64,000 bases of DNA, taken from Rhodocollybia butyracea (taxonomy: Eukaryota; Basidiomycota; Agaricomycetes; Agaricales; Omphalotaceae). This document shows, piece by piece, positions 1 through 64,000 of the stretch. Each line of letters begins with the position of its first letter. The stretch's first letter is position 1. The notes below the pieces were generated by a model. That model was not told the origin of the DNA. It did not search any database and saw nothing but the letters and a program-made list of their open reading frames with translations. The position numbers were made by a program, and so were the translations under genes. The stretch lies in assembly GCA_015501585.1 (NCBI GenBank), contig JADNRY010000042.1, positions 124,001-188,000 of the forward strand, read 5' to 3'.

Positions 1-435
1 TTGGAGATCCTAATCTTCCATACTTCCGGTACGCCCTTTGTGTGACCAGCTACTGTTTGTCTAATGTATGCCCTTCATGTGTACAGCTGCCACTCTGGTG
101 ACCTGTTCTTCACGTTTGGCACCCTAGGCGAATCGATCCCGGGCACTCCCTTCCGCGACTCGAACGATCTGCTATTTGAACAAGTCATTGTAGACCAATG
201 GACGTCTTTTGCTCGTACATTTGATCCAAACCCGGAGCTAGCATTTTTGGAGGCAAGAGGATACACAACTACGACAGAGGCATTGAGGGCGTGGGGAGCC
301 TGGGAAGAGGTTGGAGCAGCAAATAGGAATGGGACAAACGTGTTGAGGTTGTTGGATGTACCGAGTAGCAATATAGAATGGCTGGAGCAAGCACAGTGCG
401 ATGTTTTGGGCTTTGGGCTGGATTTTTATGGGTAA
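1..435 (+). CDS. Carboxylesterase type B / lipase, C-terminal end (partial)
   Basis: This is the 3' end of a secreted-type fungal carboxylesterase (alpha/beta hydrolase, esterase/lipase family) whose 5' part lies outside the window. Two exons are visible, 1-28 and 87-435. The 58-bp intron 29-86 has a GT start, a CTAAT branch-like site and an ACAG end, and splicing keeps the frame. The peptide shows the conserved C-terminal signature of the family: a CHSGDL block holding the expected catalytic histidine, then FTFGTL, then a DQWTSFARTFDPNP block (W, F and ARTxxPNP conserved), and an ending in which QCDVLGF precedes the terminal Tyr. It stops at a normal TAA with no lesion, so I read it as a host gene. 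An ATG at 64 lies inside the intron and is not the start. Confidence 0.8.
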
Positions 436-684
436 AGGATTTGGAAAAAGCAGTAAAACAAAAAGGCAATGAATCTGCATATACCACAACTTTTAAGGGA
501 GTCAAAAAGTCGAGTTTGACCTTTTACAACATTTACCGTAACACAGCCGTTACCTTTTAGTATATTTACCATAACCTTTTTCCAAAGTGCCGTGGCCTTT
601 ACAACATTTACCATTTCAGGCAACCTGGCTCCAGGACAAATTAGTCGGCACTTTTGTGACATTTTCTGGAATAAGGCCCTGTTA
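436..684. other. Intergenic, no gene seen
   Basis: This stretch follows the carboxylesterase stop. It contains two short direct repeats, TTTACAACATTTACC (near 521 and 599), and no open frame I would call. Confidence 0.6.
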
Positions 685-700
685 CAGTCACCCTGTACAG

Positions 701-790
701 AACCAGTAAGTAACCAGTAAGTAACCAGTAAGTAACCTGTACGTAACCCGTACGGAACTGTACGGAACCTGGAGTACAGAAATATAGTCC
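701..790. repeat. Short tandem array, AACCAGTAAGT / GTACGGAAC units
   Basis: Three tandem copies of an 11-bp unit (AACCAGTAAGT) run into CGTAACCCGTACGGAACTG-type units. This is the left subterminal array of the Tc1/mariner-like element. A related array with the same GTACGGA core sits near its right end at 4075-4125. Confidence 0.7.
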
Positions 791-852
791 AAAATATGAG
801 CGATTTCGATCCCATTGTTTACTATCGAGTATTGGGAAGCTTTTTTACCATA

Positions 853-1256
853 GTACTGTATCATCTCGACCAAACGTTCCCGTAACGCGTAACCAGGCCT
901 CCTCAACTTAGGACTTTTTGAGTTCATAACGCATAACATAGAGGTCCGAACTATACAAAAACGACTCCATAACACCCAATTTATCGTAAGTTCTGGCATC
1001 CAAATTGAATTTTCCGTTACATGTCTTACAAGCTCAAGCTGGGTTGCACAACAAACCCTTCTTTCGACGCCACTTCTTGCCTTTCCCCACTTCTCAGCAT
1101 CACTGTCCCAAGTGACCTTGGGGTAATGGCTTACAGCCCCCGAACTTGTCTGAAACGCGTAACGCGTAACACTGGTCCGGGAACGAGAACTTAATCAAAA
1201 TAAATGCGTAACGTGTAACACCCCGCGGACGTTTGGTCGAGATGATACAGTAGTAC
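853..1256. repeat. Inverted repeat, about 25-bp arms (fold-back or MITE-like)
   Basis: The left arm at 853-877 contains CTGTATCATCTCGACC plus flanking bases. Its inverse lies at 1229-1256, with the same CTCGACCAAACGT core. Several CGCGTAAC motifs lie just inside both arms. There are no coding frames, so a small fold-back element is the simplest reading. Confidence 0.55.
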
Positions 1257-1799
1257 CTAGAATGTGTGTACATCGAACCACTGTGACATCATATTTTAAC
1301 AATTTGATTGTTCTTCCAGGCATGTAATATCTGGGCCAATCTAGTCTGGCGCAATTTGTGTCTGTGCTCGTGCTATTTGTGTTTGTGCTCGTGCCGTTCA
1401 TGTTGCGCTGACGCTGGTGGTGTTCGTTTTTGAGCTGGCACCGTTCGAGGTCAAGAGTCAGGGTCAGGCATTCGGTGACCACTGACCCTGGGTCAGAGAC
1501 ATACATGACTCTGAGCCAGAATGGCCATATTTAGTGGTCATGGAAAGATGGTCATCACACCCATAGCACCAGGATGTACATTGTAACTCACACAATGCTT
1601 TATACTATCAGCCATTGTGGAGCCAATACAACTTATACTTAGAGTATGAGTGGCTGTGCTAAATACTTATTGCATTGGGCTCTCATAATAAATACTAGAA
1701 TATATCAAAATGAGGTAGTCTATGCTAGTCTATGTTACTTAAATGCCTCAGTGTAAGTATTTTGAAGCTCGCTCAGACAACATAACGCGACAATATGAC

Positions 1800-1960
1800 A
1801 GAATGAATTGTATACCCAACCCAGGGTCATGACCCAGACCCAACCCAACCCCGACCCGACTCTCCTAGGTGGGTCAGGGGAGGGATTTTGACTGACCATG
1901 ACCCAGCCGACCCAGACCCAACCCTTGGATCTCCGGCCCGACCCAACCCTGCACAACACT
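1800..1960. repeat. GACCCAACCC-type low-complexity array
   Basis: Many degenerate copies of GACCCAACCC / GACCCGACC fill this stretch. They are not telomeric (no TTAGGG unit). A short related tail (CCCAGACCCAACCCAATCC) is seen again at 13347-13365. Confidence 0.6.
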
Positions 1961-2204
1961 AGTAGTGTTGTATTCCAAACAATAACTGCAAATTTACATA
2001 CCTGGCACATTGCCCATTAACAGTTTGTATCATAAGAATCCAAACAAATAAAGACTGCTAGACACAAAAAATACTGCATATATCCTTGTCCAGACTCAGT
2101 CTGGATGCTAGGTTGAGAAGCAGGGCTCACCCACTTACACAAAACATGCTTTGAGCAACTTAAAAAGAAACAAATCATTAAACTTCTAACTCCAAAGTAA
2201 ATTG

Positions 2205-2340
2205 TATGGAGTTGGTACATAGCCTGTACAGAGTCTGCAGTAACCTGTATGGACTCTGCAGTAACCCCATACGGAGCTGCAGTAATCTGTACGGACCTGT
2301 ACGGACCCTGCAGTAACCCTGTATGGAACTGCAGTAAATT
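2205..2340. repeat. Tandem CTGCAGTAACCTGTACGGA array
   Basis: Five or so imperfect units of CTGCAGTAACCTGTACGG are arranged head to tail with a period near 26 bp. They share the GTACGGA core with the arrays at the ends of the surrounding element. Confidence 0.7.
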
Positions 2341-2584
2341 TGATCCAAGATGGAAATGCCATAATATACATAAAAATATGATGGCAGTCAGCAAAGTCAA
2401 AAATCAAAAAAAAAAATAGGGCATAAACTGTGTATAACATGTAAGATTGCTAATCTAGGTTTTAATGAGCAAAGATACTGGATATCCTAGAGTCTGGATA
2501 TTGAGCCTACCTAAGCTGATAGAAAATTGATATGTTTTGTCTTCTTGTGAGTACTTTGTTTTGTGTACTAGTAAAGATGATCAT

Positions 2585-2750
2585 GAGTCCGGGTCCCGGT
2601 TGACCTGGACCCGCCGCACAGGTATCCGGACATCTCACAGCCTGACCTGTATCCGGTCCAGGACCCATGGGAATAATGACCGGGAACCGCAGGTATTTTC
2701 CCCGGTTGACCCGCAGGTACCTGTGGCACAGGTCAATACAGGTACCTGTC
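2585..2750. repeat. GACCCGCAGGTACC-rich block, copy 1
   Basis: This GC-rich stretch is built from variants of GACCCGCAGGTACC and CCGGTTGACC in both orientations. A second block of the same composition is at 3160-3350. Its nature is unknown; it is probably a degenerate satellite or the end of a repeat family. Confidence 0.55.
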
Positions 2751-3159
2751 TGAATATTCATAATAGGTGAATGAATTTTAGAAAAGAAGTCCAGACTCCA
2801 TACAGACTACACTACAAAGTACAAAGTACAATACTCAGAGGTCTTCATACATGTACACTAGCCCAATCAAGGGCCAATCAAGATGTACTACACTCTTATC
2901 CACCAGATCAGGGAAAAGTAAGAACATTGTCACCATCCAGACTGAAAACAGTTGGGATTGACATGACATCATCCTGCATCAAATACAGGATCAAATTGGC
3001 TTGTTGTTGCAGCACCTATGAGTAGCATATCAAGTTCAAATCATGATGATTTAGATTAATATTCCACTTGATGATTGTAAGTACTATATACCAACTATCC
3101 AATATGTATTTTTCAAGATAATAGATAGTTCATGGTGTTTAACAGTTTAAGTGGCCATA

Positions 3160-3350
3160 AATTACCAGGTTGCCGGGTCAAAATTTACTTACCAAATACC
3201 CGGCAGGTCATTACAGGTCACCGGCAAAATGCAAAGTTCTGACCTGCAACCGGTTAAGACCCGTGGGAAACCGGTACCGGGATCCGCGGGTCAGATACCG
3301 GCAGGTATTCCCACGGGTCTGACCCGCAGGTACCGGCGGGGGACCTGGAC
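3160..3350. repeat. GACCCGCAGGTACC-rich block, copy 2
   Basis: It has the same motif mix as the block at 2585-2750 (CCGGTTAAGACCCG, GACCCGCAGGTACC). The surroundings are AT-rich, so the block stands out sharply in base composition. Confidence 0.55.
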
Positions 3351-3382
3351 TCGTGATCATCCTTATTGTGTAGTACATATTA

Positions 3383-3980
3383 GCTACGGTCAACCATGGT
3401 GAATCAAGTGTGATTCAGTATGTGGTTCTGGAGTGATTCAAAACATCTGAATCAACTCTGAAACGCGATTCACATTTGACCGACCACAACCAAAGTTTGC
3501 TTCACAGGGGTGGTTCACTTATTGTTTCTGGGCCCGCGGCTGATGGGCTTGATGGGACCAGGCTCTGATTCTTGCCCGATTCTCAGCAGCGTCGGGTTAC
3601 ATACTGAACGCAGCATGTTGCTCAATGTGCAAGCCAACGTGCTCAAGAATTTGCTTATAAAATATGTGTCAGTGGAATTCTGCTTAGCACTTGCTTAATA
3701 AAGAACTCTATTTCATTCCAAACATATACTATATAAAAGGAAGAGGGGAAGACAAGTGAGCTGGATGACGTGACAAGCAGTGAGCACGGATAGGTCCTAT
3801 GGCGTTGAGCAATCCAATTACCTAAGAGTCTGTCTGTGGCTGTACGAAACGCGAAACGCGATTCACTCAAAGGTTGAACCAACTCCAGAGTTGGTTCAAC
3901 CTTCGTGTGATTCAGGTTTTGGTTCAGCACCTGAACCCAAATACTGAATCACAACCTGAATCACCATGGCTGACCGTAGC
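3383..3980. mobile_element. Nested 598-bp TIR element (MITE-like)
   Basis: The ends are GCTACGGTCAACCATGGTGA and the inverse of GCTACGGTCAGCCATGGTGA, each flanked by TA. The inverted similarity runs about 38 bp and includes a GTGATTCAGTAT block. The interior has GATTCA and ACGCGATTCAC repeats and no coding capacity. The element is nested in the larger TA-flanked element. Confidence 0.6.
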
Positions 3981-4836
3981 TATTGAACCAATGGCATGGA
4001 AACTAGAACAAAGTAGCATTGAAGGCATGGCAGATACCAAGATAGTACTGTGCTTATACAATAACTGTGCAGTAGCCTGTATGGAACTATACGGAACTGT
4101 ACGGACCCATAAGTAACAGTCCGTACCAGGGTGACTGTAAAGTTTGGTGCTGTTGTGAATAATTTGGCGCGAGATGAGTTGCAAATTGGTTGCCAAGAAG
4201 GTTACTATTTTTTTTAGCTCTTGACTTAGTTCAACCTTGGCATTTGGTAGAACCACGAGGTTAGATCTGATTGTCACACACTGTGACTTTTGACTCTTCA
4301 ATCTTTCTTTCCCCCCTGTTTTCATTGTGTATCCGTCGCTTTTGATGCATTTCTTGTTCTCTATTATCTATTTATACTCACTACAATGTCTCAGCCTACA
4401 CCAGATCCTGAAAACAAACCTGAGAAGGCTGGTACAAAGAAGGTCAGCTGGAGTGCTGGAGATGATCAAATTCTTGTCAAAGCACTTACAGAACAGAAGG
4501 CTGGAGGCTTCCAGACCAACAACGGTGGCTTCCATGGTGATGCATATAAGGCTGCTGCTGCCAAGCTCACAAGTACAGGCTATACCTCAAATGGTGTTGC
4601 AAAAACCAGTGATTCTTGTAAGACATGCTGGAATACAGTAAGTTTGTACATCAATGAGATTTGAAGATAACTTATTGCATCTATTAGCTCAAGAAAGACT
4701 TCAAGGAAGTCCAATTCATTCGAGAGAGGTCTGGTTTTGGTTGGGATGCTGAACGAAACATGGCAACTGCTCCAACTGTAGAAACAGCGGTCAGTCAACA
4801 CAAGGTTGACAGCATACTCACCTGAGAGTGTAAGGG

Positions 4837-5217
4837 TGTTATAGGAGTTGTAGAGAGTGCTTGTTGAGAGCAGAACAAGTGTCCAGATGAATGTTAGATA
4901 TCACAAGATATCAGTATCATTGTTATGATTGATCAAGCTCATAGTTATCTCACACTCATTATTGACACGTACTTACACGTACTTATTTCCTATCACCCCC
5001 ATTACCAGTATATAAGCAGTAGCTAGATATACGCTACCTCATCCGATCCCCCCTCTCTCAGTGCTGTAGGGGGCAAACGGAATATATTGTGCTTTTCACT
5101 TTATTCTGCCGTTGTGCTATATATTATCCCGAGTGGTAAAATAGTAGGATTCTTGGTTATTGTTACAGGAAAATATCTACAGTATTTATACTACAGAATA
5201 TAATAAACCCTATAACA
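4837..5217. mobile_element. LTR-like block (381 bp) inside the Myb/SANT-like gene
   Basis: It starts with TGTTATAGG and ends with the exact inverse CCTATAACA, a 9-bp perfect terminal inverted repeat of the TG..CA type expected of an LTR. A TATATAAG-like box lies internally near 5010. No matching 5-bp target duplication is visible (AAGGG left, ATGTA right). The following 300 bp may therefore be leftover element sequence or a rearranged end. Confidence 0.5.
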
Positions 5218-5850
5218 ATGTATGAGTCTACTTGAGTTGTACTGCTAAACATAGTGCATATACATGTGCATAATGTACCCTAGAAGATGGAGTCCATATG
5301 GTAATTCTATAGGTATTGTTCATAGGTACTGCAAGGCAGCGTACAAGCTATGTATCATAAGACTATTAGTGAATGGCATAATTGACTACATCTATACGAA
5401 CCTGCGTAGAGGCTGCATCTAGTGTTTGAGGGTGAGTTTCAACATAGCATATATCGACAGTTCATCGATCATATAGCAAGTGCGTCTAGTCAACTCACAT
5501 TACTGATTAGATACAACTCATAAGCGGTAATCTAGTTTCAACACCAACTTGCAATGTATGCGAGGATCTCATCAAAGTATGTGCTTCTCATGTTATATTC
5601 TACTGTCTGACAAAGTTCTCCAGGCCAAGTGGAAGCTCAAGAGGTGGCAACATAGATCATTCCTGCTCTATGATAACATCTTTGACATACTGGAAGGCCA
5701 GGTTGCAACTGGTGGCACTGCGTTCTTCCCTGGTGCCTCTGCCTCTGCCTCTGCCAATTCCATTTCCAACTACATTGAAGGAGGTGAAGACAAAGACGCT
5801 GACTCTGAGTTTGAGTTTGATAGTCAGGTATGATCCCGTTTTTGTTGTTA

Positions 5851-6225
5851 CAGCTGATTAGGATATTCTAGCACATTTTCGAAAAAAACACTCAGTAGTG
5901 ATTTTATTTACAACCAAACAAAGTGATGTCAGCATATTCCATTCAAAGCTTTATTTGCTCCACTTCGCCAACACTTCACCCATACATGCGTTACTCTTAT
6001 GCTCTTCAGTAGCCCAAGAAATGAGTCTACAGCACCCTATGGTGTATGTCTCATGTAAAGACTGCAATATTGAAAGAAAAAAAGTTGCATTTGAAGTCAA
6101 CGTGTATGGTAAGATGCGGTTAGTACGCTGTGAGTCACCCACATCAATGTCACCTTTGTTTGGTTGTAAACGAAATCACTCATGAGTATTTTTTTGAAAA
6201 TGTGCTAGAATTTCCTAATCAGCTG
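5851..6225. mobile_element. TA-flanked MITE (375 bp) in an intron
   Basis: The ends are CAGCTGATTAGG and its inverse, each flanked by TA. The inverted similarity continues inward for about 85 bp with a few mismatches and includes a TTTACAACCAAACAAAG block in both arms. Removing it leaves a normal intron of about 60 bp, which marks a clean insertion. TA duplication and CAG ends suggest a Tc1/mariner-derived MITE. Confidence 0.8.
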
Positions 6226-6628
6226 TATATGTCATCTTGCTGATTGGATTTTTTTTTTGTAGGATTCTGCTGCTTCTCTTGCTGCAGCTCCTACTCCTGC
6301 TCGCCAACCTTTTACATTGACATCTAGTATTAACACCCTTTCCCCCTCGCACAAGCGCCATGCTGCTACCCCCAATGGCCATCCTGCTAAACATGCTCAT
6401 GGTTGCAAGCCTACTCAGAGCAATACTGGCTTTGAGATGGCTGAGGCCGTGCGTGACCTTGCATGTAGTGCCACTGTGTGGGATGGTGGAGATCCATCAA
6501 TGCTTTCTCCTGCATGGAAGACATGTGCAATTGCCCTACTCAAGAAGGATGATGGGTTATTGGATAATGAAATGATTGATGCATTTAAACTTATGCGCTG
6601 TCCCTTGATCAAGGACCACCATCACTGA

Positions 6629-7014
6629 TGGTCCGGCGCTTGGCCTCTACGTGGCTCAAGGGACTAGTACCTTCGGGGAAGCCAACAAGTGTATGCTTAT
6701 GACTTCACTCCCCCTCCCAAACACACAGAACTTGAATCCACACACTATGACCAACCGCTGCTTCGTACAATACTCCCAGGTAGAGACGCCAAAGCCGTAC
6801 ACAGAGGCGGAGTTCCCACACCACATTCTGTAAGCCCTTTTAAAAGGACCTTAACAACTGTTGGACCTGTCATTACAAAGGTCATCAGCGATAGGGCTAA
6901 AATTGAGGGTGCCGGCTGCCCTAGGGCTCAGGCGGCATTCCAGCTTGGCTGATAGATTAGATTACTACCATATAGGGAAATCAAAAAAATGATAAGAGCT
7001 AGATAAGCGCCTAA
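6629..7014. other. Unassigned sequence after the broken Myb/SANT-like gene
   Basis: It has a short open frame at 6689-6952 (87 codons, no recognised motif) that contains KVISDRAKIEGAG. It may be part of whatever replaced the lost gene end. I do not recognise it. Confidence 0.4.
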
Positions 7015-7087
7015 AGGGCTGCTCAATTCCACTCGCTTGTCACCCATGAGTGAAATCAAATGTGAGCTGATATGATGAGAAACAAGG

Positions 7088-7092
7088 GCTCC
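7088..7092. repeat. Target-site duplication GCTCC (left) of the Copia element
   Basis: GCTCC abuts the left LTR and recurs at 13344-13348 beside the right LTR, a perfect 5-bp duplication. Confidence 0.8.
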
Positions 7093-7412
7093 TATTGAAA
7101 CTATTGAAATAAAAGAGAGTTCTCAGCGACAGTGGTAGAACGACGCTATATTATGTACCTATTGAAATAAAAGAGAGTTCTAGGTACATAGTCAGTAATA
7201 AGTACAAGAAATAAAGAATGTGAGTACTAACCTCGGCGACAGTTGTAGAACGACGCTGAGGTGTCAATATATGTAAAATACAATTAAAAGAATGTGTCAC
7301 ATGGGACATATGTAAGTAACGTAATGAAAGCAGAAAATATTCTGGTTTCGTTACGGCATGAATCCACGAATGTATAGATGACATAACAAGATAAGATCAT
7401 CGACTTTTAACA
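7093..7412 (-). repeat. Copia 3' LTR (320 bp, rearranged)
   Basis: It matches the 262-bp LTR at 13082-13343 but contains about 58 extra bases near the U5 edge. The TATTGAAATAAAAGAGAGTT block is duplicated, with a CAGCGACAGTGGTAGAACG segment copied from further inside the LTR placed between the copies. Confidence 0.85.
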
Positions 7413-7419
7413 CTCCCGG

Positions 7420-10400
7420 TCCGGGACATGGCTTCATACCTAGCATGCGCACAAATGCCAAGTGATTCTCACCAGATAATCCCTTTGTAAATCCATCAGC
7501 AGCTTGTTGGGCAGTTGGAACATAGTCCAGATCAATCTGGCCATCAGAGATTGCAAAACAAATAAAGTGGTGATGAAGTTGAATGTGCTTTGTATGGGGA
7601 TGATCAGCAGGGTTCTTGGAAAGAGCAATAGATGACATATTATCACCCAACAAGCAAGTAGGCTTGGTTTGCTGAAAACCTAGCTGTTCAAGGAGTTGAC
7701 GAAGCCAAATAGCTTCCTGTGCTGTACGAGTAAGAGCCATGTACTCAGCTTCAGTAGAAGAGAGTGCTGGGGAGGTTTGAAGTTTGCTGCTCCAACTAAT
7801 AGCAGCTCCGCACATGAGGAAAACATATCCACTAGTGGATTGTCGAGTATCCACATCACCAGCCCAATCCGAATCAGAATATCCAAGGATAAGGGAGATG
7901 AGTTCATCTATGATTGTGCCATCATACTCAATAACCCAGTCTTTGGTACCACCCAAGTAGCGAAGACAGTGCAGAGCTTCATTTAAATGAATCTCACCTG
8001 GATTTGAGCAGTAGCGGCTCAAAATACCTACAGCAAAGGCAATATCCGGGCGTGAAGCCAGCATGGCATACATGAGAGTACCAATGAGAGCCTGGTATAG
8101 CATGAGTCTGTCAGCCATAGCCTCTTTCTTGGCATCTGTGGATGGGGAATCAGCTTTAGAAAGCTTAACTCCAGATGATAAGGGGGTGCGACGTGTGATG
8201 CCATCATCACAGTGGAAATGTTTGAGTGATTCCTCAATGTATCTGGTCTGCCAAGAGAGCCAAAGGACACACTTTTCTTGGTCATAGTCAATGGCAATGC
8301 CAAGCAACTGTGAGATAACACCAAGATCCTTGATTTTAAAGTGTTGGCCAATCCGGTGCTTGATCTCCTGCATGAATTTGAGATCATCACATAAAATCCC
8401 AATATCATCGATGTAAACGGCAATAAAGCAGATGGACTTGCCATGTTGGAGGACGTAAATGCAGTAGTCAGCATGGATACAACGGAAGCCAAGTTTCTCG
8501 AGCTCTGCATCAAGAAATTTGTTCCAGACACGGGAGGTCTGCCTGAGGCCATAGATAGAGCGGCGGAGACGAACAATTTTACCAGAATGTTCACTAATGG
8601 CGTTCGGGAGGCGCATATAGAGCTCCTCTTCCAACTCACCATTGAGAAATGCAGTATCAACATTGAGATGGTGGAAGTGAAGGCCTAGACACATGGCAAG
8701 GGCGCAAAGGACACAAATGGAGGTAAGTTTGACCACAGGGGAAAATACCTCGTCAAAGTCTAAACCAGGCATCTGGGAGAAACCTCGAGCAACTAAGCGT
8801 GCCTTGTACCGCTCAATGGTCCCGTCAGGGAGGCGCTTAATCTTAAAGACAAGCTTGGAGCTAATAGCACGGCAACCTGTAGGCAAATTGTCAATAAACT
8901 TGAAAGTTCCCATATCAGAGAGACTTGAGCTCTTTGTCTATAGCTTTCAGCCAAGAGGTGGAGTCAGGACTGCGGAGTGCTTCCTGCAGAGTGCGGGGCT
9001 CTGAGGCTCCCTGAGCATGGACAGTGGCCATGAAGGCCATGGCGACACCTTCTGCAACATCTGGTCTATCGCCTGGTGCAGCTTCTGGTGGATCTGGTGC
9101 AATGTCAGGTTCTTCACGGAAGCAGGCAGGTAGGCGACAAGCACATGGACCATCTACTTCTGGAACAGGCCCAAAGTTCAAGTTCTGTATGACAACGGCG
9201 AGCAGGTGGAGCCGGTGGAGGGTCATTGGGAGGAGGAAGATCAGGGGAGTATGGGCGAGAGTCACCAACATTATCCTCAGAATCAACCTCAGAAGATGGA
9301 GCAGGAGGATGCGGAACTGCTGGAGTCACAGGGGGAGAGTTATCTTCCCACGCATCTCCCACTCGAGAAAAGCCAGGTAGGCCATCTCCAGGCACCTCAC
9401 CATTGTAAAGGATCCGCAAAAGATCTGGAATGGGTAAAGGCGGGCCAGGAGGGTGAGGACGTTCATCAAAAATGATGTCTCGTGAAACAAAGGTTTTTCG
9501 CTTCTTTGGATCCCACAGAAGGTAACCCTTGGTGTGCTCTTTGTAACCAAGAAAGATGCACTTACGAGTTTTAAAGTCACTTTGTACACTTCAATTTGGG
9601 GATATGAGCATAGGCGGGACAGCCAAAAGGTTTGAGTTCCTTGAGTGAAGGCTTTACGCCAGACCAAGCTTCATGTGGAGTAGAATTAGGAAGCCGTGAG
9701 GTAGGTGAGCGGTTAATGAGATAGACGGCAATAATGACGGCAAAGACCCAAAACCCAGCAGTAAATTTAGCATCATGCATCAGGCACGCTCAACGATAGT
9801 GCGGTTGAAGCGTTCAGCAATGCCATTCTGCTGTGGGGTGTGAGGGACTGTGGTCTCATGGATAATACCAAGGTTACAGAGATAATCCTCAAACTGATCA
9901 GAGGTATATTCTCCACCGTTATCTGTACAAAAAACCTTGAGCTTAAGTCCCAGTCTTGAGCTCTACCATAGCCTTCCACTTGCGGAAGCATCAGTACGCC
10001 TCCGATTTGTGATGGAGGAAATAAACCCAGCAGTGGTGGGTGTTATCATCTATGAAGGTGATGAAATACCTATAGCCACCATTGATAGAGTTGGGTAATG
10101 GACCACAAACATCGGAGTGAACTAAATCTAGTTTCCGACGGGCCCTTTTATTGGATGATGGGAACAGAAATACATGCTGTTTACCAGCTGTACACGACTT
10201 GCAGAACTCAATTCGACGTCCCACTTCATCAATGCCCATTACCATGCCTTTTGCAATCAGATGTTTTATGTTGTCTTGACCGAGATGACCTAGGCAGTGG
10301 TGAGCATGATTAATGTCGATATAGCGGGATGTGGTAGCGAGATTTGCGTACTCTTGGGATTTCAGCGGATGGGCATGAAGAAGGTAAAGACCTCCTTTGG

Positions 10401-12017
10401 TCTTGCAACCAGATGCAACGCACAGGCCAGAGCTTCGAGCTTTGACAAAGCACTCCTCTCCTTCAAAGAGAATGGTGTGTTTGCGCTTGTCAGTGAGCTG
10501 AGAGACAGAAATCAGAGTGGCGGCAAGATCCGGGACGTGTAGCGTTATTTGGGTATTTACGTGTAGGTATGCGAAAGATGCTATAAAACAACCTAACAAA
10601 AGTAGTCAAGTCGAGGGCAAGAAACTTGTCTTATTGAATAAATATATCTGGCTTATATACTGAGTAGAGAGAGTTTAATACGAAAAATAGATGAAACAGA
10701 TACGGAGAGAGACGGAAAGAGAGTGGAACAGAGGAATCTGGCTCAGAAAGGAAACTCCAGCCTATATATGGTACACACGATAAAGAAATGGTCCATTCTT
10801 GGGTATATATCAGAGGTAAAATATGAACTTGTGAGGATTAACATAGTTTTAGAGTGTTTTGATCCGAGCAAGGTTTCTCCGATTACTCCACAATTCTCCG
10901 GGGTCAGGAGTACCTTTACGCTTCATGATCACTTGCCGCCCGGTTTCCCTTGGGTGAGTTTCATTCTATTCCTCGGATAGTTCTGTCCATCCTGAGTGTG
11001 ATTAACATTCTCTCGAGAAGGCCAGTTGTCTAGCTTTCCAACAACACCACTTATGATAGTCTCGAGCAACTGCACTGAGTATGTATAAGTGATTCCCAAT
11101 AGTTGGCTTTAACGGATAAGACCTTCCATGTATGATTTCTAAGATCAAATGTTTTGATTTGCCAAGGCTATCCCGGTACATAGCTTTCCGCAGGACCGCC
11201 AAGCATGTTTCTACCGTCCTCACGGTTACGACCGGTGCCGCGAATAGACCTCTATGGTTTCCTCGGGATTGTTCTGGTCCATTGTTACGGACTGTAAAGT
11301 CCACATCTTAACATAGCTTGTTGGGGGGTCTTAGTGCGAGGGATGTCTTCCCTCATAATTCCTTCCCTTGAGTAACATGTTGGCTTAGTACTTATCCTGC
11401 TTCAAGATGTCCTGTAGTTTAGAGAGTATGCACTCTTGGGTATAACTAGATTGACGATCTAGCGTTACATCTCCGGGCAGCCCAGGTATCCTCGCTAGCT
11501 TGGCTCTAGGCTATGCTTGTGGGTGTACCTTCACGGCTCGCTGAGTATTATTGTTAAGTTCTTTGCCTCGGCAACAGCTATCATGCTCGGGCTCAGTATA
11601 ACTCTCTTATTGCATTGTATAACATGTACAAAGTGTCAAAATGTATGGTTACACACCTTAGGCCAATTTTAGGCCTAATAGCGTATTGGGTAGAAAACCA
11701 GTGATGATTCCATCCGGCGTATCCATGAGGTACTGAAGAGTACCCTTACCAACAGCATAAATGGTAGACGCGTCTCCAAGATGAATGGGGATGGGTTTGT
11801 CGAGTTTGGTGTACGAACTGTCTTTGAACCAGTCATGACATGGACTTAGGTGGCAAGAGCACCCAGAGTCAATGTAACTTTTGTTGTTGCTTGTCTTGGC
11901 AAGGAAGGTGGCAACATCAGTGGAGATAAAGACATGGACAGAATCAGAACTTGAATGACGGACAGAGGGAAATTCTGAGTAGGTGGAAGCGAATTTTGCA
12001 CTGACCTCCTCATCCAA
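7420..12017 (-). pseudogene. Copia pol (protease, integrase, RT, RNase H), broken
   Basis: Reading leftward: protease-like block with YIDSGCSCHLS at about 11880; after the insert a GAG-pre-integrase region with the HHCC zinc pattern (HHCLGH...CKSC, about 10310-10190) and the first integrase Asp in LVHSDVCGP (about 10110); degraded integrase tail to about 9580; a low-complexity linker 8915-9420; reverse transcriptase 8900-8100 with KARLVARGF and the catalytic YIDD motif (about 8410); and RNase H with the STEAEYMAL motif (about 7750) and a KHIQLHHHF block. At least five frameshifts or stops divide the frame. The RT/RNase H part (7351-8913) is still one 520-codon open frame. Confidence 0.85.
10546..11678. 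mobile_element. Unclassified 1,133-bp insertion in Copia pol, 6-bp TSD
   Basis: TAGCGT occurs immediately left (10540-10545) and right (11679-11684) of the segment. Removing the insert and one copy joins the protease and integrase parts in frame (FLPNTLHVPDL across the junction). The insert has no coding frame and no clear TG..CA or long TIR ends. It contains an AATAAATATA-like box near 10635. A solo LTR or a SINE/LARD-like unit of unknown family is possible. Confidence 0.65.
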
Positions 12018-12035
12018 TGAGCTATCGCTATCAGA

Positions 12036-12960
12036 GTGTTGGGCGGCAGCGGCAGTAGGCTTCCTACTAGATCTCCCACTGCTTCTAGGAGCGGATGCAG
12101 TGCGGCGGGATGCTTCCCCATCTCGCTTCTTGTGGTTACAATCTTTGACAAGGTGAGGACCTTTGTGACAGTAGGAACAGAGCGGACCTTTCTTGGGTTT
12201 CTTCTTTGGTTTAGATTTCCCTCTAACGGTGGCAGCGTTAGCCGCCTCGGAAGAATCATCACCGGAAGTGAGATGTCAATACTCCGCAATGAGGCGGGAG
12301 GTGACAAAAGAAGAGGTGAGCTTGTTTGTTTCAGTAATGGCAGCAAGAGTGACAATGGTAAACATCTCCCAAGTGTTAGGAGAGTCATTGACAGTACAAG
12401 GAAGAGAAGTGAGCATAAGTTCCGCAAGGAACTGGTCTCCAAAAGCGTCAGTGTCAGAGAGCTTCTTGTTCTCAAGAGCATAGAAGTTAACATGATCCTG
12501 CATGTTATCACCATATTCATACCGTTTATCCATCATACCATGCTTGATATAGAAGGCTTCAAGACCAGCGGTGGTGCCAGCATGAGCTTCCTTAAGCTTA
12601 GTCCAGACGTCCTTGGCAGATGTGAGCTTTTCAATGAGAAGAAGCTGTTACGGCGCAAGGTGCTCTTTGATGATCCCAATAGCCTTGTCATTACGAGTAA
12701 TTGATTCCTTGTAGGATCGCATATCCTCCCTGTGATCACATCTAACAGCAGCCCTGTCAATGGCAGAGGCGTCATTAGGCAATGGACGAGGATCGGAAGG
12801 TTTATGATAGACAGACATCTCTCCACTGCAGAATCTCCAGACCATAGCCCTCTGGAGCTTGCCAGAAATAGGGCCAACCCATCGAGAATAGGTCCCATAG
12901 GTAAGGGTAAGGATTTGAATGGAATCTGATGATGTGGCAGATGTGGGGGACATGTGGATG
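12036..12960 (-). pseudogene. Copia gag with CCHC zinc knuckle, frameshifted
   Basis: Fragments in shifted frames cover a UBN2-type Gag: a start region with GTYSRWVGPISGKLQRAM (about 12900), a middle part (MMDKRYEYGDNMQDHVN region, 12276-12536), and a zinc knuckle CSYCHKGPHLVKDC (CX2CX4HX4C, about 12180-12139). At least two frameshifts occur. The role in an intact element is RNA packaging in virus-like particles. Confidence 0.75.
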
Positions 12961-13081
12961 AATGTATGGGATGTGTAGGTGAATGAACGAGTGTGAGAGT
13001 GAAATGAGTGTGTTCCGAGGTCTTGTGCGCAGTAGAGAAGCTTCATTAATTCAGTACTACAGGCTACCGGGGCCCATAACC

Positions 13082-13343
13082 TATTGAAACTATTGAAATA
13101 AAAGAGAGTTCTAGGTACATAGTCAGTAATAAGTACAAGAAATAAAGAATGTGAGTACTAACCTCGGTGACAGTGGTAGAACGATGCTGAGGTGTCAATA
13201 TATGTAAAATACAATTAAAAGAATGTGTCACATGGGATGTATGTAAGTAACGTAATGAAAGCAGAAAATATTCTGGTTTCGTTACGGCATGAATCCACGA
13301 ACATATAGATGACATAACAAGATAAGATCATCAACTTTTAACA
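13082..13343 (-). repeat. Copia 5' LTR (262 bp)
   Basis: In element orientation it starts TGTTAAAAG and ends CAATA, followed by the GGTTATGGGCC primer-site-like sequence. It is bordered on the right by the TSD GCTCC (13344-13348). Confidence 0.85.
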
Positions 13344-13554
13344 GCTCCCAGACCCAACCCAATCCTGACATAATTAATGAGCTGTTTTAGGGAGGTGACG
13401 GAAGGGGTGGGCTGTTCTGAAGTGAGCAACCGGAGCTCTACCCTGTTCTACTGGACTCAAGACCCTGTTGAGATCAGATGGCGCTACCGGCTTACATTTG
13501 ATTTCACTTGTGAGTGACTTGTGAGTAAGAGGGCGAGTGGAATTGAGCAGCCCT

Positions 13555-14150
13555 TAAAATCATGAAAAAATCGTGAAAAATGCCGAAAATATTGGACAAT
13601 GGGAAACCATGCAGAAAGATGTTTTTGGCTAGCTAGGTGCCTAAAATCGTGAAAAAATCGTAAAAAATGCTGAATATATTCTGGGTGGCATGCGGGGGGC
13701 GCGGCGCATGAGCGGGAGTGTGGGAAACCATGTGTAAATGCTCCTGTAAATCGAAAAAAATGCAGTAAAATGCCGGAAAAATCGCGAGAAAATGCTCAAA
13801 AAGTCCAGGGCATGGATACACTATGGGGGCATCGGTGCACGTGCAGGAACGTGGGAATCCATGTGTAAATGCTCCTGTAAATCGAAAAAATACCCCAAAA
13901 ATAGAGGAAAAAATGCCGGAAAAATGAGGAAAATTTCCGGAAAAGGTGATACACCATAGTGGCATCTAACTATGTCATATGGCACTCATATGGGATCACT
14001 GGGTGGCTATATTTACCAAAAAAGCTGAGAAAAGCACAAAAAAAGCGAAATATGGCCTGTAAAAAGACCAAACAGAGATATGGATACTAGTCATATGCAA
14101 ACCCATTCCCAATGATTTGGCCTCATTACAGGTGCATATATGTACAATCC
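13555..14150. repeat. A-rich minisatellite-like region
   Basis: Two kinds of repeats alternate: ATCGTGAAAAAATCG-type units (13558-13670), and a GGGAAACCATGTGTAAATGC unit followed by TCCTGTAAATCGAAAAAA at about 13727 and again at about 13852 (period near 125 bp). No coding capacity is credible in it. Confidence 0.65.
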
Positions 14151-14272
14151 TCGAAAAAATGCTTCATAAATGCACCATTAATTCAGATATGGGAATTGGG
14201 ATGCAGGATATGGATAAAAATTGGTGGAAAGCTGTATCTTGGATCGATGATTCCACCTTTAAATTCCCACAG

Positions 14273-17207
14273 TCAATAAGGAATAAGAATAGACTTGTTG
14301 ATAACATGAAGAAAACCACTTGCCTCATTGGTCCAATCTTGTATGTGCTCGGGAGGTTCTGGCTGTTCTTCTGGGAGAGGTTCTTGGCAAGACACACCAT
14401 CTGCTGCAATACAATCTGTGGGGACGTGAACCATAGTGAATGAAAAGAGGAGGATACTCACTATCCAGCGATTAATTGTCGTGTTTGGTTGAATATCCGG
14501 GTGGTTAAGCATACCACGGATGTACAAGGTGTTGACCTTGACTATCAAGTGAGGTGCTCCAACAATCCATAAGCGTGTTGCTCTAAGAGAGCTGAATAGA
14601 CCATAGAGTTTGAGCTTCACTTGGCTATAGTTAGGCTTGTGCGCAGTAAGTGTAATGGACCCAAATCTGTTAACAAACCAAACAAGAGGGTCCGTAATAT
14701 CCTGCTGCATCAGGACATACCATGCACAAATTTTACTAGTGTCCACAGATAGGATAATCAGTGCTTTGGAGTTGTACTCCAGAGGACGGATTGCAGAAGA
14801 GGAAGCCAACGCATCCTTGAGATCTTGCTGCGCTGAAGCCTCGAGTTGTCCAAATTGGAAGGGAATATCCTTTCTAGTTAACTGTACTAATGGTTCCGCA
14901 AGTTCAGCAAATCACGGGATGAACATACGGCAGACGCCAACTGTTCCCACAAATGCCCGAACGTCAGACAGACACAACAGCAGACCCCAGGTAGACACCT
15001 TTTCAATATGGGAGGGATCAATGATATGTCCCTCATAAGAGCACAAATGACCAGTGATTATAGCTTTTGGCACAGCAATAATGGTCTTTGGACCAGAGAA
15101 TGTTTCTCCAACATAAGAGATTTGAGTAAGAATCCTATTAGCATCATGGAGGTGCTCCCAGACAAATCGCCGTATACCCGGATTTTGAGGAATAACTTCA
15201 TAACCTCCGCCAGGCAATTCATACCAAGTATGGGGACCTCTGACATTGACATCGTTGACATATGGCATGGTAATGTCTGGAATTTTGGGTTGGAATATAA
15301 ATGTGACATTGCTGTGAAAGACTTGAAGAGAATTGGTCCAACCCATGGGATAGAAGTGAGACAGAGAGAGCCTAATGGTGTCTGAAAAGTGGTCAAGTCT
15401 CCGGATAAGACAGCTATATGATGGTGGTCATATCCTACAAAAACATTGAGTGAAGTGGGGATAGACCAACAAGCAAAATGCTCAGTGAGATTTTTGAGAA
15501 TTGGGGGAATAGAGGAATCATGTATAGCTACAGCATTTAGGGGCTGCAAGTCATGGACAATACACGTCTTTCTTCATAACTGTGAACCAGCGGGAATGAT
15601 ACGATGAACTTGAAGGTTCATAAACACCTGAAGCAATCTTATCCTTGACTATTTTCTTCTCCGTAAGACCTGGAGGGATTGGAAGAGTAGGGACATGCCA
15701 AGGAATGTGTTCAATGACAGGGATTTTGACTGGCAGGAAATATTCATGATTGAGATATCCCTTTTCGGACTTGTTCCACGCAAATGCGTGGTTTTGAATG
15801 GACATAAGATGATGCATGGCCTTTATTTCCTCTGGCCATAGAAAAGACTTGTCTAGAGAATTGTCTATAAAAGACATTCTCTCGGCAGTGTATTGACCAG
15901 TTGGAAGAAATGGGGGTGGAATAGGATTCAAGAGAGCGAGATTTTTGAGGGAATCAGATGGGAAATGACGGAGGATACGGAAATCCCTGGGGAGAGTAGT
16001 TGGTATGGGTCTAACCCATTGCACAACAGGCTTGTACCTTTTCTTTGCAGCCGCAAAGACCGGATTCTCAGTACTTTTGGAGGAGGAAAAACTATTATAC
16101 ATTGGAAGAGAATCAATAGAAAAGGCAGGGTCAAGAGAAATAGAATTAGGAACTATAGTACACTGAGAAAAGGAATCATAAGTAGAGGAATCAAAGAAAG
16201 ACTTGACATAACCATCAAGAAGAGACAAAATCAAGATATCTGGATTGGGAATTGGACCAAGGGAACTAGAGATGAGAGAGAGAGTAATGGATCGGTGAAT
16301 ATCTGAGGTCGACAGATCAATTGATAGATCTAAATTTTGAATATCAAGGATCAAGGAACATTGATCCCTGTCATGCAAAATGTTGAAGTCGGACTGTAAG
16401 GGAAGCGGAGATCCTAGATAGAATACTTCCCCTACACTTTCACTACTTATTTCCTCCAGACTCTCTTGTCCCCTTCCAAAAATGAGGAGGTTCAGGAGGA
16501 ATCATCGGAATAGTCACTGATTTGAATGTATTCAGATCAGTGATAGTGTAGTGTTGATCTCTGGATAAGAGATTCCGGATGATGGCCTGAGTAAGTACCT
16601 CGAAAGGATGGCCAATCAAGACACCATAGGCAGGGGAAGGGACAATATGGACTTGAAGGAAGACTTGGACCTCTCTGAACCGGAAAGGGACATCTCTAAT
16701 GAGACCGAGCGTGAAATCCATAATGCCATTGGCACTTTGTAAGGGAATAGTGAATCCAGGGTCAAACAATAACCCAATGACATTACACGCCATATCCAAC
16801 ATGGCAACAATGCTACAACCGCTGTCAACTACACAATGTATGGCACAATCCCTGATGACCGCATTCAATGCTCAAATACTCAAGCTTTCTTTTGCCACAT
16901 AATAGCCATTCCCTTCTTTTGAACCTGGGAAATCCTCCAGGAAAGCGGTCTGAACCAGCATGGACTGTTGACCATTATCTAGACTAGACGAAACAGAATG
17001 ACAAGAACCTGGGAGGACTAAGAACAAGTCAGACGGGTCTTCAAGAAGGGAACCATCCACTCCAACATGCCAGCCTGTAATGCTATCTTTAACCTTTCGG
17101 CAATAGTCTGGGGCGGCTGCTAGGAGATCATCTTGCTGTATGGATACCATTCCCAAGAGACCAGCCTGGATAATTCTCTTGATAGCTTCCTCAGTCTCAA
17201 TCAGCAA
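14273..17207 (-). pseudogene. Gypsy protease-RT-RNase H, broken
   Basis: Protease-like part 16443-16868 with the active-site DSG (VVDSGCSIVAM) and a YGVLIGHPFEVLTQA block. RT N-terminal part 15551-16378 with KKRYKPVVQWVRPIP and PVIEHIPWHVP. RT core 14912-15549 with IVHDLQPLNAV, the DLTTFQTPLGSL block and, at the catalytic site, YVND in place of YxDD, so the second catalytic Asp is retained but the first is changed to Asn. RNase H 14273-14809 with DTSKICAWYVL, RFGSITL and HVPTDCIAADG. Several stops and frameshifts divide the parts, so it is inactive. Confidence 0.8.
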
Positions 17208-17342
17208 ACGGAACTTATAGTTCCTAGACTCTTCTTTTGGATTACCAATAGAACACTCTTGAGGAGGAACATAGTTAGGAGGAATTTTGCCAATGATTGG
17301 CTTAGGAGGCTTGACTGGGCCAGATGGTATGGGAGGAATTGG

Positions 17343-19533
17343 TTAAGACAGTTCAGGAGGTTGAGTAGATTTCGGAGTAGAAACAGAAGGTGAAGACTTT
17401 TTCAATGAATCAGCCCCTTTCTGTTTAGCCACTCTTCTAGTCTCTACTTTATAGACTAATTGCTTCATCAACTTGAGCTCAGACTCTGTAACCTTAGAGT
17501 CTGATTCTGAGATGCAAGACACGGCTTTGGCAAACATAGTAGGTCCTTGATAACCTTTCAAGTAATATGGAGAGTGAGAACTAACATCTATTCCAGCTAA
17601 CCCGACGGTAGATACTGGAGTAGACAATGGCGACTCAAGGATCCATGTTTTTGCTTCAGGACAATCCTTGAAGTACTTCTCAAAGGAAGATTTCAACGGG
17701 CCTTTATTATAGGGGCATATATTGGGAAGATGACCTCTGCCCTTCAACTGGACAAAACCTCCGGAATCCCGCTCAACACAACCATTCTCTACCCATTCAG
17801 TGAGATTCCTACAATCATCGAAGGTCAGTTTATCACACCTATCCCAAAAACATCTCTTCGGCCTATCAAACTTCGATGGCTCTGAAGAATTGGAACTGGA
17901 AGATGTGGAGCTGGCCGGAGGCAAAATTCCAACAAACACCAATAGGGAATCCATTATTTGTCAGGAAGCGGACTATGCACCTTAAAGGGAAACAAGCGCG
18001 CCAGAGCGCTTAATAGGACTCAGCTAATACAATGGATCGGCATCGCTCTATCAGTCAATATACTATGCTAATCGGAGATGTGATCAGTGATTAGACACTC
18101 CACGGAACCGTTTTGGTGTATACTTAATTGTCTGAATGACTCGTGTCATATTAAGTAGCTATACATATTTATACATAGTCATAAGTAGTCAATTTTCGGT
18201 ACCGTAAGTAGAGAGTCATTTCTATACTAAACTAGTCATGTAAGGGAACCGGGGGCTACCGAAACACTATAAAAAGGACCTGTGATTCGATTCTGGTTCC
18301 CCAGACTTCTTATTTTGTAACCATCATCTTGTGAATATACACTCTGACTACTATCTTGAGAGAACACCTTGAGGACTATCCATTAACTTGATACTTATTG
18401 AGCATTACCACTAAGTATATTGTTTTGAAGCCTATATTGAGTATTATTCCAGTATAGTGATCTTACCAGCATCCCTGACGAGTTACTGAGCTATTCCAGT
18501 AATACTTACAACCTACCACACCTATTGTGACGATTACTGAGTTTTTCCAGTAATACTTACAATTTATTACACCTGTTGAGACTGTAGCAATCCAGTATAT
18601 ATCAACCCTAAGGCTAATCTACTGCCTAGTGAACCCGAAACTTGAGTATATAAATTACAGTGTTGGCAAAGGAGAATTGTATTCAACTCTTCACATTATT
18701 TTAATGAGTGCGTTGTATGGATCTGGTTCTGACTTAACCTTCTTCTTTGACGCTGACTTCTCGGAACCAGTAGAAGTTTTCCCAATCTCAGACAGACCTC
18801 CTCCTATCACAGAAGTGGAGGCGTCTGACAAGAGAAAATCTATTGCTGTCCGTATTTCTGCGATAGTATAAGCATCACCTTTTGCCTTTGTGGGGTGAAG
18901 TACTTGGAGATGAGTATCCAGGCGGGTCCTAACCGAATCGGGGAACGCCTAAACATAAAAGCTAGCAAGTTGTACGGCGGATAGGATGTCATGATCTGCC
19001 AATGATTTAGCAGTAGTGGCAAATTCTCTGTGGTATTGGGTGAGTAATTGGGTATTAGAAACTCCTTCTTTAGCATGCTTGACGACGATCTTCTTCAGAT
19101 CCTCAATAGTAGCTTCAGGCAATTTCTCCGCTCCGGGGTAATGAGACAAAACCTTGGTTTTAAACTCAACCCATGTATTTGCAACACCAGAATAAGTATC
19201 TAAAATTCTCCAAAAGCGCATAGTCAGCGCATCAACATATCAGAGGACTTCCTTCTTCATCCTATTGTCGTTGCCAGTGATGCCGGCTTCGTGCGGTATG
19301 GTCTCGTATTCTTCAAAAAAGGTGGGGAGTTGTTCTTCATACTGGGAGTCCCACTTGGGCGCTTTACGCTCGCTGTGGGACAGGAGAGGAGTAGTAGTAG
19401 TAGCCATTTTCAAGGATAGATTTACAGACGGGTCCGGGTAAGAGATCGAATCCGGAAGAGGCTCCTGGACAGGAGACAAATTTAGTGATCCCCGACTCTG
19501 ACCGAAGGGAAGGGAGGGTCTTGTAGGTGTCAA
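17343..19533 (-). pseudogene. Gypsy gag, split by an LTR-like insert
   Basis: The N-terminal part (18710-19533) has the basidiomycete Gypsy Gag pattern: a KMATTTTPLLS start region, LPTFFEEYETI, then WVEFKTKVLSHYPGAEK and LTQYHREF. One stop lies between 19221 and 19240. The C-terminal part (17343-17954) holds a degenerate zinc knuckle CFWDRCDKLTFDDC and a GFVQLKGRGHLP block. The two parts are separated by about 0.7 kb of inserted sequence. Confidence 0.7.
17985..18690 (+). repeat. Solo-LTR-like insert in Gypsy gag (ends uncertain)
   Basis: A promoter-like CTATAAAAAGG lies on the plus strand at about 18269. It is followed by the kind of short repeated units seen in basidiomycete LTR leaders (ACTGAGCTATTCCAGTAATA and variants, 18490-18580). 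I could not place both ends or a target duplication with certainty. Confidence 0.5.
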
Positions 19534-19690
19534 ATGAGTGTTTGATTCTTCAAAAACCGCCAGATCGGGTATCTCTTTCCCACCTGATGTTGAGGCGGCA
19601 TGCCGGTTAGTCCATTTGGTGATTGCCAGATTTCCCCATCCCGATTTGATACAGCCATCGGCTTGAGTTCCCGCCGTGCCTGTGCTGCCC

Positions 19691-19979
19691 CATGAGACGC
19701 CACAGCATGTGCTTTTGCGCCGTAGTATCTTATCTTATCTCAGTCTTATCCTACTTATTACAGCGTTTTCGGAAAACCTTGTCCGAAGCAAAAAGTATGA
19801 TGTAAAAAATAATTCTGAAAAGGGAAGCGCTCGCGCCAGTGCTGCGATTACTACGTGCACTCATGGTCTTCCACCAAATTAGCCAGGATCTCAAGGAGCA
19901 TGCACTTTTTCTACTTGAGAATGGACATCAGGCAGTAGCGGGAAGCTTATCAGCAAGCATATACAGCAGCACAAATCCC
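19691..19979. other. Gypsy 5' remnant and junction to transposase relic
   Basis: It contains CTTATCTTATC repeats and GCGCTCGCGCC-type sequence that look like a decayed Gypsy LTR/leader on the minus strand. No gene is seen. Confidence 0.4.
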
Positions 19980-20640
19980 TGGATTGACGAGATGAGCAAA
20001 GATGCATGAGTGGACAATATATTGAGCTGTGCTGTTCTAGGCAAACGCGCTGTTGTTTCAGCTAATTTTGTTCAAGGGGACTGGTATTCACTTATTGCGG
20101 CTTTGGGAGTTGAAGGATATTCCATCACCGTGTTGTTCCCGGTTCTCTTGATGGTGATGACGCGTTCTTTGATTTTATTATTTCCGATGTGGTATGTCTT
20201 TTGAGTCTAATTTACAGATGTACACTAATGTCTAAGTAGATTCCAATGATGAATCCATTTCCAGGTGACCAAAGTGTTATCATCATGGATAACTGTCAGA
20301 TTCACAAGTGACAAGTCTATGGCTTTGAGTGAAGTTGTTGAGTCTTTGCTATCATATTTCCTTTGAACTTTATAGACAGTTGCTGACTATTCATTCCCAT
20401 TTCCTATGCTGTAAAACTGTATTCTTACCACCATACTTATTCTCCTTCAGTGCAGGTAATGCTCTTGTGTTATAGCTTGTAAGTACATATCAGTCTGATT
20501 TTTTTTTAGTGAAAGGATATCTTACTAGAAGGCACTGGAAACAGGCACAGGACACTAATGACCCAGAGATCTTCCTTCTTGAAGCTACCTCAGCAGTTTC
20601 AGCTGAATCAGCCCAAGGATGGATTAGACACCCTATACCC
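19980..20640 (+). pseudogene. Tc1/mariner-IS630-type DDE transposase relic
   Basis: Fragments in different frames line up with the common Agaricomycete DDE endonuclease of this group: GKRAVVSANFVQGDWYSLIA (about 20042-20098), then a shifted FPGDQSVIIMDNCQIHK block with the second catalytic Asp (about 20260-20310), and finally KGYLTRRHWKQAQ...AQGWIRH (20510-20635), the region just after the third acidic residue. The stretch carrying the third catalytic residue is decayed. No TIRs were located. Confidence 0.75.
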
Positions 20641-21154
20641 CATACTATTTCTGTTTCTTTACATATTTTTTACTTCATAATGACTAACCTGTGTGCCCAT
20701 TGGCATATTATTTATAACTTATGAGATATATCCTGATCAGAGCAGGATCAGAGTGCAGGTAAAAGAGTGACATGAGTTGGACTAAATGAGTGATGGGAGT
20801 TGGCCGAGTAAGTAAGTATACTACAGCAGAACTAGTACAAAACCAAGTTTCAAATCAAATCAGTTCACTGTCACGCTTTGAGGCTCTGGCGGTATTGCTT
20901 GTTCTATACACACACATCTGTATGGATCGTGAGTGTGTAATGAGTCTGCCTATGGGAGACTATCTTGGCCTTGACTACGCGATCCCAGCTGAGCTGGGTA
21001 CTTGGAATGCCTGTAAGGTTGTCACTTGGTTCAAACTCAAGTTTGATCAGGCGGTCCTTGACAGAATCGTTGAATATGTACTTTGTAAGAGCTAACGAAG
21101 TATGCAGTAAGCTACATAGGCTATGAAACAGGTACAAACATATAATAGTGCATG
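20641..21154. other. No recognisable gene
   Basis: A minus-strand open frame (20904-21137, 77 codons, containing KYIFNDSVKDRLIKLEFEP) and a plus-strand one (20790-21095) overlap. Neither matches a family I know. It may be decayed repeat or host sequence. Confidence 0.4.
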
Positions 21155-21322
21155 TTTAAGGGATAGGATCAAGAAATATACCGCAGGATGAGACACTTGT
21201 GGAGTAATGGCCTGAAATACCTAGTCCGGCACTCGGAAAGTCCAATCCTAGTGATCAATCCCGATGATGTCACTGCATTTATGGAAAATCGCGTGACGTC
21301 ATAAGAATCAATTCCAACACTC
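21155..21322 (-). repeat. Copia 3' LTR fragment, probable
   Basis: In minus orientation it starts TGTTGGAATTGATTC directly after a GGAGGGGGAG purine tract, which is a good polypurine tract and LTR start. The other end is uncertain; TGTTTAAGGG at about 21153 would give TG..CA ends. Confidence 0.5.
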
Positions 21323-22330
21323 CCCCTCCAAAGCGAGCTCAGCCCAAGTTCCGAAGCGAAGTGCTTAACCTTTGCAGAAGGTAAAGCTTTAGTGAGAGCG
21401 TCGCGACCATATCCCCGTAGGACCAATAAACCAAATGAATAGAACCTTCGCTGACAACCCAGCGAATAAAATGATAATGAATGTCAATGTGTTTAGTACG
21501 AGCATGATATTGATGATCTTTAGCAAGAGCAATAGCAGATTGATTATCGGAGAAAAGAGTTGTTGGATCACGGAGGGGATAGAAGACTTGAGTCAGAAGG
21601 CTCCGAAGCCAGAGACCTTCCTTGGCGGCATGAGTAGCGGCGACATATTCAGATTCCGGTGACAGCATGCCTGTCCTCTGCCATATTCCCATCTGCATCG
21701 GCATACCCAATCAAGTTTCTCTCTGCTCCGCCATAAGTCAACCATAGGTCCCTTGTACCGTTCAGGTACCTAAACACACGCTTCACAGCGTCCCAGTGCT
21801 CCCGTCCTGGATTCTTGGTGTATTGTGAGAGTGTAGTGACAGCGAACGCAATATCGGGTTGAGTTCCAAGCATCGCCCACATCAGTGAGCCAATAGCTTC
21901 ATGGTAGGGGATGTCGCGCATAGCAGCAATATTGGTAGTGGAAGAGGGAGATTGGGGGAAGAAAGGTGAGCATTTGGATCCATAGGGAGGGAAACAGGCT
22001 TCAGATCGCTGAATCCATATCGGCGGATAATAGAGTCCAGATAGGCGCGCTGTGAGAGCGCCAGAGTTTGGCCCTCGATCCCGAGAATCCAATGTAGAGC
22101 CCCTAAGTCAGTGACTTTGACATGGCTCCGCACACCATTCTTTACCTTCTCAACATCAGCCAATGTTGATCCCACCACTGTACAATCGTCGACATGTACA
22201 GCGATAACAATACTCTTTCCACCTTCCTTCTTGTAGAAGACTGCCTGATCCACTTCGCACTGCTTGAACCCTAACTTGCCAACCAAAATCTCTACCAACC
22301 GGTCTGCTTCAAGCCGTTGTACCCGTATCC
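21323..22330 (-). pseudogene. Copia RT/RNase H fragment, 5'-truncated
   Basis: The end of a Copia pol in overlapping frames: RT thumb side with VHVDDCTVVGST (catalytic VDD) and LGIEG..LSQRAYL at 21882-22298, a SLMWAMLGTQPDIAFAV block at about 21850, then RNase H with SPESEYVAATHAAKE and KHIDIHYHFIRW at 21430-21670. The upstream part of the element is missing beyond 22330. It is a different subfamily from the 7-13 kb Copia. Confidence 0.75.
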
Positions 22331-22338
22331 CTCGTCCT

Positions 22339-22790
22339 AGCCATCATCCTCCCCCAACCCCAAACCGATAGCTACACAACTACTACTCGATGCAGTACGC
22401 CTACTACTCCTCGCGTTACGCACATTATCGTGCGCGACTACGGGGTTAGGATTCACAGGGTTGAGCATGAGGGGATTGAGTGGCACCAGAGGCTCTGCAT
22501 CGACCGTGAAGGAGCAGGTAAAGAAGAATACCCCGCTGAAGAGACTTCCGTCGCCGTCAATTGTTAAGGAGTAGGTTAGGAAGAGGATTCCGTTGGAGAG
22601 GTTACCATCGTTGGGATGGCTTCCTTTATCACTGGCGGGATTACATAGTCCGAAGGCGTTAACGTTTGGGTTTGGGTTGCTGAGTCGGGAGAGGGTGTAT
22701 GGCTCGGAGGGGCTTGTGAAGGGGCTTACGAGTGAAGTTGAGAGGCCGGAGGTGAGGGAGAGGGAAGAACAGGCGCGTTCGAGTTGATAG
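22339..22790 (-). CDS. Unrecognised open frame, exon-like (about 150 codons, no ATG at its head)
   Basis: A minus-strand open frame runs from about 22787 to a TAG near 22339. It is Ser/Pro/Asn-rich with a SLTIDGDGSLFSGVFFF block and a Pro-Asn repeat (LNPLMLNPVNPNP). There is no ATG before the middle of the frame, so it would be a downstream exon or a gene fragment. Its GC content and codon use differ from the flanking repeats. I do not recognise the family. Confidence 0.3.
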
Positions 22791-24640
22791 TTTTTGGTTC
22801 CTTCTTACTTTGGCGATTGATGACCACTGATAATACTGATTTTTTCTACTTAGATGAGTGTGAGAGCACGCTTTTCATGGCTTACACCTATTTACCCACT
22901 ACCTCCCACCTGCTTTCCTCCCTATGCCCCTCCTTATACTTCTCCACCTCTCCCACCGCCCCCATTATCTGTATCTGTATCTTTTCTTTTTCTGAGGTTC
23001 GCCTTGGACCGTATACCTATGATCATTCACCTATACATTTTCGTTTGCCGGTCAATCGTCAGCCCCCATAGTATGTGCTAATACGGTCATCGTTCACTGA
23101 GCTGCACGGCAAAGCCTTGAATGTCTGGTGTACGGGGTGGAGCCCAATTCTGACTTCTTCCCTCTCCATTCCTTAGGGATCCTGTAAGTCCTGCTCTCCA
23201 AGACGCTATTAAGACATCGCTGGCCGAGTTTGATGTTATCCCGTACTATTCCGTACAAGCCTGCTTTGCCTGTTGCCACGAATCCTGGAACGCTAATCAA
23301 CTATTCTCCGATTTGAAATCCTTCCCCTCCGCCGGCTTCCTGACCTGTGCCTACTCTTGTCATTCCCCAACCACGAGAAGAGGTACCTATTCTTGACAAT
23401 CCTCTTTTATCGCAGTCCGCCCGTGCTAATCCCGCTCTGCTTCCCCACCTATGGAAGAGCCAATGCCCGATCTTGACTATGTGGACAGCAGTGTTTGTCA
23501 GAGTTGTATCCGCTCGGGAATTCATCTATGTGGGGTTCACCTGTATACATTTCAGTTACAGAATCTTCTTGTCTAACGTTACACTGTTTTGCCCAGCGGG
23601 GTGAATCGTGATCATGATAAGTATTTAAATGGATCCCACTCAAGCAAGCGATTGAATTTTCCATTCTGATCTACAACATATATTTCCTTGTTTGATTCTA
23701 AGCCGTGATTTAAAATGTACACTCCGAAAAACCACAACTAAGTTGACGTTTTCGTCTGAAGAACAAGAAACGTTTCTGTGGGCATGCGTGTCTATTAGTT
23801 TTTGGCAACCGAAAACAACTGTAGTCATACATCTTCAGCCTGAGCCTTTGGAAAAAATTCAGGACCAGAAAAATCGGTGGCAGGAAATACCCTGTTTAAA
23901 CTCAGTAAGTTGTTGTCTATCAACTCAAAGTTGGACTAAAATACCCATTTGGCTCTTCCGTCACTTCGTTTCTATCCAGAGTAGGGGGTTTAGCTGAAGC
24001 ATGAATATAACGAATATGACAGAGCTACATGTCATACCTTTCGCCGAGACCTTCATTATTAGATATTCCTCCTTCCTTCTTCTTCTGAAGCGGACGGGCC
24101 ACTACCGCAGTGGCTGTGAGAAGGGACAGAGAAACAACCTTGATGATCGATGGAAGATGCATAGTAGGAGGAGGCCTGCATGACGCTCATGGATTCTTTT
24201 AAGTGCATCTATTAATCACAGGTACACAGCACATGGATCCTACTTGACGTGTGAATGGATGCAAAAGATCTATGGCCCGGCATCTCTTCTCTTTCTCACC
24301 CCTCATTGTCTATTAATGTTATCTGGGAGAGAGACTCACATCACCCTCTCATTCGACTCGATGGTAGTCAATGTCCAACACTGTCAGAAAGGATGTGAGG
24401 CCACGTCTATAGGTCACCAATTTGATTTTTCTCCCAGTGAGGCATGCATCTGTTTAACCTGGGAAATTCACCAAATATCTCCGATGCGGCTGAGATGTCC
24501 CAAACATACGGGCAAACGTCGTATCTAAATGAAGAGTGCGGCGGACCCCAGTACCTTAGCACAGGGATACAATGTATAAGTAGGCCCAGCTTGTTGACTG
24601 GTATAAATATAAGTGTAGACAAATGTTAATCTCAGTTGTT
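22791..24640. other. Gene-like debris and unassigned sequence
   Basis: The best candidate is a plus-strand frame at 23185-23395, preceded by a good 3' splice site (pyrimidine run then CCTTAG at 23175). It includes DPVSPALQDAIKTSLAEFDV and a cluster of five Cys within 40 residues, then a stop. A shifted open piece follows at 23396-23560. I cannot name a family. The rest (23600-24640) shows only short random-looking frames. Confidence 0.3.
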
Positions 24641-24814
24641 CGTGTTACGGTACAACTACTACTATACCTGTAGACAAATGTTAATCTAGTATGGTAAGTA
24701 AGCATAAATAAAGTAATAGAAAGAGCTCGTCTCTGAATCAGCAAAACGTGGGTGAGCTGGAGCCGTTGTCAGGCACCATACAGCGGTTTCCAGCGGCTCC
24801 CATCGGCCCCCAGC

Positions 24815-24822
24815 ACTGTACA
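24815..24822. repeat. 8-bp target duplication ACTGTACA, left copy
   Basis: It lies directly outside the left TIR at 24823. The identical octamer lies directly outside the right TIR at 47096-47103. The motif overlaps a palindrome (GCACTGTACAGTGC would be the empty site), which may reflect target preference. Confidence 0.65.
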
Positions 24823-24990
24823 TAGGGATCCGCACCGTAATCGTATAATACGGTTGACGGTACGGTTACGGGGGTAGCCGTAACCTTACCGTAGAGCTGC
24901 TCAGCGTCAGCTATGCGGTTCGGCTTTGGTACGGGATTCATACCGTATAGGCCCGTCAAAGACGGCCGTATTTATTACCAATATACTGAA
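24823..24990. repeat. Left TIR and CGGTACGG subterminal repeats
   Basis: After the 17-bp TIR come ACGGTTGACGGTACGGTTACG and further CCGTA/TACGG variants. A second cluster of the same repeats is at 25525-25625 (GTACCGTACCGTAATAC, GTGCATATACGGTACGG). This is typical subterminal transposase-binding-type repetition. Confidence 0.65.
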
Positions 24991-26229
24991 CACCTTCTTT
25001 GACTTTTATGTTCAGTTGACTTGCAGTTGACTCCTTGTCCAGTCTATTTTGAAAATACAACCTAGACCATAATATAGCTTGAAAAAGTCCAGCTTTTATG
25101 TCACTACCTGCATGTAACGCGTAGCATGAAACCGTAAACGACAATCTACTCCACGTGTAAGTACACTGTAGAGTACCAATGCTGTACTCTAGTAATGACT
25201 AGAGCGGTATCTTGATTCTTGTACAGTATTCTTGGCAGACTGAGTCTCCATGATTATACTAAATTGCAGGAATTTTTATGGAGATTTCAGGTATTATTAG
25301 GTACTTACTTTATAAATATACTGATGCTTATTGCATTTTTTTTTTTCATTTTTTCAGGCAGGAGGATACCATATTCTTTCATCATAGTCACTTGAGGCCA
25401 GAGATAATTCAGTAGGCAGTTATTTTGTACACAGATCAGCTCAGGCTTCAAAGAAAAGGACTTGAGGATGCTCGTTGAAAGACCAGTATAAGTGCATAGA
25501 CATATCTTCAAATACATTGTGATTTTTACGGCCGTACACCGTATTTTTACATGTACCGTACCGTAATACATTTCTCAAGTGCATATACGGTACGGTTTGG
25601 GTGCGGTTATGGTACTATCAGGTACCGTTGAGAGGTCTAAACTGGGGTGAACTTAGAAATGGCTTACACAACCACACCAAACACACACACAACTTATTAC
25701 TCAGTTCGGGTTTTTAGTTCAGCCAAATAATATTTATTTAAAACTTCAATCTATTCAAGTGCTTCCTTGCTACACTGAGTGTTATTTCACTAAGTGCCTT
25801 CCCTTTCAAAGTACAGACTTATTTAAGCTGATCCCCAAGCTCTGAGCTGTCAAACAAATACTATTCCTAAGTCCCTTGGTAAAATCACAAATTAACACAA
25901 GTCACAACTGACCAGAGGGTGTCCCTATAACTCAGACAGAGCTCTGACTGCAGCCTAACTGTGGTTTGAAAATAATATTCAAAGTCCTTTCTAAGTCTTT
26001 GTCTTAACTTCTCTGCACTCAGTTCACACTGAATCTCTTTCTGTCTCTTTACTCAAGTTCAATTGCTTGTCAATTTCTCTCTGTAAATCCCAGTCTTTAT
26101 ATCAATTCAATCTTTTAGTAGTAGCCTGATAAGGAGCTGCTACACCTGGTGGGGGTAAGAAAGAATGCTTTTCTCTTCATTTCCTTGCCTTTTTATACTC
26201 CTAGGTCCTTGAAATTTTCTTAATTAAAT
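24991..26229. other. Non-coding left arm of the giant element
   Basis: AT-rich sequence with the second CGGTACGG cluster at 25525-25625, a poly-T run at 25338 and a CT-rich stretch at 26010-26110. No gene is seen. Confidence 0.5.
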
Positions 26230-26660
26230 AAAATACGATGACCTCAGTTTAAACTGAGGTGGTTGGGATCATATTTCAGTTTAACTCGTTTAAACTGTAC
26301 TACTATAATAAGAAATCATACAGACGACTTTCTACCTAGTTCAAACTGTTTAAACTGTCAGTTCAACTGGTTTGAACCGCCACATTGCGATTAATTAATC
26401 GTGAATAAACCGAACTGGGAACCAGTTTAAACGGGGTTAACCCGTTCAAACGAGTTCAACTTGTTCGAAGGCGGATTAACTGCAACTACCTTGTTTGAAA
26501 TAGCCCAGTTTAAACTGGGTTAAAACGGTTCTTACCTAGTTTCAACTAGTTCATAACCAGTTAAACTACAAAACGAGCCGAGGCGAGGGTTTATTCCGAA
26601 GTTTAAACTAGGTGAACTAAACTCAGTTAGACTAAAAGACAACGCTTTATGAGATTAAAC
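26230..26660. repeat. GTTTAAAC / GTTCAAAC subterminal array, left
   Basis: At least a dozen variants of AACTGGTTTAAAC, GTTCAAACTGTTTAAACTG and AACGGGTTAACCCG in both orientations. A matching array lies at 45360-45950. The two arrays enclose all cargo genes. Confidence 0.7.
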
Positions 26661-26704
26661 CGCAAAACTAAACACGATAAGTAATTAAGTGTAAGCAAAT
26701 CAAA

Positions 26705-29430
26705 TTAGTTCTTCTTCTTCTTCTTCGGTGGTTCCTTGATGGCTTCCTCCATGCTTCCTCCTGCACCCAGAGTTTCCCTGGGGGGACGTCCACGTTTCTT
26801 GGTGGCGGAGGGGACTACCGGAGTAGTGTCCAGTGCGGGAGGAGGGCCAGCGACTGGAGTATCTGGGACAGCTATCGAAGCATCGAGGCTCATAGCGGAA
26901 GAACTGGCGTCCTTCGTAACACCCGTTATGTTCCTTGTACTCCGACGGGTTGGCTCTAGTCCAGTTTTGGGTTTCCTGGGCTTTGGCTGTTTCACGGCGG
27001 GTACAGGCGCCTCGATGAGAGCAAGTTGGTTGGAAGGAGGCGGTGCAGGAGGTAAGACAGTGTCGATATCTGAGAGTGGAGAGCTTTGACAACCAACACC
27101 TGTGTCTGATTCTGCGGGTGTTTCTTGTATAGCCGGATCCGAAGGTGTGACGAATGCTATCGGAGCGGTTGTTGGACCTTCTTTGGGTTCCGGAAAAGTC
27201 GGGACAACAGCCATTGTTGTTCCTTCTCCTTCTCCTTCATCGGCAGCAGCAGCGGCAGCAACAGATGTGTCCATAGGTGTGGGGAATGTGCCAGCCATTG
27301 GACCGCGGACAGTGAGCTCAGGTACGGCGATTGAATCCCGAGATAATGTGGCCCCCTCAGGTATAGTCTTCGGATCCACAACTAACGCAGCAGTGGGGGA
27401 AGGGGTACTAATCACAATGGAAGGTGGCATGGGGCGTGCAGCGTAAGGTGCATCAAGAACAGCCATGGCAGCTGTGGGTGTGACATTGAAAACCAACGAC
27501 GTAGAAGCAGCAGAGATCGCTGCGGATGTGGTCGATGTAGTCATCGTAGATGGGGGAGGTGGGGTACTACAAAGTGTCATTGGGCGTGCGCCGTCCGGTA
27601 CAACAACAGGCGCGGCAGCTGCGGGATCATTGCAAGCCAACGACGTAGAAACAGCAGAGATTGCTGCGGATGTGGTCGATGTAGTCGTTGTAGACGGGGG
27701 AGGTGGGGTACTACAAGGTACTATTGGGCGTGCGGCACCCGGTACAACAACAGATGCAGCAGCTGCGGGTGGGGCATTGCAAACCAATGACGTAGAAGCA
27801 GCAGCAGAGGTCGCTGCGGATGTGGTCGATGTAGTTGTCATAGATGGGGGAGGTGCTTCAATCACTGGCCCACCTGCAGGGGTATCAGAAGTAGTGTTAG
27901 TATCTACATCGGCGCGAACAGTCTTGTCGGAGCGTTGAGAGAAGCGAAAAGACTTTTTCTTTATCAAGTACTCGACTAAATCGAAAACTTGACTGCACTT
28001 CATGCGCTCAGGGTGATGAAGCGGTGCTGGAAAAACGAATTTATCATGGTCGTAAAAATCACTGGGGGATTTCAACAGTTCCTCCCAAGGAAGTTCTGTG
28101 TCACTGCCGCGCTCTATACAGTTAAGTCAGCCATATTGATTTCAAAACTGAATAAATAAGAAAAACTCACTCCACGTTGCCTCAAAAAAGTCCTGGGTCA
28201 ATGTGACCAACTCTGCCAATGAGACATGGTCGATGTCAACAGGAGGGAAAACGGGGTAACCCTCATCATCACAAGTCCAGGGTTTGCGGACAAGCTCCTC
28301 AGGCAATGCTGCCTCGGCCCAACTTGTCCACAAGTTGAAAATGTTGGCGTGAAAGTGCTTCGCAGCATCTTCGGGCTTGACAAAAGGGACACACGTGTCA
28401 TAGAAGACCTTGCGGCTCGTTCCGCCAGATGCACTGTCATCGAGATGGTCAGCAATGAGGAAAAAATAGAGGGCAACTGAAGCATACCAGCCAGACACCA
28501 AAGCCCCTTCTTCGTCGCGAAATGAATACAACATCACTCCTTCAAAGGCTCCAATACGTCCCGAATCGGCAATCGCCGCGAGGAATCTAGAGAAAGCGTC
28601 TTTGAGTTCCGCTTGATCCCTATTTTAAAAAATATAAGAAACAAGCAATTGAACTTGGCAAAGGTCACATACAGAGAAACAGATACCTGCTTGGCTTCTT
28701 CATCCCATTCCTGCTTCTCCTCGACACTCAAGTCATCCCAATTCTTCTTCAGCATCTTCTGGTAGTTAGCCGCTTTGTTTCCATCCAACGATCGGGCCTG
28801 CTCTTTGATTTCCGAGGACTTCAAGTCCTCGAAGTACTTCCGGCCAGAGCCAGGAAAAGTTAGCTTCAGCAACGTGTCGATGATCTTCTGGGCATCTTTC
28901 TTGCTAAAGGTAGGATGTTGTGACACTGGCTGAACGACGTTGGGCCGCTGGACAATTGTTGACTGTGTGGCAGCCGCTTCATTGCATAGTTCCGGTGATT
29001 GTGGAACACGCGACGAATTGCCTGCGAAGACATAAGCTGCCGAATTGTAGAATAACCAAAAAAGCCTACCTCCATATCTTTCTTTCTGTTTCTCGGGGAT
29101 TAAAGGATGCGTCGTGTGAGCGAAAACGCCAGTCCGGGGAGTAGCCGAGATCATCGCCCAGATATTTTCCGCTGTGCTGTCCCTCCATTGCTTTAGGGGT
29201 TTAGAATCTTTACTGTCAGAAGTGGCGTTGTCCGAGACTACATTTTCGTAGTCTTTAAGGTACTCCTTCTCAATGGTTGCTTTGATATCGCCCTGAATGC
29301 TGTTCTAATCGGATATTACCACAGCGGGCCCGGGAGCAACTGCTACACCGGCGACAGGTCTATCGGGTGGAGTGTAGCCAGGAGGAGGAGTCACAGGGCC
29401 GGCATGGCCTGGGTTGCATCGAGGTGGCAT
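26705..29430 (-). pseudogene. AT-hook, HMG-box-like nuclear protein gene of the KDZ cargo (one in-frame stop)
   Basis: Four exons keep one frame: 29070-29430, 28673-29021, 28171-28619 and 26705-28113 (855 codons). The only lesion is a TAG at 29305-29307. Residues about 195-235 hold an HMG-box-like block (AANYQKMLKKNWDDLSVEEK, then QEWDEEAKQ), also typical of Agaricomycete repeat-encoded proteins. A conserved middle block follows (FRDEEGALVSGWY). The C-terminal half is Ser/Thr/Pro/Ala-rich with three tandem units of about 50 residues (27440-27870). The extreme C-terminus has an AT-hook-like core KKRGRPPRE and a KKKKK tail. A TATAAAAAG box lies 62-70 bp upstream of the ATG. It probably binds DNA in the nucleus; its role in transposition is inferred only. 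The gene is divergent to the 706-aa gene on the other strand. Confidence 0.6.
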
Positions 29431-29491
29431 GATATCAAAAGTAGCTAGAGTTTATGGGTTGTGAAAAGAGGAGGTGGGGATCCTGGGACAG

Positions 29492-29500
29492 CTTTTTATA
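29492..29500 (-). promoter_or_regulatory. TATA box (TATAAAAAG) of the AT-hook gene
   Basis: The minus strand reads CTTATAAAAAGC about 65 bp before the ATG at 29430. The same core occurs before two other cargo genes (40531-40538 and 42541-42548). Confidence 0.5.
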
Positions 29501-29659
29501 AGTTCGTCAAGAACAATAAGCCTCAATGCTTTGACCTACTTTTTGACCTATTTCAAACAGGGCCACAGATCCACAGGTCTTTTCTTTTGTGCAAAGATAA
29601 GCGATCCACCACGACGTGCGGCATAGATTTTACCGTAAAACGGAGGTCATAGCACTGAT

Positions 29660-29880
29660 CAGAGGTCGCAGAAAAAGCCAGCATGCGCTAGCTCTTAGCC
29701 CACCAACAAGCGTTTCTGGCGTCAACTGTGGTATTACTATTAGAATGTGGCGTTGAGGCGAAAGCCAGCAGCCGGTAGATTTACCACTGAACAGGCGTTG
29801 CTGAATATTGAGTGAGGGTCGAGAAGCCAGCATGCGCTAGCTTTTACCAGCAACAAGTGTTGCTGGTCAAATGTTGTGAA
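29660..29880. repeat. Three imperfect repeats in the divergent promoter region
   Basis: AAGCCAGCATGCGCTAGC at about 29676 and 29823, with a weaker GAAAGCCAGCAGCCGGTAG copy at 29759. Each is followed by a CAACAAG(C/T)GTT-type block. They sit between the divergent genes at 29430 and 30276 and could be shared regulatory sites. Confidence 0.5.
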
Positions 29881-30275
29881 GGAAGAGAGTTAAGTCCAGT
29901 CCGGCCCGTACCTCACGTGAATTTCTTTTCGTCGTATGCGCGCTTCATGACCGCTTCAGCAATACAAACTTCCATCCTGCTTCTGCTATTGACCATCCAT
30001 CCAACATGAGTGCGTATCGTAGACTGTAGACATTGCCTCTGTGACGCCTGTCATTTGAGCTCTCTGACGCTTTGTCATTGACTCTGCAACATTGAACTCT
30101 CCTGTATTGATCCATATGCGCATGATGAAGTACATTTGTTTTTGCATGTTCGATGCCCACCTAAAAGGGTTCACCCTCAGTCTCACCGAAAACGACCTCC
30201 TTTGCAACTGCAGTAAATCCGAAGATGGTAAGTTGTACTCTCCTCATCTCACCCAGTTGTCTCATTAAATCTTAG

Positions 30276-33200
30276 ATGGCTCAGGCCACGCAAAAAGCAT
30301 CGTCAATTGTACGTGACAGTATCGCGCGGACTCTTCAGTCTCGTTGTATAACCTTTTCTTTTTCTATTGTAGTGTCTCTACCGTCGTCTGTTAAAGAAAT
30401 ACCCAGTGTTGCCAAATTGTATTCATTTTTGAACCAACTTACTTATTCTGATGGCCTCGCCGGTGCGCTTCTCGCGACAACCAAAGAATTCCTCACTTCT
30501 CCTAATTGTGACTACCTTCCCGATCCCCCACTTGGCTCCACTCGCAACCTATATTGTCGGAGTGATGCTCGCTATGGTCAGGATGACCCCATCTGTTGGC
30601 CTCAGCCTTATAACCCTCGCTATCCTTTCTATGCTGCTATTTCCAAAAAGCCCACTGATCCGCACTCTTTTGAGTCTAGTATCATGTGGTTGGACTTGCG
30701 AGAGGGAGATCTTTCTTTCACTTCACAAGGTGAAGAACGCAAAGAAGGGATTGTTAAATCCGAGATCATGACAGCCTTGCAGCGGAAAATCGCACTGTTG
30801 AAGCCTCGTGTCAGTGTATTTTATGAGGGAAATCCTGATAGCACTCGTCGGACATTCCTCAAGGAGAATATAGATAGCATTGACCTGTTCTTAACGCGTT
30901 TGGGCACTGTATCAGCCATGCTTTGTGACCAGCAGCATGGGTTGACGGAACTTCAACGGGCCTATCTCACTGCCAAGGCCATCCTTGACTTTCACCGATT
31001 GGTGGAGAAATCCAGGATCTCCGATTCCCCGGCCACCGTTGACACTGACAAGATGGGATGTTTCGTTTGGAATGACACCGAAGCCAGAATGCTATACTTT
31101 GCTGGATTACCAGTATTTTACATTCACCCTTGGTCTGCCTTTGACCATCAAATCATTGAGAAAGTAGTTCCTTTACAGCAACCCTGCTTCCCTCCCCCGG
31201 CGAACCCTCCATATCGCCCAATTTTAACTTCTCAAGCCGGATCTGATGGTAAATTTGGTGCTATTTGTATGGCCACGCATAAATGTTTTGAGACTATAAG
31301 CCCCTTCGAGAATATGCATCTGCCTGGGGCCTATGCTTCCTCCTATGTTATCGGTCAGGGTCGGATTATGGCTCCCGCCTCATCCCCAGCTAGCACGAGT
31401 GTTCTTCCTCAAACTAGTCAACCTGCTTCTCGTCACTCGGGTGCCACGCGTCATCCAGCACGCAAGTCATACAAGCAACGCCAGTCAACATCGAATCGTA
31501 GGCACGCTCTTTATACTCAGGATACATATTGCTGACGTGTTACTCATTAGCTCCAAAACCGCAGTGCGATATCTTTGGTGATCTACCGAAGGATGATCCA
31601 CTGGTCCCGCCCGTCATTCCGGCTTGGCGTGATGTGAATGAAACAATTCGGCAGGATGGGGTAACAGCTCAGAAGAAGCTCCTAGTTGCACCAGATGCCG
31701 GTCTATTCTTTGGTCTGCAGACTGAGTCTCGCCAAACTCCATATTTCTTCATGTGGCAGCATTTTAGGCCCGTGTATCTTCGCGGTTTGCGTGCTGGTAC
31801 ACCTCCACGATCTGTGGAATTTTGGCGCAAAATGCTTGCCTACCCATTCTTAAACCTGGTTAATGTTATGACCCGGATCTAAATCCTATACACCCAATCT
31901 TTTTTCTTCTGTAACCAACTATGAACACTATCATTAATACTTCTACTTAACATTTTACATTCATTAGTTATTCAACACCATTTGGGTTAATGCTGCACAC
32001 ATTCTTCCAGAACACCATTAACAGTCACTGCACAGTCTGCACAGTCATGACATCGTTCTAGCTCCACAACTATGATGTCATCTTGCTACTCCACAATCAT
32101 GATGTCATTCCATTGCTCCGCAGTTATGATATCACATCACTGCTCCACAGCTATGACATCATTGCATAGCCTCTTTACATCAATGACTCAATATCAGTCA
32201 TTGCACAGCCAGATATCTGAGTCAACTACGGTTCCGCATACATGACTCAATATTAGTCATTGCACAGCATTACATAGTCAGACTGACTCATCCGCAGTAT
32301 TTCCGCAGTTATGACTCAAATCTAGTCATTCCGCAGCATTTCCTAACTAGTACACATTGCACAGTATATAAGTAGTCTAGATTTACCAATGTACGTGAGA
32401 CGTATTATTTTTCTTAAATCCAAACCCCCACTTGTTTGCTGTTATCACTTGTGTGAATCACCAGACCAACTCATTGTATCTTGTTGAGCTATCTCCAAGC
32501 TACAATACACATTTATACATCTTGTTGAGCTAACTCCAAGTTGTATCCACTAACATTCACCTGTTGAGCTATCTCCTAGTGAATACTTCTTTAATTGTCA
32601 CTTGTTGAGCTATCTCCGAGTTGCAACTTCCTATTACTTGTTGAGCTATCTCCAAGTATCAGACATCACACTCACTATTACTTGTTGAGCTATCTCCGAG
32701 TACTAGACACCACACTCACTATTACTTGTTGAGCTATCTCCGAGTACTAGACACCACACTCACTACTACTTGTTGAGCCATCTCCGAGTACTAGTTCTGA
32801 TTCATATTACTGCTTGTTGAGCTATCTCCGAGGGTAATCATATTATTATTTGTCGAGCTATCTCCAAATAATAAGTTCTGTGAGTTTCATATTACAAACT
32901 AGTTACTAACTTTACTTGAGCCTAGTTGTTTGAGTATATATTTTTTGCCTAGCGGTTTCAACGAACGGAAAGGCTTGCTCTATAATCTCATTAATTTCTC
33001 TTATCATTTTTACTGCTGAGTTACGTACTGTGAAGGTTTGGACAAGACTATTGATCGAGTCATAACAGTTAAATGCAACGCCAAAGTCACAGGGAAGTTG
33101 CAGATCCAGCTTGAGGCACAAATATACGTTGAAGATTCTATCAAAGCTTACGATGCCAACATGACTTTTCGTCTGCCATCTCTCGAAGGAGCTGTTGATC

Positions 33201-33658
33201 CAGTTATAGCACATCGTCTCATACGTGAAATTTGCATGATCAACTTTTGTTCAGAGCTCATGTATACCGATAAGCTATTGGACCAGACTAGACCGCAGCC
33301 CAGTCGAGACCTTACTATTGCTGAATTGGATGTTACCATTTCGCGACATCAGCACAAATGCGATGGGCTCATTGAGTGGATCTTCTTCTATAATGGGCTT
33401 GAGCCTGATCCTAGCATTGATTATGGAATAGTTGCTGTGGATTGGGATAGGCGGTATGAGGCTTTGAGGACATTTTGGGCTCTTTTGGATACATGGCGTG
33501 GCGATAAGTCATTGCTTTGGCGACGCGGGATTGATATGGACTTGAGTAAACTGGAATATGCTGAAGGAGCTCAATGGGAGAGACTACTGGCTGAGTTCTA
33601 TGTCCAGAGCGTTTTCAGTGTGCTAGGTCGTCCTCCATCTTTGCCTAGACGTTTGTAG
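30276..33658 (+). pseudogene. 706-aa uncharacterised Agaricomycete gene of the KDZ cargo, interrupted by a solo LTR
   Basis: The exons are 30276-31497 and 31551 onward; the 53-bp intron has a GCTGAC branch-like site. Exon 2 is interrupted at 31863 by a 1.2-kb solo LTR and resumes at 33073. With the LTR and one TSD copy left out, the frame is open for 706 codons with no other lesion. I recognise the general pattern (RAYLTAKAILDFHRLVEK, CFVWNDTEARMLYFAG, VFYIHP, a Pro/Ser-rich middle, DAGLFFGLQTE, and an ending with FGR-type GRPPSLPRRL) as a large multicopy family found near transposon genes in mushrooms. I know no biochemical function for it. Its end overlaps the antisense end of the KDZ gene by about 60 bp. 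Confidence 0.6.
31864..33067 (+). mobile_element. Solo LTR (1,204 bp), TSD GTTAA
   Basis: It starts TGTTATGACCCGGATC and ends GATCGAGTCATAACA. GTTAA is found directly before (31859-31863) and after (33068-33072). A TATATAAG box at about 32364 gives a plus orientation. Internally there are TGACTCAATATTAGTCATTGCACAGC-like units, then about ten copies of CTTGTTGAGCTATCTCC with a 36-48 bp period (32480-32870). It splits the 706-aa gene. Confidence 0.9.
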
Positions 33659-36600
33659 TTTGGAGCATGATTCTGTACTCCGTTAGGCAAACGCGTCGCT
33701 TTCTCAGCCTCTTTCTCCCATTCTGGTATCCTGTTATGGTAAAGGATGCAGCAAGAGGCAAATTCTTCTTGTTTGATCTGAAAAAGGTCCTCCGCCTCCT
33801 TGTAGCCTTTAGTCAGCGATTGATGTATTTTCGTGGTTTTGAGCCAGTTCCAGTAGGTGTAGTGATCGGTCAGAACTTCCATACGGTGACCAGAGTTCAT
33901 TTGCCGAATCGAACCACCCAGTTGATTGGTTTTGACCCAAGGCTGCTTGGCCGTTTTGCCATGGAAGTGCCCGGCACCAGGAATGAAGGTAGTGTTGAGG
34001 TCGTATCGGCACAGATCTTTATGATCCTGGATGTGTAAGGCTGGGATCAAGCAACGGAACCGTTTTTACGAGCTCCAGGAGATGTGGGAAATTCTTGGCA
34101 AATCTCTTACAGAGATTAACGCAGTACTGGCAATTGCAGTCGTAGGAGAGCAGATAATCGCTAGCACCAATGGGTTCAGGAACGCGATTGAATCGCGTTG
34201 TTATGACTCGATCAATAGTCTCGTCCAAACCTTCACAGTACGTAACTCAGCAGTAAAAATGATAAGAAAAATTAATGAGATTATAGAGCAAGCCTTTCTG
34301 TTCGTTGAAACCGCTAGGCAAAAAATATATACTCAAACAACTAGGCTCAAGTAAAGTTAGTAACTAGTTTGTAATACGAAACTCACAGAAGTTATTATTT
34401 GGAGATAGCTCGACAAATAATAATAATAAGATTACCCTCGGAGATAGCTCAACAAGCAGTAATATGAATCAGAACTAGTACTCGGAGATGGCTCAACAAG
34501 TAGTAGTGAGTGTGGTGTCCAGTACTCGGAGATAGCTCAACAAGTAATAGTGAGTGTGGTGTCTAGTACTCGGAGATAGCTCAACAAGTAATAGTGAGTG
34601 TGGTGTCTAGTACTCGGAGATAGCTCAACAAGTAATAGTGAGTGTGATGTCTAATACTTGGAGATAGCTCAACAAGTAATAGGAAGTTGCAACTCGGAGA
34701 TAGCTCAACAAGTGGCAATTAAAGAAGTATTCACTAGGAGATAGCTCAACAGGTGAATGTTAGTGGATACAACTTGGAGTTAGCTCAACAAGATGTATAA
34801 ATGTGTATTGTAGCTTGGAGATAGCTCAACAATATACAATGAGTTGGTCTGGTGATTCACACAAGTGATAACAGCAAACAAGTGGGGGTTTGGATTTAAG
34901 AAAAATAATACGTCTCACGTACATTGGTAAATCTAGACTACTTATATACTGTGCAATGTGTACTAGTTAGGAAATGCTGCGGAATGACTAGATTTGAGTC
35001 ATAACTGCGGAAATACTGCGGATGAGTCAGTCTGACTATGTAATGCTGTGCAATGACTAATATTGAGTCATGTATGCGGAACCGTAGTTGACTCAGATAT
35101 CTGGCTGTGCAATGACTGATATTGAGTCATTGATGTAAAGAGGCTATGCAATGATGTCATAGCTGTGGAGCAGTGATGTGATATCATAACTGCGGAGCAA
35201 TGGAATGACATCATGATTGTGGAGTAGCAAGATGACATCATAGTTGTGGAGCTAGAACGATGTCATGACTGTGCAGACTGTGCAGTGACTGTTAATGGTG
35301 TTCTGGAAGAATGTGTGCAGCATTAACCCAAATGGTGTTGAATAACTAATGAATGTAAAATGTTAAGTAGAAGTATTAATGATAGTGTTCATAGTTGGTT
35401 ACAGAAGAAAAAAGATTGGGTGTATAGGATTTAGATCCGGGTCATAACACGCGTATGAGAAAGGCCGTGTTGCACAGCGAAGTCAGTGAAACAGAAACTT
35501 GGGTTTCGTCAGATTGCTTTTCAGATGTTCAAAAGTACAAACTCACCCTTCTCCCTTCTGTAGATTCATTGATGAACGTATGAAGCAGTGGGAACAGGCG
35601 AGATTCACCACACCAGAGTAGCGCATGTTCTTGAACTTTTTCTTGTTCTGATTATTGACGACCTTGAGGTAATTACAAGTGGATTTCTGGAATAAAAATG
35701 CAGGTTAACTTGATGTGAGGAAAACAAATCTTCTACCTCTTGGTCTTCTGAAGTGCTCTTTAGATATTCATCAGCTTTCACCTGGTCAGGAAAGTAGCCG
35801 ATCCCATTGTCCGCAACTAAACAGATGTCGTTCGGATCCGTGTTTTTTATGTATTGACCCAGATGGAAATTCCTGTCAAGCATCCATTGCTCTTGATTTA
35901 GATGTCTAATCCACAAAGTCGGTCCCCAAGGTCATAAAAGCATGATAGAGAACCGTACCTCAACTTCTCCGGTGTCCTTTCCCATCCTGGCTCCATGTTG
36001 AACCCATCTTCTGGACAAGCCACACAATGTTTTACTATGGAACCCGGCGTTCGGTGAGGGAACTCAGCACTCAGGTTGAACGCGAGCCCAGTGTGCTTAT
36101 CCATTCGAAGCTTTCGCCATATGTGGCAGGCGAGTAGAAACTGTTCACGAGGATCCTTTTTAAAGGCGTCAGAATGTATAATGCCTAAAGGGGAAACAAA
36201 CGGAGACGTACTGGAATGGACTCAGTGGCAAAACCATCGGAAAGGCGACAAAGAGCGCCGATGTAATCATAGGAGGACTTTTTCGATGCGAGATGATGTT
36301 CTGTATATTCATCCAAAACCTGAAAGGTTATGAGTGTTCGAGGATCCTTGGCTGATGCAGAAAACAGACGAGCTTTCATGAGCTGCTCAACCATATCAGG
36401 ATCTCCCCGACAATAGCAATAAGAAAGACGAGTGCCATGGATTCCATTTGTATGCACTATGGTGACTTTTTGCCCGTTTCCCGGATTCCGACAACAGCCA
36501 GAAGATTCCAAACAAACATGAACGGAGTGGGTGTTTTGTTCGAGAGAGGAGATATCTGTCTTCCGGTAGTAGCCATCTGCTTGCCAAACTTTGGGCCAGT

Positions 36601-37140
36601 GGAAGGGATGGTTGGCGTGTTGATGGAGGAAGCACAGCTCGCAGGTGCTGTCAAATTTATAGCAGTCATCGCATTTGAAGTGGCGAAAAAGACCGGAGCC
36701 ACAATTGCACGGAAGGTCAACCTCGGGTCCTGCTTCACCCGATAGTACAAGATCCAAAAGTACAGGCATGATCAAGAGGAAATCAGTCATCTTCTGTCCT
36801 GTCTAGCAAAAGCGAATAAGCCCCAGTAAAAGCCATACCACGCGAGACTCACCTGTGTTTGTTTCGGTTTCTCTATGTACTCAGACTCTGTGTCTATCGA
36901 GGTCTCGTTCAGCGGTGGTACTTGTTCACCCTCAGAGTTCACCTGAGACGGTATATCCAAAGGAGTTGGAGGTTGTGGCAGAAGAGGCAAACCAGATCGT
37001 CGAATGGAAGACCAGGAGCCTTCATCACCGAGCATTGGCAAAATCATCCACCTGGGCTTTCGCCGTTCAACAACAGCATGGGCGGAGATTTCATCAGCAT
37101 GTTCACGCTGTTTACGCTTGAGGTGAGCTTTGGACATCAA
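33598..37140 (-). pseudogene. KDZ transposase with CxC2 cysteine cluster, interrupted by a solo LTR
   Basis: Exons by frame: 36853-37140, 36235-36793, 35959-36184, 35737-35905, 35547-35686, then 35497 down to 33598 with a solo LTR at 34199-35449 inside. Exon 2 is a textbook CxC2 cluster (CNCGSGLFRHFKCDDC, CELCFLHQHANHPFHWP, and a later SYCYCRGDPDMVEQL). Later parts give the KDZ blocks: CVACPEDGFNMEPGWE, MLDRNFHL, the YF motif, CNYLKVVNNQNKKK, SYDCNCQYCVNLCKRF and FIPGAGHFHGK...NSGHRMEVLTDH. The first catalytic Asp (SYDC) is present, but the usual DGE before the Trp is HGK, so a catalytic acidic residue is lost. One frameshift sits at about 34045. The C-terminus is short for the family. It would encode a nuclear transposase, now inactive. 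Confidence 0.8.
34199..35449 (-). mobile_element. Solo LTR (1,251 bp), TSD CGCGT, inverted relative to the other copy
   Basis: It is the same LTR family as 31864-33067 but in the opposite orientation. It is flanked by CGCGT at 34194-34198 and 35450-35454. It has one more 42-bp TTGAGCTATCTCC unit than the other copy, which accounts for most of the length difference. Across the empty site the KDZ exon stays in frame (HGLSHTRFNRV). Confidence 0.9.
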
Positions 37141-37773
37141 TATTTCGAGTGTGGCAAGGAGGTATAGTATACAGAGAATCTCGATAGGCGATAAGACTGT
37201 GTATCACAGGTGTGACACACACAATAAGATAAAAATCTAAATAAAAGACAATAAATTTCAAGGGGCGGAAGACGATGAGCGGAGCTTGAGGAGTTCAGAG
37301 GTGATAGGAACGAAGGCTCGCATGGTCTAAACTTCAAGTAAGCATAATGAATGCACATAGCATGGAATGGACTCACCAGTGCTTGTGCGGAAGGATCTTC
37401 TGGAGATTGAGGCGCTCTTGCGACTTTCTCGCATTCATTAGTGATGGACACCTGTTTGAGAGATCAGTATGTAGTTTAGAGAAAGCATTGCAATGAGGCT
37501 CACACACAAGACGATGAGTATAGACGGGAATATGTGATGTGAAAACAACCGCCTATATAAGTATCTGAGCCTAGAGGCTGGCGAGATAATCAGCGTATGG
37601 GAAGTAAAAGACAATAACAGCCAGGGCGGCCGTGTACGATCATCGGCTAGCTTGGTGACCAATCCCTCTATGCTAATCGTCAGCTGAAGAAAGATGAAGA
37701 TTGCAGATAAAATTTGGTAGACAATTTATTCCAATAGATTATTCACTAGCAGAATTTACAAACAAGAGACTTT
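37141..37773. other. Spacer between KDZ gene and the next cargo gene; possible KDZ leader
   Basis: A TATATAAG-type box (minus-strand CTTATATAGGC, about 37553) could start KDZ transcription. A short frame at 37380-37450 ending in a GTGAGT donor could be an additional 5' exon. Nothing else is recognised. Confidence 0.35.
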
Positions 37774-38703
37774 TTAATCAGAATCCATCAGTTGATCCCC
37801 CTCGAGCTCATCTTCAGCTGATGAAGCTTTGTCCATCATAGAGACATCTCTGGAATAACCAGTACTAGTATGACCTTCGGAACTGTATTCGCTGGAGTAG
37901 CCGTCCGACAGATAATCGGGACTTGCTTTGCCATAGACTGGGGGGGACGGGACGGGGAGCATTTCGTCTCGCTCTTCAGCTTGAAGCCAGTCCAATACTC
38001 TCTCAAAGGCTGCGGTCATGTCGACAATCTCCTCGTCTTCATCATCACATGCACTGATAGCGGGAGAACTAGGGTGTTCATCTGGAGAAGAGATCAAACA
38101 AAGTCAAAAAGGAGCTCGAGAGCGATAGGCTGACTTACTATTCCCTTGCAAATGACAAATTTCCGCGGTGCTCAGTTCCCGGCTGGTCACTGTAGCCCTA
38201 AGCTTTGGAACCATCTCCAGAAGTATGCCCTCTATGTCCACAAGAACCTTTGCTATAACCTCATCCTGCGGAGGCCAGTGTTGCAACCGTAGACTCAAAG
38301 GTTCAAGTTGTTCCAGAAGCGTTTTGATCAAGCTAGAGCAAGTGTTTGGCTCGACCTGTCGAATGAGGCCGGATCGAGGAACAAAGACTAAAAATGAAGA
38401 ATCAGTAAACCGAAAACTATTTATAAGGGGTGTCTTGTTCCTACTGATTTCAGGCCCTTCATACGCGTTGCGCGGGGGTATAGGCTTCTTTTGAAGCATG
38501 GCTTTGAGCGTCGGAATTTCGCAGATGAGGACTGTGTTGAGACCGGCAATGAGAGAAAGAATGTCAGGCATCTCATCGGGGGGAGTGGCCCAAGAGTAGA
38601 ACAGTAGGTCGTTGACTACATCCTTGATTTAAAGTACTAATTGTTCTGCTGTGTCGACGAGAGCGATAACTTTGGGTAAGATAACAGAAGTGGCAAAGGA
38701 CAT
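37774..38703 (-). pseudogene. Uncharacterised cargo gene, 290 codons, acidic C-terminus, one in-frame stop
   Basis: Exons 38139-38703 and 37774-38081 with a 57-bp intron keep one frame of 290 codons. A single TAA at 38629-38631 interrupts it, which a CAA would explain by one C-to-T change. The N-terminal part is leucine-rich and helical (MPDILSLIAGLNTVL, EQLEPLSLRLQHWPP). The C-terminal 50 residues are Ser/Asp/Glu-rich (YSSEYSSEGHTS). No known domain is recognised. It lies head-to-tail with the KDZ gene and the next three genes on the minus strand. Confidence 0.5.
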
Positions 38704-39530
38704 GGTGAATATGGGAGAGATTTGGGTAGGGGGTGATCCTTTTTAAGCGATAGCGTTTATTGTGTGTTTATGGGTGAATCCCAGGAGACAAAGAACCTGG
38801 TCAAAGCATTCGGGCCCCTACTTTCATACGCCATTGTAGCGGAGTCATTGATGTGTAGAATGGAGTGAACAATGGGCATCGGACACGAGCACACAACGGC
38901 GTTGTGATACTAACCAAGGCATGCATTGGCCATGAGTGCACAACGGGTGTTGTGTACTGAACTTGATGAGACGAGACGACAGGCGCCCGTCTAGATAAAT
39001 AACATCACGTGAGATTCTAGATTTGATAGGACATCTTGGCCGAAATTTGGACAGCACAGCCTCCAGCGAAAATTGTTGAGGTTTCATCAAGTCCTTGCTT
39101 GAGTTCGAGGTTCACGCCTGTGAAACTCTTCCTGCGATGCCTGTCGTAGCACATTCTACTTCGACGCTGTCGTGGTTCTATCCAATGCCTGTTGGATAGC
39201 TGTTTGGATACTGCACTGAAACCACGCTCTCATTAGGGTGAGTTTGGATGCTGGTTGTGTAACTTAGCTAACCATTCACTGGTATTCACTAGTCGCTGTT
39301 TAGGAATCAATTCATCTACCTCGACGGTATCGTCCTATTTAACACCCTGCTGGATATCGCACCAGAAGAATGCTCTTAATCAGGTAAGTTTGGACTTTGC
39401 ATGCTCGAATCCAAGATAACAATTGGATCTTATTTGCAGGAATGTGGTCATTTACAAGGAACAAGTAAGTAAAACTATGGTATAATACATGGGACATTCG
39501 TGACGATTTCATTAAAAGATCAACTGGCCC
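38704..39530. other. Spacer; possible small plus-strand exons
   Basis: Several good donor and acceptor sites occur on the plus strand (GTGAGT at 39239, TTTGCAG at 39438) with short open pieces such as LFRNQFIYLDGIVLFN (about 39300-39350). No complete gene can be built. Confidence 0.3.
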
Positions 39531-40479
39531 TCAATCAGAGTCCCAAGTGAGGTCAATCACCCAGCTTGATGAAGAAGATTGGGAAGTCGATGGACCAGAT
39601 TGGGAGGAGGAAGGGCCTTGCACATCCTCGTCGTCCGATAACTCCAAAACGGAAGAAAAGGAACCAGCATCGTATTCTTCATCAGAGAGCTTGATGACCT
39701 CACGGGCCTTCCCTTTTCGTTTTCCCGTGAACTCCTGCTTGATTTGTTTCTGTTGTGGTTCCTCCGTCGTCTCGGTGCTCTGCTCCCTTTTCCGTTTAAG
39801 CAACAACGATAAAAGGGGTCTGTCTTGAGGTTGCGGACTGGGCTTCACAGGAAATGGCACTGGAAACCCTGCCGTCGGAGAAGTAGCAAGAAGTTTACTC
39901 TTTGCCTCCTTGTTCAACTTTTGTCGTGCAAAACGACCTCAAGCTGTAGATGTCTTTCCCTCCAAAAAGCTGTCAATCTTCGTTTTGACAAGCTCGTGTT
40001 CATTTCCATCGTGGCCAAGAACATCCGGGAGCTTCTTTAGCATGGCTCGGATTCTGGTAGTATCCCCCACAGCAATGAGCCAATCGACAAACTCAATAAA
40101 GGCACTGCATCTGAGTACCTCAGGCAAATCAACGATCGTGTTCTGGGAGTGATTCCCGTGTGCCTCACGGAAATTGGAACAAAGCTAGCGTCATGGGCAT
40201 CAGCGCAGAAAATTTCCTCTGACTTACGCATACGTTGAGGCTTCCGAAGCTTTCACCGTCGGCCAATCCCATCACAACGGTCATAGTGTGGTTGTGCCTA
40301 GCTCCCCCTTTCGGCCCAGCTTTATTGCCAAGGGCGTCGGTAACAAACTTCCTATCAGACTGGTAAAGGATGCCGAAGAGAGCCTTTGCGTAGGCACTTT
40401 TGCCTCGGAAGAACGATGGCAACTGCACACTGCAAGTTGGATTTTGCACATATTTGTCGGTCTTGCATTGAGTGGACAT
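39531..40479 (-). pseudogene. Cargo gene with three C-terminal SUMO-interaction-like motifs, one in-frame stop
   Basis: Exons 40228-40479 and 39531-40184 (43-bp intron) give 301 codons with one TGA at 39939-39941 (CGA by one C-to-T change). The N-terminal part shares KALFGI and the following layout with the paralogue at 41734-42504, including a related helix (IEFVDWLIAVGDTTRIRAML versus LQRYINWLIKVKARDELKAL). The C-terminal part is basic then acidic and holds three hydrophobic-acidic motifs of SIM type: VIKLSDEE, VLELSDDED and a terminal WVIDLTWDSD. A TATAAAAAG box lies about 55 bp before the ATG. SUMO binding is inferred from the motif only. Confidence 0.55.
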
Positions 40480-40530
40480 AGCGGTGGTTTTTGGGAAGAG
40501 GTATCGAATGGGAGCGCTACCAGTGAGTCT

Positions 40531-40538
40531 TTTTATAC
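40531..40538 (-). promoter_or_regulatory. TATA box of the SIM-motif cargo gene
   Basis: The minus strand reads GGTATAAAAAGACTCAC upstream of the ATG at 40479. Core and following GAC match the box at 42541-42548. Confidence 0.5.
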
Positions 40539-40809
40539 CCTTTTTATTTATTTTATGGCCATTGCAAGTTCTTATTGTCCCTCCGCCACCGGAACTTGGC
40601 CATTTGTAGATCATGATTACGGTGAAAGCGAGGATCTTGGTGGATTGGCAAGGCGAGAAATTTCACATAGGTCAAACAATTTGTATATTCTTTACACACT
40701 AAAGACACTTATTCTCGTAGCTCCATCCCCTTTCACAACTGTTATTCAGCCAAACTCGTTTAAACCCCGCTACCGTCAAGTTTTAGTTAGGAACTCTGAC
40801 TCCTCAGTG

Positions 40810-41473
40810 TATTCTGTGTCCCAGATCTTCACTCAATGCTCGAGGGGTCTATAAAGCCCCTGCATCGCGAATAACAGACCCCATTCCAGGTTGTCATATT
40901 CCGCAAGAACGGTAAGGCGTTCACAAGCCTCTATCATGAGACGCCTCCATCCCGCTCTGTGCAGCGACAGGGAGATCTTTCGGAAGAACCTCCTGCCTTA
41001 GTGGAATGAAGTAGAGATTTTGGCGTTGGTTTTATGACTTGGGCTTCCCAAAGTTTCACTCTACGCTCTAGCGGCCTGTAGAGCTTCTGCATCGTGAATA
41101 TCAAATTGTAATCCAAATCATCGCATTTTGCAAGGTTTGTGAGGCTTTTGCAAGCCTCTATCAGGACTTGACAACGATCCTGCTCTGTACAACAACAGGG
41201 GGCTGCTTTGGGATGGGCTTCGATGGAAGTCGGTGGAGTTTCTAGAGTTGGCTTAGCGATGGTTTGACGAGGCTCAACGGTTTTTTCGGAAGCTTTTCCA
41301 CTAGACTTCAGCATACAGGCGTCGTTGGTCTCCTCTTGTTTCATCCGTTTAGGAGGAGGGGACCCAGTGCTGTCTTTGCTTTCGACTGAGTTCCTCTTCC
41401 GCTTTAAGGTCGTAGCGGGCGAAGATGCAACGGGGCATAGTTTAGCAGGTTTCAGTTTGCAAGCAGAAGCCAT
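40810..41473 (-). pseudogene. Cargo gene with tandemly duplicated Cys-Thr-Glu module
   Basis: From ATG 41473 an open frame runs 179 codons to 40934. It starts with a basic stretch (TTLKRKRNSVES, PPPKRMKQEE; a possible nuclear localisation signal). The module CCCTEQDRCQVLIEACKSL...MQKLYRPLERRVKLWE (about 41190-41040) is followed by a second copy CRCTERD...MIEACERL...MQGLYRPLE (about 40985-40825). The second copy is thrown out of frame by a 1-nt shift at about 40945, and it also has a TGA where the first copy has CGA-type Arg. No known domain is recognised. Confidence 0.5.
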
Positions 41474-41733
41474 CGTTCAGGGAGAAGGCTATTGTTTCGG
41501 GAATTGGCAACTTGTGAGTATTTTACTTTGATTTCCAGAGGGTCAAAGCTCAGGTTGCCGCAGGTAGTTTTTTTATTGTGTCACTAAGGCCATTAGCCAC
41601 TTTATTGTGGAGTTTGGGTTAGTCGGCTTTTGTTCTCAGAACACCAGAACATGTTCTATGTCCATCTGGACATTTCGAAATCTCTCCCTATTGTACACTG
41701 TAGCGGCCAAACACGAAATCTGTATTATACACA

Positions 41734-42504
41734 TTAAACAAACGTATTCAACGCTTCCTTCAACTCTGTTAGTGCAACTGTGACCTCGTTGTTCAACATC
41801 AGTGGATCCATCGCCACGGCTTCAATTTCTTTACACATCACTGTAATCTCCTCAACTTTCTGCGGCATGTATCGACTCGTGTATTTGGCTTGCTTGACAC
41901 CATCAGGCCTCCCTTGGTCTACGCCATCTCGTTCGCGTTTCCGGCCATTGAGCTTGGCAGGAGGACCATCAGCAGCGTTGTTGCGGTTCAACAAGGCCAC
42001 TGCTTCGTGGATCTTCTTCTTCAAATGGCGATAGTCATCAGTGGCTCGGCCAAGTTCAGTGATGCGGGAGATCCGGGGAATAAGGCCTTCAGCTCGTCTC
42101 TGGCTTTCACCTTGATAAGCCAATTGATATACCTTTGAAGGAACTCAAGTCTTTCGGCAGGAGTCCACAAACAAACTGAGAGTCTATCATTATCAGGCCC
42201 AGTACAATCGCCACAGCGCTAGAGATAGGTGAGCTACTCATTGATGATTATAAAAGACATGGCTTACACGAACTACTAGAGCAGCGAAGTATCTCTCACC
42301 TGCAGTACCCATATTTACGGAGGTGTGGTGCTTTAGGGTACCTTCAACGCAACTCATAAACTGTTGAACGGAGGAGCCGCCTGTCTCCTTCTGCCATTGG
42401 AGGATGATCCCGAAGAGGGCTTTCGTGAAGTCGGAAGATTGCGAGGCAAAGTTACCGGGAAGAGGTTCGTCGTAAGTTGGATATCTGGCGTAGAGCGAAG
42501 ACAT
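41734..42504 (-). pseudogene. Paralogue of the SIM-motif cargo gene, one-base frameshift
   Basis: Exon 1 is 42270-42504 (or to 42268), starting MSSLYARYP and containing FTKALFGIILQW. Exon 2 starts at about 42175 after an ACTCTCTCAG acceptor. The frame is kept to a CCCC run at about 42075, where one extra C would restore it, then continues through RITELGRATDDYRHLKKK and GRKRERDGVDQG to the stop at 41734. Length would be about 226 codons. It shares its N-terminal half with the gene at 39531-40479 but lacks the SIM tail. A TATAAAAAG box is about 37 bp before the ATG. Confidence 0.5.
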
Positions 42505-42540
42505 GGTTATTATTGAGAGTGTGATGGGAGGTAAGTGGTC

Positions 42541-42548
42541 TTTTTATA
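42541..42548 (-). promoter_or_regulatory. TATA box of the paralogous cargo gene
   Basis: The minus strand reads GTATAAAAAGACCAC about 37 bp upstream of ATG 42504. Confidence 0.5.
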
Positions 42549-43259
42549 CAATTTACAAGTGGCCATTGACCAGCATGCGTCGTAGACCATTCAGGCCATG
42601 GAACTCGTCACCAAATCTCCTTCTATTGTTCTCCGGAACAAAGCATCTCCATCTCTGCTGGTCCAAGTTTCTTTACAAGCTGATGTACCGATCATTGAAG
42701 TTACGGTCCGGTATGAAAGCTTCTACGAAATGAATGTTGAACGGTGTAGACCGTACGGGGCAAACGCGGTGAAGGAAGAGTAAGCCAGCCTCAAACTTCC
42801 GCGGAGGCCTTTTTTGAAGTCGTTCAAAGAGGGGTTGTAAAAAAGTTCTATTGATGATGCAAGACACCTACACCTACAACAAACAACAATACTTCTGTGA
42901 AAGTAGGCTGGGAGTTGTTCAAATCGATTAGCTTGGCATCAACCAACGCGCCCTTTCTGGCTCGTTCACCATCTTCTGTTCTATATCTGTGTCTACGGTT
43001 GTCGGCTGGTTTTCCTATAGGCCGAGAATCGGAGTCCGTGGCTGGTTGAAGAGACTCAAGATTATTGTCAGTTGACAGTGGGCTGGTGTGGAGGAAATTT
43101 TGGAAGGTCGGGATCTGTAGTGGCTGAGCGAGTTCAAGAGACGCGGGGTCGTAGAGATGAAGGAGTTAGAGAAGTAACAAACAAGCAGCCATCTTGTCAC
43201 TCGGCGATGAATACCTCAAAAGCAGGAACTGGGAAAGGTCTTGAAGTTGATTGTTAGAC
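42549..43259. other. Spacer, no gene recognised
   Basis: It contains short frames on both strands (for example 42673-42867 minus) without recognisable motifs. It could be leader or promoter sequence of the tandem units that follow. Confidence 0.35.
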
Positions 43260-43261
43260 AA

Positions 43262-43930
43262 TGGACAAATGAAATACGCAGCTTAGTCCTCAATCTCTTC
43301 GAATGTTCATAAACATCCTTCATGGCCCAATTGTCTTTAGCCAGCATGTTATTGGACAGTTTGAGGAAGTTGGATGCGGTGTAGTGGACTGATGGATGTA
43401 GAGTTAGCGAAAGGAAAAAATATCGGTTGGCGGTTTGAGTAGTCTTGTTGCCCGGGGAGGAAAACTTGAATAAATCGATAACAGGTCCTAAAGATGGTTT
43501 TCAGTCAGGTATCTCAACGAAGTAGGATCTCAATACACAGCTTAGTCCACGAGCTCTTCAAAAGGTCCCAGATATCCTTCCCGCGCATCTCCATAAAGCG
43601 TGTTGATATCAGACAGCTTGAGGAAATTGGATGCGTCGGAGAGAACTGACGGATGTAAAGGGAAGGAAGATTGGTTAGCGGCTCGAGTCGTCTTGTCGCT
43701 GGGCAAGTAACTTGAAGAATTCGAAAACTGGCACTAAGAACAGTTTTCAGATGGTGAACCTCGATTAGACAAGTTCAATACACAGCTTAGTCCACGACCT
43801 CTTCAACGGTCCCACTTATCCTTCATACTCACTTGTCTTCAGTCAGTACGTTGATATCGGATAGCACAAGGAATTCGGTTGTGTGATAGTGAGTTGATGG
43901 GTGTAGAAAGGAAGAACGAACAATGGGCGG
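43262..43930 (-). repeat. Three tandem 255-bp units, each with a related short coding block
   Basis: The string CTTAGTCC(A/T)CGA-like recurs at 43281, 43541 and 43791. On the minus strand each unit reads a related peptide: HPSVHYTASNFLKLSNNM, HPSVLSDASNFLKLSDIN and a weaker PSTHYHTTEFLVLSDIN. Units 2 and 3 end in (L/V)VD and a stop; unit 1 stays open longer (to a TGA near 43200). They look like a tandemly duplicated terminal exon or tiny gene. Confidence 0.5.
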
Positions 43931-43996
43931 CTATACCGTCGAAAGCAAGCACAAACAAATTGACCGATTGCTGGATCTGCGCTCGGTGGTCATGAC

Positions 43997-44622
43997 ATGG
44001 GTCGTCGGGGCCATGCTCAAGCAGGGAAGACCCCTAGAGGCTGGCCACGAAACGCTCGGCAACCATATCTCAAACGCCTAAAGGCTTGGCGCAGAGCGAT
44101 AAAGCGGCTCTTCATGAAATTGGACCATAGTGGTTGGATCTATGTTTTTTACGAGGGAAATGGAATTTTCAAAGTCGGACAAACAAACTGCCTGCGTCGG
44201 CGAAAACGGGAATGGAATTGTAACTGTCCCAACGCTGCCAGGATCTGGCTTGAGGCGTTTTGGACATCCAATGCAACGAGAGCTGGTAAGAATTGATATC
44301 TTATTGATAGCATCACACTCACTCGTATAACTAGAATCACTTTTGCATATTTCACTGGAGGAGCTTTGTGAATGTTGTCCGCGTCACTTATGTGCTTGTA
44401 AGTACTTTTATGCAGATAGTAGCCTTCACCTCTGACATTGACTCTGACTGGCCAGGCGGAACTACTCACGTTGAAAAGTTCTTTTTCTTTGGCTCTCCAT
44501 CGTGGATATACACGGCTACAATTTGCCCAACAATTTTATGGGTATTAGGATTGGTTTGCTCACTCTTGCAGGTGAGTCAAATTCGCAAGGTGAAATTGCT
44601 TATTAAAAGGTTGTCGTTGTAG
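43997..44622 (+). CDS. T5orf172 / GIY-YIG-type nuclease-like protein
   Basis: Exons 43997-44285, 44335-44397 and 44456 onward, with introns of 49 and 58 bp (CTGAC branch in the second), keep one frame. The core GWIYVFYEGNGIFKVGQT carries the GIY-like WIY and YIG-like FKVG elements with the conserved T. It is followed by RRRKREW and, after intron 1, RAESLLHISLEE, then CCPRHLC...HVEKF, the His/Cys arrangement of fungal T5orf172-type proteins. The extreme C-terminus is hydrophobic (ICPTILWVLGLVCSLL) and may really be read through an unspliced intron. It is the only plus-strand gene in the right half of the giant element. A role in DNA cutting during transposition is possible but only inferred. 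Confidence 0.6.
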
Positions 44623-44765
44623 ATCTACTAGCTGATATGTAGGATATGCACTGTGTTAAAGACAAATTGTACATTATTTTTCTTGAAGTGCAATAACTAC
44701 AGCTTTGATGTCTCTTTTGTCTTTTTGTCGAGTCACGAGGCCGCTCATCATTTTGGTGGCTATTG

Positions 44766-44787
44766 TTCTCTCTCTCTCTCTCTCTCC
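44766..44787. repeat. (TC)n microsatellite
   Basis: About ten TC dinucleotides in a row. Confidence 0.8.
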
Positions 44788-45359
44788 AGCGCATTGTGCC
44801 ACTCATAAGCCGTCGTATTTCAATTGCTTTTCCCATGGACTCGTTCCCGGCACGACAATACTTTAGTTCCAAGCAGTAACCCTGTTGTCAACCTACCTCG
44901 CTGAAGTAAGGTACTCGCTGTCGCACCGCCATCACCTTCAGAGTTCTCAGATCAAACCAGTCTAGGACTGGTTCCAGTGACTCTCACCCACTCCGAATGA
45001 CCAATTCTTTCAGTATCCTCTTTCCCATGTTCCAGAACCTCTTCAATCCATATGATCACTCTGCAATTATAACAACTCGACAATCAAGCATCTTCAGTCT
45101 GAATTAACAAAGGTCCTGGAAAGTGAGTAACTTCAAACCTCTTTGTGAGGGATCACTATATGAGGAGGCGCTTATCTATGGCTTCTCTCAATATCTGAGG
45201 TCAGTTAAACTAGATAATCTATCAAGGTGCGAATGTCTATTGTTTTACTAGTCTTAGCCAGCCTTTTAACCCTCATGTTGTCACAGATCGGCTGTTATTA
45301 TTGTACTCTCAAGGAAGTTTTGGGGGTTTCTGGTGAGTTAGTACTATTTTTCACAGGCT
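44788..45359. other. Non-coding right arm of the giant element
   Basis: Mixed-composition sequence between the last cargo gene and the right GTTTAAAC-type array. No gene is seen. Confidence 0.45.
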
Positions 45360-45950
45360 GACAAATTTAACCAGTTGACAGGTTTAATCAGTTCGGTTAA
45401 TTCGAGTTTAAGTAAGTTGTTCCGGAGCTAAACAGCTTGAAACGAGTTGAAACAAATTTCTGGCTGAATTTTGCTCAAGGATGGCTTGAATTAGTTCAAC
45501 GGGTTTGTAGTTTGAACCAGTTGAAACGGGTTTATGAGTGTTGTCCTAGTTTCAGCTAGTTTCAACAGTTTAACGCTTGGCTGGATTTGTTTACGGAATT
45601 AGTGGTTTGAACTCGTTCAAACGGTTTATAAATCGAATTTCGCTGTAGTTTCACGCGGTTTAACCTCGTTTAACCTAGGTTGAGCAGGTTATTCTTTTAG
45701 TTTACCTTCGCTGTAGTTTCAACCAGTTTAACCTGGTTTGGCTGGGTTATTTTTTTTGTTGTCTTTGACTTGCGCTGTTGTTTTAGTCAGTTTAACCTAG
45801 TTTAACTAGGTTAATCGCGTTATCTGTTCAGTTTGAACTGGATTAAACCAGATATATTTATGTTTTTATAATGTACAATAAGGTTTTGTAGTTTAAACCA
45901 GTTAAGCTCAAATTTGTTTGAAACCATTGCAGTTTGAACTGAGCTTATGG
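45360..45950. repeat. GTTTAAAC / GTTTGAACCAGTT subterminal array, right
   Basis: More than ten variants of AGTTTAACC(T/A)GGTT, GTTTGAACCAGTTGAAACGG and GTTCAAACGG. It mirrors the array at 26230-26660 on the other side of the cargo. Confidence 0.7.
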
Positions 45951-46354
45951 GGTTACTGTAATTAAGGTACCATGGGTTGGTAAGACTCTCTTGGCTTGCC
46001 AAGAGCCAAGAAGATAAATCTCATGTTGCCCTTGTTAGCCATAACTGAGCTTATAAGTGTTCTCCTGGTTCCTACACTGTCCCCAGGGCTCTATATCTTT
46101 GTGTCATGGGTCCTCTACCCAAATTACACCTTTTCTACACCTTTTATTTAATAAGTAACGGAGGGGAGGGAAGAACGATGCATTCCCGATGAGTGGTTCG
46201 ACTTTGATGCGCTTTAAGCGCCGGGCGGTCCGTCCGTCCCGCGGTTCAAGTTTGCGGCGTCGTTCCGTATCTCCCCTTTTCTCTTCTCCTCCCGGGTCCT
46301 ACCGGGTACTTGTATACATGTGGACCGTCCCGTAGGTCGGTCCGAATAAATTTT

Positions 46355-46512
46355 CACTGCATGCAAATCACCATAAATTTTGGTGCAAATAGTAAAATTA
46401 TGTTAAAATTGTATGAAACCTCATACAATTTTAACATAATCTTACTACCTTCACACATGTTTAACATAATTTTACTACTTCCACAAAAATTTATGTTGAT
46501 TTGCAGGCAGTG
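46355..46512. mobile_element. Hairpin MITE, 158 bp
   Basis: The outer inverted arms begin CACTGCATGCAAATCA and end with the inverse of CACTGCCTGCAAATCA. At the centre is a perfect 20-bp hairpin (46397-46416 and 46421-46440, loop AACC). It is AT-rich inside a locally GC-rich region (46190-46640), which itself looks inserted. Confidence 0.65.
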
Positions 46513-47034
46513 TTTATTATAGGCACGTCGCTAGGACGCGCCCCGCCTTTCTTTTACTGCCGGCGCTGGGCCACTTTGATCCCCGGCGCCTAATTCATCA
46601 TTAATCGTCTAGTTTCTCTCTGTGGTTCGTTCCAGGGAACCAGTGCTTCGATTCTCTTACTTTAAACGGATATGGGTTTGCATTATGCTTGCCCTCATTT
46701 GTCTCTCTTCATCTATTTTAATCCTGTCTTGTATATCCCTGTATAGGACTTTTTGTAGTAGGTAGTATTAATTGAATAGACTTTAGATCTGGCAAGCCTA
46801 AATCAATCTAGGTAAATCAATTTGATTGATTTTGAGTTTGTGGGTCAACGATGCATCCTTGCACAGTAATGTAGCCTCTTAAAACATAGTGTATCTCCCT
46901 TCAAATGGGTTTCTACATACTAGATACCTGAAGTGGACCTTCAAAGTGTCTAATACATAATGTACCCTAGGTAGTGACGTGACATGTTTCACGGGGTCTT
47001 TTAAATGATGACATTTCGCTTGAATTTCGGCGTG
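46513..47034. other. Non-coding sequence near the right end of the giant element
   Basis: GC-rich then AT-rich sequence with no open frame of note. Confidence 0.4.
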
Positions 47035-47095
47035 TCACCGTATGGAACCGTAATTTGTACGGCCGTAGCCGTATACGGTACGGTGCGGATCCCTA
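47035..47095. repeat. Right subterminal repeats and TIR
   Basis: ACCGTATGGAACCGTAA, GTACGGCCGTAGCCGTA and TACGGTACGGTGCGGATCCC lead to the terminal TA. This is the inverse of the arrangement at 24823. Confidence 0.65.
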
Positions 47096-47103
47096 ACTGT
47101 ACA
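47096..47103. repeat. 8-bp target duplication ACTGTACA, right copy
   Basis: Identical to 24815-24822. Confidence 0.65.
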
Positions 47104-47199
47104 GTGCCGGAAAGCGGCTTCCCGTCCATACATATTTTGTTGATCGGCAAGTTATGCTGAGTCAGTTGTTTGTGTTACGGTACAACTGAGGGAGGGGAA

Positions 47200-47723
47200 T
47201 GTTGGACTTTGTCATCTATCATCTTCATTATACTTACTATGGAACAGTCTTCTCACTTCGTTACTATCTATGGAACATTCTCTCTTGCTGTAACTACTGG
47301 TATGTGAACTAGTTGTACTATCTTTATCCTGCCCACTTGCCATTGCCTTATTATTGTGCTCTCATCTATTCTTACTTACTTACCTTGTGCTCCATTCCAC
47401 TCTTGTCTTATTACTCTCACTCCATCTGTAAACACTTTATGCGTTGTACTTATTATTAACTCGCTGGACTCGTATTTACGCTTGTACATACTTGTGGAAT
47501 ATCAAGTTGTGTTTTCTCTGTCTGTGTCTGTGTCTGGACCTTTGTCTCCTCTGTGTCTGTGTGACCAGAGCCAACTAACAGTGTTGAGTACACTGTCTGC
47601 CTTATTGATCAACCTCTAATAGGGAAGTCTATGAGCTCACTATATAAGGATACCATCGAACTCGGCAGTTCTACTCTACATCTTGATTCTTCTTCTTACC
47701 AGTTTCTAGGTCTCAGAACAACA
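47200..47723 (+). repeat. Copia-type LTR-like block
   Basis: It starts TGTTGGACTTTGTCATC, has a TATATAAGG box at about 47641 and ends near CAACA at 47723, followed by CTGGGTCGCC, a primer-site-like sequence. No TSD and no downstream Copia genes were found, so it may be a solo or truncated copy. Confidence 0.4.
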
Positions 47724-48061
47724 ACTGGGTCGCCTCACAAGAAATGTATTCCCAAGACATTCTGAGACATAAACCCTCAAGCTGTTACTACAGCTGCTAC
47801 ATAGTTTCACAGATGACTTATGAATGTTCAGGGTATGCTATATAGATATATGTATGCTGATGAACTTGTGTATAGTATTCATCGCTTTCGCTGCCTTCAC
47901 TGCCTCTGTTATTATGGATTCTTTATCCCATGGACCTGTATTCTTCTCAAAATTTTCTCCCTGAGAGTCATTCACATTCACATCTGGTCCAGTACAACTC
48001 GTGCAGTGCAGTGGGAACTTTCGGTGTCCTCAATATGACACATACTACATGTTGCTTCTGG
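47724..48061. other. No gene recognised
   Basis: Short frames only. It lies between the LTR-like block and the last piece of the Plavaka gene. Confidence 0.4.
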
Positions 48062-48271
48062 TCACGGTTCTGTGCAAGTGAGAACTTTATTGTATAGAAC
48101 CAGTGAATTGGAATACACACCACATTTTTTTGCCAGCTCGACTTTTGCCAGCAGTTGATCACTATCCACCGCATCTTCATCTTCATCATCTCCATCGAAT
48201 GGGTCCAGAGGTGGTGCCTGAAGAGGAGGCATAAGCCCACGCTCAACAAGTTCATCAGCAATTCTCCACAA
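48062..48271 (-). pseudogene. Plavaka transposase, C-terminal piece
   Basis: WRIADELVERGLMPP, then PPLDPFDGDDEDEDAV and LLAKVELAKK match the acidic linker region that follows the transposase core in Plavaka proteins. It continues the gene at 49680-52128 after a 1.4-kb interruption and then runs into an intron donor or decays. Confidence 0.55.
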
Positions 48272-49690
48272 TCATAAACTGTATAATTGCATATTTCTTG
48301 TAATTAAAATGCCAATTTGTACCTGATTATGCCTCCCTGAGACATCAATCAATTATACGCAAGGTATAATCATTATACACGCAAATTATGCCCAATTATG
48401 CCTTGTTATACCAATCAGTAAACTTGACAAAACTGTGCATATAATAAAGTCTGTTGCATTGTGTGCAATGCTTGACACAATACTGAGTCGTAACCTTCAA
48501 ATCTTCAGTAACAAGCTTCGACTTCTTCTGAAAAAGTGTGGCTCAGTCTTTTAAAGGATTGAATTGGGGTGCACTGGCTCTGTGCTGAGAAACAAATCAA
48601 AAAAAATCGTTAAGTCAATCAATCGGCGCTTGAGGATCTCGTGACAACTGTACAGTTTAGTCTCACGTGCCATTTCAAATTTTTGAAGTTCCTTCTCCGA
48701 CTCAAATCTTGTCTTTTCTTGCGGCCAACTCTTGGGATTTAAAGCTAAAGTTGGGGCCTCTAATGTTGGCTTGTTTTTTTTTCTCCTGCAGGCTTGCTAA
48801 TATCTTAGCACAGTATGTAGGCTCTTGGCTGTGTTGCCCTTGCTGCCTTTCTCACTTCAAGGTTTGTCACTTTTCACCTCTTTAGCAATATGTACTGACG
48901 AAATATTTTTGCATGCATAAGTCTGCTCGAATCCCTGCTCTGAACTTCGATGACACATTTTCCTACAAACTGATGGTACAGTGGGCCTCAAGGTTTGTCA
49001 AGGTTTCTTATCCATTTGCCGACACTTACTAACTCAACATCTTTGCCAGTCTCATTCGCTCCTGTGGGTGCTCGCCGCTCTGTCCCTTCAATCAAGTTCT
49101 TCATCTTGGCACTCTGGGTCAAAGGACAAAGGGGTACCAGTGCATCTCATTTTTTTCCTCTCCAAATGAGCCTTCTAATTTTGTTGTTTCTCAGCAGATG
49201 TTGTCATAGTTGTCCATGGCAACAATGAAGCAGCTTTATTGTTTATGCCGCCTTTCAATCGCGCTATTAATCTGTCTACCAACAGCTACCCTGGGATTTT
49301 AGGTGGTCTGGCATGGTTATCGTCTTTGAGGGTAGCTAATCTAGCGTGTGTTTTATTCCCTCGGTGTGTACAGTAGTAGAATTGAGCATGTACAGTAGCT
49401 GTAGTGTACCAGAACAATAATAATGCTTTTTCACCCTTTTCTGAACGTATAATGAGCAATAATTGGATGCATAACCCAGTATAATGCTGGTATGAATGGG
49501 TATAATCACTGGTATAATCGGTATAAAGGGTGGTATAATCAGATGAGAATTGGGCATATAAATATGTATCATGAGATATAATGAGGCATTTCCATTATGC
49601 ACTCGGGGGGTCTATACATACCTCCCGGAAATTGCATAATCGGGCGTGATCCGCATGTATACATGCCAATCATACCCGATCATGATTGTG
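48272..49690. mobile_element. AT-rich repeat insertion in the Plavaka gene
   Basis: The edges carry an inverted CTCCACAATCAT motif (48268-48279 and 49683-49694). They are followed inward by TATAAT/ATTATGCC-rich sequence at both ends (48285-48425 and 49440-49620), a MITE-like fold-back pattern. The middle is unique-looking DNA without a credible gene. The exact edges are uncertain because the motif overlaps coding sequence. Confidence 0.4.
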
Positions 49691-52128
49691 GAGAAATGCT
49701 GATGTTGTGAGTGTAAAGCAGCAACCTTGTCAAGCTGTTGATTTGTGAGGAGCATCTGGCTAAGGGCGTTATACTGATTTGATTGACGCCATGGTTTCTT
49801 GACAGCAGTGATATGATGGGACTCTGTGATTGAAGAGCAAATACCATTGGGAGCACCGAAATTGACGATAAGGGAGGGATAGTGAAGAATAGAGTGCATA
49901 CAAGGGATTGAGAAATTCTCTCGGACAGAAGTAGCTTGAAAAATTTCTCGGTGTTTATGAAAAGAATGGATGGCATTCTGCAGCTCAGCGATAGTCTCAG
50001 TGGTGAAATTGTTACCATGAGCCAAGTAGCAGAAGTCCAGAAATGACGAGATACAGGCAGTCATTTTGTCGGGGATGAATTCTGAAATAGCAGGAAGAAA
50101 GACCTAATTAAAGCAGGTTAAAAAGATTTGCTAGACTGGAAGTACTTGAAAATACCTTCATCAAAGCCTTCGAGTCATCTCCGGTCCATTGCTTGAAGCG
50201 ATGGAGACCCGGAAACAAAGGCACAAGAGAGATTCTATTATTAAATATTAGAAACTGCACTATACAATGGAAAATATTGGGAGAAATACACACCAAAGAT
50301 CAACTTCATCCATTATTTCCTCCATCCATGCCTTACCATGTGTGATAGTAAGATATGAGATAATCCATTCGACAAGCATGTCCTTGAAACATCCTTTAAT
50401 GACCTGATGTAACAGGTTGGCGGTGAGAATTTCATGGATGCCAGCCCGGAGAAGTGATGAGTAAACGGCTAAATCAAGCCACAAAAATTCAACGAGTGCT
50501 GAAAACTATCAAAAAACATACCACAATGTTGTCATCAATCCCATAGTTGTCCCAGAGAACATTGGCACCCTGGTAGTGCTCAAATAGGGTATCAACCCAT
50601 TCCTGTGTGTGAGGTTCACCGAGATTCTCCAAGTTTGAAAAATGCGAAGTACACCTGTATGGTAAGTTATAAACAGATATAAATCAGTATATATGACAAC
50701 ACGTACCAACAGCACCAGCCTTCAACTACACCTGCAAGAAAACCTGCTCCGGATAGTCTGCAATGAAGGCAGCAAGATCATAGATGACATAACAAAAATA
50801 CCCATCAGGGCAGTGGCGGAGAACAGGGGTAGTCATTGCAGGCTTCAAGAAATGGAGGATAGCTGCGATTGATGAATGATATAGTTGTTTCTTGAATGTT
50901 TGGAACTTGCTATCATTGTCATGTTTTCGGTCTGCTGTAAAAATTGTCAACAGTGAATATGCCAAGTTGAATTTATTTACCTTTTGGGATGGCAAGAAAT
51001 CCAATAGGAACAACTCCATTACAATGGCCTCGTCTCGCTGAATTATGAAGATTCCCAATTGAAAGATACAGTGGGTGGTATTCAATGTGGCCAGTAGAGA
51101 CTGAGACTGTAGTTTTGTCAGCGCCGAGGATTATAGGGCAATACATTGCTCCATGAATGTTCGCTCCTCCAGTATCTGGATCATCGTAAATAGCGGTCTG
51201 AGAAAAAATCTAGGATGAGTGCTACAAAGTAAAAATCAAATAATGAACATACCGCATGCCTGTATGCATAATTCCCAGACATAAAATCACTCCATTGACG
51301 TTTTCCATCTTTTCCAATGTAAACGTAAGGCGCAGAGTCAAAGGCATCTGAGAATTCCGGGTTTGAAAGGATGGTTGCAATCACTATGTCAGGATCATGA
51401 TACCAGACCTGGTAAGATGCTTTTTGCCACTCAGGAGCATCAGGCAATGAGCTCTCGTCAATCTGAGTCTCCAAACATTGCCAAGGTGCACTCCCATCCT
51501 GGATGCTATCTATGGTCTCCAAAAGTTCTTGATGGTTGGAAAACGGCCCAGAGTCACCATCAAAATGTTCTTTGATATCTAAATACCATAGGTCAGGAAG
51601 CTCATCAATGTTTGGCTGCGACATTTCGACTTTTTTGAATAGCAGGGTCGCAAGATGGAATGCAACTTCATCAGCAAATGGTGCCCAAGGATTCTTGATA
51701 TGTGGAAGAGGCGGTGGCGGAGCACCCGGAGTAATAGGTGTACCATCTTCATTGTATTTTTCTCCTACAAAAGGTGTGATTTTTTCTCAAGTAAAAATCA
51801 ATAAATGCCCACCAGTAAGAAACAGGTGATAATTATACTGCTCTGTAGCCCCTATAGGATCTGGAGAAGGTGGATGTTCATCAAAAGGAGTATCGGGCTG
51901 ACCAAATACTTCAGGAGATGCTCAAGTCTCAGGAGGCATTGGAGTCTTGTGCGGCACTGTCACTGGTGGATGGAGAACTCCGTTTTGGTGTGTTCTTGAT
52001 TGGATATGTTTAGTAAGATGTTCTTGTAGAGCAAAAGTACGGGTGCAACCCTGATATGGACAAGGAATTTTACCCATGAAGCTTGAAGTGGGAAGGAAGT
52101 ATAAGGCACCGTATGGGGAGTGAGTCAC
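49680..52128 (-). pseudogene. Plavaka-type transposase gene
   Basis: About seven exons on the minus strand. It begins with a C2H2 zinc finger (CPYQGCTRTFALQEHLTKH, 52065-52010), then PWAPFADEVAFHLA, VWYHDPDIVIATILSNPEFS and WSDFMSGNYAY (51270), ILGADKTTVSVSTGHIEYH (about 51115, first catalytic Asp), FKKQLYHSSIAAILHFLKP, CPDGYFCYVIYDL and IADYPEQV (50740-50880), NVLWDNYGID (about 50550), LLHQVIKGCFKDMLVEWI (about 50395), QWTGDDSKALMKV (about 50190, second acidic cluster), and a C-terminal block with FGAPNGICSSITESHHI and LTNQQLDKVAAL. A TGA at about 51922 falls where CGA would be one transition away. The C-terminus is split by a repeat insert. The role is cut-and-paste transposition in the nucleus; this copy is probably inactive. 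Confidence 0.8.
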
Positions 52129-52243
52129 AGTTTGAACTTTAGCAAATAAAATCGGAAACAGATTACAAATATTCTACAACTGTATAGTTAACTTTTTTTA
52201 CCACCTCCCACTTACCTCAGTCTTCATTGTGTACTGTGAAAAA

Positions 52244-54590
52244 ATGTCAAAGAGAGTGACTCGTGGTATCAAGGTTAATATCGACGCAAGTCTCTTGCAG
52301 CGTACTCGACTGGAGCACAAAAATGAATTGTGGCCAAGGAACAGGAAGCCAAGGACATGATCAAGTCAGAAAATTTGCGCAAGGCCACCAATGCCAAGCA
52401 GCAGATCACTGACATAGAGGACAAACAGGCCATGGAACAAGCAAACCGTCAGTCTTTGCATCCTGATCTCAATCTTCAGACAAGCAGGTCTTCAAACTCT
52501 GAAAAGCCCACTACAATCAATTTGGAACCTGGCGTACAAGGTACATTCATTCTCTCAGCTAAAAAAAATAATTCATGCCTTTTTGAATTTTTTCACAAGA
52601 TATCAATGTACCTGATGTTTCCACCCCCGGTACTTGAATGTCTGACTATGTTCTGGACATGGACCTCATCAATAATCCTGATCATGTTTCCACCCCTGGT
52701 GCGATGTCCAACTATATTTCAGGTATGGACTTCGATCCCAATGAGTTGATCAAGTATGACAATGGCCACAAATCAGAGGGATCAACTTACAAGGACAACA
52801 AACTAGCTGGGGAGAATTCTGACTCCGGTTTTGATTATGAAGCAGCAATGGAAGAGCTTAAGAAAGCTTGTAGGGAGGCAAAAACACAGAAGACAAAGAA
52901 CAAGAAAGGGAAAACTTCACCAGAGCAGAAAAAAGTAAGTGTTAGGGCTCTTAAGTTTGAAGATACCTGTACCTCATACTTACTAGGCACAAAAATGCGC
53001 TGTTTGTGATGCGGTGTCAAGAGCACAGACAATACAGCCCAACGAGTCTATTGATGTGGTCAAGACTAACAAGAAGCGACCAAGTACTAACGCTGAAGCA
53101 TCTAATATGCAAGTATACCTTGATCAAGTTGAAATTATTCAGTAACTCACCTGTTCACAGAACCAAGCGTACAAAGGTGGACCTTGGTGGGCTTTGTACT
53201 GACTACAAGTCAAAACTAGTCAGCAAGTCAAAAATATCATTGTCTAATTCCGGAACCTTGACTAAAGCAGGCACAGAAACAAATGACAAGGAGTTGACTG
53301 AGTTGGAGGAACCTAAGGGGGAATTTGATGAAGATGAAAGCCCTACTGTTACAGCGGCCACTTGTAAGGATAAAAGGGGCTAAAGGGAAAGCGTGCAAAG
53401 TTAGAAAGCCATTACCAGTACGTTGCTTGCCAGCACATGAGTTAAGCTAATGAGACATTGACAGTGTGTGGGACAATTGGCTGGTGTCAGTCTCATGCCT
53501 GCCAACATGAGCAAGATTTATGGCAAAGAGTGTCATGGGACCGGACTTGTGCAACCTGCCTCTGTTAAATGCCAGACCATCACAAAGGCCAATCTGCCCA
53601 TTTCCTCTGCTGCAGACCTTTGTAAATGGGAAACAGACTACATGCCCCACATCTATGACTTTGTTGGTGCTGAGGAATATCAATTCGGGCTCAGCAACAA
53701 TGTTGAGCTCAAGTATTTGATCAAAAATCATTGGGTTACAGTGTATCCTTTGTTGAAGGAGTACAAGGATCATCTGGCCATTGGTCCTCTGGTACATTTA
53801 TATATTTTGCTATTGCTTATTCTGACTTTTTTCGCTTCAGGTTCATTCACAAATTTGTACATACCGCAGTGAATTTGGAAAGAAGGCTTTGAAGCTTGTT
53901 GGCCAGACCCTTAATGATCAACTGTGCAGTGTAGAGGATTGTGCCGATTTTGTTGCCAATCAGCTTGAGGAAGAAGCTTGGGCTTACAGTTCTCCAGGAT
54001 TGATGGTGCGTATTGTCACATTTTTTTTCTTGTGACTCAGTCTGAAATATTATGATATAATAGCGAGAAACTAGTGCTGGGGCCATGCGAGGGCCATTTA
54101 TCCTTGCAACATTTGCTCATCATTGCAAAATCACAAAAATGTTCAAGGCCAAATCAGATTTTGGATTCCCATGTGGTGCTTTAGCAGTCAGCGCTGCTGC
54201 TGTAAGTGTTTGCTGTGTTAGTCATTACTTGCTTCTGATGTCCTTTTTGCAGGTTCTCCGAGCACTGTGAGCATTTGAACATGGCACCAACTCAATTGAA
54301 GAAGCAAGAAAGGCCAAGGAAGAGGAACAAAAGAAAGATGGTTGTGGCTGGGTCTCCAAAAACACCAAGGACAGCTTCGGTGAAGCTCCCTGGGCCGATT
54401 ATTGTGGCAAGTACTTCAAGATGATCTGCAAAGCCAGCGACAAAAAGTGGATGGCCATCTTTGATGTGACCAAGGAGCATATTAATACTCGGAAGTTGGT
54501 TAAACAAGTTGCAGAGAAGATGGTGGCAGATGAGGGTGAAGATGTAGCAGAGCAGCGGGAAACTTTGGTTTTAGTACTGTCCAATTAGCA
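52244..54590 (+). pseudogene. DUF6532-like repeat gene, degenerate
   Basis: The plus-strand exons start MSKRVTRGIK; after a frameshift at about 52330 come AKEQEAKDMIKSENL and ITDIEDKQAMEQ. An acidic/basic middle follows, then CKWETDYMPHIYDFVG...LKYLIKNHWVTVYPLLK (53620-53760), YRSEFGKKALKLVGQTL (53860-53920) and RGPFILATFAHHC...FGFPCGALAVSAAA (54088-54200). This order (basic coiled N-terminus, a middle resembling DUF6532, and a GALAL-type motif) matches a multicopy Agaricomycete family. Several frameshifts are present. Its start lies about 115 bp from the divergent Plavaka start, so they may share a promoter region. Confidence 0.5.
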
Positions 54591-54660
54591 TACATTCCAC
54601 TTTAGGCAACCACTTTTTCATCTACTTAGATTACACTTTTGTGCCATTGACCTGGCTAAT

Positions 54661-54895
54661 TGTAACGCCTCCTCCCCATCTTGCCTGATTCCCTTCCGGC
54701 CGCGCGCCTTAACTTTTGTCACATCGCGACTCTTATCTTATCTTATCTTACGATTAGATATCATTTCTATTCTATTCATTTCAATTACTATAATCGCATA
54801 GCCTTTGTCGTGCTCTTTTGTGTGAACATAAGACTCTCGCCTAAGGGTGTTATACTTTTTTGAGCATCAAAAATCTTTATTAAAAGATTGTGTGC
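54661..54895 (+). repeat. Gypsy-type LTR start, tentative
   Basis: TGTAACGCCTCCTCCCC is a typical basidiomycete Gypsy LTR beginning, followed by CTTATCTTATCTTATC as in the Gypsy leader near 19735. The end is not certain (a CACA at 54898 is possible) and no TSD was found. Confidence 0.35.
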
Positions 54896-55011
54896 ACAAA
54901 ACTACGAGAAGTAATAACTACTCGACTAGAATTATAAAGTAATCTAAACAATTATCACCACTCTTACTCCGCATCAAAAGCGCCAAGCAAAATCAACAAA
55001 AGTTCGATCAC

Positions 55012-56291
55012 ATGGACCAAAACAGGAACTCAGAGAAGTCCCAACGAGATGCGAGCAATCGCCACTCACAACATGGTGATGCCACGTCACCAATAAATTC
55101 ACACGACGGTAGTCATAGTTCACGACTGCCACCGTATGCAGGACAAAGTCCTGAAATTGAGCCGTCTAACGACAGGCAGAATGTAAGTGATGTCGAAGAC
55201 ATCCGTGAGCGTGCATCGAATACGATGCACGATAAACTATCTGAGTCTGATGAGTCTCAGGGAGCCTTTAGCAATAAAGGCTTCGCAGACATGAATGACC
55301 TCAAGGAGGCCATGCAAGAACTATCGCAGTTCTATGGACAAGGTGCGCAAGCACTAAACCGTATAGCTACCGTGGTAGAACGTTGGTCCGGACCATCCGG
55401 AATGAGTAAGTCCAGACCGTTACCAGATACTGGTAACCTTACGAGCATAGCAATGCCCGTAGCCCGACCGCCAGCGGTATTACAGGCGGCATTACCGCCT
55501 GACAACGAACAAACAAGTCGTTGGGAAGGCATAAAGCCTACCACACATCCGTTCCGTCAAACGATGGGAATATACGAACCACCAGGTGCCCGAGATCGGA
55601 GACCTAAAGAATCTTTCAAGCCAATACATAACGTATGGCATACAGATTCATTCGATCCGATAGACCCACCTGAAGGTGAAGGTCTATTTGACAACCTTGA
55701 AACCAAGTTGTAGAAGAAGGTGATTGCCAAAGCGATCCCTATAATAACTTTGGCGACTTTGTAACGATCAGGAAGAATCAAACTTCCCAAACGAACAAAA
55801 CGCCAAATAAAGGAGTTCATGCAAATGAAAGCCCAGTCATCGACTTATCAAACTTGACAATGGGTAAATCAAATGAACCCCAGACGCTTCGTTACTCTCC
55901 AGTAATAAGGCAAAACATCTTCACAGGAAGAATGTCTCCGGCCCCAAGAGGACCGAGATCGTTACCTACTCTGCCTACAATTAGTATACGGAAGAATGAC
56001 CCCATCCAACGGACAGAGTCAACAATAGTGGGACCATTGAGAAATGAGTCCCTTATCAAAGCTCACGAAGCATTCATTCAAGAATTGAATGAACATTATC
56101 GTAAAAACCAACCATTGGTTGATGTTAGTATTCCTACACAAGGAATACAAACGGAAATGATAGCGCCGTCAGCACCGATAACGGTACGTATGGCGCAAAC
56201 ACAGACAACGACACAAGTCGTTCGTCAACAAGACACGCAAGGACCTGGTCCGATTCGAATACATGATTACCCAAGTTTGAGCCTAGTCTGA
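55012..56291 (+). pseudogene. Unrecognised gag-like coding unit, one frameshift
   Basis: The first frame 55012-55713 starts MDQNRNSEKSQRD and contains a helical block DLKEAMQELSQFYGQGAQAL. The second frame takes over at about 55712 (GDCQSDPYNNFGDFVTIR) and runs to 56291 with ELNEHYRKNQ. Together they give about 425 codons of Ser/Asn/Gln/Pro-rich, low-complexity protein. Its place just after an LTR-like start suggests a retroelement Gag, but there is no zinc knuckle or capsid motif I can name. A single +1/-1 shift at the join could be decay or recoding. Confidence 0.4.
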
Positions 56292-57600
56292 GGTGCATAG
56301 CACACTCTATGCCTGTTTTATTTCCTGAAAATCGCATTTTTTGGCAGAATCCATACAGATCAGGGAATACCATCGCTTCAGGTGCTGCATAAATCGTTCT
56401 TGCATATGGCAAAGACTAATACCATGTAGTACAATCTATATACGACGTCTTAGCCCCCTGGCTACTCTTAAGGCCCCAATATTCCATGATAATTCCTCAA
56501 AAAATCGAGTTTTGAGGGAAAATCAATAAAGATCAGTGTATACCATCGCATCTGGTCGCATATTAATGGTTTTTGGACACGGATCGAGTGTATACTATGT
56601 TGGAGAGTATATATACCGAGGTTTGAGGTCCTACCTGCGCTTAGACACTCATTATTAGTATTTAATTCCTCAAAAATGCGAATTTTGATGGTTACTCACC
56701 ATTGATCACTCCATGTACATATTCCTGCCCACATATTGCCAAATATAACACCTGGAGGGCGTAGCTAGCATACTACATTACTCAGGTATGTATTCCAGAC
56801 CTCAGACCTTGAGAGGCCATGCCATTACTGAGCCCAACTTCGACTCAACACCACCTGTATGTAATCATATATTTCCCTATTTGGTCATACAGCTTTGACC
56901 TCCTCCGGCCTAGAGCGGGCAATTACAGCCTATTCTCTTCATAGAATGCTCTGATTTCGCTTCAGGCATATATATATTATGCAGAGACCATGCCTGTACC
57001 ACTAGTATATTAAACATCCCTACTTTTATTTCGATTTTTTACAACACAGCCACAGACCCAAACATCGAAGCAGTGCTACTATTACACCATATACCTGCTT
57101 TAATTTTGCTTTAGGTGCCTACTGTACATCTATAAACACTGTATAGACTGCTATTAGGTAGAATACCCATGCATAAACAAGCTTTTAGGCCGCTTTGCTG
57201 GCATTCTAAATATGGTAATAAAACAGCTTTGACCGCAGCTATCGCTGTAATTTTGCTTCAGGGACCTATTATATATGTAAAGATACTATCTACACTCTTA
57301 TAGGGCGGAATATCCATGTAGAAGCAGGCTTTTTAGGCCGCTTTTACTGTTTTGATGGCATTACCCGATTTGGTAATGCTCAGCCAGCTTTGACCAAACG
57401 TCATCTAGATTTTTCGATGCAATCCATCCCCTTATGGTGCCTAATCCACCTCGGAGTAGTGCTCAAATATTAATACATTATATATAGTCTTTTTTGGGCT
57501 AGCTACCATCCCAGAAATTGCCTAAATAGGCCCGTAAATAACCTATTTTCATCCAGCCACCCAAAAGCTGCAACGAATGAGTCACATGACCTCATCAAAT
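56292..57600. repeat. Non-coding spacer with diverged tandem repeats
   Basis: Units of about 150 bp repeat at 57105-57245 and 57252-57395 (AGGCCGCTTT and ACAGCTTTGACC-type anchors, GAATA(C/T)CCATG). Earlier units around 56330, 56500 and 56670 share CCTCAAAAA(A/T)(C/G)CGA and GATCA(G/C)-type strings. No genes. Confidence 0.5.
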
Positions 57601-57713
57601 GCGAACACAGAGGGATTAAAATGCCCCTACACTCTTACTGTACAGTAGCTTACTGGGTTTATTATCATAATCTCCACAACAGGTACTGGGGGTATTTAAA
57701 TAATGCTACTGCA

Positions 57714-59284
57714 ATGGGTGGAACAGTTGGCGCGTCGACGAACCCGCCAGCACAACTTGTGTTTGGCACAGCAAACACATATCCTGCTGAACCAGCGGAA
57801 TTACAACAAGCCAGTAACATGGCAGGTACGGGGTCATCATCGATGGCCTTCAACCAGGTATCCAACAACGTTGGACACCAGTTATCGTGGACATTGCACC
57901 CTAATATAGGGTGTCATCTTCACAAGATTTTGAACATGGGGATTTGTCCTCATTGCCAAAACTTCCTCCAGCATTCGACGGAGGCATTCGTTATGGTGGA
58001 CCCTAGTTGGACCGCCGCTGGTAACGCTCAAGAGGAGTACTACCGGCAACACCACCAACACAACGTGTCGGTACCAATCCTGCTTTGTCTTCTACCATTC
58101 CTCCTGAAACTCAGGAGGACGCTCCGGCAGTACTGCCAGAACTCCCTCATCGAAGGAGTGATGGTGGCTACTTTGCCACCGATGGCTGGATTCGCTACGG
58201 TGAAGATGCCAATCTCGTCGAAGTCAATGACAATCGACAACTTCCCATTTCTTATGGGATTCACACCGCTCGCGAGGCTACCCTCGCTAGAGCAGAAAAT
58301 CTTATATTCCCAGCTAACAGCCGAGAAGTCATCTGGTATCTTAGGATACTTTGCGAACCCACGTTCGCGAGTAGACATGGCTACAACACCTCACGGCGTT
58401 GGACCCTATACCAGGTCTTAGACCAGGAAGTCTGATCCCTCCGAAGAGGAGATCTAACTCACATAAGTGAGTTACAACGAACTCTGCTCGTCAACTGGTT
58501 TGAACCAGTTTTTGTATCGATTGCCCGAACTGCTAAGCAGGACAAGGCTGCTGGCATCACTGCTGGCACTCTGGATGGAGAAAACTCCGTCCAAAAGAAG
58601 AAAAAAGGGAAAGGCCGTATGAAGCCCGCCCCTGTAGGCTGGTCCAGCAGTACTGCTGCCGGACCCTCATCCATTCGAATGGCTCCTGCAGGCACTGCAC
58701 CGCGAGCCGAACTCTCACCGCCGTCCCGACATGGTACAGCTGATGCCTGGGCGGCATATCTTGTCACCCCACAAGGGTTGACTGTGCGCCCTTCGGGCAT
58801 CGTGTACCGTGAAGACGGTGCAGTAAGCGAGCGCCCCATTTGTGGACGCCAGCTGATCAATCCCAGGCGGCCTGATCCGCCTTCTGGAACCCCTCTGGAC
58901 GTATCGTCCAGATATTTGCTGTTGGCGTCGGAGGTTATCCTCCGTCACCATTATTATCGCCTTTTGGTGGCTACGGGGCGAATTACAATCGCCTTGCCTC
59001 CTCCGCCGCAAACATTGTTTGCTAATTACCTCAATGGCACCATTGAGGATGTTGCCCGATTCTTTGCTGAGCAAGGAATCTCTGTTGCGGATCTCGAAGA
59101 TTCCGCTTTGTATGCAGCCACCTGGCTGCAAACATTCAATCCGCGTAATGCGGAACCAGCATTAGCTGCTTCAATACTCAGGGGACGTATGCCCCCTCAT
59201 CTTTGTCTCCCTGCTGGGATCAACAATCACTATCGTATACCAAGATACTTACTAATACTTACAGACCCGGTAGATACCTCGTAG
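57714..59284 (+). pseudogene. Unrecognised 520-codon coding unit, one frameshift and one stop
   Basis: From ATG 57714 (MGGTVGASTNPPAQ) the frame runs to about 58065, shifts by one base, continues through TNPALSSTIPPETQED, NLIFPANSREVIWYLRILC and RRWTLYQVLDQEV. It meets a TGA at 58433-58435 (CGA by one C-to-T change), then stays open through VNWFEPVFVSIARTAKQDK, DAWAAYLVTPQGLTVRPSG and IEDVARFFAEQGISVADLE to 59284. The N-terminal third has a His/Cys cluster (CHLHKILNMGICPHC). I do not recognise the family; the context suggests a repeat-borne protein. It may belong to the same element as 55012-56291. Confidence 0.4.
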
Positions 59285-59882
59285 AGTACCCGTACTGTAG
59301 TATATAAGGCCTGGTACAAAGGCCAAGTAGTATATAGTGATATAGAGCACTCGTATACCCAATCTCCTGAGGGAGCCTCACGGCTCCGAATCCCCACTGC
59401 GCCGGATACCTATGACAAAAAGCAGCAAGGAAGATAATGGCAATGATTTTAATGGGAGAGAACATGACTATGGGGACTTTGGAGAGTGATCTGCTCAAAG
59501 TGAACTGAAAAGTTGAAGGATTAAAATTGGATTAAATAGTCATGAATCTCAAGAGCCACACCCACGCTGTGGTCGTAGACTTAAAGTAAGACCGGAACCT
59601 AATCTACTTTGTTAGTCTAGAACCACCACCTGGTGCCTGCCAGTGATGAGTTGACATGTTTGATTGAGCGTTTTCATCAAAGTGCAAAGGAGCATACTAT
59701 GGCTTTGTCCTACATACTCTATGCTTGTGCTACAGGCCAATAATTTTGACGTACTTACACTAGGGATCCGCACCGTACCGCATGTGATTACAGCTGGTCT
59801 TTCACCATGAATTTGAAATAAAATTGATGCATCAGAGCAATGCACCGGATAATTAACTATTAATTAACGTTTTCACACAAAT
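59285..59882. other. Spacer with an orphan giant-element TIR
   Basis: TATATAAGG-like boxes occur at 59300-59340. At 59761 there is TAGGGATCCGCACCGTACCG, the same end sequence as the giant element at 24823, but no partner end follows downstream. No gene is seen. Confidence 0.5.
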
Positions 59883-61450
59883 CTAGACTTCCTCCGTTAT
59901 CCTCTTCATTTCAATTTCGACCTCCAAGTTTTGAGCAGAATTTAGAGTAGATTCACCTTTGGAAACATTTGCAGCACGCATAAGGCTCGAAATGTTCTTT
60001 GTGCTATCTATTCTACCTTGGGATGAATACTGCAATGTGGAAGACCCGATGGTTGTGCTGCCTTGTGAGTCGATGATTCTTTGGGTAATGCTTCTTCCAA
60101 TACACGTGCACAGGATAATTAGAGTCGGAGCAATGCCCTGGATTGACCTTAGCATATGTGTAAAAATGATATAGTTCTTTTCCACATACCGCCGCCAAAA
60201 TGGCTGGTCCTATCAGATTGACTGGAATAGAAATCTTGTTCTGGCTTCCTTCCACGGCAGCATGTGCAATTAATGTGATTGGATATAGGACCCCACACTC
60301 CAGACTGGATAGTATTGAGACTCTGCGGATGAGATGAAAGTAGGATGTACATACAGAACAGCAATCACATCCTTATATTTCTGATTGATGGCACCACTAC
60401 GACCGAATGATGCACTTGTCCGCTTACCTACCCACCAAATTCTTCCAGCTATGAGGCGCAGTAAGCTACGGTGGAGTTAACATGTCGCCTCAGCACATAC
60501 CAATCATTACTGTAAGTAACACATTGAAGGCCGCATTGGCATAGAAAAATCCTAGTCCATATCGTTCCCCCTTTAATTCCAGATTAAAATTGCTTTCAAT
60601 AGTTGTGTTGGAGAATCCCTTGGTACGCATGATATCACCTGCAAGGCCCACCGCTAAGTGATAGTTAAGGAGTCTAGTTCCCGATAAAAAGGCATATTAA
60701 CATACTGTTGATTACCAGTGAAGCTAGTACTGAGGGAATAACAATCCATAATCTGGACCCCCAAACAAGATAAATCCGATGAATCTAAGCCATTGAAGTC
60801 TTAACCCGAGTAAGAAGCTTTTCCGATAGTACTTACAATGACAGAATCTGCAATGCAACTGGTCCCATTTTCTGAGGGTGGTACCAAAAGACTTTCGCAA
60901 GTGATCACTTACTTTGCCAATACTAAACATGTGTATTCGAAACCCCTGATAGCCCATAATCAATATGAGTCATATCCTAGTGAATAGTGAACCCTTACAC
61001 CATGACTGTCTCAGCTGTATTTTCAGTAAAGAATTTCTCAAGGGGGGTAGGATCCTGGGACCTTAAAGCATTGTACAAGGCAACAAGATCCACAATCCCA
61101 GAGATAGCACTGAGTAGACCGCCAACTGATGCGATTACAAATAGACAGACTATCCAAACAAGGTTTAAGGTCCGGCGTGAAATGTTTGTACTGTTGTAGA
61201 GGAAGTGGAACGACAGCCCAAAGAGCAAAGTGTAAAAGCCTATGAGAAGTTGTGAATTAAAATGAGCTTGGAACAGCCGAGCTGATCTGCGACGGGCTCA
61301 CCAAAGAGAGCCAATGACAGCTGCATCAATGAAAAACTTACTTCACAGTATCTACTTCACTTTGAAAAAAGCACGTACCGCAAAACTAATGATGGGAGCC
61401 ACGAGTGCGACTTGCACCGAAAACAAAGCGGATTCTCCAAAGGAACTCAT
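59883..61450 (-). CDS. Integral membrane protein, Agaricomycete multi-TM family, 10 exons, intact
   Basis: Exons (minus): 61379-61450, 61302-61320, 61001-61239, 60913-60922, 60837-60847, 60706-60784, 60501-60653, 60355-60448, 60190-60304 and 59883-60137, summing to 1047 nt, an uninterrupted 348-residue protein. Introns have strong donors (GTACGT, GTATGT, GTAAGT). Two consecutive micro-exons of 10 and 11 nt and one of 19 nt are needed to keep the frame. The protein has about seven hydrophobic helices (LVWIVCLFVIASVGGLLSAI, IYLVWGSRLWIVIPSVLASL, FYANAAFNVLLTVMIAGRIW, LLECGVLYPITLIAHAAV, IAPTLIILCTC) and a cytosolic Ser/Thr-rich tail. This matches a large family of uncharacterised membrane proteins in mushrooms (IYLVW and AGRIWW motifs). 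Function is unknown. Confidence 0.75.
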
Positions 61451-62400
61451 GAGGGTTACAGGCCGCAGCACAAAGCTTAACGCCAGACCTTTATATCAAT
61501 CCCACTGTCCCCAGTGTTGTTATCCAAACGCTATCTTGATCAGCATTGACGTACCTTGTCTTTTTGGATCTGTATGCCATCTGCTATGGAGAAACCAATG
61601 GTAGAGAGGCACTTTGATGATCAAACCTTCGTTACATCTTCATTATACTTGCACTTCATCATTCCATCATTTTTTGGTCCAAAGATGTCGGGGGTCCTTT
61701 GGATGATCCAGTCGGGAGGTCACAACGACTTGAAGAGTAGGATGCATCAAGTCCCTCACATACGTGCGGCATTCGGAATCTACAAATGCAACGCTGCGGG
61801 CCTACTTTGATATACTACATAAGCTCAACCTTCAGCGTTCTACCAAGTTCCGGATCGGATTTAGTATCGCCTTCTTCGGGTGTCTTGATGGCGGGATGCA
61901 AGTGGCAGGCAGTAAAGACGTCAAATAGGTTAACATTGACATGAGCCTCACAGGCTGTCACTTGCCAGTGAAATCAAGTGCAAGCCAGTGATGCAACGAT
62001 GAATGAAAACCTATCAACTGTGAATCAATCCGAACTCGAAACACTTCGTATCTTCTCAAGTACATAACTTAAATTTTGGACCTTTGACCTCGCTCTCAGT
62101 GTCAATTTTTAGAAGTATACCTATCCTTGGATGCTCATCACGAGACCAGTTACGTTGACATACAACATTCGGAGTTTCGATCATTGGTACCTGTACCATT
62201 GAAGATGTCCGATAAGGTGCTCGTTTCCTGAGTCTGTGGAGAGAACAAGTTTTGCAAGTTTTTTCAAGTTGAAACAAGAGGAAAAAAGAAAGAGAAGAGG
62301 ATGAGCTTATCACATTCTCACTGAGGTACTATGAGTCGGAATTTTTGTGCTTGAAATCGATGAGTTGATGGATGCTACGCGCCATTTGCCTTGCGCTGTT
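61451..62400. other. No gene recognised
   Basis: Upstream region of the membrane-protein gene, then unassigned sequence. A minus-strand frame at 62056-62313 has no recognisable motif. Confidence 0.45.
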
Positions 62401-64000
62401 TTAAGAATTCAAGATGAATTCAAGGTCCTGATCCTGACTCTATGATGGGAACTTTCTCCGGATGGAGTCAGGACTTGGCCAATAAAATTCAAGATGACAA
62501 AGCTTTCACTGTGGTCCGTGCCTGCTTCTAGTGCTGGCACACATCAACGCTCTCCCTTTTATCTACTACAATTCTAATCCACAGTATGTTCAATATAGAA
62601 TTCATGAGCTTGAATTCATCTAGATTAGCTATCTTGCTTATTTTCTTGTGCTACAAGAACTTGAGCCAAAAATCAAGTTTTTTAAGAATACCATCTTTTT
62701 TCACCCAAACATACCGTAAGTATGGGTGCGCTAGCGGTGCACTTGCAGAACTCACACGATCCATGTCTGTCACATGTATGACTGTCAGCAAGGATAAAGT
62801 ACATTGGTACACTGTGACAACATGTACCTTTTTTACCCAATAAATGCGCCGCAGGTGCTCAAGATCAAGGGTAAGGGACAAACAGCGCACAGCGCAAAAC
62901 TGGTAAGCGGAGTGCACAAGGGAGCACAAGGGAACAGCAGCCTTGGTGGAAACACTTCAGAAAACCGAACGAAATTCATATAAGTAATTGATGTGGAGTA
63001 AGTAGTTGCAATAATGGGATAATTATAAGATAAGCTTCAAACATACCGCTCCTTGGCCATGGCCACTGAGCTGTTGCAGCTCATGATCATGTGCTGGAGG
63101 TTTTCTTGAAGCTGCTCAGCTGCTGTTGCCAGCACCCACGAAATGATGTGTTGTGCATGTGACTCTGTCCTGACTCCGGATTTGGTTAGTGGAAGTGTCA
63201 GGTCCCCACATGAGGACTACAAAACGACGATAAAGACACGAAAGACATCACATGATCGCCATCGGGTATATTATGCGCTCAAATCTTGGTTAGAGGTAGG
63301 AGTTGATCCGCGGAAAATCACCCTGCCAAGAGATTTGCAAAAAAAAAAAAAAACTGTACTTTTGGATCACATATGATCAGCAACGAGAGTAAACTTTGAA
63401 CATTGAACGTCAAACGTGTACCTGCGTGTTACCTTGATGTAGAGCGCAAATAATGCCTGCCATCGACATCGACTGGCAATGTCTAACAAGGTTCGATTCA
63501 ATGACAATACTTAGTTTTTCCACGGCCCCTGTAATGCCGAGGTGTGCGCTATCCACAAAAGGACGCTGTTAGAACTTGGAAGGCTCTTCCCACATCTCCC
63601 ACCCAAGTCCGGTTAGAGCTGTTCTAATGTCTCTACCTGAGCTGAAGTATGATATGACCATCAACGTACCAGTTTACTATTATGAATGAACACTGGCGGC
63701 GCCCCGTAAAATCTGTGTTGTAACCTTGCTCCTGATTGTGTCCTAGAAGGTCCTGCGTCATTCACATCTATGTGGCATAACCGTACACTACGGAACCTAG
63801 ACCCTCCTAGACCATGAGATAAGGCGAATATGAATGTTATTTGGCCACCCCGTGCCACCGGTGAAACTTTTATGGAACCCGCCAGCTCTTGAGAGAGCTA
63901 TCTACTAAAACATTCCCGAGAGGTCGCATGACCGCGAGGCCGATACTCCGCAGTAACGCGTAAGCCTTTATGTGGTATAGAGGACCATGCAGCAGTAGAG
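62401..64000. other. No gene recognised, repeat-like fragments
   Basis: Contains GAATTCAAGATGAATTCAAGG-like short repeats near 62405, a 14-bp poly-A at 63340 and scattered short frames (for example 63661-63858 minus). I see no domain, tRNA or LTR here. Confidence 0.4.

Follow-up and report, generated by a model that had tools for sequence, protein, structure and literature searches.

Laccaria bicolor and other Agaricomycotina harbor TET-bearing Kyakuja elements, which are described as having a 7-bp target site duplication (TSD), CA..TG termini and no terminal inverted repeats (TIRs) (Kojima, 2025, PMC12730594). The KDZ1-KDZ3 elements reported for Cryptococcus neoformans are 9.2-11 kb long, with TIRs of 139-241 bp, CxC1 and TSDs of 4-8 bp (PMC12810828). 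In the related species Marasmius oreades, DNA elements are reported to make up 6% of the genome, about half of them KDZ or Plavaka (PMC8290104). A literature search, in which subscription papers were mostly outside coverage, showed no description of the KDZ family reported here among the papers listed.

We analyzed a window of 64,000 nucleotides, corresponding to C739:124001-188000 of the 95.6-Mb assembly of Rhodocollybia butyracea, an agaric of the Omphalotaceae. It contains a giant gene-carrying KDZ transposon that is itself nested within other transposons, its actual ends being internal to them and distinct from the short inverted ends noted first (Table 1). Like Kyakuja, this element combines a mushroom KDZ transposase with a 7-bp TSD, an extra gene and a 3' TG; its outermost 15 bp form no TIR, but imperfect inverted repeats lie further in. 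It differs from Kyakuja in its cargo (TET in Kyakuja versus no TET/JBP match among the 110 ORFs that we scanned against Pfam) and in its left end (CA versus AT) (PMC12730594). The Kyakuja-type TSD length was found in the window (TAATTAA) and in a second copy on contig C816 (TTATCAT). The right terminal TG is present in the same two copies, and the left terminus is AT in the window and in C589, C356, C1272 and C816. We do not claim Kyakuja membership for the family, the comparison being one of TSD, termini and cargo at the sequence level. The Cryptococcus elements likewise encode a KDZ transposase that includes a cysteine cluster of the CxC type, but the cluster is CxC1 rather than CxC2, the elements are 9.2-11 kb rather than about 17-20 kb long, and they have long TIRs instead of imperfect subterminal repeats (PMC12810828). 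The Starships of Pezizomycotina are likewise giant fungal cargo-bearing transposons (PMC12134995). The window element differs from them in having a KDZ transposase and no tyrosine recombinase or DUF3435 captain among the Pfam families of the 110 ORFs. That scan (ORFs of at least 62 aa, E ≤ 0.01) returned five families, T5orf172 and two weak DUF matches below cut-off among them. The family belongs to a known class and has the TSD length of Kyakuja; it differs in its cargo and left terminus and, relative to the Cryptococcus elements, in its size.

Table 1. Features of the nested locus, in window coordinates.
Feature	Position	Strand	Basis or detail
Outer hAT MITE TSD ACTGTACA, left	24815..24822	.	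End-pair flank reading
hAT MITE left part, TIR TAGGGATCCGCACCGTA, about 810 bp	24823..25628	+	L023 match; MAFFT alignment with L023 and L027 reaches the break
Repeat A left part, starts TGAGAGG, ends TAATTAA	25629..26227	+	Contiguous copies elsewhere
KDZ element TSD TAATTAA, left, 7 bp	26221..26227	.	Overlap of repeat A halves
KDZ transposon, 19,731 bp, 5'-ATAAAATAC ... GGGGTTACTG-3'	26228..45958	.	Nesting and shared termini
Left subterminal region, 9 GTTYRAAC sites	26243..26608	+	Offsets 16-69 match right end in register
Cargo gene 1 (NCBI model P0020, 823 aa)	26708..29304	-	Exons 29304-28673, 28619-28171, 28113-26708 as modelled in this analysis
Cargo gene 2 (companion), 5' part	30276..31863	+	Relatives reach about 710 aa
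Solo LTR B copy 1, 1204 bp, TGTTATGAC..GTCATAACA, TSD GTTAA	31864..33067	+	Breaks cargo gene 2
Cargo gene 2, 3' part	33068..33655	+	C-terminus LGRPPSLPRRL as in relative P0004
KDZ transposase, later catalytic part, PF18758 positions 124-217	33601..34198	-	Domain piece 33847-34158
Solo LTR B copy 2, 1251 bp, TSD CGCGT	34199..35449	-	Opposite orientation, breaks KDZ domain
KDZ transposase, earlier part, CxC2 cysteine cluster and KDZ positions 49-98	35450..36802	-	CxC2 36188-36802, KDZ piece 35546-35689
Small coding-unit cluster	37777..42543	-	Matched by C589:70328-76765
T5orf172 (GIY-YIG-like) coding fragment	43964..44293	+	24.6 bits vs Pfam cut-off of 20
Right subterminal region, 6 GTTYRAAC sites	45510..45958	-	Sites within 45510-45939
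KDZ element TSD TAATTAA, right, 7 bp	45959..45965	.	
Repeat A middle part	45959..46354	+	Contiguous copies elsewhere
Palindromic MITE, 158 bp, CACTGC..GCAGTG, 3-bp TTT duplication	46355..46512	.	Inside repeat A
Repeat A right part	46513..47036	+	Base 47037 is repeat A's or part of a 4- or 5-bp duplication (A)CCGT
hAT MITE right end, 59 bp	47037..47095	-	Continuation of the same MITE in alignment
Outer hAT MITE TSD ACTGTACA, right	47096..47103	.	Flank reading

The first-pass annotation had read the locus as a single 22.3-kb KDZ transposon bounded by 17-bp inverted ends, and had taken the octamer beside these ends for a Zisupton-type TSD. Zisupton elements make 8-bp TSDs. The 17-bp end TAGGGATCCGCACCGTA is indeed exact at 24823(+) and 47079-47095(-), and both copies are bordered by the octamer. 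Allowing up to 3 mismatches, this end has three matches in the window (0.12 expected), including a third exact copy at 59761-59777(+), for which no exact partner was found within the fetched locus L021, reaching 9.7 kb to its right. Five sites of the motif CGGTACGG are present in the window against 0.23 expected; three of them fall in 24858-25595, the other two at 47076 and 59773. Genome-wide, the 17-bp end is found exactly at 107 places (55 forward, 52 reverse; none for the reversed control). Among the 100 of these places that were listed there are 28 facing neighbour pairs, 20 of them within 1 kb, at spacings of 0.16-0.83 kb. Flanks were read for 15 pairs including the window's, with an exact 8-bp TSD in 11 cases, a match of 7/8 bases in two and no TSD in two. 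The pairs without TSD are those spanning 22.1 kb (C619) and 37 kb (C212), which were rejected as further long elements on this ground.

One pair of ends lies 6.7 kb apart (L016, TSD CGAAGACC) and encodes Dimer_Tnp_hAT (E 7.7e-10, 38.9 bits versus a cut-off of 21.4); we therefore assign the family with the 17-bp ends to hAT. The short TIR, 8-bp TSD and short end spacing of the outer layer are also those of hAT superfamily MITEs, from which it stands out solely as the host of the insertions. In another locus (L017, C722:11490-16774), the hAT ends are 5.3 kb apart with a TSD matching at 7/8 bases, and an ORF between them has sub-threshold similarity to tyrosine recombinases (Phage_integrase E 0.0025, DUF3435 E 0.018), possibly representing a Crypton-like insertion.

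Three blocks in the left 0.8 kb of the window's outer layer match the intact MITE L023 (at 95, 74 and 84% identity), and a stretch of about 190 bp (25160-25346) has no BLAST match. The MAFFT alignment with L023 and L027 runs to ..CAGGTACCGT, and the right end in the window opens with ACCGTATGGAACC.., which continues the same MITE. Because the left part matches intact MITE bodies and the right 59 bp are the missing end, the two apparent ends are those of one MITE of about 0.9 kb with an insert between them. They do not bound the KDZ element, the insert itself being nested, and the octamer is a hAT duplication, whereas the KDZ element has its own TSD of 7 bp and not 8 bp. An origin of the ends in separate short MITEs, which the first-pass annotation had named as incompatible with its reading, was thus found in a variant form, with both ends derived from one interrupted hAT MITE and not from two.

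The layer inside the MITE is a high-copy repeat of about 1.5 kb (repeat A), for which the stretches compared with other copies were 25629-26227, 45959-46354 and 46513-47033. It is unbroken in all 32 distinct other copies among those fetched for comparison (38 loci, six of which duplicate a copy already in the set). The two halves in the window overlap by the same 7 positions in every contiguous copy fetched, these positions reading TAATTAA in the window. We read repeat A as an LTR because it starts with TG, is associated with a duplication of 4-5 bp, and occurs in same-strand pairs with a spacing of about 9.6-10.8 kb (C430, C472, C476). The reading does not draw on the 3' end, which exists in two forms, GTACA or GTGTCA. 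Most of the 28 loci with the end read among L030-L068 go on with TTCGGCGT-ACAGCGTAATT.., and L036 and L050 (one copy), as well as the window, continue with GTCA. The window pieces are 94-100%, mostly 97-100%, identical to the fetched copies, so the insertion into repeat A is young. A copy of repeat A also interrupts the giant element of C589 (C589:73946-74545). The nested order described by the first-pass annotation on both sides is therefore real, and its cause is nested insertion of elements from different superfamilies.

Without the two solo LTRs and their duplications, the KDZ element is about 17.3 kb long. The window holds 20 sites of the palindromic motif GTTYRAAC where 4.35 are expected. 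Nine lie in 26247-26608 and six in 45510-45939, so that 15/20 fall in the outer 0.5 kb at the two ends of the element. Aligned to each other in inverted orientation, the termini are 78% identical at the same offsets 16-69 (E 1.6e-5); the outermost 15 bp are not inverted. The right-terminal 26-mer, allowing up to 3 mismatches, was found at two places in the genome only (the window and C816), and a control gave none. Searching with the first 480 bases identified four other places, each starting at base 1 (26228). C356 and C1272 are nearly identical (99.3% over 3166 bp, with the same flank) and count as one insertion, leaving three independent left-end relatives rather than four.

Two copies, in the window and in C816, have both ends and TSDs. 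The C816 copy (C816:217250-218901, 1652 bp) has both exact termini and a 7-bp TSD of its own, and is an internal deletion derivative keeping bits of the same cargo regions. C589 has the left end, then both cargo genes, KDZ and the cluster on the right, arranged and oriented as in the window up to the contig end, in collinear blocks over 21.5 kb (71-84% identity for DNA, 79-89% for protein). In C1272, the left end, cargo gene 1, cargo gene 2 and KDZ follow one another as in the window, and no match to the right-hand cluster was detected. The right end was sought in C589 and C1272 and not found; the C589 contig stops before it. The left ends of these two copies are preceded by the 7 bases TGATTTT (C589) and GCAGTTA (C1272). 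The class given in the first-pass annotation, a giant cargo-bearing KDZ transposon, is retained, with different ends, a smaller size and a shorter TSD.

The transposase predicted inside the element is confirmed by a KDZ domain (PF18758, E 3.1e-18, 66.7 bits versus a cut-off of 26.6) and by the KDZ-associated cysteine cluster CxC2 (PF18803, E 7e-24). An intact catalytic gene, on which activity but not membership of the superfamily depends, was not found in the window copy, since a solo LTR interrupts the KDZ domain, and further movement of this copy would need help in trans. The inverted repeat spanning 31864-35449 was considered as a component of KDZ architecture and rejected, because it consists of two solo LTRs of one family (LTR B), each with its own 5-bp TSD. 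LTR B has 39 scored places elsewhere with 97-99% identity to the window copies. In C1272 the same KDZ gene is also hit by a solo LTR B (L077, C1272:108001-112000), but at a point about 36 bp from the window's insertion and with a separate TSD, GGGAA. This excludes a single insertion common to the window and C1272 and reflects either a recurrent target or chance.

The product of cargo gene 1 matches the HMG box below threshold (E 0.016) and has an AT-hook-like C-terminus. The gene has relatives in this genome at C589, C1272 and C356; among the best word-sharing candidates scored in the protein database, P0020 matched only itself. The RGRP strings of an AT-hook-like coding unit and the VIDLT string of a SIM-like one, both anticipated by the first-pass annotation, are present as judged by eye. 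Some units of the small cluster have lysine/arginine-rich NLS-like stretches, the SIM-like VIDLT ends the unit at 39534-39938, and two pairs of units are related (E 6e-6 and about 1e-12). The GIY-YIG-like coding unit was also recovered, as the T5orf172 fragment. Five contigs (C1216, C1294, C554, C548, C437) carry DNA similar to the surrounding region (44063-44511) at a total of 7 further places (68-77% identity), and none of these places has a listed KDZ hit within 50 kb. This gene, which lies just past the part compared with C589, may be private to the window copy.

The deposited model of cargo gene 2 runs into solo LTR B. Its product, which we call the companion, matches 19 proteins at E ≤ 0.001, its own entry included, with relatives in Lentinula, Gymnopus, Dendrothele and Stygiomarasmius. 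A Pfam scan of 9 relatives gave no family above its cut-off. The predicted structure is mostly helical, at low confidence (15 sequences, mean pLDDT 63.9, pTM 0.44), and gave no match in the PDB at E ≤ 0.001. A KDZ hit is present within 10 kb at 7/10 strong companion loci and at 3/32 weak ones, and still at 4/6 strong loci when the window, C589, C1272:106118 and C356 are set aside. The corresponding binomial P of 1e-10 is too small, as it assumes independence and an even spread of 90 hand-collapsed KDZ loci.

We consider it very probable that the locus is a stack of successive insertions, made up of a hAT MITE, LTR A and the KDZ transposon, plus LTR B and the small MITE. In this reading, the hAT MITE landed in host DNA with duplication of ACTGTACA, and a family A LTR retrotransposon then entered the MITE with a duplication of 4-5 bp and shrank to a solo LTR. 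The KDZ transposon of 17-20 kb followed, entering LTR A at TAATTAA with a 7-bp TSD, and LTR A was also struck by the 158-bp MITE. The two family B solo LTRs broke the transposase and the companion gene, presumably after the KDZ insertion or else before it. The nesting, the element boundaries and TSDs, the other family members, the deletion derivative and the broken genes are seen directly in the sequences. The CxC2/KDZ transposase may recognise the asymmetric palindromic GTTYRAAC arrays at both ends, cut at 5'-ATAAAATAC and GTTACTG-3', and paste the element into a 7-bp staggered target. The HMG/AT-hook-like, helical companion, small basic and GIY-YIG-like proteins would likely have accessory DNA- or chromatin-binding roles.

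Exact ends and identical octamers 22.3 kb apart are what a single Zisupton-like element with TAGGGATCC ends, an 8-bp TSD and everything between included would look like. We nevertheless regard such an element as exceedingly improbable, as both ends belong to one MITE with a contiguous body elsewhere, the next layer inward is a high-copy LTR-like repeat, the 6.7-kb relative with these ends is a hAT element, and the two other long end pairs have no TSD. The intact 8-bp TSD around the whole block could also be taken to mean that the hAT system moved the nested block by transduction after it had formed, in which case the outer ends would mark a real 22.3-kb move. However, the original insertion of the MITE accounts for the TSD without an extra step, and the other copies of the 22.3-kb block that the first-pass annotation had proposed to look for did not appear, no second one being among the matches listed in searches with its pieces. 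We therefore find this move highly improbable.

A different question is how much of the 19.7-kb insert is carried by the KDZ element, which might be smaller and have received unrelated later insertions, so that most of the cargo would not be cargo at all. The two solo LTRs are indeed separate insertions, the DNA of the GIY-YIG-like gene recurs away from listed KDZ hits, and C1272 has no match to the right-hand cluster. Against this, order and orientation are conserved in C589 from cargo gene 1 through cargo gene 2 and KDZ to the right-hand cluster, at the identities given above, cargo genes 1 and 2 and KDZ are in the same order in C1272, and the 1.65-kb deleted copy in C816 retains bits of the same cargo regions. 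A smaller KDZ element thus appears unlikely, and we retain the stack of insertions with a multi-gene KDZ transposon at its centre.

More tentatively, marasmioid fungi may harbor a lineage of giant multi-gene KDZ elements with a conserved set of genes (the Pfam-less helical companion, the HMG/AT-hook-like protein and the small basic proteins), in which GTTYRAAC arrays replace long inverted repeats and the companion is a second transposition protein; we see this as a possible rather than the expected outcome.

The case corrects a tempting misreading of nested ends, and carries the warning that 8-bp TSDs come from hAT and also from some KDZ elements and can therefore mislead. It brings to light a giant KDZ family with boundaries and TSDs seen in two copies, and with non-transposase genes that recur together. 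With the companion beside KDZ at several loci and homologues in related mushrooms, the question of a second protein in KDZ transposition becomes testable.
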